Below, piece by piece: positions 1 through 64,000 of a DNA stretch of 64,000 nucleotides. A program made the translations under genes and the position numbers. Under the pieces are notes generated by a model. That model was given only the letters and a program-made list of their open reading frames with translations. It was not told the DNA's origin and made no database searches. Where the stretch lies: positions 124,001-188,000 of the forward strand of contig CANXME010002120.1 of assembly GCA_948144175.1 (NCBI GenBank), read 5' to 3'. This stretch comes from Closterium sp. NIES-65. Its lineage: Eukaryota; Streptophyta; Zygnematophyceae; Desmidiales; Closteriaceae. Positions within the stretch are counted from its first letter, which is position 1; the number at the start of each line of letters is the position of its first letter.

Positions 1-924
1 GTTACAAGACGTTCCATGAGACCACGGCTTTCTCTCCCCCCGTCCTCCGAAAGCGTGCAGACCTGGCCATCCGAGACCAGGAGTCAGGGGAAACGTGGGT
101 GACGGATGTCACGGTCACGGATCCGGTATTGCAGAGGCGGGACAAGAGAGCCAGGAAGCCGCCTAGGTGGGCAGCGGAGGAAGCTTCCGAGGGAAAGCAC
201 AGGCTCTACGAGGGCCGCCCTAGCTACGCTGGGTTTTTTGGGCTGGCGGTAGAGACGTATGGGGCTCTGGCTAAGGACACGCAGCAGTTCATCCGTTTGC
301 TAGCCACCCATGCCGCCAAGACGAAATACAGGAAGGGACGCCTCACGACGACCGCCGCCCGACTCAATGCACACTTCAGGCAACGGTGGTCCGTGGTGCT
401 CCAGCGCAGCCAGGCGATCTCCATCCTCTCCAAGTCCAACCGAGCGGCGGACGCGGCCTTCCCACAGACAGCGGCGGACCCTTGGGCACCCAGGCTGGGG
501 GACCTTTGGCAGACCTTGGAAGACGAGTATGAGGAGCGGCACGCCCCTGCCAGGGCGGCCTGAGAGACTGAGGGGGCCAGGGGGTGAGCACGAGGATCTT
601 GCCACTGCTGACTGGGAGGGTTCGGAGGGACCAGAGACCTTGGAGGGTGTCTCAGGGAAGGGGTGAGGAAGTTGCGGTGTGGAAGGGGTTAAGGGGAGGC
701 ACATGGGCTTAGGAGGAGACACAGGACAGGGGGAATGGGGGTTTCTCAGGGATTTGTGTTGCGGAGGGTGGATCTGACAGCTAGGTGTTTCGGTGTGTTT
801 AGTCTGTACGTGCTGGTTTTGTTTGCTTGTTAGCTCTACCTTCTCGGTTGCTTCCAAGTTTAGACAAGCTAGTATTTACCGCTTGCCATGTTTGTACCGT
901 GGGACCCATATCAATACATGACTG

Positions 925-927
<3 letters not shown>
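1..927 (+). mobile_element. LINE copy A, 3' end of a REL-ENDO non-LTR retrotransposon
   Basis: This is the 3' end of an element that begins before the window. It holds the end of an ORF (to 563) and a 3' UTR of about 365 bases. The UTR ends in TATCAATACATGACTGCTT directly followed by (GA)n. Copy C (6721-7481) ends the same way and its protein ends in the same kind of tail (DEYEER.APARAA), so A and C form one subfamily. Copies B and D form a second. Family assignment follows from homology to the complete copy B. Confidence 0.85.
3..563 (+). CDS. LINE copy A polyprotein, C-terminal part (REL endonuclease end)
   Basis: The frame is open from the first bases of the window, so the true start lies upstream. 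The first residues read KRADLAIRDQESGETW and then DVTVTDP. These match the endonuclease core of copies B and D (TADF.. and DVTITDP), that is the PD-(D/E)xK-like restriction-like endonuclease of R2-group non-LTR retrotransposons. Downstream come FRQRWSVVLQRSQA, also shared with B and D (FRQRWSVALQRAQ), and the tail EYEERHAPARAA, then TGA. An ATG at 99 exists but lies inside the domain, so it is not taken as the start. In the element this domain nicks target DNA to prime reverse transcription. Confidence 0.8.
   Translation, partial: YKTFHETTAFSPPVLRKRADLAIRDQESGETWVTDVTVTDPVLQRRDKRARKPPRWAAEEASEGKHRLYEGRPSYAGFFGLAVETYGALAKDTQQFIRLLATHAAKTKYRKGRLTTTAARLNAHFRQRWSVVLQRSQAISILSKSNRAADAAFPQTAADPWAPRLGDLWQTLEDEYEERHAPARAA

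Positions 928-1020
<93 letters not shown>
928..1020 (+). repeat. (GA)n microsatellite between LINE copies A and B
   Basis: An uninterrupted GA tract of about 93 bases. It starts at the 3' end of copy A and stops at the first base of the copy B leader fragment. Confidence 0.97.
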
Positions 1021-1023
<3 letters not shown>

Positions 1024-1132
1024 TAGCCTCTACCCTCTGCCCCTAGCCTCTGCCCCCTGCCCCTAGCCTACTTAAGGCCTCTCAAAGGCCATTTCCTCAT
1101 TGTTAGTTTGGCGGCTGAAATTTTTGCGCTCG
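1021..1132 (+). mobile_element. Solo duplicate of the LINE copy B 5' leader
   Basis: These 112 bases are identical to 1161-1272, the first 112 bases of copy B. The fragment stops at GCGCTCG, exactly where the full copy continues into the paired hairpins. It is followed by a short GA-rich stretch (1133-1160) and then the full copy. Confidence 0.92.
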
Positions 1133-1275
1133 TTCGAGAGAGCGAGAGAGAGAGAGAGAGGAATAGCCTCTACCCTCTGCCCCTAGCCTCTGCCCCCTGC
1201 CCCTAGCCTACTTAAGGCCTCTCAAAGGCCATTTCCTCATTGTTAGTTTGGCGGCTGAAATTTTTGCGCTCGCGC

Positions 1276-1323
1276 CGGCCGCCTTCGGCGGCCGACGCTC
1301 GACGGCGCGGCCTTCGGCCGCGC
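1276..1323 (+). other. Twin GC-rich hairpins in the copy B 5' UTR
   Basis: Two adjacent inverted repeats, each 19 bases with a central TTC: CGGCCGCC/GGCGGCCG at 1276-1294 and GCGCGGC/GCCGCGC at 1305-1323, joined by ACGCTCGACG. Both pairs recur in copy D with one changed base in the joiner, although the leaders upstream have diverged. That argues the structure is kept. Function is unknown. Confidence 0.75.
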
Positions 1324-1423
1324 GTAAAGGGGACGGCAAGCATTCACGCAAGGAACCATTAATAGCAAAGAAGCATTACACCAATGGCACCACCTACCGC
1401 GGCCTAGCCGCGTGGTACACTAA

Positions 1424-4400
1424 ATGGAGCTACAGGAGCCCGCGCCTACATGCGGTGAGCTCCAAGGGCATGGAGGATGCCCGTCAGGGAGCGCCACAGC
1501 TCCCGGACCACAAGCGTGCTTGCGCCGATCGCCGCGGCTCCGGATCCTACGTGCAAGTATCGCCGCAGTGCACGGACAGCCTCACCAAGCTGTCCCGCGG
1601 CAGCAGCGCCTCCCTCCGCGGGCGCAGCCAGCACGGGCGCCAGCAGCTCCGCGAGCTGGTCAGCTGCGTCGAGGCACGGGTCACGCAGGTGGCTGCGAAA
1701 GGACTCGGGCGGGACAGCAGGGAGAGACGAGTGCGCAAGCACTTGAATCAGAAGCAGAGCATGCAGGCTCTCCGCGAGACGGTGAAGCTGTCCAAGCGTT
1801 GTCTCAGGAACGCGCGTCTGCGGAGGCAGCAGAGCCGCCGCCAGAAACTGGAGAGACTCATCAGCAGCGTACGGAGCCGCATCCGCGCCACTACCCGCCG
1901 CCACGAACTCAACCCCCGCGACAGGCGGAACAGGTGGCAGATGCAGGCGGGAGCTGGTCGCCGGCGCCGCAACAGAAGGAGAAGGAACGGACGGGGCAGG
2001 GACATGAGGAAGAGGAGCAACAGCCGGCGGAGGGGCTACATGATGCACAGGCGAACGAGGAGCAACGGGCTCCGGAGCAGCCTGCCGCGAATTGCTCCGG
2101 CCCGGCGCTGCCCTCCCCTGACGTACGGCACGCGACACCTCCCGAGACACCTCGCGCTGGAGGTCCGCCAGCGTCACTGGCGGCCGATATGACCCGCCTC
2201 CACCGCGCCCCGGAGGGCCCCGCCATCCCCGACTGCCACCCGAGTGCGTTGGCCACTGGGCCTGCTGCTGGTAGCGCCGGGGGGAGTTCCGCCGGCGCCG
2301 GGACGTCTCGCGCTCCTGCGGTGGCGCGGGAGAATGGGGCCGGGACAAGCGGCGGTCAGGCGACGGGGGACGAGACGGCGGAACAACCGGAGCCGCAGGC
2401 GGTGGAACGGGAGGAGACTGATCCGCGCTCGGAAGAGCGACCACCGAGGGCGGGCCGCCAGTGGTGGCGGACACCGCAGGCGACGAAGAAGCAGACGCCA
2501 GCACCGGCATGCCGGGGACAGCACCGGCAGGTGCAGGTGGAACGCCAGGCCCTGGGACAGGATGAGCGGCGACTCCCCCGGCAGGAGCAGATGCCGCCAG
2601 CGGCACGGCAGGAACAGGGAGAACAGGCGGAGAGGGGGCGACAGGCGGAGCGGGAGGAGCAACCATCGGCGCAGACGGCACAACCCCGTTCACGACAAGA
2701 GGACGTGCGGATACGAGGGGAGGAGTCTTTTCAGCGGCTACTAGGCCGGGCGGCAGAACAGACAGTGGCGGGGAGCCCGTCGCCTCGGTCCTCGCTCCTG
2801 AGGCAGACGACGGCCTTTCGAGTACAACCGACGCGGCGCCAACGCGCATTGGCGAATAATCAGACACACCAGCAATCACCATCGCGAGGACAGGAAGCGC
2901 GAGGCGATGGGCGGGCAGCAGGTAGCGGTCGAGGAGGTGGGCCAGAGAATGGCTATCAGAGGGAGGCCAGAAGGGCTTTAACTAGGCTACTTAATGACGA
3001 CGAAGAAAATGACCCCTCTTATAGAGAAGAGCCAACCCCATCCAGTGCGGAGGAAGGGTCGGAAGCAGAGGAAGGGGTAGAGGAGAATGGAAGAAGGACA
3101 GGAGCAAGAACAAGGCGGTCCCGAGGAGAGGGAACGAACACCGCGGCTGGACCATCCGATGGCAATCGTACGGGCGAAATTCCAACCGCACCATCACAAG
3201 CAAGGCCGGGCCGCACCGGGAGAAATCGGGCCGCGACGGCAGCGGCATCGGGGCGAGACAATCCCAATCCCCCGCGCTATTTTACGGCAGAGGAGTTGGC
3301 GACGCGAGCAGATCTGTTCGCCGGCGTCGAGAACTGGGATATCCCAGCCCTCTGCGATAGTCGACAACCATCCCTGGCAAGGCGGTTACCGCCCAATTTG
3401 TGCCAGCTGTTCTCGCTGGCGCTGCTAACCCCGTTACTCAACCTGTCACGAAACCCGGAAGGAGAGGCAGGTTGGCGCCTACTCCTATTTCTGCCACGTC
3501 TGACGCTTCGCCAGACCTCGCCACGGAAACCAAACTGGCCCCAGATCAAGGCCCGGCTCCGAGCCTTCCAACGTGGCGAGTGGGGTCAACTGTACCAGGA
3601 TGCGATCGAAGCAGTCAACACTCCCACGCCTCCACGTCACAAGCCCGATGCAACCGGGGTCATCAGCAGGGCCGAGGGCCTGGCGAAACGGGGTAGCCTA
3701 CGACGCGCTGTGCTGGCGTTGGAGTCAACGCCAGTCTGCACCCCAACTCCGGAAATTCTGGAAGAGCTTCGACAGAAACACCCGCCAGCCGAATCAGGGG
3801 AGACGACGTGGCCACCCTCGCCTGAGTCAAAATTGTTCATCACCCAGGCTGACTTCGCCAAACTGTTGGGAAAGTGTGAAAATGGGGTCGGTGCTGGGCC
3901 TTCGGGAACGACATTCGAACACATGCGCGACGCGGCAATCACGAATAGACGAGTTAGCACCCATCTGCACGCCTTGGTTAACACCATTTTGGGAGGCAAC
4001 CTTCCAGCACCGGTGTCGGACCTACTGACAGCTTCACGGCTCATTGCCCTGGCCAAACCTGGTGGGGGGGCTCGACCAATCGCCATTGGCGAATGCATCA
4101 CGCGGCTGACTGCCAAAGCAGCCCTCGCAGCCATGGGAGAGGCCGCGCGGGCCTTTTTCCTACCTCTACAGTATGGCGTAGCCGTGCCTGGAGGAGCCGA
4201 GGCAGTCATCCACGTGGCACGGGCGTACCTGGACAAGCTTCCCAACAGCCTCGTGCTGCAAACCGACATCTCAAATGCATTCAACAGCATTTCACGGCAA
4301 GCCATCGCGACAGCGTTACAAGGACCAGAATTGTCGCCACTACTGCCGCTGGTGAAACTGACATACGGTAACCCGTCGAAACTATTCGTCGACGCGAATT

Positions 4401-6205
4401 TTGGTTCGGACCCACTGATCAGCGAACGGGGCGTGCGCCAAGGGGGCCCACTTGGCCCACTACTGTTTGCGGCAGGTATGCACACTACACTCCGCGACAC
4501 TGCTGCAGCACACCCCCAGGTGCTGTGTCTGGCATACGCCGACGACGTCACATTCCTGGGGGAGGCGACGGCTACCGTAGCAGCTTTCAACCACTTCACC
4601 GAGCAGCTGGCACACCTGGGATTACAGCATAATGCGCAGAAATGCGCAGCTTGGAGCACACAAGCAGCAGTAAAGGATCTGCTGCCGCACGACGTACCAT
4701 TCTCCCAGGATGGTGTTCGCTTGCTCGGAAGTTTTGTGGGGCCGGACAGTGGGGCGTCACAGTTCCTGTCGGGTCAGCTGCAGGAGATGGCCAAACCCCT
4801 GCCACTGCTCGAGAAAGCCGACCCGCAGGTAGCCTCGTTATTACTCACCCGCTGCATTTCGAGGCGTGTGGCATACCTTACCAGAACAACACCGCTCTCC
4901 CTTTTGCCGCGAGAGACCTGGAGCCAGTGGGGGACAGACCTGCTAGCGGCCCTACTCACAGCATGCCACCTTCGCGTCCCCACCTGCCGTACCGAGCAAG
5001 CACGTGTCTGGGCGCAGGCGTCTCTGCCGCCGTCTTTAGGAGGGATAGGCATTACTGACCCGCTGGTCGAGGGGGTTTTTGGGTTCGCAGCGAGTTTCAC
5101 GCAGGCGGCGCTTTTCATCGCATCACTAGACGGCGCTCCAGAGGGCGCGCTGGCGCAGGCGCGGGACCACATGCAGTTGCCCGCTGACACCACCACACCC
5201 CTTCACACGTGGCTGTTGGAGTGTGAAGCAGCGTTACCTGACGATGCGCGAGAAGTCCTGGAGAAAGAACGGCTGAAGCGAACTGATGTGAGGCTCCAGC
5301 ACGCATTGGCGCTAAGGGTGCATGGGAGTAGATATGCGGCGCAGGTGCAGGCGACGAGGGAGATGGCGGTGAACCCCTTGTGCGGACATACGCAGCGGAT
5401 GTACTCAATGACGGGGTACGGGACTGGGGATTGGCTGACCGCTATCCCGATTGCGGCCAACAGGAGGATAGGGCCCACTCACTTTTCCAATGCCGTACGT
5501 TTCCGGCTGGCCCTCCCCTTCTCCACGCCGAAGAATTGCGACTGTGCGGACCACACGGAGATCACGGACCCCCGCCTCCCTAATCACCTTCTCCGCTGTG
5601 GCACAGGCAAGCATCGCATCAACACCCACAACGAGCTGCGCGATGCCTGTGTCAGCATGGCCCAGGACGCGGGTTTCATCGTTCACAGAGAGTCCTCAGC
5701 GCACTGCCCCGTTGAGGAACAGACGGCAGATTTTACAATGACGGACAGGAGCAGTGGGGCCGTCTATGTATGTGATGTCACCATCACCGACCCCATTAGC
5801 ACAAGGGACCCGGAGGCACAGAAGGGCAGGGGCTGGGCGGCCTGGGAGCAAGCGGACAAGAAAATCCAGCACTACGCCTCCCTACCAGAGACGGTGACCT
5901 TCTTCCCCCTGGCTGTGGACACCTATGGCTGCCCGTGTGCGGAGGTACCAGCCTTTTTGAAGCTCTTAGCGGACACTGCAGCTCGGCGGCACTTCAACGC
6001 CGACTCTAAATCGTTCTATGCTGCAAAGTTCCTGCACCAGTTCAGGCAGCGCTGGTCTGTGGCCCTGCAAAGGGCCCAATCTGTAGGCCTCCTGCTCAAG
6101 CTTGGGGAGGCGGCGGCGGTTGAGAACCCGCCGGTGGGAGGAATTGGGGATGAGTTGCATCTAGGGGACTGCTTTGCAGTGATTGAGCCCCTCGCAGAGT
6201 TGTAG
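1424..6205 (+). CDS. LINE copy B polyprotein: reverse transcriptase plus restriction-like endonuclease (1593 aa)
   Basis: This single ORF encodes the retrotransposition enzyme. Residues 1 to about 700 are low-complexity and rich in A, E, Q, P and R, with no recognised domain. RT follows: KPGGGARPIAIGE, the A-motif Asp near residue 948 (LQTDISNAFN), the B-motif GVRQGGPLGP, and the catalytic YADD at 1038-1041. A CCHC knuckle (CDC, then LPNHLLRC) spans 1372-1392. The endonuclease core has Asp 1436 (TADF), Asp 1451 in DVTITDP, and Lys 1479-1480 in KKIQHY. Such proteins nick a target and copy their RNA at the nick. The ATG at 1424 is supported because copy D aligns from the equivalent ATG at 8056 (MELQEP/MEHEEV, later LRRSPRL/LRRSRRL). 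The ORF ends in TAG with no internal stop. Confidence 0.9.
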   Translation: MELQEPAPTCGELQGHGGCPSGSATAPGPQACLRRSPRLRILRASIAAVHGQPHQAVPRQQRLPPRAQPARAPAAPRAGQLRRGTGHAGGCERTRAGQQGETSAQALESEAEHAGSPRDGEAVQALSQERASAEAAEPPPETGETHQQRTEPHPRHYPPPRTQPPRQAEQVADAGGSWSPAPQQKEKERTGQGHEEEEQQPAEGLHDAQANEEQRAPEQPAANCSGPALPSPDVRHATPPETPRAGGPPASLAADMTRLHRAPEGPAIPDCHPSALATGPAAGSAGGSSAGAGTSRAPAVARENGAGTSGGQATGDETAEQPEPQAVEREETDPRSEERPPRAGRQWWRTPQATKKQTPAPACRGQHRQVQVERQALGQDERRLPRQEQMPPAARQEQGEQAERGRQAEREEQPSAQTAQPRSRQEDVRIRGEESFQRLLGRAAEQTVAGSPSPRSSLLRQTTAFRVQPTRRQRALANNQTHQQSPSRGQEARGDGRAAGSGRGGGPENGYQREARRALTRLLNDDEENDPSYREEPTPSSAEEGSEAEEGVEENGRRTGARTRRSRGEGTNTAAGPSDGNRTGEIPTAPSQARPGRTGRNRAATAAASGRDNPNPPRYFTAEELATRADLFAGVENWDIPALCDSRQPSLARRLPPNLCQLFSLALLTPLLNLSRNPEGEAGWRLLLFLPRLTLRQTSPRKPNWPQIKARLRAFQRGEWGQLYQDAIEAVNTPTPPRHKPDATGVISRAEGLAKRGSLRRAVLALESTPVCTPTPEILEELRQKHPPAESGETTWPPSPESKLFITQADFAKLLGKCENGVGAGPSGTTFEHMRDAAITNRRVSTHLHALVNTILGGNLPAPVSDLLTASRLIALAKPGGGARPIAIGECITRLTAKAALAAMGEAARAFFLPLQYGVAVPGGAEAVIHVARAYLDKLPNSLVLQTDISNAFNSISRQAIATALQGPELSPLLPLVKLTYGNPSKLFVDANFGSDPLISERGVRQGGPLGPLLFAAGMHTTLRDTAAAHPQVLCLAYADDVTFLGEATATVAAFNHFTEQLAHLGLQHNAQKCAAWSTQAAVKDLLPHDVPFSQDGVRLLGSFVGPDSGASQFLSGQLQEMAKPLPLLEKADPQVASLLLTRCISRRVAYLTRTTPLSLLPRETWSQWGTDLLAALLTACHLRVPTCRTEQARVWAQASLPPSLGGIGITDPLVEGVFGFAASFTQAALFIASLDGAPEGALAQARDHMQLPADTTTPLHTWLLECEAALPDDAREVLEKERLKRTDVRLQHALALRVHGSRYAAQVQATREMAVNPLCGHTQRMYSMTGYGTGDWLTAIPIAANRRIGPTHFSNAVRFRLALPFSTPKNCDCADHTEITDPRLPNHLLRCGTGKHRINTHNELRDACVSMAQDAGFIVHRESSAHCPVEEQTADFTMTDRSSGAVYVCDVTITDPISTRDPEAQKGRGWAAWEQADKKIQHYASLPETVTFFPLAVDTYGCPCAEVPAFLKLLADTAARRHFNADSKSFYAAKFLHQFRQRWSVALQRAQSVGLLLKLGEAAAVENPPVGGIGDELHLGDCFAVIEPLAEL

Positions 6206-6297
6206 ATCGGCGATGTTTGCAACCAGCATGCCTGTTATCTAGGCCACTATAACTTGCCTGCCTGTACTTAACTGCTATATCAATAAAAGGACCATTG

Positions 6298-6565
6298 GAG
6301 AGAGAGAGAGGGAGAGAGAGAGAGAGAGAGGGAGAGAGAGAGAGAGAAAGAGAGATAGACCGTGAAAGAGAGAGGTATCGACCGTGAGAGAGAGAGAGAG
6401 AGAGAGATCGACTGTGAGAGAGAGAGAGAGATCGACCGTGAGAGAGAGAGAGAGAAATAGAGAGATAACACCGGTGAGAGAGAGAGAGATCAAGCGAGAG
6501 AGAGAGAGAGAGATTTCGACCTTGAGAGAGAGAGAGAGATCGACCGTGAGAGAGAGATCTCAACC

Positions 6566-6639
<74 letters not shown>

Positions 6640-6687
6640 TCAATTGTGAGAGAGAGAGATATCGACCGAGAGAGAGAGAGAGATTTC

Positions 6688-6719
<32 letters not shown>

Positions 6720-6720
6720 A
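6298..6720 (+). repeat. Compound GA satellite with CGACCGTGAG spacers
   Basis: Runs of GA are interrupted by short words such as TCGACCGTGAGAG, TTTCGACC and AACACCGGTGAG. The same words recur after copy D (13017-13480). The pattern is a compound satellite, not a pure dinucleotide tract. Confidence 0.9.
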
Positions 6721-7477
6721 GGGCTAGTGACTTAGCCTCTCAAGCCTTACAGCGGAAGCATCGGCTATACGAAGGGCGCCCCACCTATGCCGGATTCTTT
6801 GGACTGGCTGTCGAGACCTACGGGGCCATGGTGGCAGACACAGTCCAGTTCCTTCGCATGCTGGCTACCCACGCGGCAAAGACGAAGTTCAGACAGGGGC
6901 GCCTCACAACAACGGCAGCTCGGCTCACTGCACACTACCGCCAGAGGTGGTCAGTGATGCTGCAGTGCAGCCAAGCCATCTCACTCCTCTCTAAGTCCAA
7001 CCGAGCAGCCGAAGCGGCATTCCCGCAGGCTGCAGGAGACCCCTGGGCCCCACGGCTAGGGGACCTCTGGCAGATGGCGGAGGATGAGTATGAGGAGCGG
7101 GAGGCTCCTGCCAGGGCGGCTTAGAGGGGCAGGAGGGAAAAGTCGGCGACTGCAGGAAAGTGAGAGGAAGCTCCGGGGGGGCAGGGGGACTTGGGTGGGG
7201 TCGGGGGAGCCACAAGACAGGAGAGGGAGGTACTCGGGGGTTTTGGCTCTGCCGCTAGCTGGCCCGCTAAGATGTTAGGGGACAGGGCCGTACACAAACG
7301 GCATGCCCGCTTGGCTTGCACTGCTTGGCTTGCCTTGCTTGCCCATATGCTTGCCTGTTCGCTTGCATGCTCTGTTTGCTAGCTCTTAGGTTTCCTGGCT
7401 GCCTACAGGCCCAGACAAACTAGCTACAGCCATCTCCTGCCATGTCTGTACCTCGTGACCACTATCAATACATGACT

Positions 7478-7481
<4 letters not shown>
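6721..7481 (+). mobile_element. LINE copy C, short copy keeping both ends
   Basis: The copy begins with CTAGTGACTTAGCCTCTCAA, the opening of the leader seen in copy D, and jumps within about 30 bases to the last ~130 codons of the ORF. A complete 3' UTR follows, ending in TATCAATACATGACTACTT and then GA. Nearly all of the element between the two ends is missing. Confidence 0.8.
6722..7124 (+). CDS. LINE copy C, C-terminal remnant of the polyprotein
   Basis: The frame is open through the leader junction (ASDLASQALQ) into KHRLYEGRPTYAGFFGLAVE, which aligns with copy A (KHRLYEGRPSYAGFFGLAVE). It continues to WSVMLQCSQAISLLSKSNRA and the tail EYEEREAPARAA, ending in TAG. Copy A ends in TGA at the same aligned position, so TAG acts as a stop in this family. 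The RT, zinc knuckle and catalytic endonuclease residues are absent, so no enzyme is expected from it. Confidence 0.65.
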
Positions 7482-7515
<34 letters not shown>

Positions 7516-7524
7516 GACTGTGAA

Positions 7525-7576
<52 letters not shown>
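7482..7576 (+). repeat. (GA)n tract between LINE copies C and D
   Basis: GA tract with one ATCGACTGTGAAAGA interruption. It joins the 3' end of copy C to the leader fragment of copy D. Confidence 0.95.
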
Positions 7577-7579
<3 letters not shown>

Positions 7580-7711
7580 CATCTAGTGACTTAGCCTCTC
7601 AAGCCTCCCCTAGCCTCCCTAGCCTCCCTATTCCTAGTATAAAGGCCTCACCAGGCCTTGTGGCCTCTTCATTATTCAGTTTTTGGTTGGGTTTCTCTCC
7701 GAACCGAGCGG
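7577..7711 (+). mobile_element. Solo duplicate of the LINE copy D 5' leader
   Basis: These 135 bases match 7776-7910 with two differences seen by eye. They end at ACCGAGCGG, just before the hairpin pair of the full copy. A 64-base GA tract (7712-7775) separates them from the full copy. Confidence 0.92.
7638..7643 (+). promoter_or_regulatory. TATA-like box in the solo leader
   Basis: TATAAA sits about 60 bases into the leader and recurs at 7837-7842 in the full copy. It suggests the leader carries a Pol II promoter, which would explain why a leader alone upstream could matter. Confidence 0.4.
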
Positions 7712-7716
7712 GAGAG

Positions 7717-7775
<59 letters not shown>
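7712..7775 (+). repeat. (GA)n tract between leader duplicate and copy D
   Basis: Nearly pure GA tract with one GG interruption near its start. Confidence 0.95.
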
Positions 7776-7778
<3 letters not shown>

Positions 7779-7836
7779 CATCTAGTGACTTAGCCTCTCA
7801 AGCCTCCCCTAGCCTCCCTAGCCTCCCTATTCCTAG

Positions 7837-7842
7837 TATAAA
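7837..7842 (+). promoter_or_regulatory. TATA-like box in the copy D leader
   Basis: TATAAA about 60 bases from the element start, in the context CCTAGTATAAAGGCC. Confidence 0.4.
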
Positions 7843-7917
7843 GGCCTCAGCAGGCCTTGTGGCCTCTTCATTATTCAGTTTTTGGTTGGGTTTCTCTCCT
7901 AACCGAGCGGCTCGCGC

Positions 7918-7965
7918 CGGCCGCCTTCGGCGGCCGACGCTCGACAGCGCGGCCTTCGGCCGCGC
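7918..7965 (+). other. Twin GC-rich hairpins in the copy D 5' UTR
   Basis: The same two 19-base inverted repeats as in copy B (7918-7936 and 7947-7965). Only one base differs, in the joiner (G to A). Confidence 0.75.
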
Positions 7966-8055
7966 GCTTGGGACAACAAGGCAGCAACAAGCAGCTATAC
8001 GCACCAGTGCATACATCCATGGCAAGCCACACAAGTTCCTAGGCAAGACAAAGCA

Positions 8056-11000
8056 ATGGAGCACGAGGAGGTGTCAACTACATGCGATCCGCCTCAAGGG
8101 GACCAGGAATCCATGTCAGGGACCTCCACAACTCCCGTACTACCAACGAGCTTGCGCCGATCGCGTCGGCTGCAGACCCTGCGCGCAAACAACGCCGCAG
8201 ACCACGAACGGCAGCGTCAAGCTGGCCCACAGCCCCAACGGCTCCCCGCGCGGGCGCAGCCAACACGGGCACCAGGAGGAGGGAAAGCTGCTCCGCCGCG
8301 TCAAGGCAATCCTCCCGTTGGCCCTCAAGGAAGATACCTAGGGGAGCCTGCGTCAGAGACGCGTGCGCCTGCACCTGAATCAGCAGGAGCACACGCAGGC
8401 TCTCAGAGAGCCGCCACACCTGGCCAAGCGTCGCCTCCGGCACGCGCACCCGCGGAGGAGGAGCCTCTAGGGCAGGAAAAGGAAAGTGAGCAGCGACGAC
8501 AGGTGGAGCAGCATCAGACGGGTGAGCCGTCACCACTCCTCCCGCCGCGGACACAGCCTCCAGGCCCGCCACAGGAGGCACCCGCGGCAGCCGAAGGTGC
8601 GCCCCAGGTGCGGAGGTTGACGCAGCAGGAGCAGGAGGAGGAGGAGCCACAGCAGGAAGTGCGGCCACAGGAGGTGCGAGAGGGGGAGCCACAGGCGCCG
8701 GCGCGACATGCCGCGAGCTGCCCCGGCTGGCCTGCTCAGCCCTATCCTCGCGCATTGCAGCCGAAACGACCCGCTGCACATCCGCAAGCGTCACCCGTGG
8801 CTCATACGCCCCGCCACCACGACCGCGACCACCCCTCTAGCCACCGCGACCCCCACAGTGGGGAGGCCAGTCCGCCTGCGAATGGCGACGCCGAGGAGAA
8901 TCACAACGGCGTCGCGACGACTCCCGCTCATCTCGCGGCAATGGCAAGTGAGGACGAGAGGGACGGCAATGTGGGGACGGATGGCGCTGAGCCGGCCGGG
9001 TAGCAGGGGATGACGCAGGAGCCGACGGCAAAACGGCATCCCCCGCCTGGTACAGAACGGCGCTGGTGGCTGGAGGCAGGTGGTAAGACGGGTCAGTAGC
9101 AGCAGCAGAAGGCGCCCCGGCGGGCGCAGCTTGCGGCGGCACGGAGGCCGCAGCAGCGGGCGCAGGAGGTTGCGCTAGAGCAGGCGCCGCGGCAGACGCA
9201 GGAGCAGACGCGGCTGCCGGCACCGGTGCAGTCGCCGCAGCAGGCGCAGGAGCAGACGCCACACCGCGTGCTCCCAGGTGCGCCACTTCAGGAGCAGGGG
9301 CTGTCACCACTGTAGGCGCGGACGACGACGCCACGGCAGGGGGTGGCGCCACAACAGGCGCAGGGGCCAGGTCACCAGGAGGCACAGGCGATGGCGCAGA
9401 CGCAGGATCGGGAGGGAGCGACATCCCCGCAGGCGCCGGAGCCAGTGCCGATACTGCGGGAGGGGCAACGACAGCTGACGCCACGGCAAAGGGCCTTGGC
9501 GAATACACGAGGTCGTCCCCAAGCGCGACAGGCATCTCGGCGAGGACGAGGCGCGGGGCAGCAGAACACGGGTGGACAAAACGGCGGACCGGAGAACGGG
9601 TTCCAACGAGCAGCGCGAAGGGCTTTAACTCGAGAAGCAACTAATGAAGAGGAAGAAGCACGAGACGCTACTGCAGAGTCCTCAGAGGAAGACGCAGTTG
9701 AGGAGGAATTGTGCCTGCCTGAGGAGAGAATCGCAACACCAAGCCAAACCGCATCGAGGAATTTGGCCGGCCCCTGAAACCGAACCGCATCTGCAAACAT
9801 TTCCCCCTCCTGAGCCGCGCCAAATCTTGCACCAACTGGTCGGGCCGCCCCTCCTGGCCGAACCCAACCCACCACCACCCAGCCAACTCTCCCACCACCG
9901 CTGGAGGAAAAATCGCCAGAGGCACTGGCCGCTGATAACACGCTTTTCGCTGCCGTGGAAACTTGGGACTTGACGAAACTCTGCGACACTCGCAACGCAC
10001 CTCTGCCACGCCACCTCCCACAGGACATCCGCCCAATTTTCGCGACAGCGCTGCTAGCCCCTTTGCTCCGACTGGCTGACAACCCAGAATCACTGATAGC
10101 ATGGACAGTTTTCCTGTTCCTTGCACGCCTGATGCTAAGACAACACACTCCTCGAAAACCGGATTGGCCTGCAGTCAGGGCAAGATTACGACAGTTCTTG
10201 GCGGGGGATTGGAGTGCACTGTACTCTGACTTGCTCGACTCCCTGACCTACCCTCAAGCGCCCAGGCATACCCTTGATGACCTAGGAGTGATTGCAAGGG
10301 CAGAGGGCCTTGCGCGATGTGGCAGCCTAAGGAGAGCGGTTCTTGCCCTGGAGGCGACGCCGGTGTGCACCCCGTCACCAGCAATCCTGGAAGCACTGCG
10401 CGCCAGGCACCCACCTGCTCCTGAAGCACCCCTCGTTTGGCCGGTACCTGACTCCAACGCCCACTTGACAGCCACCCTGCCCGAGGTTCTCAGAGTTCTG
10501 TCACGCTGTGACAATGGGATTGGGGCGGGCCCATCAGGTCTGACATTCGAGCACGTGCGGGAGGCGTGTCTAGTCAACCAGTCAGTGGCGACGAACATCC
10601 ACGCAATGGTCAACACCATTCTGGCAGGGAAACTGCCATCCCCAGTCGCCAGGCTCCTCACAGCGTCTCGCCTACTGGCTCTCTCCAAACCAGACGGAGG
10701 GACAAGGCCGATCGCTATTGGTGAAAGCATCACCAGACTCGCCGCCAAAACAGCTCTGACGTTGACAGCAGGGGCAGCAAGAAAATTCTTCATGCCACAC
10801 CAGTTCGGCGTGGCAGTGCCTGGGGGAGCGGAGGCGGTTATCCACATCACCCGCGCCTACCTATCTGAAAATCCACATGCACTAGTCCTCCAGGCAGACC
10901 TAGCCAACGCCTTCAACAGTGTCAACAGAGCCGCAATAGCATCCGCGCTAGACAACTCGGCTCTAGCACCACTACTACCATTAGTACAGCTCACCTACGG

Positions 11001-12843
11001 GGCCCCCTCACTGCTCTATCTGGACGAGGGCTTCAAGCATGAGCCCCTGCTAAGCATGACGGGAGTTCGGCAGGGAGACCCTCTTGGGCCACTGCTGTCT
11101 GCAGCTGCAATCAATCCCGCGCTACAAGCTACAGCCCAAGCCTTCCCTACTGTAGCCTGCCTAGCGTACGCAGACAACGTCACCTTCCTAGGGGAGCAAT
11201 CTACCTGCGTAGCAGCGTTTCAGCACTTCACAGAGAGCCTCATACCAATTGGCCTGCATCATAACCCATCTAAATGCGCGGCCTGGTCACGGCCAGGCAT
11301 CCCCACCTCTGCCCTACCCCAGGGTGTCTCGTTCACTAGAAACGGCGTGAAGCTGCTAGGCAGTTTCATAGGCTCCGATGAGGCCACAGCAGACTTCATT
11401 CGTTCAAACCTTAGCTCCATGGCGGCACCTCTTGGCCTGATAGCACGGATGGAACCTCAGCTGGCTGCCCTGCTACTCTCCAGGTGTATCTCAAGACGAG
11501 TTTCTTACCTCACCCGGACCACACCCCTCATGCATTTGCCTCTGAATGAGTGGTCCGGTTGGGGCAGGCAGTTGTTTGAGACTCTGTTAACGGCATGTGG
11601 CATTAGGCATCCGCGGGGTGATGCTGAGATCTCTCGTACATGGTCCCAAGCTTCGCTGCCAGTATCACTTGGGGGCCTCGGAATCACTGACCCCGCGGTC
11701 GAGGGCAGCTACAGCTACCTAGCTAGCTTTACCCAGGCACAGCAACTGCTCTCAACCCTTAAAGATAGCCAGTTAGGGTCCCTGACGGGGACACGGGTGC
11801 AGATGATGGGACCGTACACAGACTCCTGCGCTCTCTACCGCTGGCTAGCTCAGTGCGAGGCAGACCTACCGAGTGATGCCGGGGAGCTACTACTGAGTGA
11901 CAGGGCTGCTCCCACGGGTGTGAAGCTGCATCAGGGGCTAGCTTTGGCAGTTCAGGGCAGAAGATATGCTAACCAGGTGGAGAGCACACGGGGCATGACC
12001 CCAAACCCCAATAGCGGCCACACGCAGCGCCTTCTCTCTTTGTCAGGGTACGGAGCCGGGGACTGGCTCCATGCAGTCCCGCTCATGCCCTCCTTGAGGC
12101 TCGACGGTCCCCACTTTGCCACAGCCCTCCAGTTCAGGCTAGGACTACCATTTTCAGCCCCCGGCGCTTGTGACTGCACCAAGCAGGTTCCCATCTCAGA
12201 CAAACGGCTTCCAAACCATCTGCTACGCTGCGCCACAGGAGGGGGAAGGACAAATACTCACAACGAGCTGAGGGATGAGTGCATTAGGATGGCACAGTAC
12301 GCTGGGTTCATGGTGCACAAGGAAACGGCGGAGTTCTGCCCGGTCACTGGGAAGACAGCGGACCTAGCCATTCGTGATCGGTTCTCAGGGGCAGTATGGA
12401 TCGGGGACGTCACCATCACTGACCCCATCAGCACACGCGATCCCAATGCGGTGAAAGGGAGGGGGTGGGCTGCCAGGGAAGCCGCTGACAAAAAAATCTC
12501 AGACTACAGCGGCTCCCTGGCAGCCTACGTCTCATTCGTACCCCTCGCAGTCGAGACTCATGGCTGCCCATGCGCAGAGGTCCCCGCTTTCCTCAAGCTC
12601 TTGGCTCACACGGTTGCACGCAAGCTCTTCAACGCCGACCCTTCAACCTACCAGGCGGCAAAACTACTCAACCAGTTCCGCCAGAGATGGTCGGTCGCCC
12701 TTCAGCGCGCGCAGGCGGTAAGCTACATGGCCAAGTGCAACATGGCAGCAGAGGCCCAGAACCCCCTTGTTGGGGCCCCTGGCAAGGAAATGTCCCTGGG
12801 GGACTGTTTTGTGGTGCTCGAACCTACTGCTGAGCTCCCTTAG
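8056..12843 (+). pseudogene. LINE copy D polyprotein with five nonsense codons and YADN in place of YADD
   Basis: One reading frame runs the whole length and matches copy B from the first ATG to the tail (LGDCFVVLEPTAELP). It is broken by TAG at 9001, 9097 and 9313 and TGA at 9775 and 9811. There is no frameshift. The TAGs lie in Gln-rich text (GGG TAG CAG; CAG TAG CAG). The longest open stretch, 9955-12843, carries RT, the knuckle (CDC..LPNHLLRC) and the endonuclease core (DVTITDP, KKISDY). The RT motif reads YADN (Asn codon at 11176) where copy B has YADD, so a catalytic aspartate is lost. All six changes fit C-to-T deamination on one strand or the other. The copy is judged inactive. Confidence 0.85.
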
Positions 12844-12854
12844 GAGCTTCCAGT

Positions 12855-12878
12855 GGGGGGGGGGGGGGGGGGGGGGGG
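12855..12878 (+). repeat. Poly-G run in the copy D 3' UTR
   Basis: 24 consecutive G residues just after the stop codon. It is absent from the short 3' UTR of copy B. Confidence 0.9.
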
Positions 12879-13016
12879 ATGGTTGGTGGGTGGGGTTGTA
12901 GGTTGTCCTTAGGATCTGGTTTGCTGCTAGGTTGTTCTTTTAGTCTCTGGGGTTGCCTGTTTCTATGCTGCCTCGATCGTTTGTACTCACCCGTTATATC
13001 AATACAAGGACCGCTT

Positions 13017-13065
13017 GAGAGAGAGAGAGAGAGAGAGATCGACCGTGAAAGAGAGAGATTTCGAC

Positions 13066-13101
<36 letters not shown>

Positions 13102-13138
13102 TACCCGTGAGAGAGAGAGAGAGAGAGAGATAACACCC

Positions 13139-13183
<45 letters not shown>

Positions 13184-13480
13184 CGACCATGAGAGAGAGA
13201 CAGAGAGATCGACCATGAGAGAGAGAGAGATTTCGACCGTGAGATAGAGAGATTCCGACTGTGAGATAGAGAGCTTTCGACCGTGAGATAGAGATTTAGA
13301 CCATGAGAGAGAGGATTCTTGCGTGAGGGAGAGATGTAGACCGGGAGAATGAGATGTCGACCGGGAGAATGAAATCTGGACCATGAGATTGAGATTGCTA
13401 CCATGATAATATGAGATATCGACCGTGAGAAAGATATCTCGACCGCGAGAATGAGACCCCGACCGTGAGGATGAGATCGC
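13017..13480 (+). repeat. Compound GA satellite, decaying away from copy D
   Basis: GA runs alternate with TTTCGACCGTGAGAGA, ATAACACCCGTGAG and similar words. Purity falls with distance from copy D, until only scattered GACCGTGAGA words remain by about 13480. Confidence 0.85.
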
Positions 13481-15520
13481 GACTGATTAATCTCAATAAC
13501 ATTCAGAAGGTGTGTGTGAGCGAGATCTCTACCGAGTGATACGCATCTGCACGAGGAGCTTTAGTAGACATCCCAATCATGGAGTTCTACTACGAAAAGG
13601 AAGTCACAAGCACGGGCCGCTAGATACAGAACTCCTTTGGTGGCGGTGACGGCGGGTGCGGCACTGAGTCAGCTTTGAACAAGAGATGATACGAGCCGCG
13701 ATAGTTCGGGGACCGCTTGGCAAACAAGCTGAGATGGATATGTAGAGTTGCTTCTAGAGTAACATACGCGGAATAGCAGTGATAGGCGACTCACATCTTT
13801 GCTGTAGTTGAACGAGTCAGGCGGCTGAGGGGCCCGCCATTAGCTAAGGAGAAAGGGTAGGAGGGTGGCTTACCTAAGACATGAAGTATGTCGAGCAAGA
13901 TTGGGAAGAGAATGTTTGTAGTGGGGAATGTTTTTACTCAACCGGTAGAGGAATTGGAATTCACGCCTACATCTCATGCTAAAAGAAGGCCCATAAAATT
14001 CCAGGAAAATACAATGGCATTAAAGGCAATTCATGCCAACCTTAATGCTGCAGCACTCCTGTCCATGCACACCATTAGTAATGCTGTCAAGTGCTGCAGC
14101 TGAACAGTGATGACTGTGGGAGGTATCATTAGTTGCCCATTGTTGATATTATGGATGGATTCATGTGCCCCTCACATGATGGAAGTGACCACAAGTGGAT
14201 AGGAATTTGCTTAGCTGGGCATCACCTAACAGTGATTTTGTTTGGATGCAGCCATCAAGACCCCATATGACATGTGAGGATTGATCATATAAAGCACAAG
14301 TTGCATCAAATTCCATGGTCAAGTGGTGTTGTGGTGGATTGTTGGCATGCATTTTGTGAGAACTAGAGCCACCAAGTCAGCTGGAGATGGTGCATATGAG
14401 ATGAGGCTCAGGTAGACTCAGATTGTTTGTTATGAGACAAGTCCATCTAGCCTAACCCCTAAGGAACAAAGTGGAACATGCCACACTCTATATAAGAGCC
14501 CAGCAGAGACAAGATGCTAGATGCTCTAACACTATGGCCTGGTTAGCTCATGCTACATGTGTTTGCCATGTTTGTGAAAAGACCCTTATTTTCACCGCAG
14601 CATTGTCTTTCAAGCTATGTTATTGTTTGCAGAAGCAGGCGACAACCTCCTCACGTTATCAGTAGGGGCCAAACGGATCTACAGGCCGTGCGAGAGCTTC
14701 TCTCTTAGTCGCCGGAAATTAGGGTACCATATCCCTTTCCACGCGCAACCCACTTGTGGGGTGAGATGAAGTTATTACGCATGGTCTTTTATTATTACGC
14801 TTTGTTTCAATTTGGTTGTGTGGCGATACATGCGAACAAACATTCAATTCTATGTATTTTTCATAACAACCCTTGATTGTCTTACAAACATTATTGGAAA
14901 TTATAACTGTATGATTGTTCATCGTCGTTGCATAACTGTACATTTTCATGGCATCTTTGCCGAGTCGATGCTCAAAGGACCCTTTCTCTGATGTGTCAAG
15001 TGGGTACAATCGCAAGACTATCCGTGCGAGTAAATACGCGAAATAACACATGCCTCATATGGTGAACGTAAAATAGTCCCACACTCAAATGGACTCAGAC
15101 GACTTCCAAGTTGGTGTGCTGGGGGTGCAGCCTACAGCCGTCTGGCCCGTCGCCAGATGGGTCCTCGAATATGCCTCCCTTGCTCACCGACTGCGACAAG
15201 CACGATGACGCAGACATAAATGAAGTCAAACTCCCTTCTCCTACTGTGCCCCAACCGGTCACTTTGTTGCCATCGCCTTCACCGCCCGTCGTTGACGTTT
15301 CATGGAACGGATCCTCGTAGGCCGCCGGTGATGAGGGGATCCTTGGTGCGTCACCTACGGCCCGACCGGAGCGGAAATAACTTCCTCAACGCGAGCTAGA
15401 CTGCGGGCTAGGCACGAGTGCTCATGTGATCTCGGCATTCCATTGTCGTTCCATTGAGAGCACACAAGTTGCCAGTTTCTTTGTGAAATTTTGCCAGTGT
15501 TTGACTAAGGAAAGCTAACA
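13481..15520. other. Spacer with no recognisable gene
   Basis: Only short ORFs occur (for example a 71-codon one at 13888-14103), none recognised. A TATATAAGAGCCC box near 14489 within a stretch of LTR-like composition is the only promoter-like hint. Confidence 0.5.
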
Positions 15521-16650
15521 ACAATGGTAGCAACAACCTTGGCAACAATGATTACATCAGAGCTAGCAAGCAAGTCGGTCGACCTCCAGCGCAGCACGGT
15601 CGACCTCAATACAGCGAAGCATAGCTCGCACCGGTCCAGCCCTGAAGAGAAGCGGCTTGCCCACGTTGCAAGTCCACGGTGTGCCAACGTTGAAGCAAGT
15701 CTGCTGCACAGCGCTGCACCCGCATGACAACGGTGCACCTGACTCGCAGCTGCGCGCAGCTGGGGGGTGCTCCACGTAGGTCGCCCGCGAGAAGTCCCGC
15801 CTGGTCGTGATAGCTGTGGCTTCACCAGCAACTTCAGGCGACAAGCCGTGTAGAGTGCCGAAAATGCCAGTCGCCGTCGACACATACGCCGAGCTCAAGC
15901 TACACGACGAAGGAGTACAGTCGCGCAGAGTACTGGTAGAAGGTCAGCTTGCTGTAGTTCGCGTCCACCTCGATGAGGCTCGACCTTGCCTTCGCTTGCT
16001 GCTTGCTCAATTCTGGCCTGACAGTGCAGAGCGACAACAACTAGCGTGAGTTCAATCGTTGACTGCTCTACCTCCACATGACGAATTTCGCAGCCGCCAG
16101 ACTTCCGTAGAGTAGTTTGACGAATGCTCCGTCGAGCAGCTTTCGCCTGGTCGACCGCCCGCACGGCTTGGTCGACCGCCAGCACAGCTTGGTCGACCGC
16201 CTGCCAGCGTTGCGTAGAGGAGCCGCGCCATCACTACAGAAAGGCGACCTGCCAACAGAGCAGGTCGACGGCGTGCCAACGTTGCAGCAGAGCTGCTGTC
16301 CAGCGTTGCCCCATAGAAGACAGCAGTCTGCATGCTCGCTGATGCGCCCCGACGAATGGGCCGACTTGCATTGCTGTGCATCCGTTTGCTGTTGTCTACG
16401 ACTGTTGAGCAGGTTACCTGGTCAACCAGGACACCACCAGGTGCTCTGCTCGTCGATCAGGTGTCGTGGTCGACCACCAGGTGCTCTGGTTGACCACAGC
16501 ACCGGTCTAGCAACACCCCGATCGACGTACCCCTTCCGTTGACCAGAAGTGTCAGCTGTTGGGGCCGAGCTCCCATCGTCGACTGCCATGTACTTGTCAG
16601 GTCGACAGACTGCTCCGTCGGCTTCCACGTACTTGCCACGTTTCACATTC
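15520..16650. mobile_element. Scrambled relics of the Copia family found at 24.2-31.6 kb
   Basis: About 15862-15940 on the plus strand resembles the pol text of the 24-31 kb element (MPVAVDTYAEL against KTPVSVDAYAQL). About 16130-16420 resembles its LTR on the minus strand: shared words include GAGGAGCCGCGCCA, GCGACCTGCCAACA and GCAGGTCGACGGCGTGCC. Frequent GGTCGACC words are typical of that LTR. The pieces lie in opposite orientations, so this is an old rearranged fossil and not a whole element. Confidence 0.6.
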
Positions 16651-17771
16651 ATTTGTAGTCCTAAATAAATGAAAGTGTGAGCTTGTTTCTATCAACTGTG
16701 TCCATCTAGATTCACTCTGATCTACAGTCACAACCTTCCGTTGCAATACTATGATCTTGCGAACCTTGCTGAGGTGATCATAGGCACGATCCACCTTCTG
16801 ATCGCAACACCTTGTTGAAAGTCTACTAGTACATGCCATCACAACCCTGCAGCTGTACATCTGTACAAATGCTTTGTGTAAAACAATATAAGCGGACTGA
16901 ATCCATTCATAGTGGACGTAACATTTATGCCCTGACGACTATGCGTGTCGCGGGTGTGCCATGCACTACTGTTGTGGATTCACCTTGAACAGCAGCCTAT
17001 CAAGGCCAAAATTATGTTTTCAAACGGACTACACATGGCGATCACGCGATATCGTGACATATTACACCCTGACAAGGTGTCTTGTTTTTAATTTACCCTT
17101 GGACACACCAAAACCCTAATTGCACTGGGAGTACTAAACTGCCAACGCTTCTAATTGTGCGCAAGAACCAGCAACAGTATGTGATAGTTCAAGTGTCTAA
17201 CAAAAACCAAGGCTGTATGTTTTTTGCAACTCACTCAAAGATCTCACACTGCAACCTTGTAACGGGGCGCTTTTCCTCATCTAGTTTGCGCTCAATACCC
17301 ATCTCGACCTGCCAAAAACGTTTGTTACCGCTGAAAAACGTGAACTATCTAATTTAGCCGCATCCAAACGAACTAGAAGGGCGCGCCCTTAGGGAGGTCA
17401 CGTAACTTCGATCTGAGACTAAGATGTGCTGTCAAAGCGCCCCACACGTCGACCGTGAGATAAAGTCTGCAGCTTGGACGGTGCTTCGCAACTGGCGCGA
17501 CCATCCCATCCCATCCCGTTTGACCATCCCATCCACCCACCCCTCCTCTTTCTCCCATCAACAAACACCTTTCTCCTTGTGGTACTTTCGCCATTCCTTG
17601 TTTTCTAATCAAACTCAGAAAATTAGTAGCCTCCTTCTGAGCTTCCCACGTGCCCGGGTTTCTAGGCTATTCATCTGGTACCTTAGGTGAGATTATGGCA
17701 TATTAGTTTAGTTCTTACCAGATATCCCTACGGCCAATCAACCGATTCTCTGCCAATTCCTGAGTTTCACA
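16651..17771. other. Spacer upstream of gene 1
   Basis: No coding region recognised. CT-rich text with CCATCCCATCC repeats near 17503-17545 may lie in the upstream or promoter region of gene 1. Confidence 0.4.
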
Positions 17772-20700
17772 ATGCAGCCCGTGCCAAGTCCCTTCGTAGC
17801 TGCAGTTCTTCCTAGAAGAGCCGCTGAAGTTACCTCAAACCCGGCTGTGGGTACCTTTGGCTCTCCGGAAGCCGTCGCGATGCACAGCAATGGGCGAGCC
17901 CAAGACGAGCCCGAGGACGACGTGTTTGCTGAAGGTACGTCTCACTCCTCATAGCCATTCGTATGAACAACTGACCTGCGCACTGTCGGATCAGACGACT
18001 TAATCTACAAAATGTACTTATTGCTATTTCTGTTTGTTTTATAACCCTTTGCCACAGGCTCGAGATTCGTGTCGCTGAACAATGTGTCGATCACGGGTGG
18101 TACTAAGCGCAAGACACGTGCGAGGAAACCTAAAGAAGTGCGGAAGGGGAAGCGTTCTACTTTCGTCCGCACGGGCAAGAAAGGCTGCGCTGATGCAGTT
18201 GGTGATGGCGGTTGTGGAGCAGACACATACACTCAAGGAAATGGTCAACATGCACATAACGCCTCCTTTCCAGCTGCAGCCGCCACTATCTCTCCCTCCT
18301 CCGCCTATGTCAATGCAGCGGCGGTGACTCATCAGCTCGCCGCCTCTCACTCAATCCCTGGCCTGCCCTCCGCCTCTGCCTCCCTTTCAGCTGCAGCCGC
18401 CACTATCACTCCCTCCTCCGCCTATGTCAACGCAGCGACGACTCATCAGCTCGCCGCCTCTCACACAATCCCTGGCCTGCCCTCCGCCTCTGCCTCGCCT
18501 TCAGCTGCAGCCGCCACTATCACTCCCTCCTCCGCCTATGTCAACGCAGCGGCGGCGACTCATTAGCTCGCCATCACTCAGTCAGTCCCTGGCCTGCCCT
18601 CCGCCTCTGCCTCCCTTTCAGCTGCAGCCGCCACTATCTCTCCCTCCTCTGCCTATGTCATTGCAGCGGCGACTCATCAGCTCGCCGCCTCTAACTCAAT
18701 CCCTCGCCTGACCTCCACCTCTGCCTCCCCTTCAGATGCAGCCGCCAGTATCACCCCCTCCTCCGCCTATGTCAATACAGCGGCGACTCATCAGCTCGCC
18801 GCCTCTCACTCAATCCCTGGCCTGCCCTCCGCCTCTGCCTCCCTTTCAGCTGCAGCCGCCACTATCTCTCCCTCCTCCGCCTATGTCATCGTGGCGACTC
18901 ATCAGCTCGCCGCCTCTCACACAATCCCTGGCCTGCCCACCGCCTCTGCCTCCCCTTCAGCTGCAAGCGCCACTAACTCTCCCTCCTCCGCCTATGTCAA
19001 CGCAGCGGCGGCGACTCATCAGCTTGCTACCCGGATCTCTCCCTCCGCTGCCTATGTGCATGTCTCGGTTCCTGGCCAGTCCAGGCCCGCCGTTGCACCT
19101 GGATCGACCTCCCTGCCACCTGCTCCCAGTGCACTCTCACCCTCGCCCTCCTATATCAATCCTGGGTTGCACCCAACCAACTCAGGTCAGCCTGGCTCCG
19201 GCCTCATCCCACCAGCCTCTGCACCCCCTGCTGCCGCAGTGGCGCCCCCTACTACACAATTGCAGCCGTCTGGACTCCCATGGGCACTCCGTGTGCGCAA
19301 ATAGAAGTCCGCTCTCCCAGACCCTGGACCATCACATGTGGAGGCCGGGTCGGATGAAGACTCCGACGATGATGACTCCTTGGAGAATCATTATGAGCAT
19401 GATGGTGAACAGCGGCCTGCTGCAACCAGGGTTTCGCGAGCCGCTTTTGAGGCCGCGCAAGCGCAAATCCGACAACAGGCGCGACGCATAGCTGAGTTGG
19501 AGAATCAGCAACCTCAGCAAAAAGGCCCTCATGCTGGCAGTCACGCCATGGTTTAGCGCCAGGCCAATATGCCCAGCCCTTCCCAAAAGTTGCCGGTTGC
19601 ACCCCAGCTTGCTCCTTCAACCACTCGACCTTGCACCCAGCCGAATGCAACACCGACCCTGATTTTCTCACCGGTGGTGTGGCCACGAACGCAGGCCGCT
19701 TTTAGCCGTGCTGTGGCAAAGGCCCACATCAGACGACAGGCCATCGACTGCTCTGCAATGTCGCTACGGCAACACGGGTGGTACAATAACGTCATCACGG
19801 CGTTAGATGCTTTCTCGGATGTGAACGGGGACCTTAAGGTGAACAGCAACCCTTCGATTCAACCTTCGCCGTGCTTACAAATGACATCTGCATTGGGTGC
19901 CTACATCCCCCACCCCGCAAACTCCTCATGCCACAAACATTAACGCCCTCCCTTCCCTCCCCTGTTCTCTCTCCCACTCTGCCTTGTTGTGCACAATTTT
20001 TGTAGCTCTCCTGCAGGAACACGTGGATGAGGCTCTTGATATCATGTTTTTTGACACCCCAGTCACTGATTTCACGATGTGGCCTAGTACCAAAAGCCTA
20101 GAGGCGGCCCTGCGCAAGGCCCTAGGCCTCAATGAGCCGGAGGAGCATTTTATCGTGCGTATTGTTCTGAAAGCTGACAAGTACAGGAACGGCTACATTC
20201 GTGATATGATTCAAGCGTATTGCAACGACGCATTGACGGATGGGCGCAATTGGGTGTACAGCGACTTCGACTTGTACGTGCGACGGCCAAGGCTCGGTCG
20301 GAAGAAAGTAGGCACCCTCACGACAGTGCTGTTCCTGGACCAGTACGCTGAAAGTGAGTATGCTTTAACACTCCTATCACACCCCCGCCCCTACCCCACC
20401 CCCGTTCCTCCCTCTCCTTCCAAATGAGAATGAAACCTTTTCAACCCTTCCACACTATATTCTAGACAATGTGTTGTTGTAGTGTTTGGTTGAGGGCTTT
20501 CCTTCTTTCATTCAGTGTTGCACCAACATCACCCTCCTTCTTCCCCCATCCCTACACGTCTTCTTCTTCCCCCCACCTCCTCCCCGTCCACCTTTCTCCT
20601 GTGTTCCGTCTTTCCTGCTAGTACCCTCCCTGACATCGCTTCCCCACAGCAGCAATCACTGTCTGTATGATCCCAGCCCAGCAGTCCCCAGTGTACCCTC

Positions 20701-23700
20701 TTTCCCTCCCTGTTTTCCCCTCCCCACCCCAGCAGCAAGCAAGGCCAGCCAAGGCAGAGCCCAACAGTCCCCAGTGTACCCTCTTTCCCTCCCTGTTTTC
20801 CCCTCCCCACCCCAGCAGCAAGCAAGGCCAGCCAAGGCAGAGCCCAACAGTCCCCAGTGTACCCTCTTTCCCTCCCTGTTTTCCCCTCCCCACCCCAGCA
20901 GCAAGCAAGGCCAGCCAAGGCAGAGCCCAACAGTCCCCAGTGTACCTTCTTTCCCTCCCTGTTTTCCCCTCCCCACCCCAGCAGCAAGCAAGGCCAGCCA
21001 AGGCAGAGCCCAACAGTCCCCAGTGTACCCTCTTTCCCTCCCTGTTTTCCCCTCCCCACCCCAGCAGCAAGCAAGGCCAGCCAAGGCAGAACCCAACAGT
21101 CCCCAGTGTACCCTCTTTCCCTCCCTGTTTTCCCCTCCCCACCCCAGCAGGAAGCAAGGCCAGCCAAGGCAGAGCCCAACAGTCCCCAGTGTACCCTCTT
21201 TCCCTCCCTGTTATCCCCTCCCCACCCCAGCAGCACGCAAGGCCAGCCAAGGCAGAGCCCAACAGTCCCCAGTGTACCCTCTTTCCCTCCCTGTTTTCTC
21301 CTCCCCACCCCAGCAGCAAGTAAGGCCAGCCAAGGCAGAGCCCAACAGTCCCCAGTGTACCCTCTTTCCCTCCCTGTTTTCCCCTCCACACCCCAGCAGG
21401 AAGCAAGGCCAGCCAAGGCAGAGCCCAACAGTCCCCAGTGTACCCTCTTTCCCTCCCTGTTTTCCCCTCCCCACCCCAGCAGCAAGTAAGGCCAGCCAAG
21501 GCAGAGCCCAACAGTCCCCAGTGTACCCTCTTTCCCTCCCTGTTTTCCCCTCCACACCCCAGCAGCAAGCAAGGCCAGCCAAGGCAGAGCCCAACAGTCC
21601 CCAGTGTACCCTCTTTCCCTCCCTGTTTTCCCCTCCCCACCCCAGCAGCAAGCAAGGCCAGCCAAGGCAGAGCCCAACAGTCCCCAGTGTACCCTCTTTC
21701 CCTCCCTGTTTTCCCCTCCCCACCCCAGCAGCAAGCAAGGCCAGCCAAGGCAGAACCCAACAGTCCCCAGTGTACCCTCTCTCCCTCCCTGTTTTCTCCT
21801 CCCCACCCCAGCAGCAAGCAAGGCCAGCCAAGGCAGAGCCCAACAGTCCCCAGTGTACCCTCTTTCCCTCCCTGTTTTCCCCTCCCCACCCCAGCAGCAA
21901 GCAAGGCCAGCCAAGGCAGAGCCCAACAGTCCCCAGTGTACCCTCTTTCCCTCCCTGTTATCCCCTCCCCACCCCAGCAGCAAGCAAAGCCAGCCAAGGC
22001 AGAGCCCAACAGTCCCCAGTGTACCCTCTTTCCCTCCCTGTTTTCCCCTCCCCACCCCAGCGGCAAGCAAGGCCAGCCAAGGCAGAGCCCAACAGTCCCC
22101 AGTGTACCCTCTTTCCCTCCCTGTTTTCCCCTCCCCACCCCAGCAGCAAGCAAGGCCAGCCAAGGCAGAGCCCAACAGTCCCCAGTGTACCCTCTTTCCC
22201 TCCCTGTTTTCCCCTCCCCACCCCAGCAGCAAGCAAGGCCAGCCAAGGCAGAGCCCAACAGTCCCCAGTGTACCCTCTTTCCCTCCCTGTTTTCCCCTCC
22301 CCACCCCAGCAGCAAGCAAGGCCAGCCAAGGCAGAGCCCAACAGTCCCCAGTGTACCTTCTTTCCCTCCCTGTTTTCCCCTCCCCACCCCAGCAGCAAGC
22401 AAGGCCAGCCAAGGCAGAGCCCAACAGTCCCCAGTGTACCCTCTTTCCCTCCCTGTTTTCCCCTCCCCACCCCAGCAGCAAGCAAGGCCAGCCAAGGCAG
22501 AACCCAACAGTCCCCAGTGTACCCTCTTTCCCTCCCTGTTTTCCCCTCCCCACCCCAGCAGGAAGCAAGGCCAGCCAAGGCAGAGCCCAACAGTCCCCAG
22601 TGTACCCTCTTTCCCTCCCTGTTATCCCCTCCCCACCCCAGCAGCACGCAAGGCCAGCCAAGGCAGAGCCCAACAGTCCCCAGTGTACCCTCTTTCCCTC
22701 CCTGTTTTCTCCTCCCCACCCCAGCAGCAAGTAAGGCCAGCCAAGGCAGAGCCCAACAGTCCCCAGTGTACCCTCTTTCCCTCCCTGTTTTCCCCTCCAC
22801 ACCCCAGCAGGAAGCAAGGCCAGCCAAGGCAGAGCCCAACAGTCCCCAGTGTACCCTCTTTCCCTCCCTGTTTTCCCCTCCCCACCCCAGCAGCAAGTAA
22901 GGCCAGCCAAGGCAGAGCCCAACAGTCCCCAGTGTACCCTCTTTCCCTCCCTGTTTTCCCCTCCACACCCCAGCAGCAAGCAAGGCCAGCCAAGGCAGAG
23001 CCCAACAGTCCCCAGTGTACCCTCTTTCCCTCCCTGTTTTCCCCTCCCCACCCCAGCAGCAAGCAAGGCCAGCCAAGGCAGAGCCCAACAGTCCCCAGTG
23101 TACCCTCTTTCCCTCCCTGTTTTCCCCTCCCCACCCCAGCAGCAAGCAAGGCCAGCCAAGGCAGAGCCCAACAGTCCCCAGTGTACCCTCTTTCCCTCCC
23201 TGTTATCCCCTCCCCACCCCAGCAGCAAGCAAAGCCAGCCAAGGCAGAGCCCAACAGTCCCCAGTGTACCCTCTTTCCCTCCCTGTTTTCCCCTCCCCAC
23301 CCCAGCGGCAAGCAAGGCCAGCCAAGGCAGAGCCCAACAGTCCCCAGTGTACCCTCTTTCCCTCCCTGTTTTCCCCTCCCCACCCCAGCAGCAAGCAAGG
23401 CCAGCCAAGGCAGAGCCCAACAGTCCCCAGTGTACCCTCTTTCCCTCCCTGTTTTCCCCTCCCCACCCCAGCAGCAAGCAAGGCCAGCCAAGGCAGAGCC
23501 CAACAGTCCCCAGTGTACCCTCTTTCCCTCCCTCTTTTCCCCTCCCCACCCCAGCAGCAAGCAAGGCCAGCCAAGGCAGAGTCCAGCAGTCCCCAGTGTA
23601 CCCTCTTTCCCTCCCTGTTTTCCCCTCCCCACCCCAGCAGCAAGCAAGGCCAGCCAAGGCAGAGCCCAACAGTCCCCAGTGTACCCTCTTTCCCTCCCTG

Positions 23701-26700
23701 TTTTCCCCTCCCCACCCCAGCAGCAAGCAAGGCCAGCCAAGGCAGAGCCCAACAGTCCCCAGTGTACCCTCTTTCCCTCCCTGTTCTCCCCTCCCCACCC
23801 CAGCAGCAAGCAAGGCCAGCCAAGGCAGAGCCCAACAGTCCCGAGTGTACCCTCTTTCCCTCCCTGTTTTCCCCTCCCCACCCCAGCAGCAAGCAAGGCC
23901 AACCAAGGCAGAGCCCAACAGTCCCCAGTGTACCCTCTTTCCCTCCCTGTTTTCCCCTCCCCACCCCAGCAGCAAGCAAGGCCAGCCAAGGCAGAGCCCA
24001 ACAGTCCCCAGTGTACCATCTTTCCCTCCCTGTTTTCCCCTCCCCACCCCAGCAGCAAGCAAGGCCAGCCAAGGCAGAGCCCAACAGTCCCCAGTGTACC
24101 CTCTTTCCTTCCCTGTTTTCCCCTCCCCACCCCAGCAGCAAGCAAGGCCAGCCAATGTCAACAGGAATGGAGTGTTGGCCCCGCCCTCGCTTGGGCAACG
24201 CCGACGACTTGGTCGGATGTACGGGAGTAGCAGCCGACCGTTCACAGTGGGATAGCTGCTCGATAGGTTACGTCGAGCTGCAGCGGACCACTGTGGTGTT
24301 GCTGTCGACCAAGGAGCCCGACAGCTGCAACTGACTGGTTTGTGCGACGGGTGGGCCGTCCGGGAGGTCAATGAAGCAGTCTGTCGACCTACAGCTCAAC
24401 GAGGAGGTCTATGGAGCATCCCGTTGAACTGCAACTCGACCGGGAGGACTGGGGAGCATCTCGTCGACCTACAGTTCGACCGGGAGGTCGACAAAGCAGT
24501 TCTGGTCGACGCAAGGGGTCCGTCGACCAGGGGGAAGCTCAACGGGAGTTGTGGTCGACCAGGAGGGACCCAGTGGTCGACCGGAGGGACTTGGGGGTCG
24601 ACCAGAGGGACCCAGTGGTCGACCGGAGGCACCTGGGGGTCGACCAGAGCACCAGGGGTCGACCCGGTCGACCGGGTAACCTGCTCGACGAGTTCTGCGA
24701 GGGCTCGCGAACGTCGTCAAGATCGCGATGGCGCAGGCGACTTTGGATTGGTATCCCAAAGTCAATGTGGCTCGTCAGGCGCAGACAACAGCCGACGGAT
24801 GCCCAACGAGGCAAGTCGGGCCAATCGTCTGCGCACACCTGCGAGCGCGCGCACTGCTGTGTTCTACGGGGCACGCCGTCGACCTGCTTTGTTGGCAGGT
24901 CGCCCTTCTGCAGTGCTGGCGCGGCTCCTCTATGCAATGCTGGCAGGCGATCGACCGAGCTGCGCTGGCGGTCGACCAGGCTAGCTGTAGGGTTGCTAGG
25001 TGCCTGATGTAGTCTTTGTTGTGATTGCTTCTTGTATTATTCTGGATTCTTAACTTTGCTAGTGGAAACTCTTGCCAATTTCTCTCGTGAATGTGCAAGC
25101 ACTAAGGAACCAAGCAAAGCTACGATCACCTTTAGTAGTTCGTGCCAACCATGTAGTCCAGCTCACAACCGTTGTAGAGTGTATCTGCGCATGGTGCGGT
25201 GAGTGTCGATCAAACACGCGACCTTCAGATAGGAGCCGACTTCTGCACCTACTAAGTCGTTCGTAGGCCGGCAGCAGCGATAGTCGCCATGGTCGACCCC
25301 GTGGTTGATGCGGGTCTAACGGACACCTTGGAGGCACGCTTGGCTAACGCGAGGAGACGCCATGCGGATGGCGAGTACGGGACGATCCCCTTGGTGATCG
25401 CCGAGTTGGGCATCCGGTCGCAGTGGGCGACGGAACACCCTTCCCGTCCTACTTCTCCTCGACCGGTGCGCAACAAAGGTGGTGTCGACGACGAGGTCGA
25501 CGGTGGTGCACGAGTCAGCGGCAGCGAAGGCACGAGGCAGAGAGGAGTGATCAATGTCGACGGTAGTGTCGACGGAATCCAGGCGCGAGTGCAGCGGTTG
25601 ACGGCGGCTGCAGGCAGCTCGCACGCCGACGTCGATGTTCGACGTCGCTCTCCTCTACGAAGTGGTGGCGGGCTCTCGGCGACGACACATGTGACGGCCA
25701 GCGGGATTGCAACGGCGTATGGCTACTTCAAGTTTTCGCCGGATCGAATCACCGTCGCTCCGCTGCAAGGTCGACGGGACCTCATCACCTGGAGGGAGTC
25801 GATCAAACCTCAGCTGGAGGTTGCCGGGCTGAAGGGCTTTGCCGACAGCACCGTGCCAATTCCGCCCGAGGAGGATGTCGGGCAGCGCGAGGAGTTTCGT
25901 TCTGCTCACCTGCTCACCTTCATGGTCATCTCGAGGTGCTGCTTGCCGGTGGTGCAGCTGGCGCTCAGGAGCTGTCGAGAGCGTCTGGATGCTGGTCACC
26001 AGGCATGGCGCTTCATCATATCGACGTACCAGGTTAGGGACGACCTGTACATCGGACAGCTAGAGGAGAAGATGACTCACATTCGGATGGGCGAGCAAGA
26101 GTCAGCGACGGATTACTGCAATTGTGCTCGACGGATCCTGGCCGAGATGCGAATGGCGGGCGCCGAATACTCGACGGCGTCCTACATCACCCACATCGTC
26201 AAGGGCTTGCCACACAGCTACAATCTCATGAAGAGAATGATGATGGTGCCCGGCACGCGTGAGTCCCTTGACGAGGACTCCATCACCAGCTACATTCTTG
26301 AGGATGAGGCGATGCAGGAGGCAGAGCAGCCCACGGAGTTCCTTCCGCAGGCGAGTTACGCTGCACCGACGAAGCCGAATTATCAGCAGGAGCAGCACGA
26401 AAAGCCAGGCGGAGGTGGTAGCGGAGGTGGGCGGTCGACGAAGGACGTCAACGAGAAGAGGTCGACGCGGGACAAGGGTCGACGAGGTGGTGGTCGACGG
26501 CGGGAGTGCTGGATCTGCGGCGACCCTGACCATCTCTCCTTTGAGTGCTCCAACTGCGATGACCGTGACAAGGACGACAACAAGGCAGGCCGCGGACGAT
26601 CGGCCAGTCGTCGCCCCCGTCGAGTAGAGAAGCCGCGCAAGGAGAAGCAAGCGTCGAAGAAGACGTCGTCGACGAAAGACGTCGACAGCTCCAGCGGCAA

Positions 26701-29700
26701 GAGCCAAGGCGACGGGGAGGCGTCGTGCTCGATGGTCGGCGTAGTGGAGCCGACGGTCTCGCTGGCGCCGGAGGCTGGCGAGGACTTCCAGGCAGTGGCG
26801 GCAGCCATGCAGGCCAAGCCGATGGCGGTGCTACTCGACAGCGGGTGCTCCCACCACCTGATGGGGACGAAGTCGGTCTTCGTCGACATGGGGCCGAGCG
26901 ACGGGGTGAAGCACGTGCGTGGGTTCAACGGGGCATTGCAGCCTGTCAAGGGTCGCGGAACCGTCGCTATGCAAGGGGAGGCCGGGAAGTGGGTCCTCAT
27001 CCCCGACGTACTTTACGTTCCGTGCGTACAGGCAAACGTGTTGTCTGCTGGCCAGCTGAAGGAGAGCAGAGTGCTGCTGCAGGGCGATGGCGATGAGATG
27101 CTGCTCATCTCTGCGACTGGGGAGGTGCTCGGTCGAGCTCGCTACACCAGACGGATACTCTGCACTGACCTTCGCCCCTGCTCGACGCAGTTGCCGTCGA
27201 CCGAGGTGGTGGCTCTACGGACGATCATCTCCGCGACGAAGACGACCCCCGACAGGATGCATGCACGGCTCGCACACGTCAGCCTCGACACGATCAAGAG
27301 CTCGGCGAAGCATGATGTTGCTACTGGGCTCGACATCACGTTGTTTACCGGAGCAGACCCGCTGTGTGTCCCGTGCATCGGAGAAAAACTGGCACGCCAC
27401 ACCTTCCCCACCAAGGGCTCGGATGCAGCGGAGGCGCTGACTGTCGTGCACATTGACTTGTGCGGGCCGTTTCCGGTGGCTGCCAAGGATGGCAGCTTGT
27501 ACTTCCTACTGCTGAAGGATCACCATACTCGATTCGTGTGGGCAATGCCGGTTGCTAAGAAGAGCGATGTGCTGCGCGAGTTCGAGAAGTGACTGGTGCT
27601 TGTGGAACGACAAACAAAGAAGTCGGTTCTGTCGCTTCGCTCCTATCAAGGGGGGGAATTCCTCGGGAAGGCGTTCACCGATTTCGTCGACGGGAAGGGC
27701 ATCGTCCACGACCTGACGTGCCCCTACACTCCGCAGCAGAATGGCATGGCTGAGCGGGAGATGCGCATGGTCGTCGAGTCCGTGCGGACGATGCTACTGC
27801 ACATGGGCGTGCAGCATCACTGGTGGCACCTTGCTCTATGATAAGCGGTCTGGGTGCGCAACTGCTTTGAGCGGTCGACGACGCCGCCGGGAACGACTCC
27901 GTACCAGCTGCTGACCGGGCAGAGGCCCAACCTTACGCTAGCACGGGTGTGGGGTTGCATGGTGCAGTTCATGGTTCCCGAGCAGCAACGAGGCGGGAAG
28001 CTGGCGCCGAAGGCTCGTTGGGGGCTTCACCTGGGTGTGTCGCCGAAGAGCAAGGGCTGGGAGGTGCTCGACCTGACCGACAACAAAGTGGTCACGTCGG
28101 TCGAGGTGATCTTCTACGAGACGCTGTCACTGGAGGTGTGGAAGGCGAAGTATGGGCCGGCGTTGGAGCGGACGCAGGCGCACCCGCCGACGGACACCTC
28201 GACGGCGACGGTTCCCTTGCTCGCCGAAGTCGACGAGCTTGCTGATGAAGATGTTGTGGAGGTTCTTCCACCTCCCCCTGTTCTTGCTCCTCCCTCTCTC
28301 GTCGCCGATCTGCCTGCGCCGACACATGTGTCGGCCACCAACGATGAGGGGAGACTGGAGGCGTCGCCTGTGGCGCCGGCTAGTGGCATCGCCGGCGGAC
28401 GACAAGGCGCCAAGCTTGTCGACTACGATGGGAAGCCGTCGATGACAGGGGAGCACCTGACAGGGGAGCCGATCAAACAGGAGGCATCGGCAGGGGTACA
28501 CTCGACAGGGGAGCGGCAGACGGAGCGGTCAACAGGAGAGTTGTCAAAGGCAGCAGCAGAGGAACAGCCGGTCGAAGGGTCGAAGCAGCTGGTCAACGAC
28601 GTTCTTGTTGATAAGAAAGGGGAGCTGTCGGCGGGTGAGTCCACCGACAATGATGTAATGGAAGTGCCGATCACGAAGCCCGAGCTACGACGTACATGTC
28701 GAGCTTGACGGCCGCCGGAGCGGTTGTGCTTACATGCCTGCCTACCGCCTGCTGCCTTCACCACGGTGTACAACGAGGTCGACGACGACCTGCTGTACGA
28801 CGATGCCGAGGAGGATGAAGACCTGCTGGAGCTCGACGCGGAACATGCATGCCGACCTGGAACACCGCTGGGACATTGCCACGATGACGGTGAAGGAGGC
28901 GCTGTCGAGCTGGAAGGGCAAGGCGGTGAAGGCCGCCATGGAAGAAGAAATCCGTAGCCTCATCACTATGGGGACTTGGGAGCTGGTCGAACGCCCACGC
29001 GGGGTGAACATCATGAAGAACCGATGGGTGCTGACGACCAAGTACCGCATCGACGACACCGTCGAGCGCGAGAAGGCGAGGCTAGTCGTGAAGGGCTTCA
29101 CACAGGTGTACGGCGCTGACTGCGACAAGACGTCCTCCTCGGTGAGCAGCTACGTCACGCTGAGGATCTTCCTCAGCATAGTCGCCGTCCTCGATCTCAA
29201 CCTAATGCAGCTCGACATGAAGAATGCTTTCATGCAGAGCAAGCTTGACAGGGTGCTCTACATGTACCAGCCGGGCTATTTCAACGACGGGACCGGCCGG
29301 GTTTGTAAGCTGCTGAAGAGCCTCTACGGGCTGAAGCATTCGCCGCTACTGTAGTACAAGGCTCTCGGCAATGTGCTGCTGGGCGCTGGCTGGAAGAAGA
29401 GCCAGGTCGACGAGGCACTCTACTTCAAGGTCGGAGACGACGGAGTGACGTGCTGGGTGCTGGTCTACGTTGACGACCTGCTTGCCGCTAGCAGAAGCAC
29501 TGCGATGCTGAAGGAGCTGAAAGAGCTGCTGGAGGCCGCCTTCGAGCTACGTGAGATCTCACCAGTGGTGAAGTACCTTGGGCTGGAGATCGTGCGCGAC
29601 TGGCCGGCCAGGAAGCTGTGGCTGCACCAGCAGGGCTACGCCGACAAGCTGCGCAGGCGCTTCGTCGACCAGGAGCAGGGCGGTCGAGTCCCGAAGACGC

Positions 29701-32386
29701 CAGTCTCGGTTGACGCCTACGCTCAGCTGACGTTCGACAATGAGGAGGCTCAAGAGCGCGAGGAGGAGGAGTACCGGCAGAAGGTCGGCTCGCTGCAGTT
29801 CGCAGCGACGACGACCAGGCCGGACATCGCGTTCGCCTGCAACAAGCTGGGGAGCGGCCTCACGGTGAGGAGCGACTAGCATTGGCGCGAGGTCGACCGC
29901 TATCTTGCCTACCTCGCCGACACCCGCGACACTGCCCGGGAGTTTGGCGGCTGACCAGAATCATTGGAGCTGATCGGCTACGTCGATGCCGATGACGCGG
30001 GCAACAAGCAGAACCGGACGAGCACGGGAGGCTACGTGTTCGTCTACGGAGGGGCCGCAATCTCCTGGTCGAGCTCGCGCATCAAGTGCGCGACATTGTC
30101 ATCAACCGAGTCGGAGTACGTGGCGGCAACGGACGCCGGCAAGGAGGGGCGTCAACTTTGCTTCCTCCTTGCGGAATTCAAGCTGCTCGACGCTGGGAAG
30201 CCGACCATCCTCCGCGTTGACAACAAGTCGGCAATCACGGTCGCTGAGGGCTTGGGGCTGACGGGCAACCTCAAACACATGGAGCGACGCTACACCTCGC
30301 TGCAGCACATGGTGAGGCGCGGGAAATTTGTGCTGAACTACATCCCTACCACCGAGCAGCCGGCGGACTTCCTGACAAAGGCGCTGCATTTTCCGGCTTT
30401 CAACCGGTGCTCTGTCGCCATCGGCCAAGTTCGCCTGGTCGACGTTGGCGATGGCGACGACGAGGTGCAGCAGTAGGTGCCGTGCCCTTCAGCACGGCTG
30501 GTGCAGTGACGGCGTGCTGTGTGTGGGGTGCACGTCGAGGACGAGTTTTCTCCGTGGAGTACTGCCGTGTGGGCTGGAGGCCCAAGCGTGAGCGCGGCAG
30601 GGGAGTGTTCACAGGAATGGGGTGTTGGCCCCGCCCTTGCTTGGGCAACGCCGACGAATTGGTCGGATGCACGGGAGTAGCAGCTGACCGTTCACAGTGG
30701 GATAGCTGCCCGACAGGTTACGTTGAGCTGCAGCGGACCACTGTGGTGTTGCTGTCAACCAAGGAGCTCGACAGCTGCAACTAACTGGTTTGTGCGACGG
30801 GTGGGCCGTCCGGGAGGTCGACGAAGCAGTCCGTCAACCTACAGCTCGACGGGGAGGTCTACGGAGCATCCCGTTGAATAGCAACTCGACCGGGAGGACT
30901 GGGGAGCATCACGTCGACCTACAGTTCGACCGGGAGGTCGACAGAGCAGTTCTGGTTGACGGAAGGGGTCCGTCGACCAGGGGGTAGCTCGACGGGAGTT
31001 GTGGTCGACCAGGAGCGCCTGGTAGTCGACCAGAGGGACCCAGTGGTCGACCGGAGGCACCTGGGGGTCGACCAGAGCACCAGGGGTCGACCCGGTCGAC
31101 CGGGTAACCTGCTCGACGAATTCTGCGAAGGCTCGCGAATGTCGTCAAGATCGCGATGGCGCAGGCGACTTCGGACTGGTATCCCAAAGTCGATGTGGCT
31201 CGTCAGGCGCAGACAACATCCGACGGATGCCCAACGAGGCAAGTCGGGCCAATCGTCTGCGCACACCTGCGAGCGGGCGCACTGCTGTGTTCTACGGGGC
31301 ACGCTGTCGACCTTCTTTGTTGGCAGGTCGCCCTTCTGCACTGCTGGCGCGGCTCCTCTATGCAATGCTGGCAGGCGGTCGACCGAGCTGCGCTGGCGGT
31401 CGACCAGGCTAGTTGCAAGGTTGCTAGGTGCCTGATGTAGTCATTGTTGTGATTGCTTCTTTTATTATTCTGGATTCTTAACTTTGCTAGTGGAAACTCT
31501 TGCCAATTCGTCTCATGAATGTGCAAGCACTAAGGAACCAAGCAAAGCTACGATCACCTTTAGTAGTTCGTGCCAACCCTGTAGTCCAGCTCACAACCGT
31601 TGTAGAGTGTATCTCCGCAGCCAAGGCAGAGCCCAACAGTCCCCAGTGTACCCTCTCTCCCTCCCTGTTTTCCCCTCCCCACCCCAGCAGCAAGCAAGGC
31701 CAGCCAAGGTAGAGCCCAACAGTCCCCAGTGTACCCTCTTTCCCTCCCTGTTTTCCCCTCCCCACTCCAGCAGCAAGCAAAGCCAGGATAGGCCCAGCCT
31801 ACGAGTCCTATGTGTACCTTCCTTATCCATTTTGCCTGAGTAATGCTTCACATTCCAGCTGTTTCACAAAGTATCGTATGTTTCCCCTACGACACGACAG
31901 GCCCTGCATCGTTCAACATGCTTACTTGGCACACGAATGAGCACCGTGTGCCGTTTGCATCACCTTGCTTCATAAATGCAATCAGCGCCTCATTCAAGCG
32001 CCCCCAAGGTCGCAGGCTTATTCTCCCGCTGAAGTTACTAGCGTTCTGGCTGAATGGGGTGAGTGCAGTTTGCTGCATCTGCTACATTCTTTCTAAGGAT
32101 CTTCTCGAGTAGAGACTAATCATGGTATTCCCTACAACCTCAGGTGGAGCACCGCATCATGCACGGCAGTGATTTGCCGAGAAGCACGAACGACAACATC
32201 CGCGATGTAAACATTTATTATAACAAGATTTGGAACTGGACAAGAGCTGCAATTGGAGGAGCAATGGCCGCAAATGGTCCCCGGTGGCGGCCGGGTGTTG
32301 GGGCATGGTCGTTCGCGCGCAGCGATGTTGTTTTTATTAGTGGTGAGGGTCTCGAGGGCCTAGTAGCTAATGCTTTCACGTATTAG
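17772..32386 (+). CDS. Gene 1: multi-exon gene of unknown function, partner of gene 2
   Basis: Predicted exons: 17772-17934, 18058-19838, 20017-20353, 31859-32059, 32144-32386. All introns are GT..AG and the phases join without frame change (E-G-S-R, DLK/EHV, E-T-V, LNG/VEH). Parts in order: basic NLS-like KRKTRARKPKEVRKGKR; an Ala/Ser/Pro-rich tandem repeat; acidic SDEDSDDDD; a short coiled coil (AQIRQQARRIAELE); and a C-terminal region of about 300 residues with no family I recognise (FDLYVRRPRLGRKKVG, WHTNEHRVPFAS, YNKIWNWTRAAI). The large exon carries three in-frame TAGs (18564, 19302, 19554), so the gene is either decayed or spliced differently. The fourth intron position holds a satellite and a Copia element. 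AATAAA follows at 32453. Function is unknown; a nuclear protein is an inference from the basic tract. Confidence 0.5.
18268..19030 (+). repeat. Coding minisatellite of about 115 bp in gene 1
   Basis: About seven imperfect units of 110-120 bp, each encoding a motif like SAAAATISPSSAYVNAA followed by THQLAASHSIPGLPSAS in the gene 1 frame. A second forward frame is also largely open (Pro/Leu-rich), a by-product of composition. In the third unit the usual CAT CAG CTC reads CAT TAG CTC. Confidence 0.85.
20675..24155 (+). repeat. 83-bp minisatellite, about 42 units, in a gene 1 intron
   Basis: The unit contains CCAGTGTACCCTCTTTCCCT and CCCCAGCAGCAAGCAAGGCC. Spacing between equivalent words is 83 bases throughout (for example 20765, 20848, 20931). 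The plus strand is pyrimidine-rich. The array is cut at 24155 by the Copia element and resumes at 31620. Since 83 is not a multiple of three and units lack stops in most frames, ORFs of up to 1280 codons appear on both strands. They are artefacts. Confidence 0.97.
24156..25191 (+). repeat. 5' LTR of the first Copia element
   Basis: 1036 bases, TGTCAACAGG to TCTGCGCA. Very rich in GTCGAC words, with an extra GGTCGACC-type subrepeat compared with the 3' LTR. Confidence 0.9.
25289..30476 (+). pseudogene. gag-pol remnants of the first Copia element
   Basis: Gag occupies about the first 400 codons and ends in a CCHC knuckle near 26508-26550. The protease motif lies near 26830. GAG-pre-integrase text (MHARLAHVS) precedes the integrase core (VHIDLCGPFPV). 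RT and RNase H follow (LDMKNAFM, YVDDLLAA, LSSTESEYVAATDA). Order and motifs are those of Copia. The region is broken in several places and is treated as a fossil. Confidence 0.85.
30606..31619 (+). repeat. 3' LTR of the first Copia element
   Basis: 1014 bases, TGTTCACAGG to TCTCCGCA, directly followed by GCCAA of the target duplication and the resumed 83-bp satellite. Confidence 0.9.
31620..31795 (+). repeat. 83-bp minisatellite, right remnant
   Basis: About two units continue the array interrupted by the Copia element. The last unit decays into unique sequence before the predicted gene 1 acceptor at 31858. Confidence 0.93.
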
Positions 32387-35100
32387 TTTTGGTGTTTTCA
32401 AAATGTAGCATTGTTTGCTGTAGGTTTCCTTGCTTCTGGTATACCACTATGTAATAAATATTCTTTTAATAAATAATTGAACATCAATAACGGCTCATTT
32501 AAAAAATAATAAAACTCATATTTTATATTAAAATATTACGAACCCAAAATGTAGCGAATTTATTAATTTGCTGATTTATAGCGAGATGTATGTAGCAGCA
32601 CATCAATTGTATTACCTGCTCGATTAAAGCACTTTAAATTAGTCACAAATTAAATTTCACGAAACAATGAAATATATATCGAATTTTACATTTTTTGCGC
32701 ATCACCACATTTCGAAACTATCGTAGAGGGAAGGAGGTGGGATAACCATTGGCGGTCCAACAATGTTGGAGTGACAAATGGCCAATCCGAAGCTCCTCTA
32801 AAGTTGTGGTTCCTCCCTCAACTGAGGGACGCCCAATCGCACCAACTGCCGAACCAATACGAAATGGTCCGTGGCTGGTCCCTCGAAGTTGGGAATGTAC
32901 TGAGTGCGCTCTGCTCACAAACAGCTTGAAAAGCATCATGGCCACCAACATCAGCCATACTTTCCAAACCATTACGAGGAAGTAAGATTTCAAGTAACAC
33001 CAGAGCAAAATTTCCTAACGGCATTTTTTCGGATGAGGCAACAATCCTTTAGCCAGATGTGGAGGTCACATGTAGCGGAGAACAAAGCGATTTTGTACGT
33101 AATCATTGATCAGGTGATGATTAAGTCCGTTCTGTGGAGCTTGGCTCAGGAAATTTGTTTCCGCATTCCCAAAGGCCTGGCCTATCGCCGATCCGATGAC
33201 CATCATAGCGAGTCACTTTCTAATGATAGCCAATGTAGCGATAAACCATCGGCATCGTCCCACGTGGACGTCCGCGTCGCTGCCTCTCCAGAGGAGCCTC
33301 TTTGATCGGTCTTCAATCGTCTGTTCCACTCGCATCTGCCAGACTGTTGCTTGCCGTGCGATGCACGCCAGGCACCGCGATGAACCGAGGAGTACCCGCG
33401 GAGTATCCGTGCGAGGCAGCGTGGTACGCGCAGCAGGGAGGCGACGATTGCGTGGAAGCCACTCACGAAACTGATACGATGCGTGAGACGCAACCGGTCC
33501 ATAGCATGGCTGATCGTAATACTTCGTACTCTCCTTGCACCTCGACCACGAATCGTCTGTGTTCACGCCATAAGTGACCATCTGTCCCCGTCAAACTCGG
33601 CGTAACTCGTCGAACTCATCGAACCCCGCCATAAGTGACAGTCTGTCACCAAGTGCTGCTCGAACGCGCCATTTGCAATGAGCTGCGTCGGCGTTGCTAT
33701 TCGCGCGAGCAAATATTCTCTCAAGGGCGAGCTGTGCGTTTGTTAGTCGTAGCCGCGTTACGAGCTGATAATGAATCCCGTTTGATGGAGACGATTCAGG
33801 ATCAAGCATCTGCGAGGGTGCAGCGGTAGAGGCGCATGGTTTGATCCTTAGTTTACCATTGTGCCTCGCCTCCGAGGCAATTCTATGACAGGCCTTCACG
33901 GGCTTCGTATTTGCGAAAGCCAGAATTTTCTGCACGCAAAGCAGCACCGTCCGAGTGTGTCACCTCACCTCCATCAGAAAAATGTTATCCTGCCGGATGC
34001 CGCGTGGTGGGGTATCGGCTTGGATTTCTAGGTTGGAGTTCATGTCGTGAATGACAGTTAATCGTCCGGTTGGGGCAGCGTGGTGGCGAATTATAGTCGA
34101 TCGTTAGGGTAGTGTGGTTTACGGAAGTGATCTGTAGTCGAATGGGCCATGTTTGACAAAGCCACGTGTTGGGTCTCTCACCACGATCGGTGCTCAACTT
34201 CGGAAGTTGAGCACAATTTGCAGACGTGGCAGTAAGTGGGTGGTTCTTGCCATTCACAATCAGAAATCGATCACAAACAGGGTGGGTGTGTTTTTCCGAA
34301 GCTGTGCGTCGCGATAGAGTTGGGAGTTGTCTGACAGTTGTAGGAAAAATAGTGATTGTACTTAACAGATGAATTGGTTCATTGTTATGTTATTGTATCA
34401 AGAATTCAAATTCTGGGTGTTATGTTGTTTTTGTAATCGGTCATTCCAAATTTTTCCTGGGGTATCTTTTTTAATTATTCTATTACATCTTATTACTGGG
34501 TAGTATATTGTATTTATCATCGTTTAATTGGTGGGTAGTATATTGTATTTTGTTTTACTGGTTGGTATTATTCCACTCACATGTTTAATTGGTTACTGCG
34601 GTTTTAATATTGGCAGTGTCGATGCTTATAAACTGCCAGCTCGTGCTTTAGGGAGTTCCTCAAATCATGGCATTCGAGCAAGAGTTGAGGGTGCAGCTCT
34701 CAGGATGATCAGATTTGCGCCAATTTTGAAAGCGTCAGTCTTTTCACACGTGACCATTGGTTGTACTTGTACCCACTGGCAACCGTGCACCCAGATGTTT
34801 CTGATTGGATGGTGTCAGTACAGCTCCACTTTCACGTTCAGGGTTGCGAAACCGTACCTAATCGCATAGAAAACCTGTTAATGCGCTATATTATGCACAA
34901 CATTGCATTATACCAGAATGAAGTACATACATCAAACAGGATTTCGAGCTAGAGCAGAGACTCGAATCTCCCTAGCAAAATTCTCTCGACATTCGTGAGC
35001 ACAATAGAGACTAAGTAGTCAGACCCTTGTGCTAGTTAAACCCTGTTACTGTCTTATTTAGTCTGGTGATCACCTCCGCCTTTATAAATTCCCTCGCATG
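32387..35100. other. AT-rich spacer
   Basis: AATAAA at 32453-32458 is a likely poly(A) signal for gene 1. The rest is AT-rich with no ORF I can support. GTAGTATATTGTATTT occurs twice near 34500-34550. Confidence 0.45.
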
Positions 35101-35199
35101 TATCTCAGCAGACTTGGCCATCTGCCGTATAGGCAACGAACTAACTACTCGCCATGGGTCAGTAGCGGTTTCGTGTGGAACCTTGTTGCGTTTCTATGC

Positions 35200-36300
35200 G
35201 GGATGTTAGACCAACTGTTGAGAATCACAGGTGTGTCTCCAGACTCTCCCTTCGCAACGCTCCAATACTCCCGTGCCCCTTCACTCCAAACACGACGCGA
35301 TCGTCGCAATCCTCCCTTCCCGAGGCTCATTCCTTGCGCGCCGCGTTCTTTTCCTCTCGTGCGTTCCTCCCTTACCCGCCACGTCGCATTCAGTGTCCTA
35401 TCTGCTTCTGGTGCGCGCTGCCGTCTCTTCTTTCTAGACGATTCATCCCGTGGCGGACTCGTCCTATTCACCCTCCCGTGTGCGCTTTGTCCCGCCCACC
35501 CCGTCCTTTTCTCCCATGCCTGCCGCTTTGCATTCTTTCTCCCGTCCGCTTCTCCCGTGATCGTTGTCGTCCCTCCCTCTGTTCCATTCTTCGTGTGCCC
35601 CATTCCCCCTACCGTCCATTCCTCCCGTTCGCTTTTCGTCGATTCACTGCCATCTGTTTCCCCCATATCCGCGGATTTCGCATTGTCCCTCCCGGGCTTC
35701 GTGATTGGCGCGCCTCGCCCCATTTAGCTCCCTACTCTATTGCGCGCCTGGTTCCGTTCCCTATCTCGGCCAATCCTTATTTTCGCGCCTCGTTCGTTCC
35801 CTATCTCGTTCGTTCCTCCTTTGCGCGCCTTGTTCGTTCCCTCGTATTCCCTATCACGGACGGTGTCATTTGTCCTGGTCGTCCCATTCTGCCTATTGTC
35901 TCTTCCACGCATCCGTGCCTCGTGCATTCCGTGATCTCGTCCATTGCTTGCATCCGCGCCTCGCTCGTCTCCCCCTCTCGTCCGTTCCTTGTTCGCGCCT
36001 CGTTCCCATTCCAGCTCTCGTCCGATACTCCATACCGCGCCTCGTTCTTTGCTCTCACTAGTCAGATCCTCCCTTCCGCAAGCGTACACTCTCCTTCTCT
36101 GCGCCTCTCCTCCATTGAGCGTACCCTCTCATGCCCCGCTGCTCCTCTCTTCCATTGTGTGTGCACTCTCTTTCCCCTCCGCGCCGTTCGCATTTTGTCC
36201 CCATCATCTCCTCCTGTGCGTATACTATCACATACACCGCTGCTCCTCTCCTCCCTTGCGCCTTCTCTCTCCCTACCACCCGCCCCTCCTTTTCCGTGAG
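35200..36300 (+). repeat. Degenerate pyrimidine-rich region
   Basis: Plus strand rich in C and T with recurring words (CGTTCCCT, GCGCCTCGTTC, TCCCGTGCG). It looks like a decayed minisatellite leading into the clear 40-bp array. The long Ser/Pro/Arg ORFs are composition artefacts. Confidence 0.6.
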
Positions 36301-37190
36301 CCCTCCCTCTCATTCCCCTCTCATTCTCTCATTCCATGCGCCATCCCTCTCATTCCCCTCTCATTCCCCTCTCAAAATCTCATTCTGTGCGCCTTCAATC
36401 TCATTCCCCTCTCATTCTATCATTCCGTGCGCCTTCACTCTCATTCCCCTCTCATTCTCTCATTCTGTGCGCCTTCACTCTCGTTCCCCTCTCATTCTCT
36501 CATTCCGTGCGCCTTCACTCTCATTCCCCTCTCATTCTCTCATTCCGTGCGCCTTCACTCTCATTCCCCTCTCATTCTCTCATTCCGTGCGCCTTCACTC
36601 TCATTCTCTCATTCCGTGCGCCATCCCTCTCATTCCCCTCTCATTCTCTCATTCCGTGCGTCATCCCTCTCATTCCCCTCTCATTCTCTCATTCTGTGCG
36701 CCTTCACTCTCCTTCCCCTCTCATTCTCTATTAGGATGTGCCTTCCCTCTCATTCCCCTCTCACTCTCTCATTCCGTGCGCCTTCACTCTCATTCCCCTC
36801 TCATTCTCTCATTCCGTGCACCTTCACTCTCCTTCCCCTCTCATTCTCTCTTAGGGTGTGCCTTCCCTCTTGTTCCCCTCTCACTCTATCATTCCGTGCG
36901 CCTTCACTCTCATTCCCCTCTCATTCTCTCATTCTGTGCGCCTTCACTCTCATTCCCCTCTCATTCTCTCATTCTGTGCGCCTTCACTCTCATTCCCCTC
37001 TCACTCTCTCATTCCGTGCGCCTTCACTCTCATTCCCCTCTCATTCTCTCATTCCGTGCACCTTCACTCTCCTTCCCCTCTCATTCTTTCTTAGGGTGTG
37101 CTTTCCCTCTCATTCCCCTCTCACTCTCTCATTCCGTGCGCCTTCACTCTCCTTCCCCTCCCATTCTCTCATTCCTTGCGCCTTCATTCA
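36300..37190 (+). repeat. 40-bp minisatellite, about 22 units
   Basis: The unit is built from CATTCCCCTCTCATTCTCTC and ATTCCGTGCGCCTTCACTCT. Variants carry TTAGGGTGTG or CTGTGCG. Plus strand strongly pyrimidine-biased. Confidence 0.93.
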
Positions 37191-37739
37191 CATTCCCCTC
37201 TACTCCTCTTCTCACGTGCGCGTTCTCTCGTCCCCCTCTGGTTCACTCCTCACGTGCGCGATCTCTCTCGTAACCCTCTATTCTGCTCTCATTCCTTGCT
37301 CTCACTTGTCCCACCCTCCATTCCGCGCCTCGCCCCCATTCCTCGTGACATGTCCTGAGTTTCCTCTCATGCGAGTTTGCCCCATTCCCCTCTGCTCCGC
37401 TCCTCCCGTGCGCATGCTCTCTCTTTCCCCTCTGCGCCTATCCGCCCATGCGCAATTTGTCTTTTTCCCCTCTGCCCCCCTCCCCCCTTTGCGCCTTCTC
37501 GCTCGCTCCCCTATGAATCTCTTCTCCAGTGCGCCCTCTCTCTCTTCCCTCTGTTTCTCTTCTAGTGTGCACTCTTTCTCTTGTTCCTGTTTGTTTCTCT
37601 TATCATGTGCGCCTACATACGCATCCCCACCTGTTAATCTTCTCTAGTTCTCCGTCTCCATCACTCCTCTCTGTTTCTCTCCTCCAGTGCACCTTCTCTC
37701 TCCCGTACGCTCGTCCTCGCTATGCTCCGTTGCATCCTA

Positions 37740-38180
37740 CCCCTTTCATCCTATGCTTGTATTCTCTAGTTCCCCGTTCATCTTGTGATTGTCTTCGCTG
37801 GTTTTCCCCTTCCCCATCATCTCATATGCTTGTCTTCTCAGGTTTCGGCCTTCCACTGGCCTCTTATGCTTGTATTCTCTGGTTTCCCTTTTCCCCTCCC
37901 CACCTATGCATGAATTCTCTGATTTCCCCTTTCCCCTCCCCTCATATGCATGTATTCTCTGGTTTCCCCTTTCCCCTCCCCTCAAATGCATGTATTCTCT
38001 GGTTTCCCCCTTCCCCTCCCCTCATATGCATGTATTCTCTGGTTTCCCCCTGCCCCCGCCCTTCAAGTTGCTTGTCTTCTCTAATTTCCCCTTCCCCTGC
38101 CCTCCTAAGCTTGTCTTCTCTTGTTTCTCCCTTCTCGTGTCCTCGTAAGCCTTTCTTCCCTGGCCTCCCCCTTCCCCCGC
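37740..38180 (+). repeat. Second 40-bp minisatellite, about 10 degenerate units
   Basis: The unit is built from ATGCATGTATTCTCTGGTTT and CCCCTTTCCCCTCCCCTCAT. The middle units are exactly 40 bases apart (for example 37946 and 37986). It lies directly upstream of the transposase. Confidence 0.88.
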
Positions 38181-38229
38181 CCTTCAAGTCTTGTCTTCTC
38201 CCGTCTCCCCCTTCTCCCCTACTCCCAAA

Positions 38230-41190
38230 ATTCTGGCAGATGTCATTTTTCTGCCCAAGATGTATGTTGTCTCTATGCATTCGACACTCGATCGGGTTTG
38301 GGACACCACATGCAGAGCAACTCCTGCCCTGCAAACCTCATTAGCAGTAGCGAGCAGCTGCAGGGCCCCAAACGTGCAAGGTCGAGCTTCATCCCTCCTA
38401 ACCCCATTCCGCGTGCAGTACTTAGGTTGGAGCCTATGCATGCAAATGTAGGAACGGGTGTTGCGGAAGATGTGTCTATTGATGTACCTCCTATTTCTCG
38501 TGCTGATCCAACAGACACTAGTGATACTTCCTCATCCTCTGATTCAGTAGATAGCGCGCTGCCCTTTGAACAAGAGGACGATGCGTCTAGTAACGCTGCT
38601 GTATCTGGTGCTGATGATGATGGTGGGGAGGGAGCTCAAGCAGGTGTTGCACTGGAGGAAGAGGAAGATGCCCCTCAGTTTAACCTCAAAGATGCTCTTG
38701 CGCACTAGATCCTCTCCAACCGACTCTCTATCAGTCAGATTAACGTTCTGTTGGAAATCCTGCGCAAGACCATTCTTGAAATACAAGATTGGAAGTCCTA
38801 CCGAGACGTGCAGGTGTACGCTGAGTCTAGGGCGACGGATGCCCACCGAGGTTGGCGACGAAAGACCATCCGGTCATGTAACAAGGCTTGGCTGGAGTAT
38901 TGGTATTGTGATCCGTTGATTGCTCTGCAGGACCTGTTGAAGAACCCCAAGCTGGCTGCCAAGATGGTGTTCCATGCAGATCCTCAATATGTGGGGAACG
39001 TGAGGGTGTACAGTACCCCCGAGACAGGCCTATGGTGGGAGAGGTTGCAAACTTTGGTGCGGGAGGAGGATCCGGATGGAGTTGTGGCTGCTTTGATCTT
39101 TGCGGGTGACGAGACGCATATGGATCATAGAGGGAAGGCGAAGGGTCATCCTGTGTATCTCACGTTGGGTAACATTGATAAGGACGACAGGTGGCAACCC
39201 TTTGGGCATGTGCTACTAGCACAGCTCCCTGAGTTTCTGCAGAGTACAACGTAGGGGACAAGATGCAAGTCCACAATTACATCATGCGAGAGATGCTGCA
39301 ATCTCTTAAGACGGCATCCTACACCGGCATAGCTATGAAGAATGCTGCAGGCGAGTCAATCAATGTGTGGCCCTATTTGTACGCTTATGTGTCGGACTAC
39401 CCAGAGTCGTGCAAGATCACGTGCACGAAATCCTTGGGTACTTCGTTTCCGTGTTCGATTTGCAAGGTGGACAAAAAGCACTTGGCAGTGCTGCAGGATC
39501 GTATCCAAGCTCGTACACCATTCGAGCAGGACACCATTGTGCGAGACATCTTAGAAGGCCGGCTCGCACTAGATGCGGAGGCAACCTTCTCCACCCACCC
39601 TGTGCAGGTATAGTATGTTGTGGGTACTGTTTTAGGGTCATTCTATGGGCTATACCATGTGCAGAACTAACTTCTAGGTGCTGGTTCTGGTTTTTGCAGA
39701 GTTTCCTAGGTGGCTGGAGGTGGGAGTCCGACACCATTCTCAACCCGTACCTTGCGGTGCTGCCCGATGTGATGCACCAAGCAGATTTGGGCCTTTTCGA
39801 GCACATTGTTGACTTAATTCGCGCGCATGTGCAGTTACTGGCAGATAGAAAGAAGCTGGACAGAATCCTTAGGTACTACAAGAGAAGTATTAGAGGGGGG
39901 GACATGCGTTTACCCGCGGGTCAGTACTTCGAAAAGGGGGCGAATTATCAAGCATACGAACACCAGTCGGTCATGCAGATTCTGCCTTTCATCGTGAAGG
40001 GTTTTATTACGCAGCCACAGATGGACGCACTCGTCTCATACATCGAGTGGTACCTCGAGTGCGCGCGGGCATCGGAACACACCGACACCTCCCTCCTTGA
40101 GTTCAAGACAAAGGCACACCGGTGAGTAGTATAGTTCACAGTGTGTTGCGTTCATTCTCCGACTGCTTGCTAAATATTGATCGACATGTTTTGGCCTATA
40201 CGCAGGATGTTACACAACCTCAAGACTGCATTCCCGCACACGTCGGATTGGAACTTCATTAAGATGCACCTCATCAGTCACTACATAGACTCCATTCGTG
40301 GGTCGGGCTTGCCCGAGCATTGTTCTGCACAACTATACGAGCATCTGCACATAGAGTACATAAAAAACCCTTACCATGCATCAAATAAACGGTCTGTCAA
40401 TAGCCAAATCGTCGGCAGCGAAGAGGCACGGCTTCGTCTTTAGTATATCGCGCCACAATTCATGGCGAAGAAGAAGTATGACACCGCCATGGTGAAGGTA
40501 AGAACTAGACTTATGTGTATGGTTCTCGATTATTTCCATCGAACATGGAATACACGTAACGAGATGATGGTGGTGTTCCATGCCTGTAGGCCCAACGGAC
40601 AGGCGAGCGGGTTCTATCGAAGAGGAGTTGGGCATTGCACGTGCCAGAAACACGTGTTGGAGCCCCATACCCTCAGGTACCGGATGCGAAGCGTGATGGC
40701 CCGTTGCGGGCCATCATCGGCGAGGAGTTGAAACACTTGCATGCGGCATTGGATAGGGCACCTGGCTATGACGGCAATGGGCAAGCTATCAAGGAAGTAC
40801 ATGTATGTACGACGTCCATTCCTGCCCCGTCGTAGCTTTTGTAATCGTACCCAAACAATCTGACTCTTCTGGTTGACGGTGCCTTTGCAGGTCCACTGGG
40901 AACTCGCCATGCCAGCTGCGGTTGATGCGCAGTATAGTCGCCTGCCGCACCGCATCCACGCCCTGCCCATGCACCACGGTCGTCAATGGTTTTCTGATGT
41001 GGCAGTCAAAGGTGAGGGCTCAGACGGGGACGAGGAGTGGTTTGCGAAAACCCTTCTGTTGTTTCATGCCAAGGTTGCGGGCACGGTTAAAAACTATGCA
41101 TTCGTCAAGTACTACAGGGAACACGCCAGCATTGATGCAGCCACCAAGTGCAAGGTTTTGCACTGGGAGGGAGTTAATCAGAGGTACTGA
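38230..41190 (+). pseudogene. Plavaka-type (CMC superfamily) transposase, decayed, with introns
   Basis: Matches the Plavaka transposase family seen mainly in fungi. Signs in order: an N-terminal zinc finger (CPRC, then FDTRSGLGHHMQSNSC in another frame); an acidic stretch; the core GDETHMDHRGKAKGHPVYLT followed by LGNIDKDDR; DYPESCKI and FPCSICK; NPYLAVLPDVMHQADLGLFE; and KMHLISHYIDSIRGSG with HIEYIKNPYHASNKR. Introns with clean joins: 39608-39699 and 40122-40205; probable ones after 40497 and before 40891. Damage: a frame change in the finger, TAG at 38706 and 40441, and a frame change near 39245. Ends at TGA 41188. Terminal repeats were not found. This enzyme class cuts and pastes its own DNA. 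Confidence 0.72.
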
Positions 41191-42200
41191 GTAATTAGTA
41201 TTGATAGCATCAAGCGCGCGGTATAGTTAGTGCGACCGGACAAAGACGCTGAAAAGTGGTTCGTTAATAGGTTTGCATGGTGAAAACTTCATACTGGGTA
41301 GTATATTTAAGTGGCCTGGCAGGCAAACAAAGCCATCTAGGTTGCCTTAGCCTTTTAAGAGTCAAATACTTCAATCTGTAATTTATATTACGTTCCCAAT
41401 TCGTTTGCAGTCAGTACCAGACAGCATACTTTGTCCCGCTTCCTCATTATTAAGTCACCATCGATGCAATGAAAGCTGCCACACGCGACAACGTCAGACA
41501 AGGATAACTGCCTCGCGTTGCACACTGTGGGGTGCACCTGAATGTGGATGGCGGTGTCGCATTAGTTGGTCGAAATCTTCCCGTTGCTAACACAGATGGT
41601 GGCAGCTTCCGATTGGTTCATTCTGCGGCAATAACAGTCGTGTTGGCAGCACGATAGTCGAATTTGAGACACATTCAAGCATTTTCTCCAGCTACGTGCC
41701 ACACTGCGCGCCGCACATGCGTGACATCAGCTCCGTTGGAGTCGAGGTCTGCGCGGTGGCGACGTTTGTCTCACCTGCACCTTTCGAAGTGGTGCTTGTA
41801 CGAGATGGAAAATTTTAGTTGTAAACTAACCGCTTGACCGCGACCGTGGTTGTTCCATTTGCTTTCGAGTAAATATCAAACAAGTTCGTGTTTGACGTGC
41901 AGCTGTGACTTCAACACTCTTTTTCGTTCACGCCGTGCTAGATCACTACATTTTGAAATATCATAGTTTCATAGCATAGTTTATGGGTGTGTTTTTTAGT
42001 TTAGGCACCTTAATTCACATATATGCATGTTACCTTACTTCCTCGTTTGCCGAATCAAAGTTCACAGTAACATTTCCCGGGAAAAGGCATGGGAAATAAT
42101 GGACATATGGGGTTGAGAAGTCGCAAACATTCACTGTGTCGCTAAAAATGTCATATAATAAGCCGTGCAAAAAAAAAGCTCTTGGCTGGTTGCGTCGTGG
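41191..42200. other. Spacer between transposase and gene 2
   Basis: No gene recognised. The sequence becomes AT-richer towards 42000. Confidence 0.4.
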
Positions 42201-42385
42201 CATTTTCCCCATTTGGTATGTTTAACTGGTCGTCAACCATCACTATCCTCAAACCTATGGCTCAGAACGGGGGACAGTTAGTGCAGGCAGGCACCGGGAA
42301 AAGAGTTTTGCCAGATCCAGCGAGGGTCACCTTGCCCCACCCTCATTCTGCTCTCAATCTGCTCAATGCCTCTGCAGTGTCATAG

Positions 42386-44977
42386 CTGGGAGATGACGTT
42401 CTTACAGAAGAGATTAAGAGGCGGCAGTTAGCTAAAGAGGCTGCCTTCAAAATAGCTGCAGTCAATACTCTCCACGGCGCTCCCACGGTTGGTAAGACGG
42501 CAGCTGCAGGCCGTCGGGGCGGGTCTAAGAGGAAACGTGCTGCCGCCGGCTCTGGTGGACGTGGTCGATCCTCTGGTGCGAATGGCAACATTCGTGCAGG
42601 CTCGCCATCCGCTGACAACCCTACCGCCGGCACTTCGTCAGAAGCAGAAGGCGCGAACCCTGCACCGGTGGCAGAAGCAATGGACACCACGCAAAACGGC
42701 GCACCAACCACAGGCGGCATAGTCTGCGGTATCGCGTCATGCGCAGATACTGGAGCTCTCCCTGCACCCCTCGTGCCTGCCGCCGGAGCCCCGGGTCTGA
42801 TGATGGCAGAAGTGATTGAGGCCGCAGCGGAGGGCGGCGTGGATTCTTTCATCGCATACGGCATCGAAGCTGGTAGCGACGACGAAGACGGGAACGACGA
42901 CGATGCAGATGATGCGGACGGCGTCCAAGCGGGAAACGCCGATGAGTTGCGCGCAGCGGAGGTTCGCGCTGCGGAAGTGTGCGCAGCGGAGGTTCGGGCG
43001 GCGGAGGTTTGGGCGGCAGAGCTTCGGGCGACGGAGCTTCGGGCGGCGGAGATTCGAGCGGCGGAGATTCGAGCTACGGAGGTTTGCGCGGTGGAGGACC
43101 GCGCTGCGGCGGTTCGCGCGGCAGATGTGCGCTCTGCGGAGGCTCGCCAGACGGAGCTGGCGCCGCACACCTCGCAGCCTAATAACCCGGCAGTACCCGC
43201 TAGGCGTGAACGGTCGCAAGGTAAGCAAACGCAACACGCTCATAGCTACGGTGCCAGTTCTTGAATTGTTGCTCAACTCCATCCTACGTTTCCTCCCCCC
43301 GGCCCCCCACTCGCCCCCTCCGCTAGCCAATGTGTTATGCATTTTATTTCTATGAGCTGAGCTCTGTTGTTCATTACGTTGGCTGGATGACTGTCTAATT
43401 GTTCTTTCCACTTGCTTGTTGTCTGCCTTTCTCGATACGTGTTATTCTCGGGGCTTGTCCCGTAGTTGCTGGTGCGCACCATTTCAGGGAAGCACGACAG
43501 CTGGAGGCGATATTGCGTGACCTGCAGAACACGGTCTCCACTCTGAACGCGCAGCTGCAGGAGGCAAGGGCCAGTATCAAGGCGGTGGAGGCTGAACGCG
43601 ATAGTCTGAAAACGCAGTTGGAGTCGATGCAGCGACAGCTTTCAGCAGAAGTCGCTGGAACGAGCTCGGACGTGGGCGCCCTTCGGGACCCTTCTGGCCC
43701 CCTGGTCCGAATGGAGAACGTCCGTAAGGACGTTGCGGGCAGCCCGACCATTCCGTCATCAGTCAGCAGCGACGATGCATTCGATGTAAGTTAGTTAACC
43801 GAGGTGCCATTCTGCTAGTATGTACTTTCGGATGTGCTGTCCTTTTATGTCTTGCAAGTTCTATCTTTAAACCCGCCCCCAACCCTTCCTCTCGCTACCG
43901 CTCTCGGCCCGTCCACCACTTCCTTCTGTCCGTCTTTTGTGAGTCCCGTCCACAAACTTGTGTGTAGCATGTCCGGTGCCTGAAATTTAACCCCCTCATC
44001 ACCCTTGTGCGTCCTTGTGTTGATTGTCAGGAAATGGTGGGTAAAACCTTCGCCTGGCTCATCACCCTTGCCCCTGCAGAAGAGATGGAGTTCTATCCTC
44101 TGTGGGAAGAATTCCAGCCGCATTTGGTGCGCAAGTACATAGCTGAGGGGACCACGCAAGATGAATACTACCTCTTCATGGGCGGGAACAGCAAGCGCAT
44201 TGATCGGGCGCTGAAGGTGATTAGCTGCAAACGCGCGAACATGAACAAGCCGATCAAGCTCTGGGCGTGGGGTGCTGGTGGCGTCATTGACCAGGATAAG
44301 TGGTTCCTTTTGAAGGTTGGTGGCATCACTCCATCAAAGTCACGCAACGAAAAGGAGTGGGTGGAGCAGTTCAAACACCGTGAGTGTGCTTGTCTTTTCT
44401 CACATCCGCACCATGCTGGAATGTTCTTGCGCACAGATCTGATTGCCATTGTTTTTATCTCCGCAGCAAAGTATGGCTACGACTGGCATTGCTCTGCTCA
44501 GAGCGGCCCTTTCGCGAATGCAGCCTTTGAGCTGGCAGTCAAAAAGGCATTTGTCAGTGCCCGGTGCAACATGTTTGCAGTGAAGATTCCAGCGGTCGGC
44601 TATCTGTGCAACGTGGTAAGATGTCACTTGTGTTATTTGATCCTGTTTGTTTCCCCCTGCATATTGTTCTTAACTTAAGCGCCTTTCATTGGTGGCAGGT
44701 TGAATGGCCATTGGAGAACCACAAGGGCAAGAAGGGCCATGCATCTCTGGACAACAATGAGACCAACAACCGCAACAACGTCCATGCCAAGACGAGGGTG
44801 GTTGCTGCCTGGCTGAAGGAAACCCTTGAAAGGGAGCCTGCTACGTTCAAGATCGATGAGCCCATGGGGTTTGAGATGGGCATTGGGAAAGTTAGGATTT
44901 TGATAGAGGGATATGAGCTGTTTTTCTTCCCCTCAGGGGTCGTTCCAACCCCCTGGCCTCCTATTAACAACCTGTGA
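42386..44977 (+). CDS. Gene 2: multi-exon gene of unknown function, paralogue of gene 1
   Basis: Predicted exons: about 42386-43220, 43466-43785, 44031-44379, 44467-44615, 44699-44977 (TGA). Donors are GTAAGC, GTAAGT, GTGAGT and GTAAGA and all joins keep frame. Parts: basic GGSKRKR; Ala/Gly-rich text; acidic GSDDEDGNDDDADDADG; a five-residue tandem repeat; a strong coiled coil of about 60 residues (LEAILRDLQNTVSTLNAQLQ); then a C-terminal region of about 270 residues (WHCSAQSGPFANAAFE, KIPAVGYLCNVVEWPL, NRNNVHAKTRVVAAWL). The start is unresolved: the same frame is open from about 42180 but has TAG at 42383. That TAG could be the end of an intron starting GTATGT near 42216. I do not recognise the family; a nuclear coiled-coil protein is an inference. 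Confidence 0.6.
42945..43161 (+). repeat. 15-bp coding minisatellite in gene 2
   Basis: About 14 units of the GCGGAGGTTCGGGCG type. In the gene 2 frame they give a five-residue repeat (RAAEV, CAAEV, WAAEL, RAAEI). Confidence 0.9.
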
Positions 44978-47300
44978 ATACTTTCTAAATGTAGTAGGTT
45001 TTTTCTATTTAATGATTTTATGATGTAGAGTATTATGTAATCACTAATTCTGCAGAATTATATCATCCTTTTTATAGCATAGTCAATGCAGTTTTATATC
45101 AATGAAGCAATAACGTTAAAAATATTGAGATCTGTTGCATACAATCACGTCACTTTATTTTCCACACCTGTGACTATATTGAGTTGTTAATTTCCAGGAA
45201 TACAACAAACTCCTCGATAACGAGCTGAAATATTTAGTTTAGCTGGTTACAATTGAAAATTAATTGCTCAGGTAACCATATCGTAAACGCCAGCACATCT
45301 TCCCAATTGTTCGTCGCAACGGTGTGTACCACCAGTTCCTGCCCTAAACCGATGTTGTTCCTACAGTCCACGTGGCCAATCGAAGCTCACACCTCGAGCT
45401 GATTTCGACCGCAACCTGCAGAATCCGTTCGTTGTTGCTGCGTCAACCACCACACAACCGAACTTACCTTCAGACCGAAAAGTGGTTGTCAACCAGCGTT
45501 GACAGCACCACCTGTTTTGGGCAGATGAATGCCTCATTAACTAGGCAAGCAAAACACGACAGTCAACTCCCACGCTCCTTCACCTCCTCGACTGTTTACT
45601 GCCCCAAACTAGGCGGACATTTTTCTGATGTCTTTTGTCCCCGCTGTAAGCACGTTGAGGCAGAACGGTGGCCCTTGTGGGCTCGGCGGCGCAGAGCGAG
45701 CAGTAGGTGCAGCAGCGAGTGGAGGAGTGGAGGCGACGGCAGGAGAAGGAACGGGGAAAAACATGATCAGAACGCAAGAGAATGTGGGAGGACGGAGCTC
45801 CGAGAGTAACGTCTCGAAGGGCAGACAAAAAGGGAAGGGACCTCAGGGCTGAAGCAACACCTGTTTGGTGAAAGCCTGTGCGATAGTAAGTCGACCGCTA
45901 GAACCGTAACCGCCCTGTTATCGTGATGCTCTCACCTATTTTCCGCCCCTTGTCTCTTCTCCCTTCAGCTCGCTCTCTCTCAACACTCTCTCGCCCTTCA
46001 CCTTGCACTTTTGTCCAACATTCACCTCCTCGCTTCCTCCGGAATATTGAGCATGTGCCCCCCTGCCCTGCAATGCGTTTCCCGCCTCCCCGCTCCCATG
46101 CCCAGGCTTAAAGGGTAACAGCCCGAGCCTTGAACCACTGGGCATCCACGCGCTGAGCCTTGAAGGGGTATAGCCCTTGGTTCAAGTCTGCAGATGCGTC
46201 GACCGTCCATGTGTGACATCTGATCTGCCGTAAGTCCCTTGGCGGTCGGCCGGGATTGCAGCAATTCAGCGGTGAGAAGCAACAAGGGGGCCTCATTTCT
46301 ATCGCAGACATTCCATCCTGTGCACTCAATGTGTGACGTGACGGCCTTCCTTCTTTTCTCCCCTACGGCTGCCATTCTCTGCCTTTATTATGCAACTGCT
46401 GCTTCCACTGTTCTCCACCCACTTGCTCCGGCTCCTATTCCCTCCCCCCCTCCTCTATTCCTCTTGCTGCTCACTGTTCTCCACTTTCCCTTACTCCCAC
46501 CGCGTTCTCCCATGCTGCAACCGCACACCTTCCATTGGTGCTATGCGTGAATGTGCATAGTGTGCGTGCCGCATATGTGGTGTGTCCATGGTGTGAGCAT
46601 GGTATGCATGATGGCGTGTGTGGTGCTTACATGGTGTGTGCATGACGTTTGTGGCACATACACCAGTGCACGGTAATGGTTGACTGGGATCGGAGGTACC
46701 TTCCTTTCATCCACACTCCACACTCCCCTTTCCGTCCTCTTTCCCTCGCCCTACCCTTCCCCTTTCCTCCCATACCATCCCCTTTCTCTCCTCTTCACCT
46801 CTCATTTCCCTAACCTTTCCCTCACCTTACCCTACCCTTTCCCTCCCCCTTTTCTCCCCTTTCCTACACCTTTCCCTCCCGTTCTCCCCCCTTCCCCTCC
46901 TCTTGCCTTCCTCCTTCCCTCCCAAGCCAGACGTGGCGGGAGTGTGGCAGAGCTGCGGAGCACAACCCCCATGTAGGAAAGCTCACTCCTGATTCATCTC
47001 CACAGGTTGCGACAGCTCTCCCTCTTTCTTCCCCTCCCCTTCCCCTCCTCCTCCATGCAACAGACCAGCCGTTGTGTTGGGAGTGGCGGTGCTGCTGAGC
47101 TGATCGGCACGCCCCTCATGGGGACATCATCCACACATCGGGGGACAAACTCCTTGGTCGGAATCAGCTCCAACGTGCTGGACCAGTCCAGATCGCGAGC
47201 CACTCACTCACTGCCTCTTGAAGACATGCCCCTCTGCCTCACCAGGGACAAACTCCTTGGAATCAGCTTCAGCCTGTCGAAGATCGAGAGCTAGTGCCCT
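44978..47300. other. Low-complexity spacer
   Basis: AT-rich to about 45250. Later there is a GT-rich stretch (46550-46680, TGTGGTGTG and ATGGTGTG words) and a C/T-rich stretch (46690-46925). No gene I can support. Confidence 0.4.
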
Positions 47301-47989
47301 TCTGCTCTCATGCTCACCTTGCTCCCATGCTCACCTTGATCCCATGCTCTCCTTGCTCCTATGCCCACCTTTCTCCCATGCTCTCCTTGCTCCCATTCTC
47401 TTTGTGCTCCCTACCAATCGTTTCATGACGCCCATGAACTCTCCTCCTTGACCTTGCTCCTGCCCTCTTGCATGCACACCCCCTCGAGGAGATTTTGGAG
47501 TTGCTGTGGGTGTACTGCAAGGCGGGCGGGAAGGGCACCAGAGATGCCACGGCGCGTGCCTTTGGCCTGTAGCAGCCTCCAGTGGGCCCGCTGGTTTAAG
47601 GTTGCCATGCCAGACGAGGCAAAGCCCAGAGGGTTTTTTGGGAAGTTTATGAGTCTTTTAAAATTTCTGTAGCACAAGTTGCGGTACACCTGCCCTGCCG
47701 CCTTTTAACAAAAAATGATCTCTGCTACCTATGAATGACTTCGAAGGTCCACTACCGTACCCCGACACTGGAAAGCCTGAAAACAGATGTTCTGAATCTC
47801 AAGAATGATGGTGAGGTGATGGCACTACAGGCAGCAGGCCCTTACGGATCCAGATTTTTTCAAGACACTTCCATGAAAGCCACCAGGTACAGATCAGACT
47901 CGTTCATTCACACCACTTTCCATTCCGCGGGTAGATGAATATTTTCAACAAACTACGGGATGATGATATCGTGACTTCCAATCGCCACG

Positions 47990-48821
47990 CAGCTGGGGCA
48001 GCCTGTACAGCTGCTTGATGCCCTCTGCGGTGAACCCCGAGGAGCCATCAAGGTCAATAGACTCCACCTGAGTCATGGAAGAGATTTCCCAAGGGCTGCA
48101 TCTGAGAGGCACGAGATGTTCTTCACGTCCAACGAGGTGCGAGCTGGTGTTGCTGAGAGGATGGCCTGAGAAGGGTTCAGAGGGAAGAACCACAGGGTTA
48201 TCATCACAATCATGTTAGAGCACAAGGCGGTGTTGGTTTGGACACGTGCTGACAAGACAACCAGCACCAGCACCCCAACCACAGCACCTGGAGCAGAAAC
48301 ATGTGGCACCCTGAGCTGAGTGCCCCAGCCATTGACACCACCATCCACGACACTCACAACAACGTACCTCCCATATCTTCTCGGTGTCACGTTTCAGTTG
48401 GTCCAGTTCCGTTCTCAGGGCTGCCACCTCTCCCCTTGTGTTTGGGAACTCCTGCAGATAAAGTCACACAGAATAATGAGCGCGCTTCTTGCAGTACAAG
48501 AGCATTCCCTAAATGCGTCTGCCTTGCTTCCTTGCAGCAACCGGCTCAAGCACCCAGATTCAAGCATTGCTTACCAGCTCACGGTCTGTGAGAGTCCCCT
48601 CCAGCACCAGCAGATGATCCTTGTGTTTTGCCACATCCGCCTTCACGCCCACCAGCTCCTCCACAACCCTTTCTTCCCTCCCCTCAGCTTCCTCCACCTT
48701 CTTCCTGGTTGCTTCGAGCTGCGCAACAAGCGCTCTCACTGTCGTCTCCAGGGCCTCTTGCCTCTTGTGCCATTCACCGCTTTGCCCTAAACTGGCGTCG
48801 ATGGCTTTACTCGCAAACTCC
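47990..48821 (-). CDS. Coiled-coil plus leucine-rich-repeat gene fragment
   Basis: Minus-strand exons with sound splice sites: 48821-48575 (coiled coil, ALVAQLEATRKKVEEAEGRE, ending at GAGCTG/GTAAGC) and 48451-48368 (EFPNTRGEVAALRTELDQL, CTGCAG before, GTACGT after). They join in phase 0. Near 48180-47990 comes LRR-like text in two frames: DVKNISCLSDAAL, then QVESIDLDGSSGFTAEGIKQ with LYRLPQL. A one-base frame change near 48087 separates the halves, so this copy may be broken. Upstream and downstream exons were not found. LRR regions usually bind proteins; no specific role can be given. Confidence 0.45.
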
Positions 48822-48938
48822 CTGTTTGCGGGATGGGAATACACCGGGGAATGATGATTTTTTAAAGCATAGTAATACACAAAAATGTAGACAAAGCAAA
48901 CTCCCTGTTTGCGGGATGGGAATACACCGGGGAATGAA
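48812..48938. repeat. Direct duplication with 85-bp spacing
   Basis: GCAAACTCCCTGTTTGCGGG and the following ATGGGAATACACCGGGGAAT occur at 48812-48853 and again at 48897-48938. The first copy overlaps the minus-strand splice acceptor of the coiled-coil exon. Confidence 0.9.
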
Positions 48939-49673
48939 GATTTATATCCAAAGCAACAAAAAATACAGAAATTCATGAGCAAAAAAATGTATGCTCAGGC
49001 AAGGATGCAAGACTGTAGTGATGAGGAGCGAAACATGCACAGGCACCAAGCGAATGACACTAGAATGGGTATGGGGTATGCATAGAGGAGCAGTCGGTCA
49101 TGAGGAGGGAGGAGCTCCGGAGGACGAACGCCATGAGCAGCCCGTTGACTGCCGCATCCTCTTCAGACGCGCGGGCCATGGAGGGCTCAGATGGAGATCT
49201 CGAAGCACGAGGAAGGAATCTGAAGCGCATGGGAGGAGGACGGAACCTGAGATACATGGGAGGAGGAAGTGGGGAAAAAGCCAGAGGGAGGAGTAAGGGG
49301 TCTGTCAAAACTGGAGGCGGCGGAAGGGACGACCACAAAATATATGATCGCACGAAAGCGCGTCGGATAGGGAGAGAAATGGGCGGAGGGGAGGAAAGGA
49401 GGGGAAAGTTTACCTCGGGGATTCTGTACAATGGCGTGCTTCTTCCAAGGCGGGTTTGTTCTCCTTAGCTTTGCAAAGACGAATCGGCCTCAAGCGGGAA
49501 GGACCTACAGCATTCAGGCAACGTAGTTAGGAGGTTTTCGAAAAGCAAGGGGGCAGAAACATAGTCTCAGCACAAGACATAGGAAAGTCTCAAAGAAGAG
49601 AATCTGCAAAGTCACAGGTGAATTCGACGACAAGAATGGCTACGTGTAAACGGGAAAGCGACGCTGGCCTTGC

Positions 49674-49895
49674 CTATCCTCGTGGCTTCATGCGACGTGA
49701 TCTTGCAGAACGAGGGAAGGCCCAAACGTAGGAGCAACAGGAGGAGAAGAGAAGCAGAGTGGAGATGGCAAGGACTAGAAATGGAACGAGGTGAGAATGG
49801 TGCGTGAGGTTGCTCAACTGGAAGCTGGTGGACGATCGGCGGAAGAATGAAGGCGACTTTGAACCGCGAGATATGCTGTCATGCAGAGAATACAA
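49674..49895 (-). CDS. Short ORF with a hydrophobic segment, possible first exon
   Basis: 73 codons on the minus strand with a hydrophobic run (LVPFLVLAISTLLLFSSC) after a Ser-rich start, as in a signal or anchor sequence. It lies upstream of the coiled-coil/LRR fragment on the same strand and could be its first exon, but no join was established. Confidence 0.18.
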   Translation of the reverse strand: MYSLHDSISRGSKSPSFFRRSSTSFQLSNLTHHSHLVPFLVLAISTLLLFSSCCSYVWAFPRSARSRRMKPRG

Positions 49896-50104
49896 AGGAT
49901 GAATTTCGATTGGATGAGGCGAGGGGCCCTACGGAATAAAACGATGTGAAATGAAACACAGCTGAGGAGCCGAGTGCGCGCGGTGCCTGACGGGATGCTG
50001 GGAGTCGCATCCTACCTTTCGACGCGACTCGCTGTGATCACAAGGCGGAAGGAAGGCGTGACCGTTGTCAGTCATAGCCGTGCTGCGACCCGTGAACGTT
50101 TGTA

Positions 50105-50615
50105 CCGTATGGCCCCGGATATAGGCGCCGTCCGATTAAAGGCGCCGGCGCTTCTATCTGGAGCATGGCGCCTATGGCCGGAATTTGATTATAAGCGCCC
50201 CCCCTAGAAATCCTTTACTTATTATAAGCGCATATGCGATTTGAATTTAAATTCTTGCCTAAAATAGTAACGAAATCCATTTTTGCAGCGAGTCAGATTT
50301 CAATTTTGCTTCATTTGACTCGTGAAGACCTGACTGGCTGCGCGTCCGGTCAGGATGTCCTGGAATGACGTGGCTTTGCCTGTGTGTGAACCCAGAATAT
50401 CGCTTGTGCGAGATTCTGCATTGTGACGCTAAAACATTTCGACTCGGTTGAAATGGCCAGAAGAAAATGAACAATTTGGTGCTCTAAAATTATAATTTCG
50501 TATTTGTCATTATATAAGTGCCGGCGCTTATGGCCGTTACTCAATTACAAGCGCCCCCCCTCAAAAAAATGATTTTATTATAAGCGCATATGCACCTATA
50601 TCCGGGGCCATACGG
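50105..50615. mobile_element. Tc1/mariner-like MITE, 511 bp
   Basis: Perfect 21-base terminal inverted repeats start CCGTATGGCCCCGGATATAG (50105-50125 and 50595-50615) and are flanked by TA on both sides, the target duplication typical of Tc1/mariner elements. Subterminal inverted and direct words (ATTATAAGCGC, GCGCCCCCCCT, AAGCGCATATGC) occur in both halves. No transposase is present. Confidence 0.85.
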
Positions 50616-51518
50616 TAGTACAGCATTGGCAACGGCCTGGACTGTGGCATCCATGCGGCGCGTGGCAAAATTGGACCTCCAATCATCGCAAAATTGCATC
50701 TAAAATGCCTCGTCCTCGTCCTTTTTCGTTAATCAGTTCCGATTTGTGCAGGCCGTGGACGGTCGGCTCCATATAATGTATTTCTGCATGCCCATGGGTG
50801 GCAACTTTGCAACGAGGAAACAGCGGGGATGTCGAAAGCTGGTTGGCTGCTTTCTTGCTCTGATGTCACATTGGGAATGAAAATTGTCGATCGCTAAAAA
50901 ATGGACAACACACGGTGGCACATGGCAAGATCCGAAACAACAGATGGCTGACACTATGACGGCAGCAACGTGAACAAGGCATGAGCGGTCAGTGGAAGAC
51001 AGGGAGGGGAAACAGATGAAGGTGAAATGGAACACAACTAGAGGGGATGGATCCTTGCCTGACTGCCTCCCACCGACGCCACCACCAACCCCACCAGCAA
51101 CCGAGGGGAAAGGGTGGACTCGTTTGCAGCGGACCTGGCTATATGCATTTGGTCAATCTGAAAAGCACTTGATATAATTGGTAACTTCACTCAAACTAGC
51201 CCAATTTTGCATATTTGGCAAGTAAGCAGTGCAGATATAACGTGGGACAAACAGAGAAAAAAGGGTATCATGAACTTAAAAAGGTTCTCTTTAGACCAGG
51301 GGGACTCACTTTCCGGTTATATCCAGAAAAACAGCCACATCTTGTCTAGGTTGCGGAACCTGCCATTCTGATTTGATCAACGGAACTCATGCTGGTGGAT
51401 AGCAGCACATGTGAGGATCAGATGGAGTCTGGGGTGCCGCGGTGAGAGAGAGGATACGCGGGGGAGCGATGATACGCTGGGGGGGCGGACGAGTAGAGCG
51501 AGGCGGGGTGGTGCAGCA

Positions 51519-51710
51519 GCTAAAGTTGCTCGGAGGGCCTGCCCGGGTGGTGAGGGAGGAGCTCATCAGTGAGCTTTTGCACCCGATGGCCTTCAGACGA
51601 CTTTTGAGTCGACTCAAAAGGCAGCTAGAGTTGGTCCGAGGGCCTGCCCCCGGGTAGTGAGGGAGGAGCTCATCACTGAGCGCGTGCACCCGATGGCCTT
51701 CAGACTCACG
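51519..51710. repeat. Tandem duplication, 105-bp period
   Basis: Two imperfect copies of a segment containing GTGAGGGAGGAGCTCATCA and GCACCCGATGGCCTTCAGAC. Between them lies the perfect palindrome CTTTTGAGTCGACTCAAAAG (51601-51620). Confidence 0.85.
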
Positions 51711-51736
51711 TGCCTTGTTGCGCGACAGCCTGCCAC

Positions 51737-51895
51737 ACAGCACACACACGCACACGCATGCACACACACGCACGCGCGCACGCGCGCACACGCACACACA
51801 CAGACACACACACACGCGCACGCACGCACGCGCGCACCCCCCCCACTCCTCCCTCCCCCTCCCCCTCTCCTCCCCCCCCCCCCCCCCCCCCCCAC
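51737..51895. repeat. CA/CG microsatellite and poly-C tract
   Basis: Alternating CACA/CGCA repeats to about 51838, then C-rich sequence ending in a long C run. Both lie just downstream (minus sense) of the last recognised translocator exon. Confidence 0.93.
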
Positions 51896-53462
51896 ACCCA
51901 CAACCACCCAGCATGCAGAAGGCAAGGACGCCCCCCACGGGCATGACGGTGAGGGTCCAGAGGGAGTGAGGCCACGTGTCAAAGTAGGGCAAGGAGGCGA
52001 GCGAAGACCACGGCTCGTGCAGCAGCGAGAAGATGCCGCACACAAGCGCCATCACGGGCGCCAGATACTGCAGCAACGTGAGCAGCAGGTTGGACAGGCC
52101 TGTTGGGGTAGAGGGAGGGCGGACTTGCGGTTGGTGGGAGGCAAGGGGAACTAGGAGCAGTGGGAAGGAGATAGTGGCATGAGGATGGCGTGACCATAGC
52201 AAATATGCGAGGAAGGGTGAGAAACCGGAGGATTGTGGCGTGTGGGAGAGCAAGCACAGCACACAGGCACTGTGGAGCTGGGGCTGCACCCGGCAATATG
52301 AGGTGAGTGAGGAGGAAGGGGCAACGCGACAGATGCTTACCAAGCGTGTCCCTCTGTCACCACTAGAAGCGACGACAGCGTGGTGAGATGGTGAGTAGAT
52401 GTTGTGAACGTAAAGGGTAAACAGGAGACGAAAAGAGTGGGTTAGTCGGTTGATGCAGCAGCACACATAGCAGCACAGCAGCAGCACAGCAGCACACAGT
52501 AGCACAGCAGCACATAGCAGCATACACAGCAGCAGTGAGCAGCGGCTTACCTGGAGGAGCACTTGCAGCAGCACCCATCAGAGACCCGCCATGAATGAGG
52601 CCAGCATGACGAGGATGAAGCCCAGCAGCTCAAACTCCGTCTCCCCCGCCACTGGGAGCACCACACGCCACTCGTGGGCACACCACACGGAATGTCAAAA
52701 GCGCGAATTAAGTCAAAGAACTCTGCTCGACGCCCATGTATAAATCAGGCGTTGCGTTGCAATGCTGATTGGGGGGTGGAGCGCACGGAAATGGTAGTGA
52801 TACAAGAGGAAAACTGAGGCACGGCAGAAAAAAATGTTGGATGGTCATCGAATTACCCTCCCAGCCCCCTCCCCCTTCCGTTCCCCCTTCCGTTCCCCCT
52901 CGTCCCCCCCTCCCCACCCTATGCCGAGCACGCCGACGGAGATGATGAGCCTGGTGCCCACCCATGCTTCTACTCTATGCATCGCAACGTGCTGTGTGTG
53001 TGGAGCGCACCCAAGTGTGAGTGCCACACTGGACCTTTTCTGCAACAGATAAGATATCACAAACGCTTTTGAGTACACCCACGCTTGAGCAAACCCCCGT
53101 AAGCGGATCATTTTGACCAAGGAGACTGCAGTGAATGAAGCAGATAAGATATCGCACAGTGAGGACGAGGGAGAATAAGGGCGGGACAGCGTACCATGGA
53201 GTAGAAGGTGCGGGTGACGAGCGCGAGGGAGAAGCTGGAGAGGGCAATGTCAAGCAATGTGGCCACTGCCGTGGGCACCACTGCATGCACGGGGCAGAGC
53301 ACACAGGGCACAGGCCAACACACGTTTAAACAAGTAAGCATCCATTAGAAAGCCGCCTGAACCGAACCAGCCTCAATCGACAAATTGCAGAACGTGCATG
53401 CACGAGTTCCTGAGCGCGCCCATCCCCATTCTCAATCCCTCCCTCCCACCCACACGGCGAAC

Positions 53463-53515
53463 CTCGCACGAAGTAGTCACGCCAGGAGATGGGGGAGGCG
53501 GGCAGCCACGAGTAG
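53463..53515 (-). other. Duplicate of the translocator second-exon end
   Basis: Reads CAG, then 53 bases encoding PISWRDYFVR, then GTTCGC. It repeats the end of the exon at 53738-53590 (AISWRDYFV), but here the Arg codon is intact (CGA) where the main exon has TGA. It could be an alternative exon or a leftover of local duplication. Confidence 0.6.
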
Positions 53516-53524
53516 CTGCAGAGG

Positions 53525-53580
53525 TGACTTTTGAGGCGACTCAAAAGTCAGTCGACTAGAAACACTTTTGAGTCAACTCA
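53525..53580. repeat. Palindrome cluster of ACTTTTGAGTC type
   Basis: Two imperfect copies of the CTTTTGAGTCGACTCAAAAG palindrome seen at 51601-51620. Probably a small mobile or hairpin unit spread within this gene. Confidence 0.55.
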
Positions 53581-54019
53581 TCAAGTTACCTCACACAAAG
53601 TAGTCGCGCCAGGAGATGGCAGTCACGAGTGGAAGCAGCAGTGAGGCGATGGCGCCCTGCACGAGGAAGTGCACGGTGGTCATGAGCAGTGGCGCTGGTA
53701 AGCGCCGGTGCTTCGCACCGATCAGCACCTTGTTGTACCTGCCCACCCACCCACGGCCACCACCGCCCCGCCACCCACCCACCCACCCACCCACCCATCC
53801 ATCCACCACCGCCCCGCCCGTGCGTACATGCATGGCGATGCGATAGTGCAATGCATAGCGGGAGTGCACAGGTACAGCAGGGGGCGATAAAGGGTTGGTT
53901 ACAAGGGGAGATAGGAACGGGCGAAAGGGCCCTTTAGATGGATGGCCAGCCCAGTGAGAAATTTGATCACGCACTGGGGGAGTGGCAACTACAGGGAGGG
54001 TGGCTACACAGGAAAAGCG

Positions 54020-54174
54020 ACATGCTTACAGGGAGCGCGGCATGCTACAGCGCCATGCTTAGAGCAGCATGCTTACAGGGAGCGCGGCATGCTACAGCGC
54101 CATGCTTAGAGCAGCATGCTTACAGGGAGCGCGGCATGCTACAGCACCATGCTTAGAGCAGCATGCTTACAGGG
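54020..54174. repeat. 47-bp minisatellite spanning a splice donor
   Basis: Three full units and a partial fourth, starting at 54021, 54068, 54115 and 54162, with CATGCTTACAGGGAGCGCGG. The last unit overlaps the donor of translocator exon 1 (minus sense CCT/GTAAGCATGC), so each unit carries a copy of that donor. Confidence 0.88.
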
Positions 54175-54430
54175 AGAGCGCCGTGCTGAAGGTGTGCCAG
54201 AGCAGCACGAGCAGCACCACCTTAACCGCCGACCACAGCCACGGCGCGCACCATGGCGACACGCGCAACGCCGATGCTGACCTAGCAACGTCATCTTCCA
54301 GGTCCGCTGGCACGATAACATCTTCGCTATTCGCCATAGGCCGACTCGATTCCGTGATCGATTTGACCTGGATGGCATTGCTTGTGGCAAGTCGCGGCGA
54401 GAGCAGCGCTTGGCTCTCATTGGTCGACAT

Positions 54431-56060
54431 GATGGCGAACAGGAACAGCTACAATGGTAAACCCTAAACTCCGCATTGATGAATTCTCGTGGCAGGGTGG
54501 CGTGGAGATTCGATCATAGCTCTCAACGCGAAGAGATGGACGAACGCGACTGAGTGTCGCACACAGGGTCGCCAGATCGCAAAATGCTGCGCTTGGAGCT
54601 TTTTTCCAGATAGCGCGTTTTGAGACGTCTCTAAACTAGATTGCTGCGCGTGGAGCTTTCTTTCAGAGCGAGATCGACCCGCGCAGCAAGCGACTGCACG
54701 CGCTAGTCGCTCAAAATGCGGCGCCACTCTGTAGGACGCCGTGACGGAAGCAGGAGAAGCGCCGGAAACGCCAAAAAAAAAAAATCAGCATTCGGTATCA
54801 GTGCGCTTGTGATCGCTTGTGAATCCGGATACCACAAGCGCTTGTGATAACTAGAAACGCCACGCGACTCGTAGATTTTGCGGAAACTAAGATGGTGGGA
54901 TGAGCATGTGAGCATATGTGTGTGCCCGACATTGCAAGAGCCCACTTGAACCTATTCTACGACAGTAGTTCAGCTTGCATGGTTTGCCTAGTTGATGCTC
55001 GGTTACCACTCGTCTCATTCAACGAAGAAGCACGAAGTTGCAAAAGTACAGCTAGCGGGGTACTACCAACAAATGTCGGTCGACAAACGAACAAAGGAAC
55101 ACGAATGTTTAGGATGGCACAGCTGACTCACAAGGCATCGAATTTGGAGTCGCGTCCCAAATTCGTACCGTGCTTGGGCGAAATGAGAACGACGCAGGGC
55201 CTGCTTGTTTGGCACTTCACTTCGCGGATCTAATAGGTTTGCGAAGACATTTTTCATCTCGCAAGACTCGGGAGGAAAATACAAGTGGCAATCGGCTGTG
55301 TATTCTGAAATGGAACGGTTGTGTGGAACTCGAAATTCGAGTACTGGGTTATAATCTGATCTCCCGTATGACTCCTTCCAACTGCAGCTATGTCTAGCCA
55401 CCATAATCTGAGTCGTGACGCATAGTAGGCGTGCATTGCAAGAGCGCTATCTCCCATCGCAAGAGAAGGCGACTCGAATCGCCTCTACGAACCACTACGA
55501 CTTACGGCGGCACCATTCCCTTTGCGACTCGTTCTATACTCCGCGTATCCTGTGCTCTCGTCACTATTTTTTGGTCCGCTCGCTCCGTCGCAACACTTTC
55601 GAATTTGCCGCGTCACGCCATCACGCGCCACGCGCTGCAAATCGACGTACCGCGCCGCCACTGGGACACTTCGAGCCGCGGAAACGATAGTCTAAAAAAC
55701 CCTAGTTAGAGGTAAGCCTCCCCATCCATTCCCCAGTCAGACCTTCGCTTTCAAATCTTTGCAAGCCTGAGGCTCACAACTCATGGTCTAGGCGCTTATA
55801 GTCTGTCAGAGGGGGTCGATGCGCAACTGTTGGTTACACACGGAGTTGCTTACCGATTCTGCACACTGCCAAGAGACTAGCAGAGCCCCTTGACGCATTC
55901 GTTGTCCTTATTAGCATTGCTGCTTTCGCCCTGGTTCACGGAGTCACGCTGTCACTCACCCAGGCAATGACCGTCCATGCATGTGACCCAACTCAGGCTG
56001 TGACCTAGCCTGGACCCTGCGGCCCTTATTACGTCTAAGCTCATTAACCATGATACCATT
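54431..56060. other. Upstream region of the translocator relic and spacer
   Basis: No gene recognised. GCGCTTGTGATCGCTTGTGA and the related ACCACAAGCGCTTGTGATAA form short inverted and direct repeats near 54800-54850. Confidence 0.4.
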
Positions 56061-56067
56061 ATGCTTT

Positions 56068-56425
56068 CAGTGACCTGGGCTCTCACTGACCTGGGCTCTC
56101 ATTGACCTGGGCTCTCGTTGACCTGGGCTCTCATTGACCTGGGCTCTCGTTGACCTGGGCTCTCATTGACCTGGGCTCTCGTTGACCTGGGCTCTCATTG
56201 ACCTGGGCTCTCGTTGACCCGGGCTCTCGTTGACCTGGGCTCTCATTGACCTGGGCTCTCATTGACCCGGGCTCTCATTGACCTGGGCTCTCATTGACCT
56301 GGGCTCTCATTGACCTGGGCTCTCATTGACCTGGGCTTTCATTGACCTGGGCTGTCACTGACCTGGGCTCTCATTGACCTGGGCTCTTATTGACCTGGGC
56401 TCTCATTGACCCGGGCTCGGACTGA
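56068..56425. repeat. 16-bp minisatellite, about 21 units
   Basis: The unit is TGACCTGGGCTCTCAT, with CGT and CCGGG variants. Single TGACCT.G words are also scattered through 56640-57290. Confidence 0.95.
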
Positions 56426-56752
56426 CTTGGGCTTTAATCTAGGCTCTTACCGTTTGCCTGGTGTGTTTCGTTGCCCTGGTTCAGACACTCACGCTGTCAC
56501 TACGCAGTCAAGAATTAGGACGATTTGAAATGGATCTCTTAGCACTGCTAACATAGTAGAAATAGCCTAAAGCTAGGTGCCCAGGTTAGAAACAGTCTAT
56601 GCTTGATTTCAGGGTGCGAAGGTAGAGCGACTTAAAGCTGATGACTAGGTTATCTCTGACCTAACTGCAAGTGACCCTACATTTGTCGAGGCTAACCTAT
56701 GACTGACCTAATCTGTGTCGGGCTTGCTTGTGCTTGGCCTAGCCTGGGACTA

Positions 56753-56800
56753 GGCATGAGCAAATAGCGACTTGTTTTAGTAACGAGGCGATGCGAGTTT
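56753..56800 (+). mobile_element. hAT-like element end
   Basis: CTAGGCATGAGCAAATAGCG resembles the TAGG(G/C)ATGAGCA ends common in hAT transposons and recurs in similar form at 61999 and 63613. The opposite end was not found. Confidence 0.3.
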
Positions 56801-56947
56801 TACTCTTTACTCGTCCAAAAAGGCAAGTAACCTACCTATTCGTCACTGATAAGAAAATGATCACAGCGAGGCAAGTGATACTCGCCTCGCCAGGAACACC
56901 TGATGTTGAGTTCATTATTTTTCATGGAAACATTCATCTGCAACCTC

Positions 56948-57013
56948 TCCCCCCCCCCCCCCCCACCCACCCCCCCCCCCCCCCTCCGCTCCCCCCTCCC
57001 CCCCCCTCCCCCC
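56948..57013. repeat. Poly-C rich tract
   Basis: About 66 bases, almost all C, with scattered A and T. Confidence 0.95.
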
Positions 57014-57358
57014 CTCATGAACGTACTTTCATTTTCGCCTATATTCGCCTGTTAGTGTCCTAGCATCTGACTGACCTACCTTGTCATTGTCCTAGCCTGC
57101 GAGTGACCTGGTTTCTGTTTGTTCTTGCTTGTGCTTAACCTTACTGGTGATTGGCCGAGCTTGGGACTGTTGCAGCCTCCGACTGGCCTAATCTGTGAGT
57201 GACCTAGCTTGTAGCTTACCCAGCTTGTCACCAACTTGGCCTCTGAATGACTATCATAGGCCCTGACTAACCAACTTGACCTCTGAATGACCACATGGAA
57301 TGATTCCAAAGGGTCCACAAAAGCAGACATTGGGTTTGGATGAGAGGACCGTGGGATG

Positions 57359-57841
57359 TGTTGTGGAAGCAAGAATGTCCCAGTGGGTACCTTTGGTCTT
57401 AGTGGTCGCGAGTTCAACTCTCATCGGCAGCACCTTCTCTTCTCATTATGCCGAACATGACACTCCCACACTCCACCACACTCACCCACAGTGAAGTGTG
57501 GTCACAGTTGGCATTGCCATCTGTCCACCCATCCCATACTCACCTTGTTGGCTCCTATGGTGTGCCACATGCTGCCATGTAGGCTGTTGTTCCAGCCTGG
57601 CCCACATGTGCAACATGTGGCCTCAATTGCTAGCTTGGCAAGGTTGGCTAGCCCTGCCCTCAGCTTTGAGGTGCTGCAGCTAGCCTCAAGAGTTCAGCCA
57701 CATAAATGTGGCTTCCCACTTCTCTAGAACTCATCCTTGGAAAGGACATTGCTCTAGCCTTTCAGGCTTGTACCATCTTCCTACTAAGGATATATTGTTC
57801 TTCTCTCATTGTGCCTCAAGTTCACCGATCCTCATTCTACA
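57359..57841 (+). repeat. 5' LTR of the second Copia element
   Basis: 483 bases. It contains GGTCTTAGTGGTCGCG and GGTTCAACTCTC-like text resembling tRNA A and B boxes placed close together. Confidence 0.93.
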
Positions 57842-57886
57842 TGCTATCAGAGCAAGGCTTCTAGCTTAGTGAACGTTGCACACTTC

Positions 57887-60800
57887 ATGGCTCAAGTTGA
57901 AACGCCTCTCGGTCGGCACACCCTTCCCACCTTGGAACCAGATGGTTCCAACTTCATTCCATGGAAGAAAAAGATCTGCTACATCTTCAATGTCCTCGGG
58001 CTGATCTCCCTCCTTGGAGATCCCAACGTTGCTTCGCGTCCTTCAATCTCCTCTTCCACAACCAGCGGTGGAGAGACTACCGAAGGCAACAGCGGTGCAG
58101 CCCCTAAGACAGCCCATTCGATTGCTTCGCTGCCGGATGAAGAAAAAGAGGAGCATGCATACTATCTTCTCATGTCAGCCGTCCATCCTCAACTATCGCT
58201 CACTCTTGCTCAAGCCAACATGACAAAGGATATGTGGGGATGCATCATGGCGCGGTTCGACTGCATGGGCAACCATGCACAAGTGGCTCTCCTCCGAGAT
58301 CTCATCACTACACGGATGGACCCAACAACAAGTCTTCGCTCGTACTTTGATTGAGTTGGAAACCTTACACACCAACTCAAATCTGCCGGCTTTGAGCTAC
58401 CATCATGGGTGGTGGTAATCTCCATCATCCTCAACCTTCCGGACTCGTTCAAGACCCTTACTGAAACCATTTGCACCGTGAAAGACATAAAGTCTATGAC
58501 GGCTGAATACCTACAGTCACGCCTACTCGATGCCGATTGGGAGCGGTCACAATCTGGTACAAGCCGTAACATGGAGGGTGCATACAACCTCAATTCCCAG
58601 CCCTCCCACCCTCTTCTCTCCGGTTCACGCCAGTCGCCCACCTGCCGTTACTGCAAGAAAACGGGTCACACCATCGATGAATGCTTCAAATTGAAGAAGA
58701 AGAAAGAGCTTGAAGAAAGCTCTAAACGGGAGAAATCCGTCTTCCAACCCTCGGTGCATGTCTCCACCAGCTCCTCTGCTGAAGCTACTCCGACCCCCAC
58801 ACCACCTCCTGCCCCATCAACCCCTCAGTCCGTACCTGATTCCCGGTACGTGGACATTGCTGTCAGCACCAGCCACCACCCCATCTTCTCCACATGGACT
58901 CCTCCCGTCGCTGCTGTCTTCATTCTCACCATCCTCCTTCTCCTCCTCCTCTTCCCTTATGGGGCTCCCTACGCATCGGCATTCACGGCCTCCTCATTCA
59001 ATATGGAGCGGACTTCGTCGTGGCTGGTGGACAGCGGCGCATCCTCCCATATCTGCTCGGATCGTTCGCTGTTTTCGTCTCTCAAGAAGCCCAACGAAGA
59101 GATCCTTGTTCGTTTTGGTGGAGGAGAGACTTACAAGGTCTTGGGAGTCGGCACGGTGGTGGCTACTCTTCGGTCACCAACATCGGAAACCACCATTCAG
59201 TTTGACAACGTTCTATTTCTCCCTTCATCACTTCACAACCTGCTCTCTGTTCGTGCGCTTGGTGCTGCCGGCGTTGCCGTCTCGTTCCCCGCTGCTGGGC
59301 GCGTTGTTCTCACATCTGATGACGTTCCTATTGGCGAGGGCTACACCCGCAACAATCTGTTTTATCTTCAACTGCATCATGGGAGCAGTGCTGCTCCTTC
59401 TATCAAGCCAACTGCATGTCCAGCCTCCACCACCACCTCCTCGTACCGCTGGCATCGTCGTTTCGGGCATCTCAACATGCAGGCCTTGTCAACACTTCAT
59501 CGGCAGCAGCTGGTCACCGGTCTTCACCTCTCCTCCACCTCGATTCCCCCCTGCATCTCGTGCTATCGTGGGAAACAAACACATCAGCCATTTGGCGTGT
59601 CCCATTCTCGCACCAAAGCCCCACTCCAACTCATTCACTCAGATATTGCTGGACCGCTTTCATATGGAACTACCATTGGCGGCGCTCGCTACCTTCTCAC
59701 CTTCATCGACGACTACTCCCGCCACATTACAGTGTATCTCCTACGCCACCGGTCGGAGGCACTTTCATGCTTCAAGGCTTACGTCACTCGGGTGCACAAC
59801 ATGCATTCCCCACACACCATCAAAACCTTTCGCTCTGACGGTGCCTTGGAGTTCACTTCCAAAGCCTTCACTTCATTCCTTACAGCTCATGGCATCGCCC
59901 GCCACCTCTCCACGCCATACACACTTGAGCAAAATGGAGTAGCTGAGCGGGCCAACCGGACTTTACTTGAGATGGTCCGTTCCATGCTCCATGATGCACA
60001 CATGGACAAAGGCTGGTGGGGTGAAGCCGCTCTTACTGCTGCCTATCTTCGTAATCATGCCATTAGTCGGGGTGGTTCAACTTCTAAGACTCCCATGGAA
60101 CTATGGACCGGTGCACGTCCGGATGTATCACACCTCCGCATCTTCGGTTCACCCGTCTCGGTCCTCATTCCTTCCCAACGGCGTTCTAAGCTCAACGACC
60201 GAAGCACGGCCGGCATCATGGTTGGATATGGTCATCTCGACGGCACCAAAGCTTACCGCATCTATATCCCATCTCAGCACCGTGTCATCCTTTCTCGTGA
60301 TGTCATCTTCATGGAGCCCTCTGCACCGCCTTCCGACGACTCTCGCGACCCTCCATCGTCATCTCCACCCACATCCTCCTCACTACCTCCTCCTACACAC
60401 CCTTCTACCTCGGACCTCTCTCCTACTACCTTGGCTTTCACATCACTCGTGATCGAACTTCCCGCACTCTCCACCTTCATCAATCCAAATTCATCACCTC
60501 CATTCTAGACACCTACTCCTTCTCTCCACTGAACCCCGCTGCCACTCCCATGGACACAAAGTTTCAGCCACCCGTGACTTCCTCCCCGCACTCCTCCTCC
60601 TTCCCCTACACCTCGTTTGTCGGCTCCATCATGTATGCCATGGTGGGGACCCGTCCCGACCTCGCATATAGCGCTGGACTTCTTGCTCGTCACCTTCACG
60701 ATTGGTCTACTCCTCACGTCTCGGCTGCCAAACGCATTGCTCGCTACTTGAAAGGGACTACCTCCCTTGGGCTTCTCCTTGGTGGCATTCCCGACACCCT

Positions 60801-61281
60801 CGAACTTCATGGCTGGTGTGACGCCTCTTGGGGACCGGAGGGGGAGCTGCGTCGCTCCGTTACGTGCTACTTGTTCTTCCTCGGTCCGTCACTCATCTCT
60901 TGGCAGTCCAAACGCCAAGCCGTCGTTGCTATCTCTTCATGTGAAGCTGAATATTACTCTCTGGGCGCCGCGGTGCACGAGGCATTATGGCTTCGTTCGC
61001 TCCTTACTGCAGTTGGACTTCCCCCTACCGGCCCCACCCGTATCTCGTGTGACAACAACAGTGCCATCATTCTCGCCAAGGACGATGGCGTCTTTCATCC
61101 CAAGGCCAAGCACATCGACATCAAGCACCATTTCATTCGCGATCATGTTGCCGACCACTCCATCACCCTTCACTATGTTCCTACTCAAGACAACCTTGCT
61201 GACATTGGGACCAAGCCTTTGCCCCGTGACCCTTTTCTTCGCATCCGTGGTCTTCTCGGTCTCACCCATGTTTCCTCTTGA
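57887..61281 (+). pseudogene. gag-pol remnants of the second Copia element
   Basis: Begins MAQVETPLGRHTLPTLEPDG and holds gag, knuckle (about 58646-58690), protease (about 59025), integrase with FRSDGALEF and YTLEQNGVAERANR (about 59620-59970), and RNase H (about 60620-61230), ending LGLTHVSS. The order is Copia. Treated as a fossil; not all pol parts are recognisable. Confidence 0.88.
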
Positions 61282-61315
61282 GGCACCCTACCCCGGGGAC
61301 ATCCTTGAGGGGGGG

Positions 61316-61798
61316 TGTTGTGGAAGCAAGAATGTCCCAGTGGGTACCTTTTGTCTTAGTGGTCGCGGGTTCAACTCTCATCGGCAGCACCTTCTCTTCT
61401 CATTATGCCGAACATGACACTCCCACACTCCACCACACTCACCCACAGTGAAGTGTGGTCACATTTGGCATTGCCATCTGTCCACCCATCCCATACTCAC
61501 CTTGTTGGCTCCTATGATGTGCCACATGCTGCCATGTAGGCTGTTGTTCCAGCCTGGCCCACATGTGCAACATGTGGCCTCAATTGCTAGCTTGGCAAGG
61601 TTGGCTAGCCCTGCCCTCAGCTTTGAGGTGCTGCAGCTAGCCTCAAGAGTTCAGCCACATAAATGTGGCTTCCCACTTCTCTAGAACTCATCCTTGGAAA
61701 GGACATTGCTCTAGCCTTTCAGGCTTGTACCATCTTCCTACTAAGGATATATTGTTCTTCTCTCATTGTGCCTCAAGTTCACCGATCCTCATTCTACA
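61316..61798 (+). repeat. 3' LTR of the second Copia element
   Basis: 483 bases, same length as the 5' LTR and nearly identical. Confidence 0.93.
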
Positions 61799-61998
61799 GG
61801 ATGAACGGTTCAAGTAGCAAGGGAGGGCAAGTGAAGAACAAAGAAACACACAAAGGCATCCAGCGAATCCATGGTCCGCAAGGGCTCAATCAGCGAACGC
61901 AAGTACATGCAGCTGCACCTGTTGCCATACCACTTGACATGCCAACTCGTGCTTTGACTTGTGCGTGGTAGAAGTACTGAAGCTGTGCCTGTCCTGCT

Positions 61999-62060
61999 CT
62001 AGGCATGAGCAGGGGGCGAACTCGAACATGTTCGTGTTCGCCCCCTGACGAACATGGCCT
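61999..62060 (+). mobile_element. hAT-like end with a 36-bp palindrome
   Basis: CTAGGCATGAGCAG, then a near-perfect palindrome (62011-62046, one mismatch pair) built from AGGGGGCGAAC and CGAACATGTTCG. The same core word recurs at 63638-63810. Confidence 0.45.
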
Positions 62061-62199
62061 TCTGCCGAACTGAACACTGTTAGTTTAGGCTGTCAAATGT
62101 TATACGTGCTACAGTTTGTTTAGGCTGTAGTGGGGTAGTTACTATGGGGTACAGTAAGTTTAGAGTTTCCTACTTGTACCCAACCTTTTCGTAGTTCAA

Positions 62200-63615
62200 T
62201 CACTTCTCTCATTCTGACATGGTATTACGAGCCTAGGTTAGGAACCTAGGACCGTTTTTCCTAAGGGCCTACCGTTTCGCTAGAAGCGCATTCGTGCGCC
62301 GTCCCTCACTAGCGCCCTCGTGCGCCTCGTTCCTAGTGCGCCCTCGCGCGCCCTACTTCTCCCGCTAGCTGCCCGCGCGCGGCTTGTTTTTCGAGCGCGT
62401 AGCCCGCTAACTGCCCGCGCGCAGCCCTTTTTTTCGTGCGCGCGACCCCCCTAGCCGCCCACGCACTCGACGCCGCCTGCGCGCAGCCTGCCCTGGCCTC
62501 GCGCGGTCCCTAGCGCAGCCTGCGAGCTGCCCGTCGACCGTCGCGCGCCGCCGCCTCGCGCCCGTAGGCCGCCGCCCGTTCGTAGGCCGCCGCCCCCTCA
62601 TAGGCCGCCGCCACCGCGAACGCTGCAGCCCCCACGTAGGCCGCCATCCCGCACAACCGCAGACCGCGCGCCGGCCCACCCTCCCTGCTCGAGCCGTGCC
62701 GCGCCGTCCTGCCCGAGTCGCGCCGCCGTGACTGAGCCGCGCTGCCCTGACCGAGCCGCGCCGCCCTATTGCACACCACCTGCAGCACCTGCTGCTCCTG
62801 TTACTGCTACTGCTACTACTGCTACTGCTGCTATTGTTCCTACTGCTGCTACTGCCACTATGGCCAGTCCTACCGTTCTCACTTTTGACGCTGAGGGCCG
62901 TCCGATTAAGTTTGACGTTTGGCTCGATGACCTGCTCCTATTCCTCCAAATCACTGCCAAGGACGATGTTTCCCTGTTTGACCACACGTCCGGCGCCGCT
63001 CCCGCACTTGCTGCTACTCGCTCACAGTGGCAGACCCGTGACGCTCATGGTCGCCTAGCCGTTCGCAGTCACCTGCCGTTAGATGAGCGCGAGCATTTTG
63101 GCCAGCATAAGACCGCTAAGGAGCTGTACGATGCTATAGTTGCACGCTACTCCTCCCCTGCTACTGCTGCGATAGGCCGTCTCTCGCTGCCCTATCTCTT
63201 CCCCGATCTGTCTGCCTTTGCCACTGTAGCTGACCTCATCACTCACTTCCGTACTAGTGATCTCCGCTACCGTGCCACGCTTCCCCCCGATTTCCTAGCC
63301 AAGAACCCTCCCCCGATGTACCTCACACTCTACCACCTAATCACCCGCCTCCCTAACTCCTTTCGCACCATCAGGGACCACTTTCTCGCCCTCTCCCCCA
63401 CCGAACTCACTGTCGACCTGCTCGAGAATGAACTCCTAGCAGCTGAGAAGAGCATTGTAGCTGTAGGTACCTCTCGCGGCGACCCTCGCGCTCCCTTCTT
63501 TGAGGGGTGCCCCCCCGTCCCCCTCCTCCCCTCCATTGCATCTGCTGCTGCTATCGACTACCTCGGTGCTGAGGGGGTCGGGGCTGCGTTTGCTCCTAGT
63601 GGGAGGCGCAAGTAG
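62200..63615 (+). mobile_element. Partial Copia element: LTR edge, leader and gag
   Basis: An LTR-like edge ends CATTCTGACA at 62219 and is followed by TGGTATTACGAGCC, which resembles the usual TGGTATCAGAGC primer site. A very GC-rich leader leads to a gag ORF. No protease, integrase or RT follows before the hAT-like sequence at 63613. A fossil, judged broken. Confidence 0.65.
62728..63615 (+). pseudogene. Copia gag remnant
   Basis: The recognisable part starts MASPTVLTFDAEGRPIKFDV at 62860 and continues with WLDDLLLFLQI, HFGQHKTAKELYDAIVARYS, YHLITRLPNSFRTIRDHF and ELLAAEKSIVAVG. This is gag text of the UBN2/Copia type; I recall closely similar gag proteins from algal genomes. Residues before MASP are low-complexity Ala/Thr and may be leader. 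Confidence 0.7.
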
Positions 63616-63875
63616 GGATGAGCAAGATCCCGAACGCCTGTTCGGTTCGCCTCGAACATATTCGAGGCGAACCAAACAGGCTTTTTTTTTTGGCTAAATT
63701 TTTCGGGCCGAACATGTTCGGTGTTCGGCCGAACATGTTCGACGTTCGGCTTTGGATTTTGCCTCTCCAAGCCGAACACGAACATGTTCGTGTTCGGCTG
63801 GGATTCGACGCAAACACCAAAAGTGTTCGCGTCAAAATTGGCCGCGACCAGATTCTGGTCGCGGCCAATTTTTGT
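63613..63875. mobile_element. hAT-like MITE end rich in GAACATGTTCG
   Basis: Begins TAGGGATGAGCAAG, a typical hAT terminal word. It has several GAACATGTTCG palindromes and a perfect hairpin with an 18-bp stem and 3-base loop (63834-63851 with 63855-63872). The second terminus was not identified before the window end. Confidence 0.5.
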
Positions 63876-64000
63876 TAGAGCTCATTTTGTGAGCTCAAAC
63901 TCAGAAGTTGTTTAGGCTTTAGCGCTCCCTCACACAGCCGCCCTAGCCTCCTTGTTCTAGGTGCAAGCAAGTGCACGTTAATACTTGGAGTGTAAACGAA

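Follow-up and report, generated by a model that had tools for sequence, protein, structure and literature searches.

A gene family paired with Plavaka-type transposons in Closterium sp. NIES-65 and its putative role as a transposase partner

We analyzed a window of 64,000 nucleotides from Closterium sp. NIES-65 and found that two of its genes, designated gene 1 and gene 2, are by sequence comparison homologous members of one unrecognized family. On balance, each is likely to be the second gene, besides the transposase, of a different Plavaka-type DNA transposon and to encode a partner that the transposase would require and that would act in the manner of TnpA. The first-pass annotation had placed the two genes on both sides of a single Plavaka transposase, but only gene 2 was located inside the Plavaka element of the window (element A, 33972-45630), while gene 1 belonged to another group, element B, with one end at 33035.

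The family profiles of genes 1 and 2 matched over 189 colinear columns (Prob 95.4, E 1.7e-8), which bore out the paralogy proposed by the first-pass annotation. The core exon alone gave a profile-to-profile match with Prob 96.4 and E 1.2e-9, and the profiles of the first and last C-terminal exons alone were not significant (E 0.23 and 0.011, respectively). As single sequences the two genes matched weakly, with a score of 51 that was reached by none of 500 shuffles (mean 32.1, sd 4.6). The same intron phases, 0, 1 and 0, had been assigned to both genes and agree with the predicted exons, because C-terminal exons A and B measure 337 and 200 nt in gene 1 and 349 and 149 nt in gene 2. From the WH pair to the last donor, we counted 44 codons in each gene, as previously noted. 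To score this core, 31 gene-1-type and 24 gene-2-type loci listed were reduced to 20 and 21 distinct cores by leaving out those in which the motif was absent (two of each type) and duplicates (nine and one). GT directly followed codon 44 in 19 of the 20 gene-1-type and 20 of the 21 gene-2-type cores; most gene-2-type cores also had a GT one codon before or after, and the exact 44 was partly offset by a one-residue indel. The restart with VE was likewise recovered, as a loosely defined AG/GTNGAR acceptor was present within 400 nt in 20/20 gene-1-type and 17/21 gene-2-type cores. The solid evidence, as judged from these alignments, is the predicted homologous last intron, which holds, and not the count of 44.

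Gene 1 was predicted from the sequence on the plus strand, with exon 1 at 17772-17934 and exon 2 at 18058-19838, followed by C-terminal exon A with a phase-1 donor (20017-20353), exon B carrying the WH..PFA core (31859-32058) and exon C (32144-32386). Exon 2 contained the basic tract TKRKTRARKPKEVRK (K/R 9/15), 114-bp tandem repeats (18261-19024), the acidic run EAGSDEDSDDDDSLE (D/E 9/15) and a helical-looking stretch that was judged by eye only. The large intron harbored an 83-bp minisatellite of 42 copies (20675-24155), of which sister copies also have one, and a Copia element. Three in-frame stops, all TAG, were found in exon 2 at 18564, 19302 and 19554. The two later stops were compared with other copies: the one at 19302 was missing from 11 of 12, and the one at 19554 from all 12. 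A reassigned genetic code was rejected as the explanation, as seven HSP70 frames covering profile positions 62-599 (64-599 in one case) had no internal stop. Some other, partial HSP70 matches did contain one or two stops, and all three stop codons were represented among them.

Gene 2, also on the plus strand, comprised a 5' part with the basic tract, acidic run and 15-bp repeat region (42257-43220), a coiled-coil exon with boundaries predicted by eye (43489-43786), and C-terminal exons A (44031-44379, found in 24 of 24 gene-2-type loci listed), B (44467-44615, carrying the WH..PFA core) and C (44699-44977, with TGA at its end). The basic tract included GRRGGSKRKR, the acidic run was SDDEDGNDDDADDAD (D/E 10/15), and the 15-bp repeats were located at 42950-43147. 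The frame at 43399-43791 weakly matched 77 Pfam models, and many of the 25 shown were coiled-coil models. The layout attributed to both genes, from basic tract through repeats, acidic run and coiled coil to C-terminal exons, was thus present, the coil of gene 1 being assigned by eye. An in-frame stop at 42383 lies close to the assumed start of gene 2, so the true start is uncertain, and the window copies of both genes look decayed. A fold model of the protein from window 44031-44615, built from that single sequence, had a mean pLDDT of 34.6 and gave no usable fold.

Element A was complete between its inverted repeats and was 11,659 bp in length. Its ends were perfect 14-bp inverted repeats, CATCAGAAAAATGT at 33972-33985 on the plus strand and its counterpart at 45617-45630 on the minus strand. 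TC preceded the left end (33970-33971) and followed the right end (45631-45632), forming a 2-bp target site duplication that is short, present in a single copy and weak when taken alone. The right end was also a homology breakpoint, at 45630-45634, for copies on contigs C1989, C1337, C2377 and C1840. The transposase domain was found at 38709-39613 on the plus strand in two frame pieces (38709-39254 and 39233-39613), which matched PF18759 with E 1.8e-19 and 2.9e-13, each over the curated cut-off; we infer that transposase coding extends to approximately 41190. A CSIC motif (C-x2-C) was visible in the frame at 39233-39613, and the frames were interrupted. Repeat units of 40 bp were present within 35740-38219. 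Gene 2 was located about 4.5 kb downstream of the transposase on the same strand, before the right inverted repeat. A search of the window with Rfam at gathering thresholds found nothing. The available part of PMC12730594 gives CATCA..TGATG termini (PlavakaB group) and 2-3 bp target duplications for Plavaka elements, which belong to the CMCT clade, and element A resembles these in its transposase domain over cut-off, its CATCA..TGATG termini and its 2-bp target duplication. The difference is the second gene family, with one clade per transposase group; the same part of PMC12730594 describes TET/JBP cargo in some fungal families and no conserved partner.

The gene-1-side terminus of element B was located at 33022-33035 on the minus strand and reads CATTTTTTCGGATG on the plus strand. 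Beyond 33035, the flanks were unrelated in loci L024, L025, L026, L032 and L036. The exact 14-mer CATTTTTTCGGATG occurred 19 times genome-wide (the backwards control occurred 0 times), and 13 of these 19 occurrences were on the gene-1 side of gene-1 copies; this common terminus resembles Plavaka termini. Within the window, element B occupied 13017-33035, with an uncertain left limit. Its copies on C32 and C1795 aligned from 13212 and 13398 at 95-97%, positions that are limits of the sequence compared; the C1795 alignment continued to 13017 at 85% through a GA repeat, and the gene-1 copies on C1797 and C2122 aligned only from 18153 and 17678, without the upstream part. The transposase of element B at this locus is probably a diverged Plavaka type at C1822:103104-103717 on the minus strand, left of the window and about 40 kb from gene 1; its kinship to Plavaka is drawn from the matching of group-A transposase places by the B query at 35-45% identity. 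The second, transposase-side end was not found in the DNA searched. Because the elements terminate separately, at 33035 and 33972, a single enclosing element with both genes was rejected, and the position of gene 1 beside element A is that of a neighboring insertion. The two were neighbors again only on three contigs that appear to be haplotypes or segmental copies (C2384, C1825 and C784).

The pairing of partner clades with transposase groups was examined genome-wide, counting a partner gene within 35 kb of a Plavaka transposase place among the matches listed. Groups A, B and C were sorted by search score rather than by a tree, with A and C split by score rank. Group A (63 places listed) had gene 2 at 45 places, gene 1 at 1 and gene 3 at 3; group B (54 places listed) had gene 1 at 37, gene 2 at 0 and gene 3 at 2; and group C (61 places listed) had gene 3 at 37, gene 2 at 1 and gene 1 at 0. 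Evenly spread places would give 0.3-0.5 per cell by chance, and the observed off-diagonal counts were 0-3. The counts are higher than the number of events, since the copies do not represent independent cases: many are nearly identical, haplotypes probably account for some of the contigs, and one C1795 gene-1 copy was counted for two transposase places. Gene order differed between the groups: all 37 B pairs were divergent, with the transposase 7.6-26 kb upstream of gene 1; gene 3 was downstream on the same strand in 37 of 37 C pairs; and gene 2 was downstream on the same strand in 38 A pairs and divergent in 7. Among the matches listed, no partner was found within 35 kb at 18/63 A, 17/54 B and 24/61 C places, which decay and contig ends may explain in part; a dispensable partner would be consistent with these counts too.

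Gene 3 forms its own partner clade, that of the third Plavaka group of this genome. Its layout was similar, with a basic tract, alanine-proline repeats and a WH..PFSS..F core, and its common ground with genes 1 and 2 was confined to a 22-residue core (E 1.2e-4 and 1.3e-3; reversed controls 0.45 and 0.27).

The first-pass annotation had left the choice between a host family and cargo of a large DNA transposon. The transposon is the better of these two answers, but "cargo" is too weak a word given the pairing in three groups, which is near one-to-one and suggests a functional component of the element. That the genes are passive host cargo, or two unrelated multicopy genes merely beside transposons, is highly improbable: such a reading would suit a family without known function and the fact that gene 1 adjoins the window Plavaka only here and at near-copies of the locus, but it conflicts with the three-group diagonal and its off-diagonal counts, the position of gene 2 inside exact element ends, the common end of gene-1 copies with unrelated flanks, and the multicopy state of all three clades. 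It is also improbable, though less so, that transposase and partner are transcribed as a single unit, with the partner as a splice form or as the C-terminal part of one long protein, as with tnpA/tnpD in Spm/En; the downstream, same-strand partner in all group-C pairs and most group-A pairs would allow this, whereas the head-to-head order in 37/37 B pairs and the 7 divergent A pairs means that it cannot hold family-wide.

In the preferred reading, the partner would be required by the transposase and act like TnpA of CACTA elements. By this analogy, the basic tract would direct the protein to the nucleus and to DNA, the coiled coil would form partner dimers, and the C-terminal domain, with its invariant W-H and conserved P-F, would bind either the subterminal or tandem-repeat DNA of its own element or the transposase. 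In this way the partner could bring the element ends into contact, and it might also regulate element promoters or release them from silencing. A need for partner, transposase and sites to fit one another would explain why each group has its own clade. A rather unlikely alternative is an anti-silencing or regulatory protein not needed for cutting, comparable with TET/JBP or with the VANC proteins of plant VANDAL elements. The large arrays (83-bp units in 42 copies; the 40-bp units of element A) are possible binding sites for such a protein, the acidic runs of genes 1 and 2 resemble activation regions, no partner was found within 35 kb of many transposase places, and some fungal Plavaka families carry TET/JBP according to the available part of PMC12730594. 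In contrast, clade-to-group matching is equally expected of a transpososome part, and no chromatin-type domain was significant in Pfam scans (EELM2 matched at E 0.13).

We compared the paired genes with known two-component systems. Pfam scans with an E limit of 10 gave no match of family members to Transposase_24 (PF03004), the entry by which Pfam represents plant TnpA. The CACTA/EnSpm elements with TNPA and TNPD (Spm/En, Tam1 and Tgmt) have a transposase of a related superfamily and a second, fast-diverging, multi-exon gene, and a dimerizing, DNA-binding role would be expected here by analogy; according to the available part of PMC2613891, TNPA binds subterminal repeats and Spm/En needs both proteins. 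The CACTA/EnSpm products arise by alternative splicing, whereas the partner here is a separate gene, divergent in group B. Additionally, the partners are homologous across groups, in contrast to TNPA and Tam1 TNP1, which are without similarity (PMC2613891, available part). Harbinger/Nuwa elements similarly combine a transposase with a separate partner, a DNA-binding Myb/SANT protein (PMC12730594, available part), but their transposase superfamily is different and no Myb/SANT match was obtained here in Pfam scans. No conserved Plavaka partner was found in the available portions of the literature on Plavaka, DUF6532 and CACTA partners.

When the C-terminal regions were searched against Pfam, PHROGs and PDB sequences, no match was significant apart from a lead to DUF6532 (PF20149), a mainly fungal domain. 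The best PDB match, CmeR (E 0.012, profile 28-104), was taken as chance. The lead came from L071 of the gene-1 clade (E 9.6e-5, profile 11-134 of 194), whose 22.8 bits fell below the cut-off of 24; no family member scanned reached a Pfam cut-off, in agreement with the claim that the family was unrecognized. DUF6532 matched 1 of 10 members (L071, the hit of two Pfam scans), 0/2, 0/1 and 0/10 in further scans, and 0/4 family pieces. The DUF6532 profile gave no candidate in the whole genome, which does not demonstrate absence, given that its controls were silent too. The putative kinship is a lead only. In the available part of PMC8955403, DUF6532 stands beside Plavaka and KDZ among the additional domains of two Ganoderma species. 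It is a tentative possibility that Plavaka elements are generally two-gene elements whose partner belongs to the same ancient family as this fungal orphan domain. If so, the fungal DUF6532 copies would be partner proteins whose co-evolution with Plavaka transposases began before the elements were exchanged between, or inherited by, green algae/plants and fungi, and a domain of unknown function would get a testable role.

A family blank to sequence searches thus gains a likely role, and Plavaka elements, mainly known from fungi, are suggested to travel as units of transposase and partner. Partner genes with ordinary-looking introns would pass as predicted host genes, which is a warning for annotation. 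The three clades matched to three groups, in two gene orders, constitute a natural experiment on transposase-helper specificity.

The 874-Mb eukaryote assembly (2400 contigs), in which the window occupies C1822:124001-188000, was searched with gene 1 (17772-32386) and gene 2 (42257-44977), which the first-pass annotation had proposed as an unrecognised paralogous family. Pairwise, the two genes showed hardly any similarity; the comparison of their family profiles revealed a match with an E-value of 1.7e-8 over 189 columns, which established that the family is real. These profiles were built from exon pieces, with 10 and 14 rows left of 31 and 24 loci after gap and redundancy filtering. Seven columns were invariant in the ten-row alignment (P97, R101, W119, H120, P127, F133 and N186 in gene 2 row numbering). 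Both gene models follow the proposed order, in which a basic tract is succeeded by repeats, an acidic run, a coiled coil and finally three C-terminal exons. Both also have intron phases 0, 1, 0; their last intron lies 44 codons past the Trp-His pair and is followed by Val-Glu. In the C-terminal region around this pair, termed the core, a donor after codon 44 was seen in 19 of the 20 distinct cores of gene-1 type and in 20 of the 21 of gene-2 type.

Of the two origins first offered, a host family or transposon cargo, the latter is favoured, and both genes are very probably Plavaka element genes. Gene 2 lies within the exact ends of a Plavaka transposon, element A. Comparison with four other copies placed its right edge at 45630-45634; the right terminus is ACATTTTTCTGATG, with the exact inverse at 33972, and TC flanks the element on both sides. 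Element A spans 11,659 bp and contains the Plavaka transposase (PF18759) and gene 2, which ends about 650 bp from the right end in the window and in the four compared copies. The termini and the size of the duplication are those published for one Plavaka group (PMC12730594). Arrays of a 40-bp pyrimidine-rich repeat were also observed at 35740-38219, between the left end and the transposase; they are possible binding sites for the gene 2 product.

The two genes had been placed on both sides of one Plavaka; this arrangement was revised, as gene 2 is inside element A and gene 1 belongs to a separate Plavaka-type element, element B, ending at 33035. The gene-1 copies examined stop at 33035-33036 or, in four cases, at 32996, except for near-copies of the locus on C1822, C2384, C784 and C1825, which continue past this end. 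These four contigs all have the gene-1 and gene-2 arrangement, match the window beyond the element B end at 97.7-98.9% identity (C784 only to 33349), and look like haplotypes or segmental duplications. Five gene-1 copies with differing flanks share the terminus CATTTTTTCGGATG, a 14-mer that occurs 19 times in the genome (backwards control, 0); reading the places by eye, we found nine of these sites less than 1 kb from a gene-1 copy and another four at a distance of roughly 10 kb. Upstream of the gene-1 copies on C32 and C1795, on the opposite strand, is a transposase-like gene with a C2H2 finger match under the Pfam cut-off. The transposase of this group, group B, showed 35-45% identity to group-A Plavaka places and is therefore a diverged Plavaka type; on the contig of the window its match lies on the minus strand at C1822:103104-103717, with some 40 kb between it and gene 1. 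Counting against element B, the alignment with the window begins only at 18153 for the gene-1 copy on C1797 and at 17678 for that on C2122; these copies may be cut or interrupted.

Mobile DNA crowds the window, including reverse transcriptases, Copia and Plavaka. Two reverse-transcriptase frames (1424-6205 and 9814-12843), each followed by a GA repeat (6298-6719 and 13017-13230) that would fit a (GA)n tail on the non-LTR elements of this region, sit between gene 1 and the supposed element B transposase. A Copia retrotransposon (approximately 24141-31620) lies inside the 83-bp array of the gene 1 intron, with terminal-repeat stretches 90-95% alike and an interrupted reading frame; a second is present at about 57.8-60.5 kb.

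Reading 20 kb around one copy of a third transposase group, group C, revealed its candidate partner, gene 3, which is laid out like genes 1 and 2 with a basic tract, alanine-proline repeats and the core WHLLNGHPFSSPAF; no strong acidic run was found in the printed frames. Its profile matched those of genes 1 and 2 over 22 columns only (E-values of 1.2e-4 and 1.3e-3, against 0.45 and 0.27 for the reversed control), and common descent of the three is likely from these sequence matches. Transposase places were merged within 6 kb, and a family gene within 35 kb was taken as the partner. Group A (at least 63 places) was accompanied by gene 2 at least 45 times, gene 1 at least once and gene 3 at least 3 times; group B (at least 54) by gene 1 at least 37 times, gene 3 at least 2 times and gene 2 at 0 of the places listed; and group C (at least 61) by gene 3 at least 37 times, gene 2 at least once and gene 1 at 0 of the places listed, many rows being near-identical copies or haplotypes. 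The counts are lower bounds among the matches listed because the searches score best candidates; even spreading would give 0.3-0.5 per cell. Groups A and C were split by rank in the PF18759 match list rather than by tree, and the window's own Plavaka was placed in group A by hand. All B pairs were divergent and all C pairs in line; A pairs were in line at least 38 times and divergent at least 7 times. Left of the window, the minus strand of the same contig carries a group-C Plavaka and the gene 3 that partners it (C1822:76610-77075 and 93395-93850), and a further group-A pair lies at C1822:220412 and 233665.

At E-values up to 1, gene 1 exons had at least 170 genome matches and gene 2 exons at least 199. 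A close gene-1 copy was about 95% identical across the exon region and also contained the 83-bp intron array. The window copies are probably inactive: gene 1 has three in-frame stops (18564, 19302 and 19554), two of which were compared with 12 other copies and found missing from 11 of them in one case and from all 12 in the other. Gene 2 has one (42383) close to where it is assumed to start, and the transposase frame, read straight through, has two (38706 and 40441). All are TAG. An altered genetic code would also produce such a pattern; seven HSP70 frames spanning profile positions of about 62-599 contained no internal stop. HSP70 frames break near positions 62-71, where plant HSP70 genes usually have an intron, so the host is likely to be of the green lineage. 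Since HSP70 showed no sign of an altered code, some of the TAG stops could stem from C-to-T changes at CAG, a form of decay expected of methylated cytosines. Open frames for the C-terminal exons of gene 2 are present elsewhere in the genome. The 15-bp repeats of gene 2 (42950-43147) encode an A-E-V-R-A run that matched the Decapeptide repeat model at E 2.4e-6 (27.8 bits, under the 45-bit cut-off).

In Pfam scans, no family member reached a cut-off, and Transposase_24 (PF03004), the family used for TnpA, was absent. DUF6532 (PF20149), which we had suspected as a candidate identity before the scan, matched L071, a gene-1-clade protein from C1896, with an E-value of 9.6e-5 (22.8 bits against a cut-off of 24; 124 of 194 profile positions); the other members scanned had no such match, and we therefore treat it as a lead. 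An excerpt of a Ganoderma paper lists DUF6532 beside Plavaka and KDZ among additional domains in two species (PMC8955403).

The group-by-group pairing of gene clades with transposases, and the location within the element, suggest that the gene is a functional component of it. According to excerpts of published reports, CACTA transposases are related to those of Plavaka (PMC12730594); in CACTA, TNPD is the transposase and TNPA binds subterminal repeats, both being required (PMC2613891); and proteins of the TNPA type change rapidly from one species to another (PMC8195511). With its basic tract, its coiled coil and a C-terminal domain that is conserved, the partner fits a protein of this type, and would bind DNA, dimerise and be required by the element. 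We slightly favour the view that genes 1 and 2 work as such TnpA-like partners. Partner genes of Plavaka would represent a variant of the two-protein kind of DNA transposon, a kind that is itself already known.
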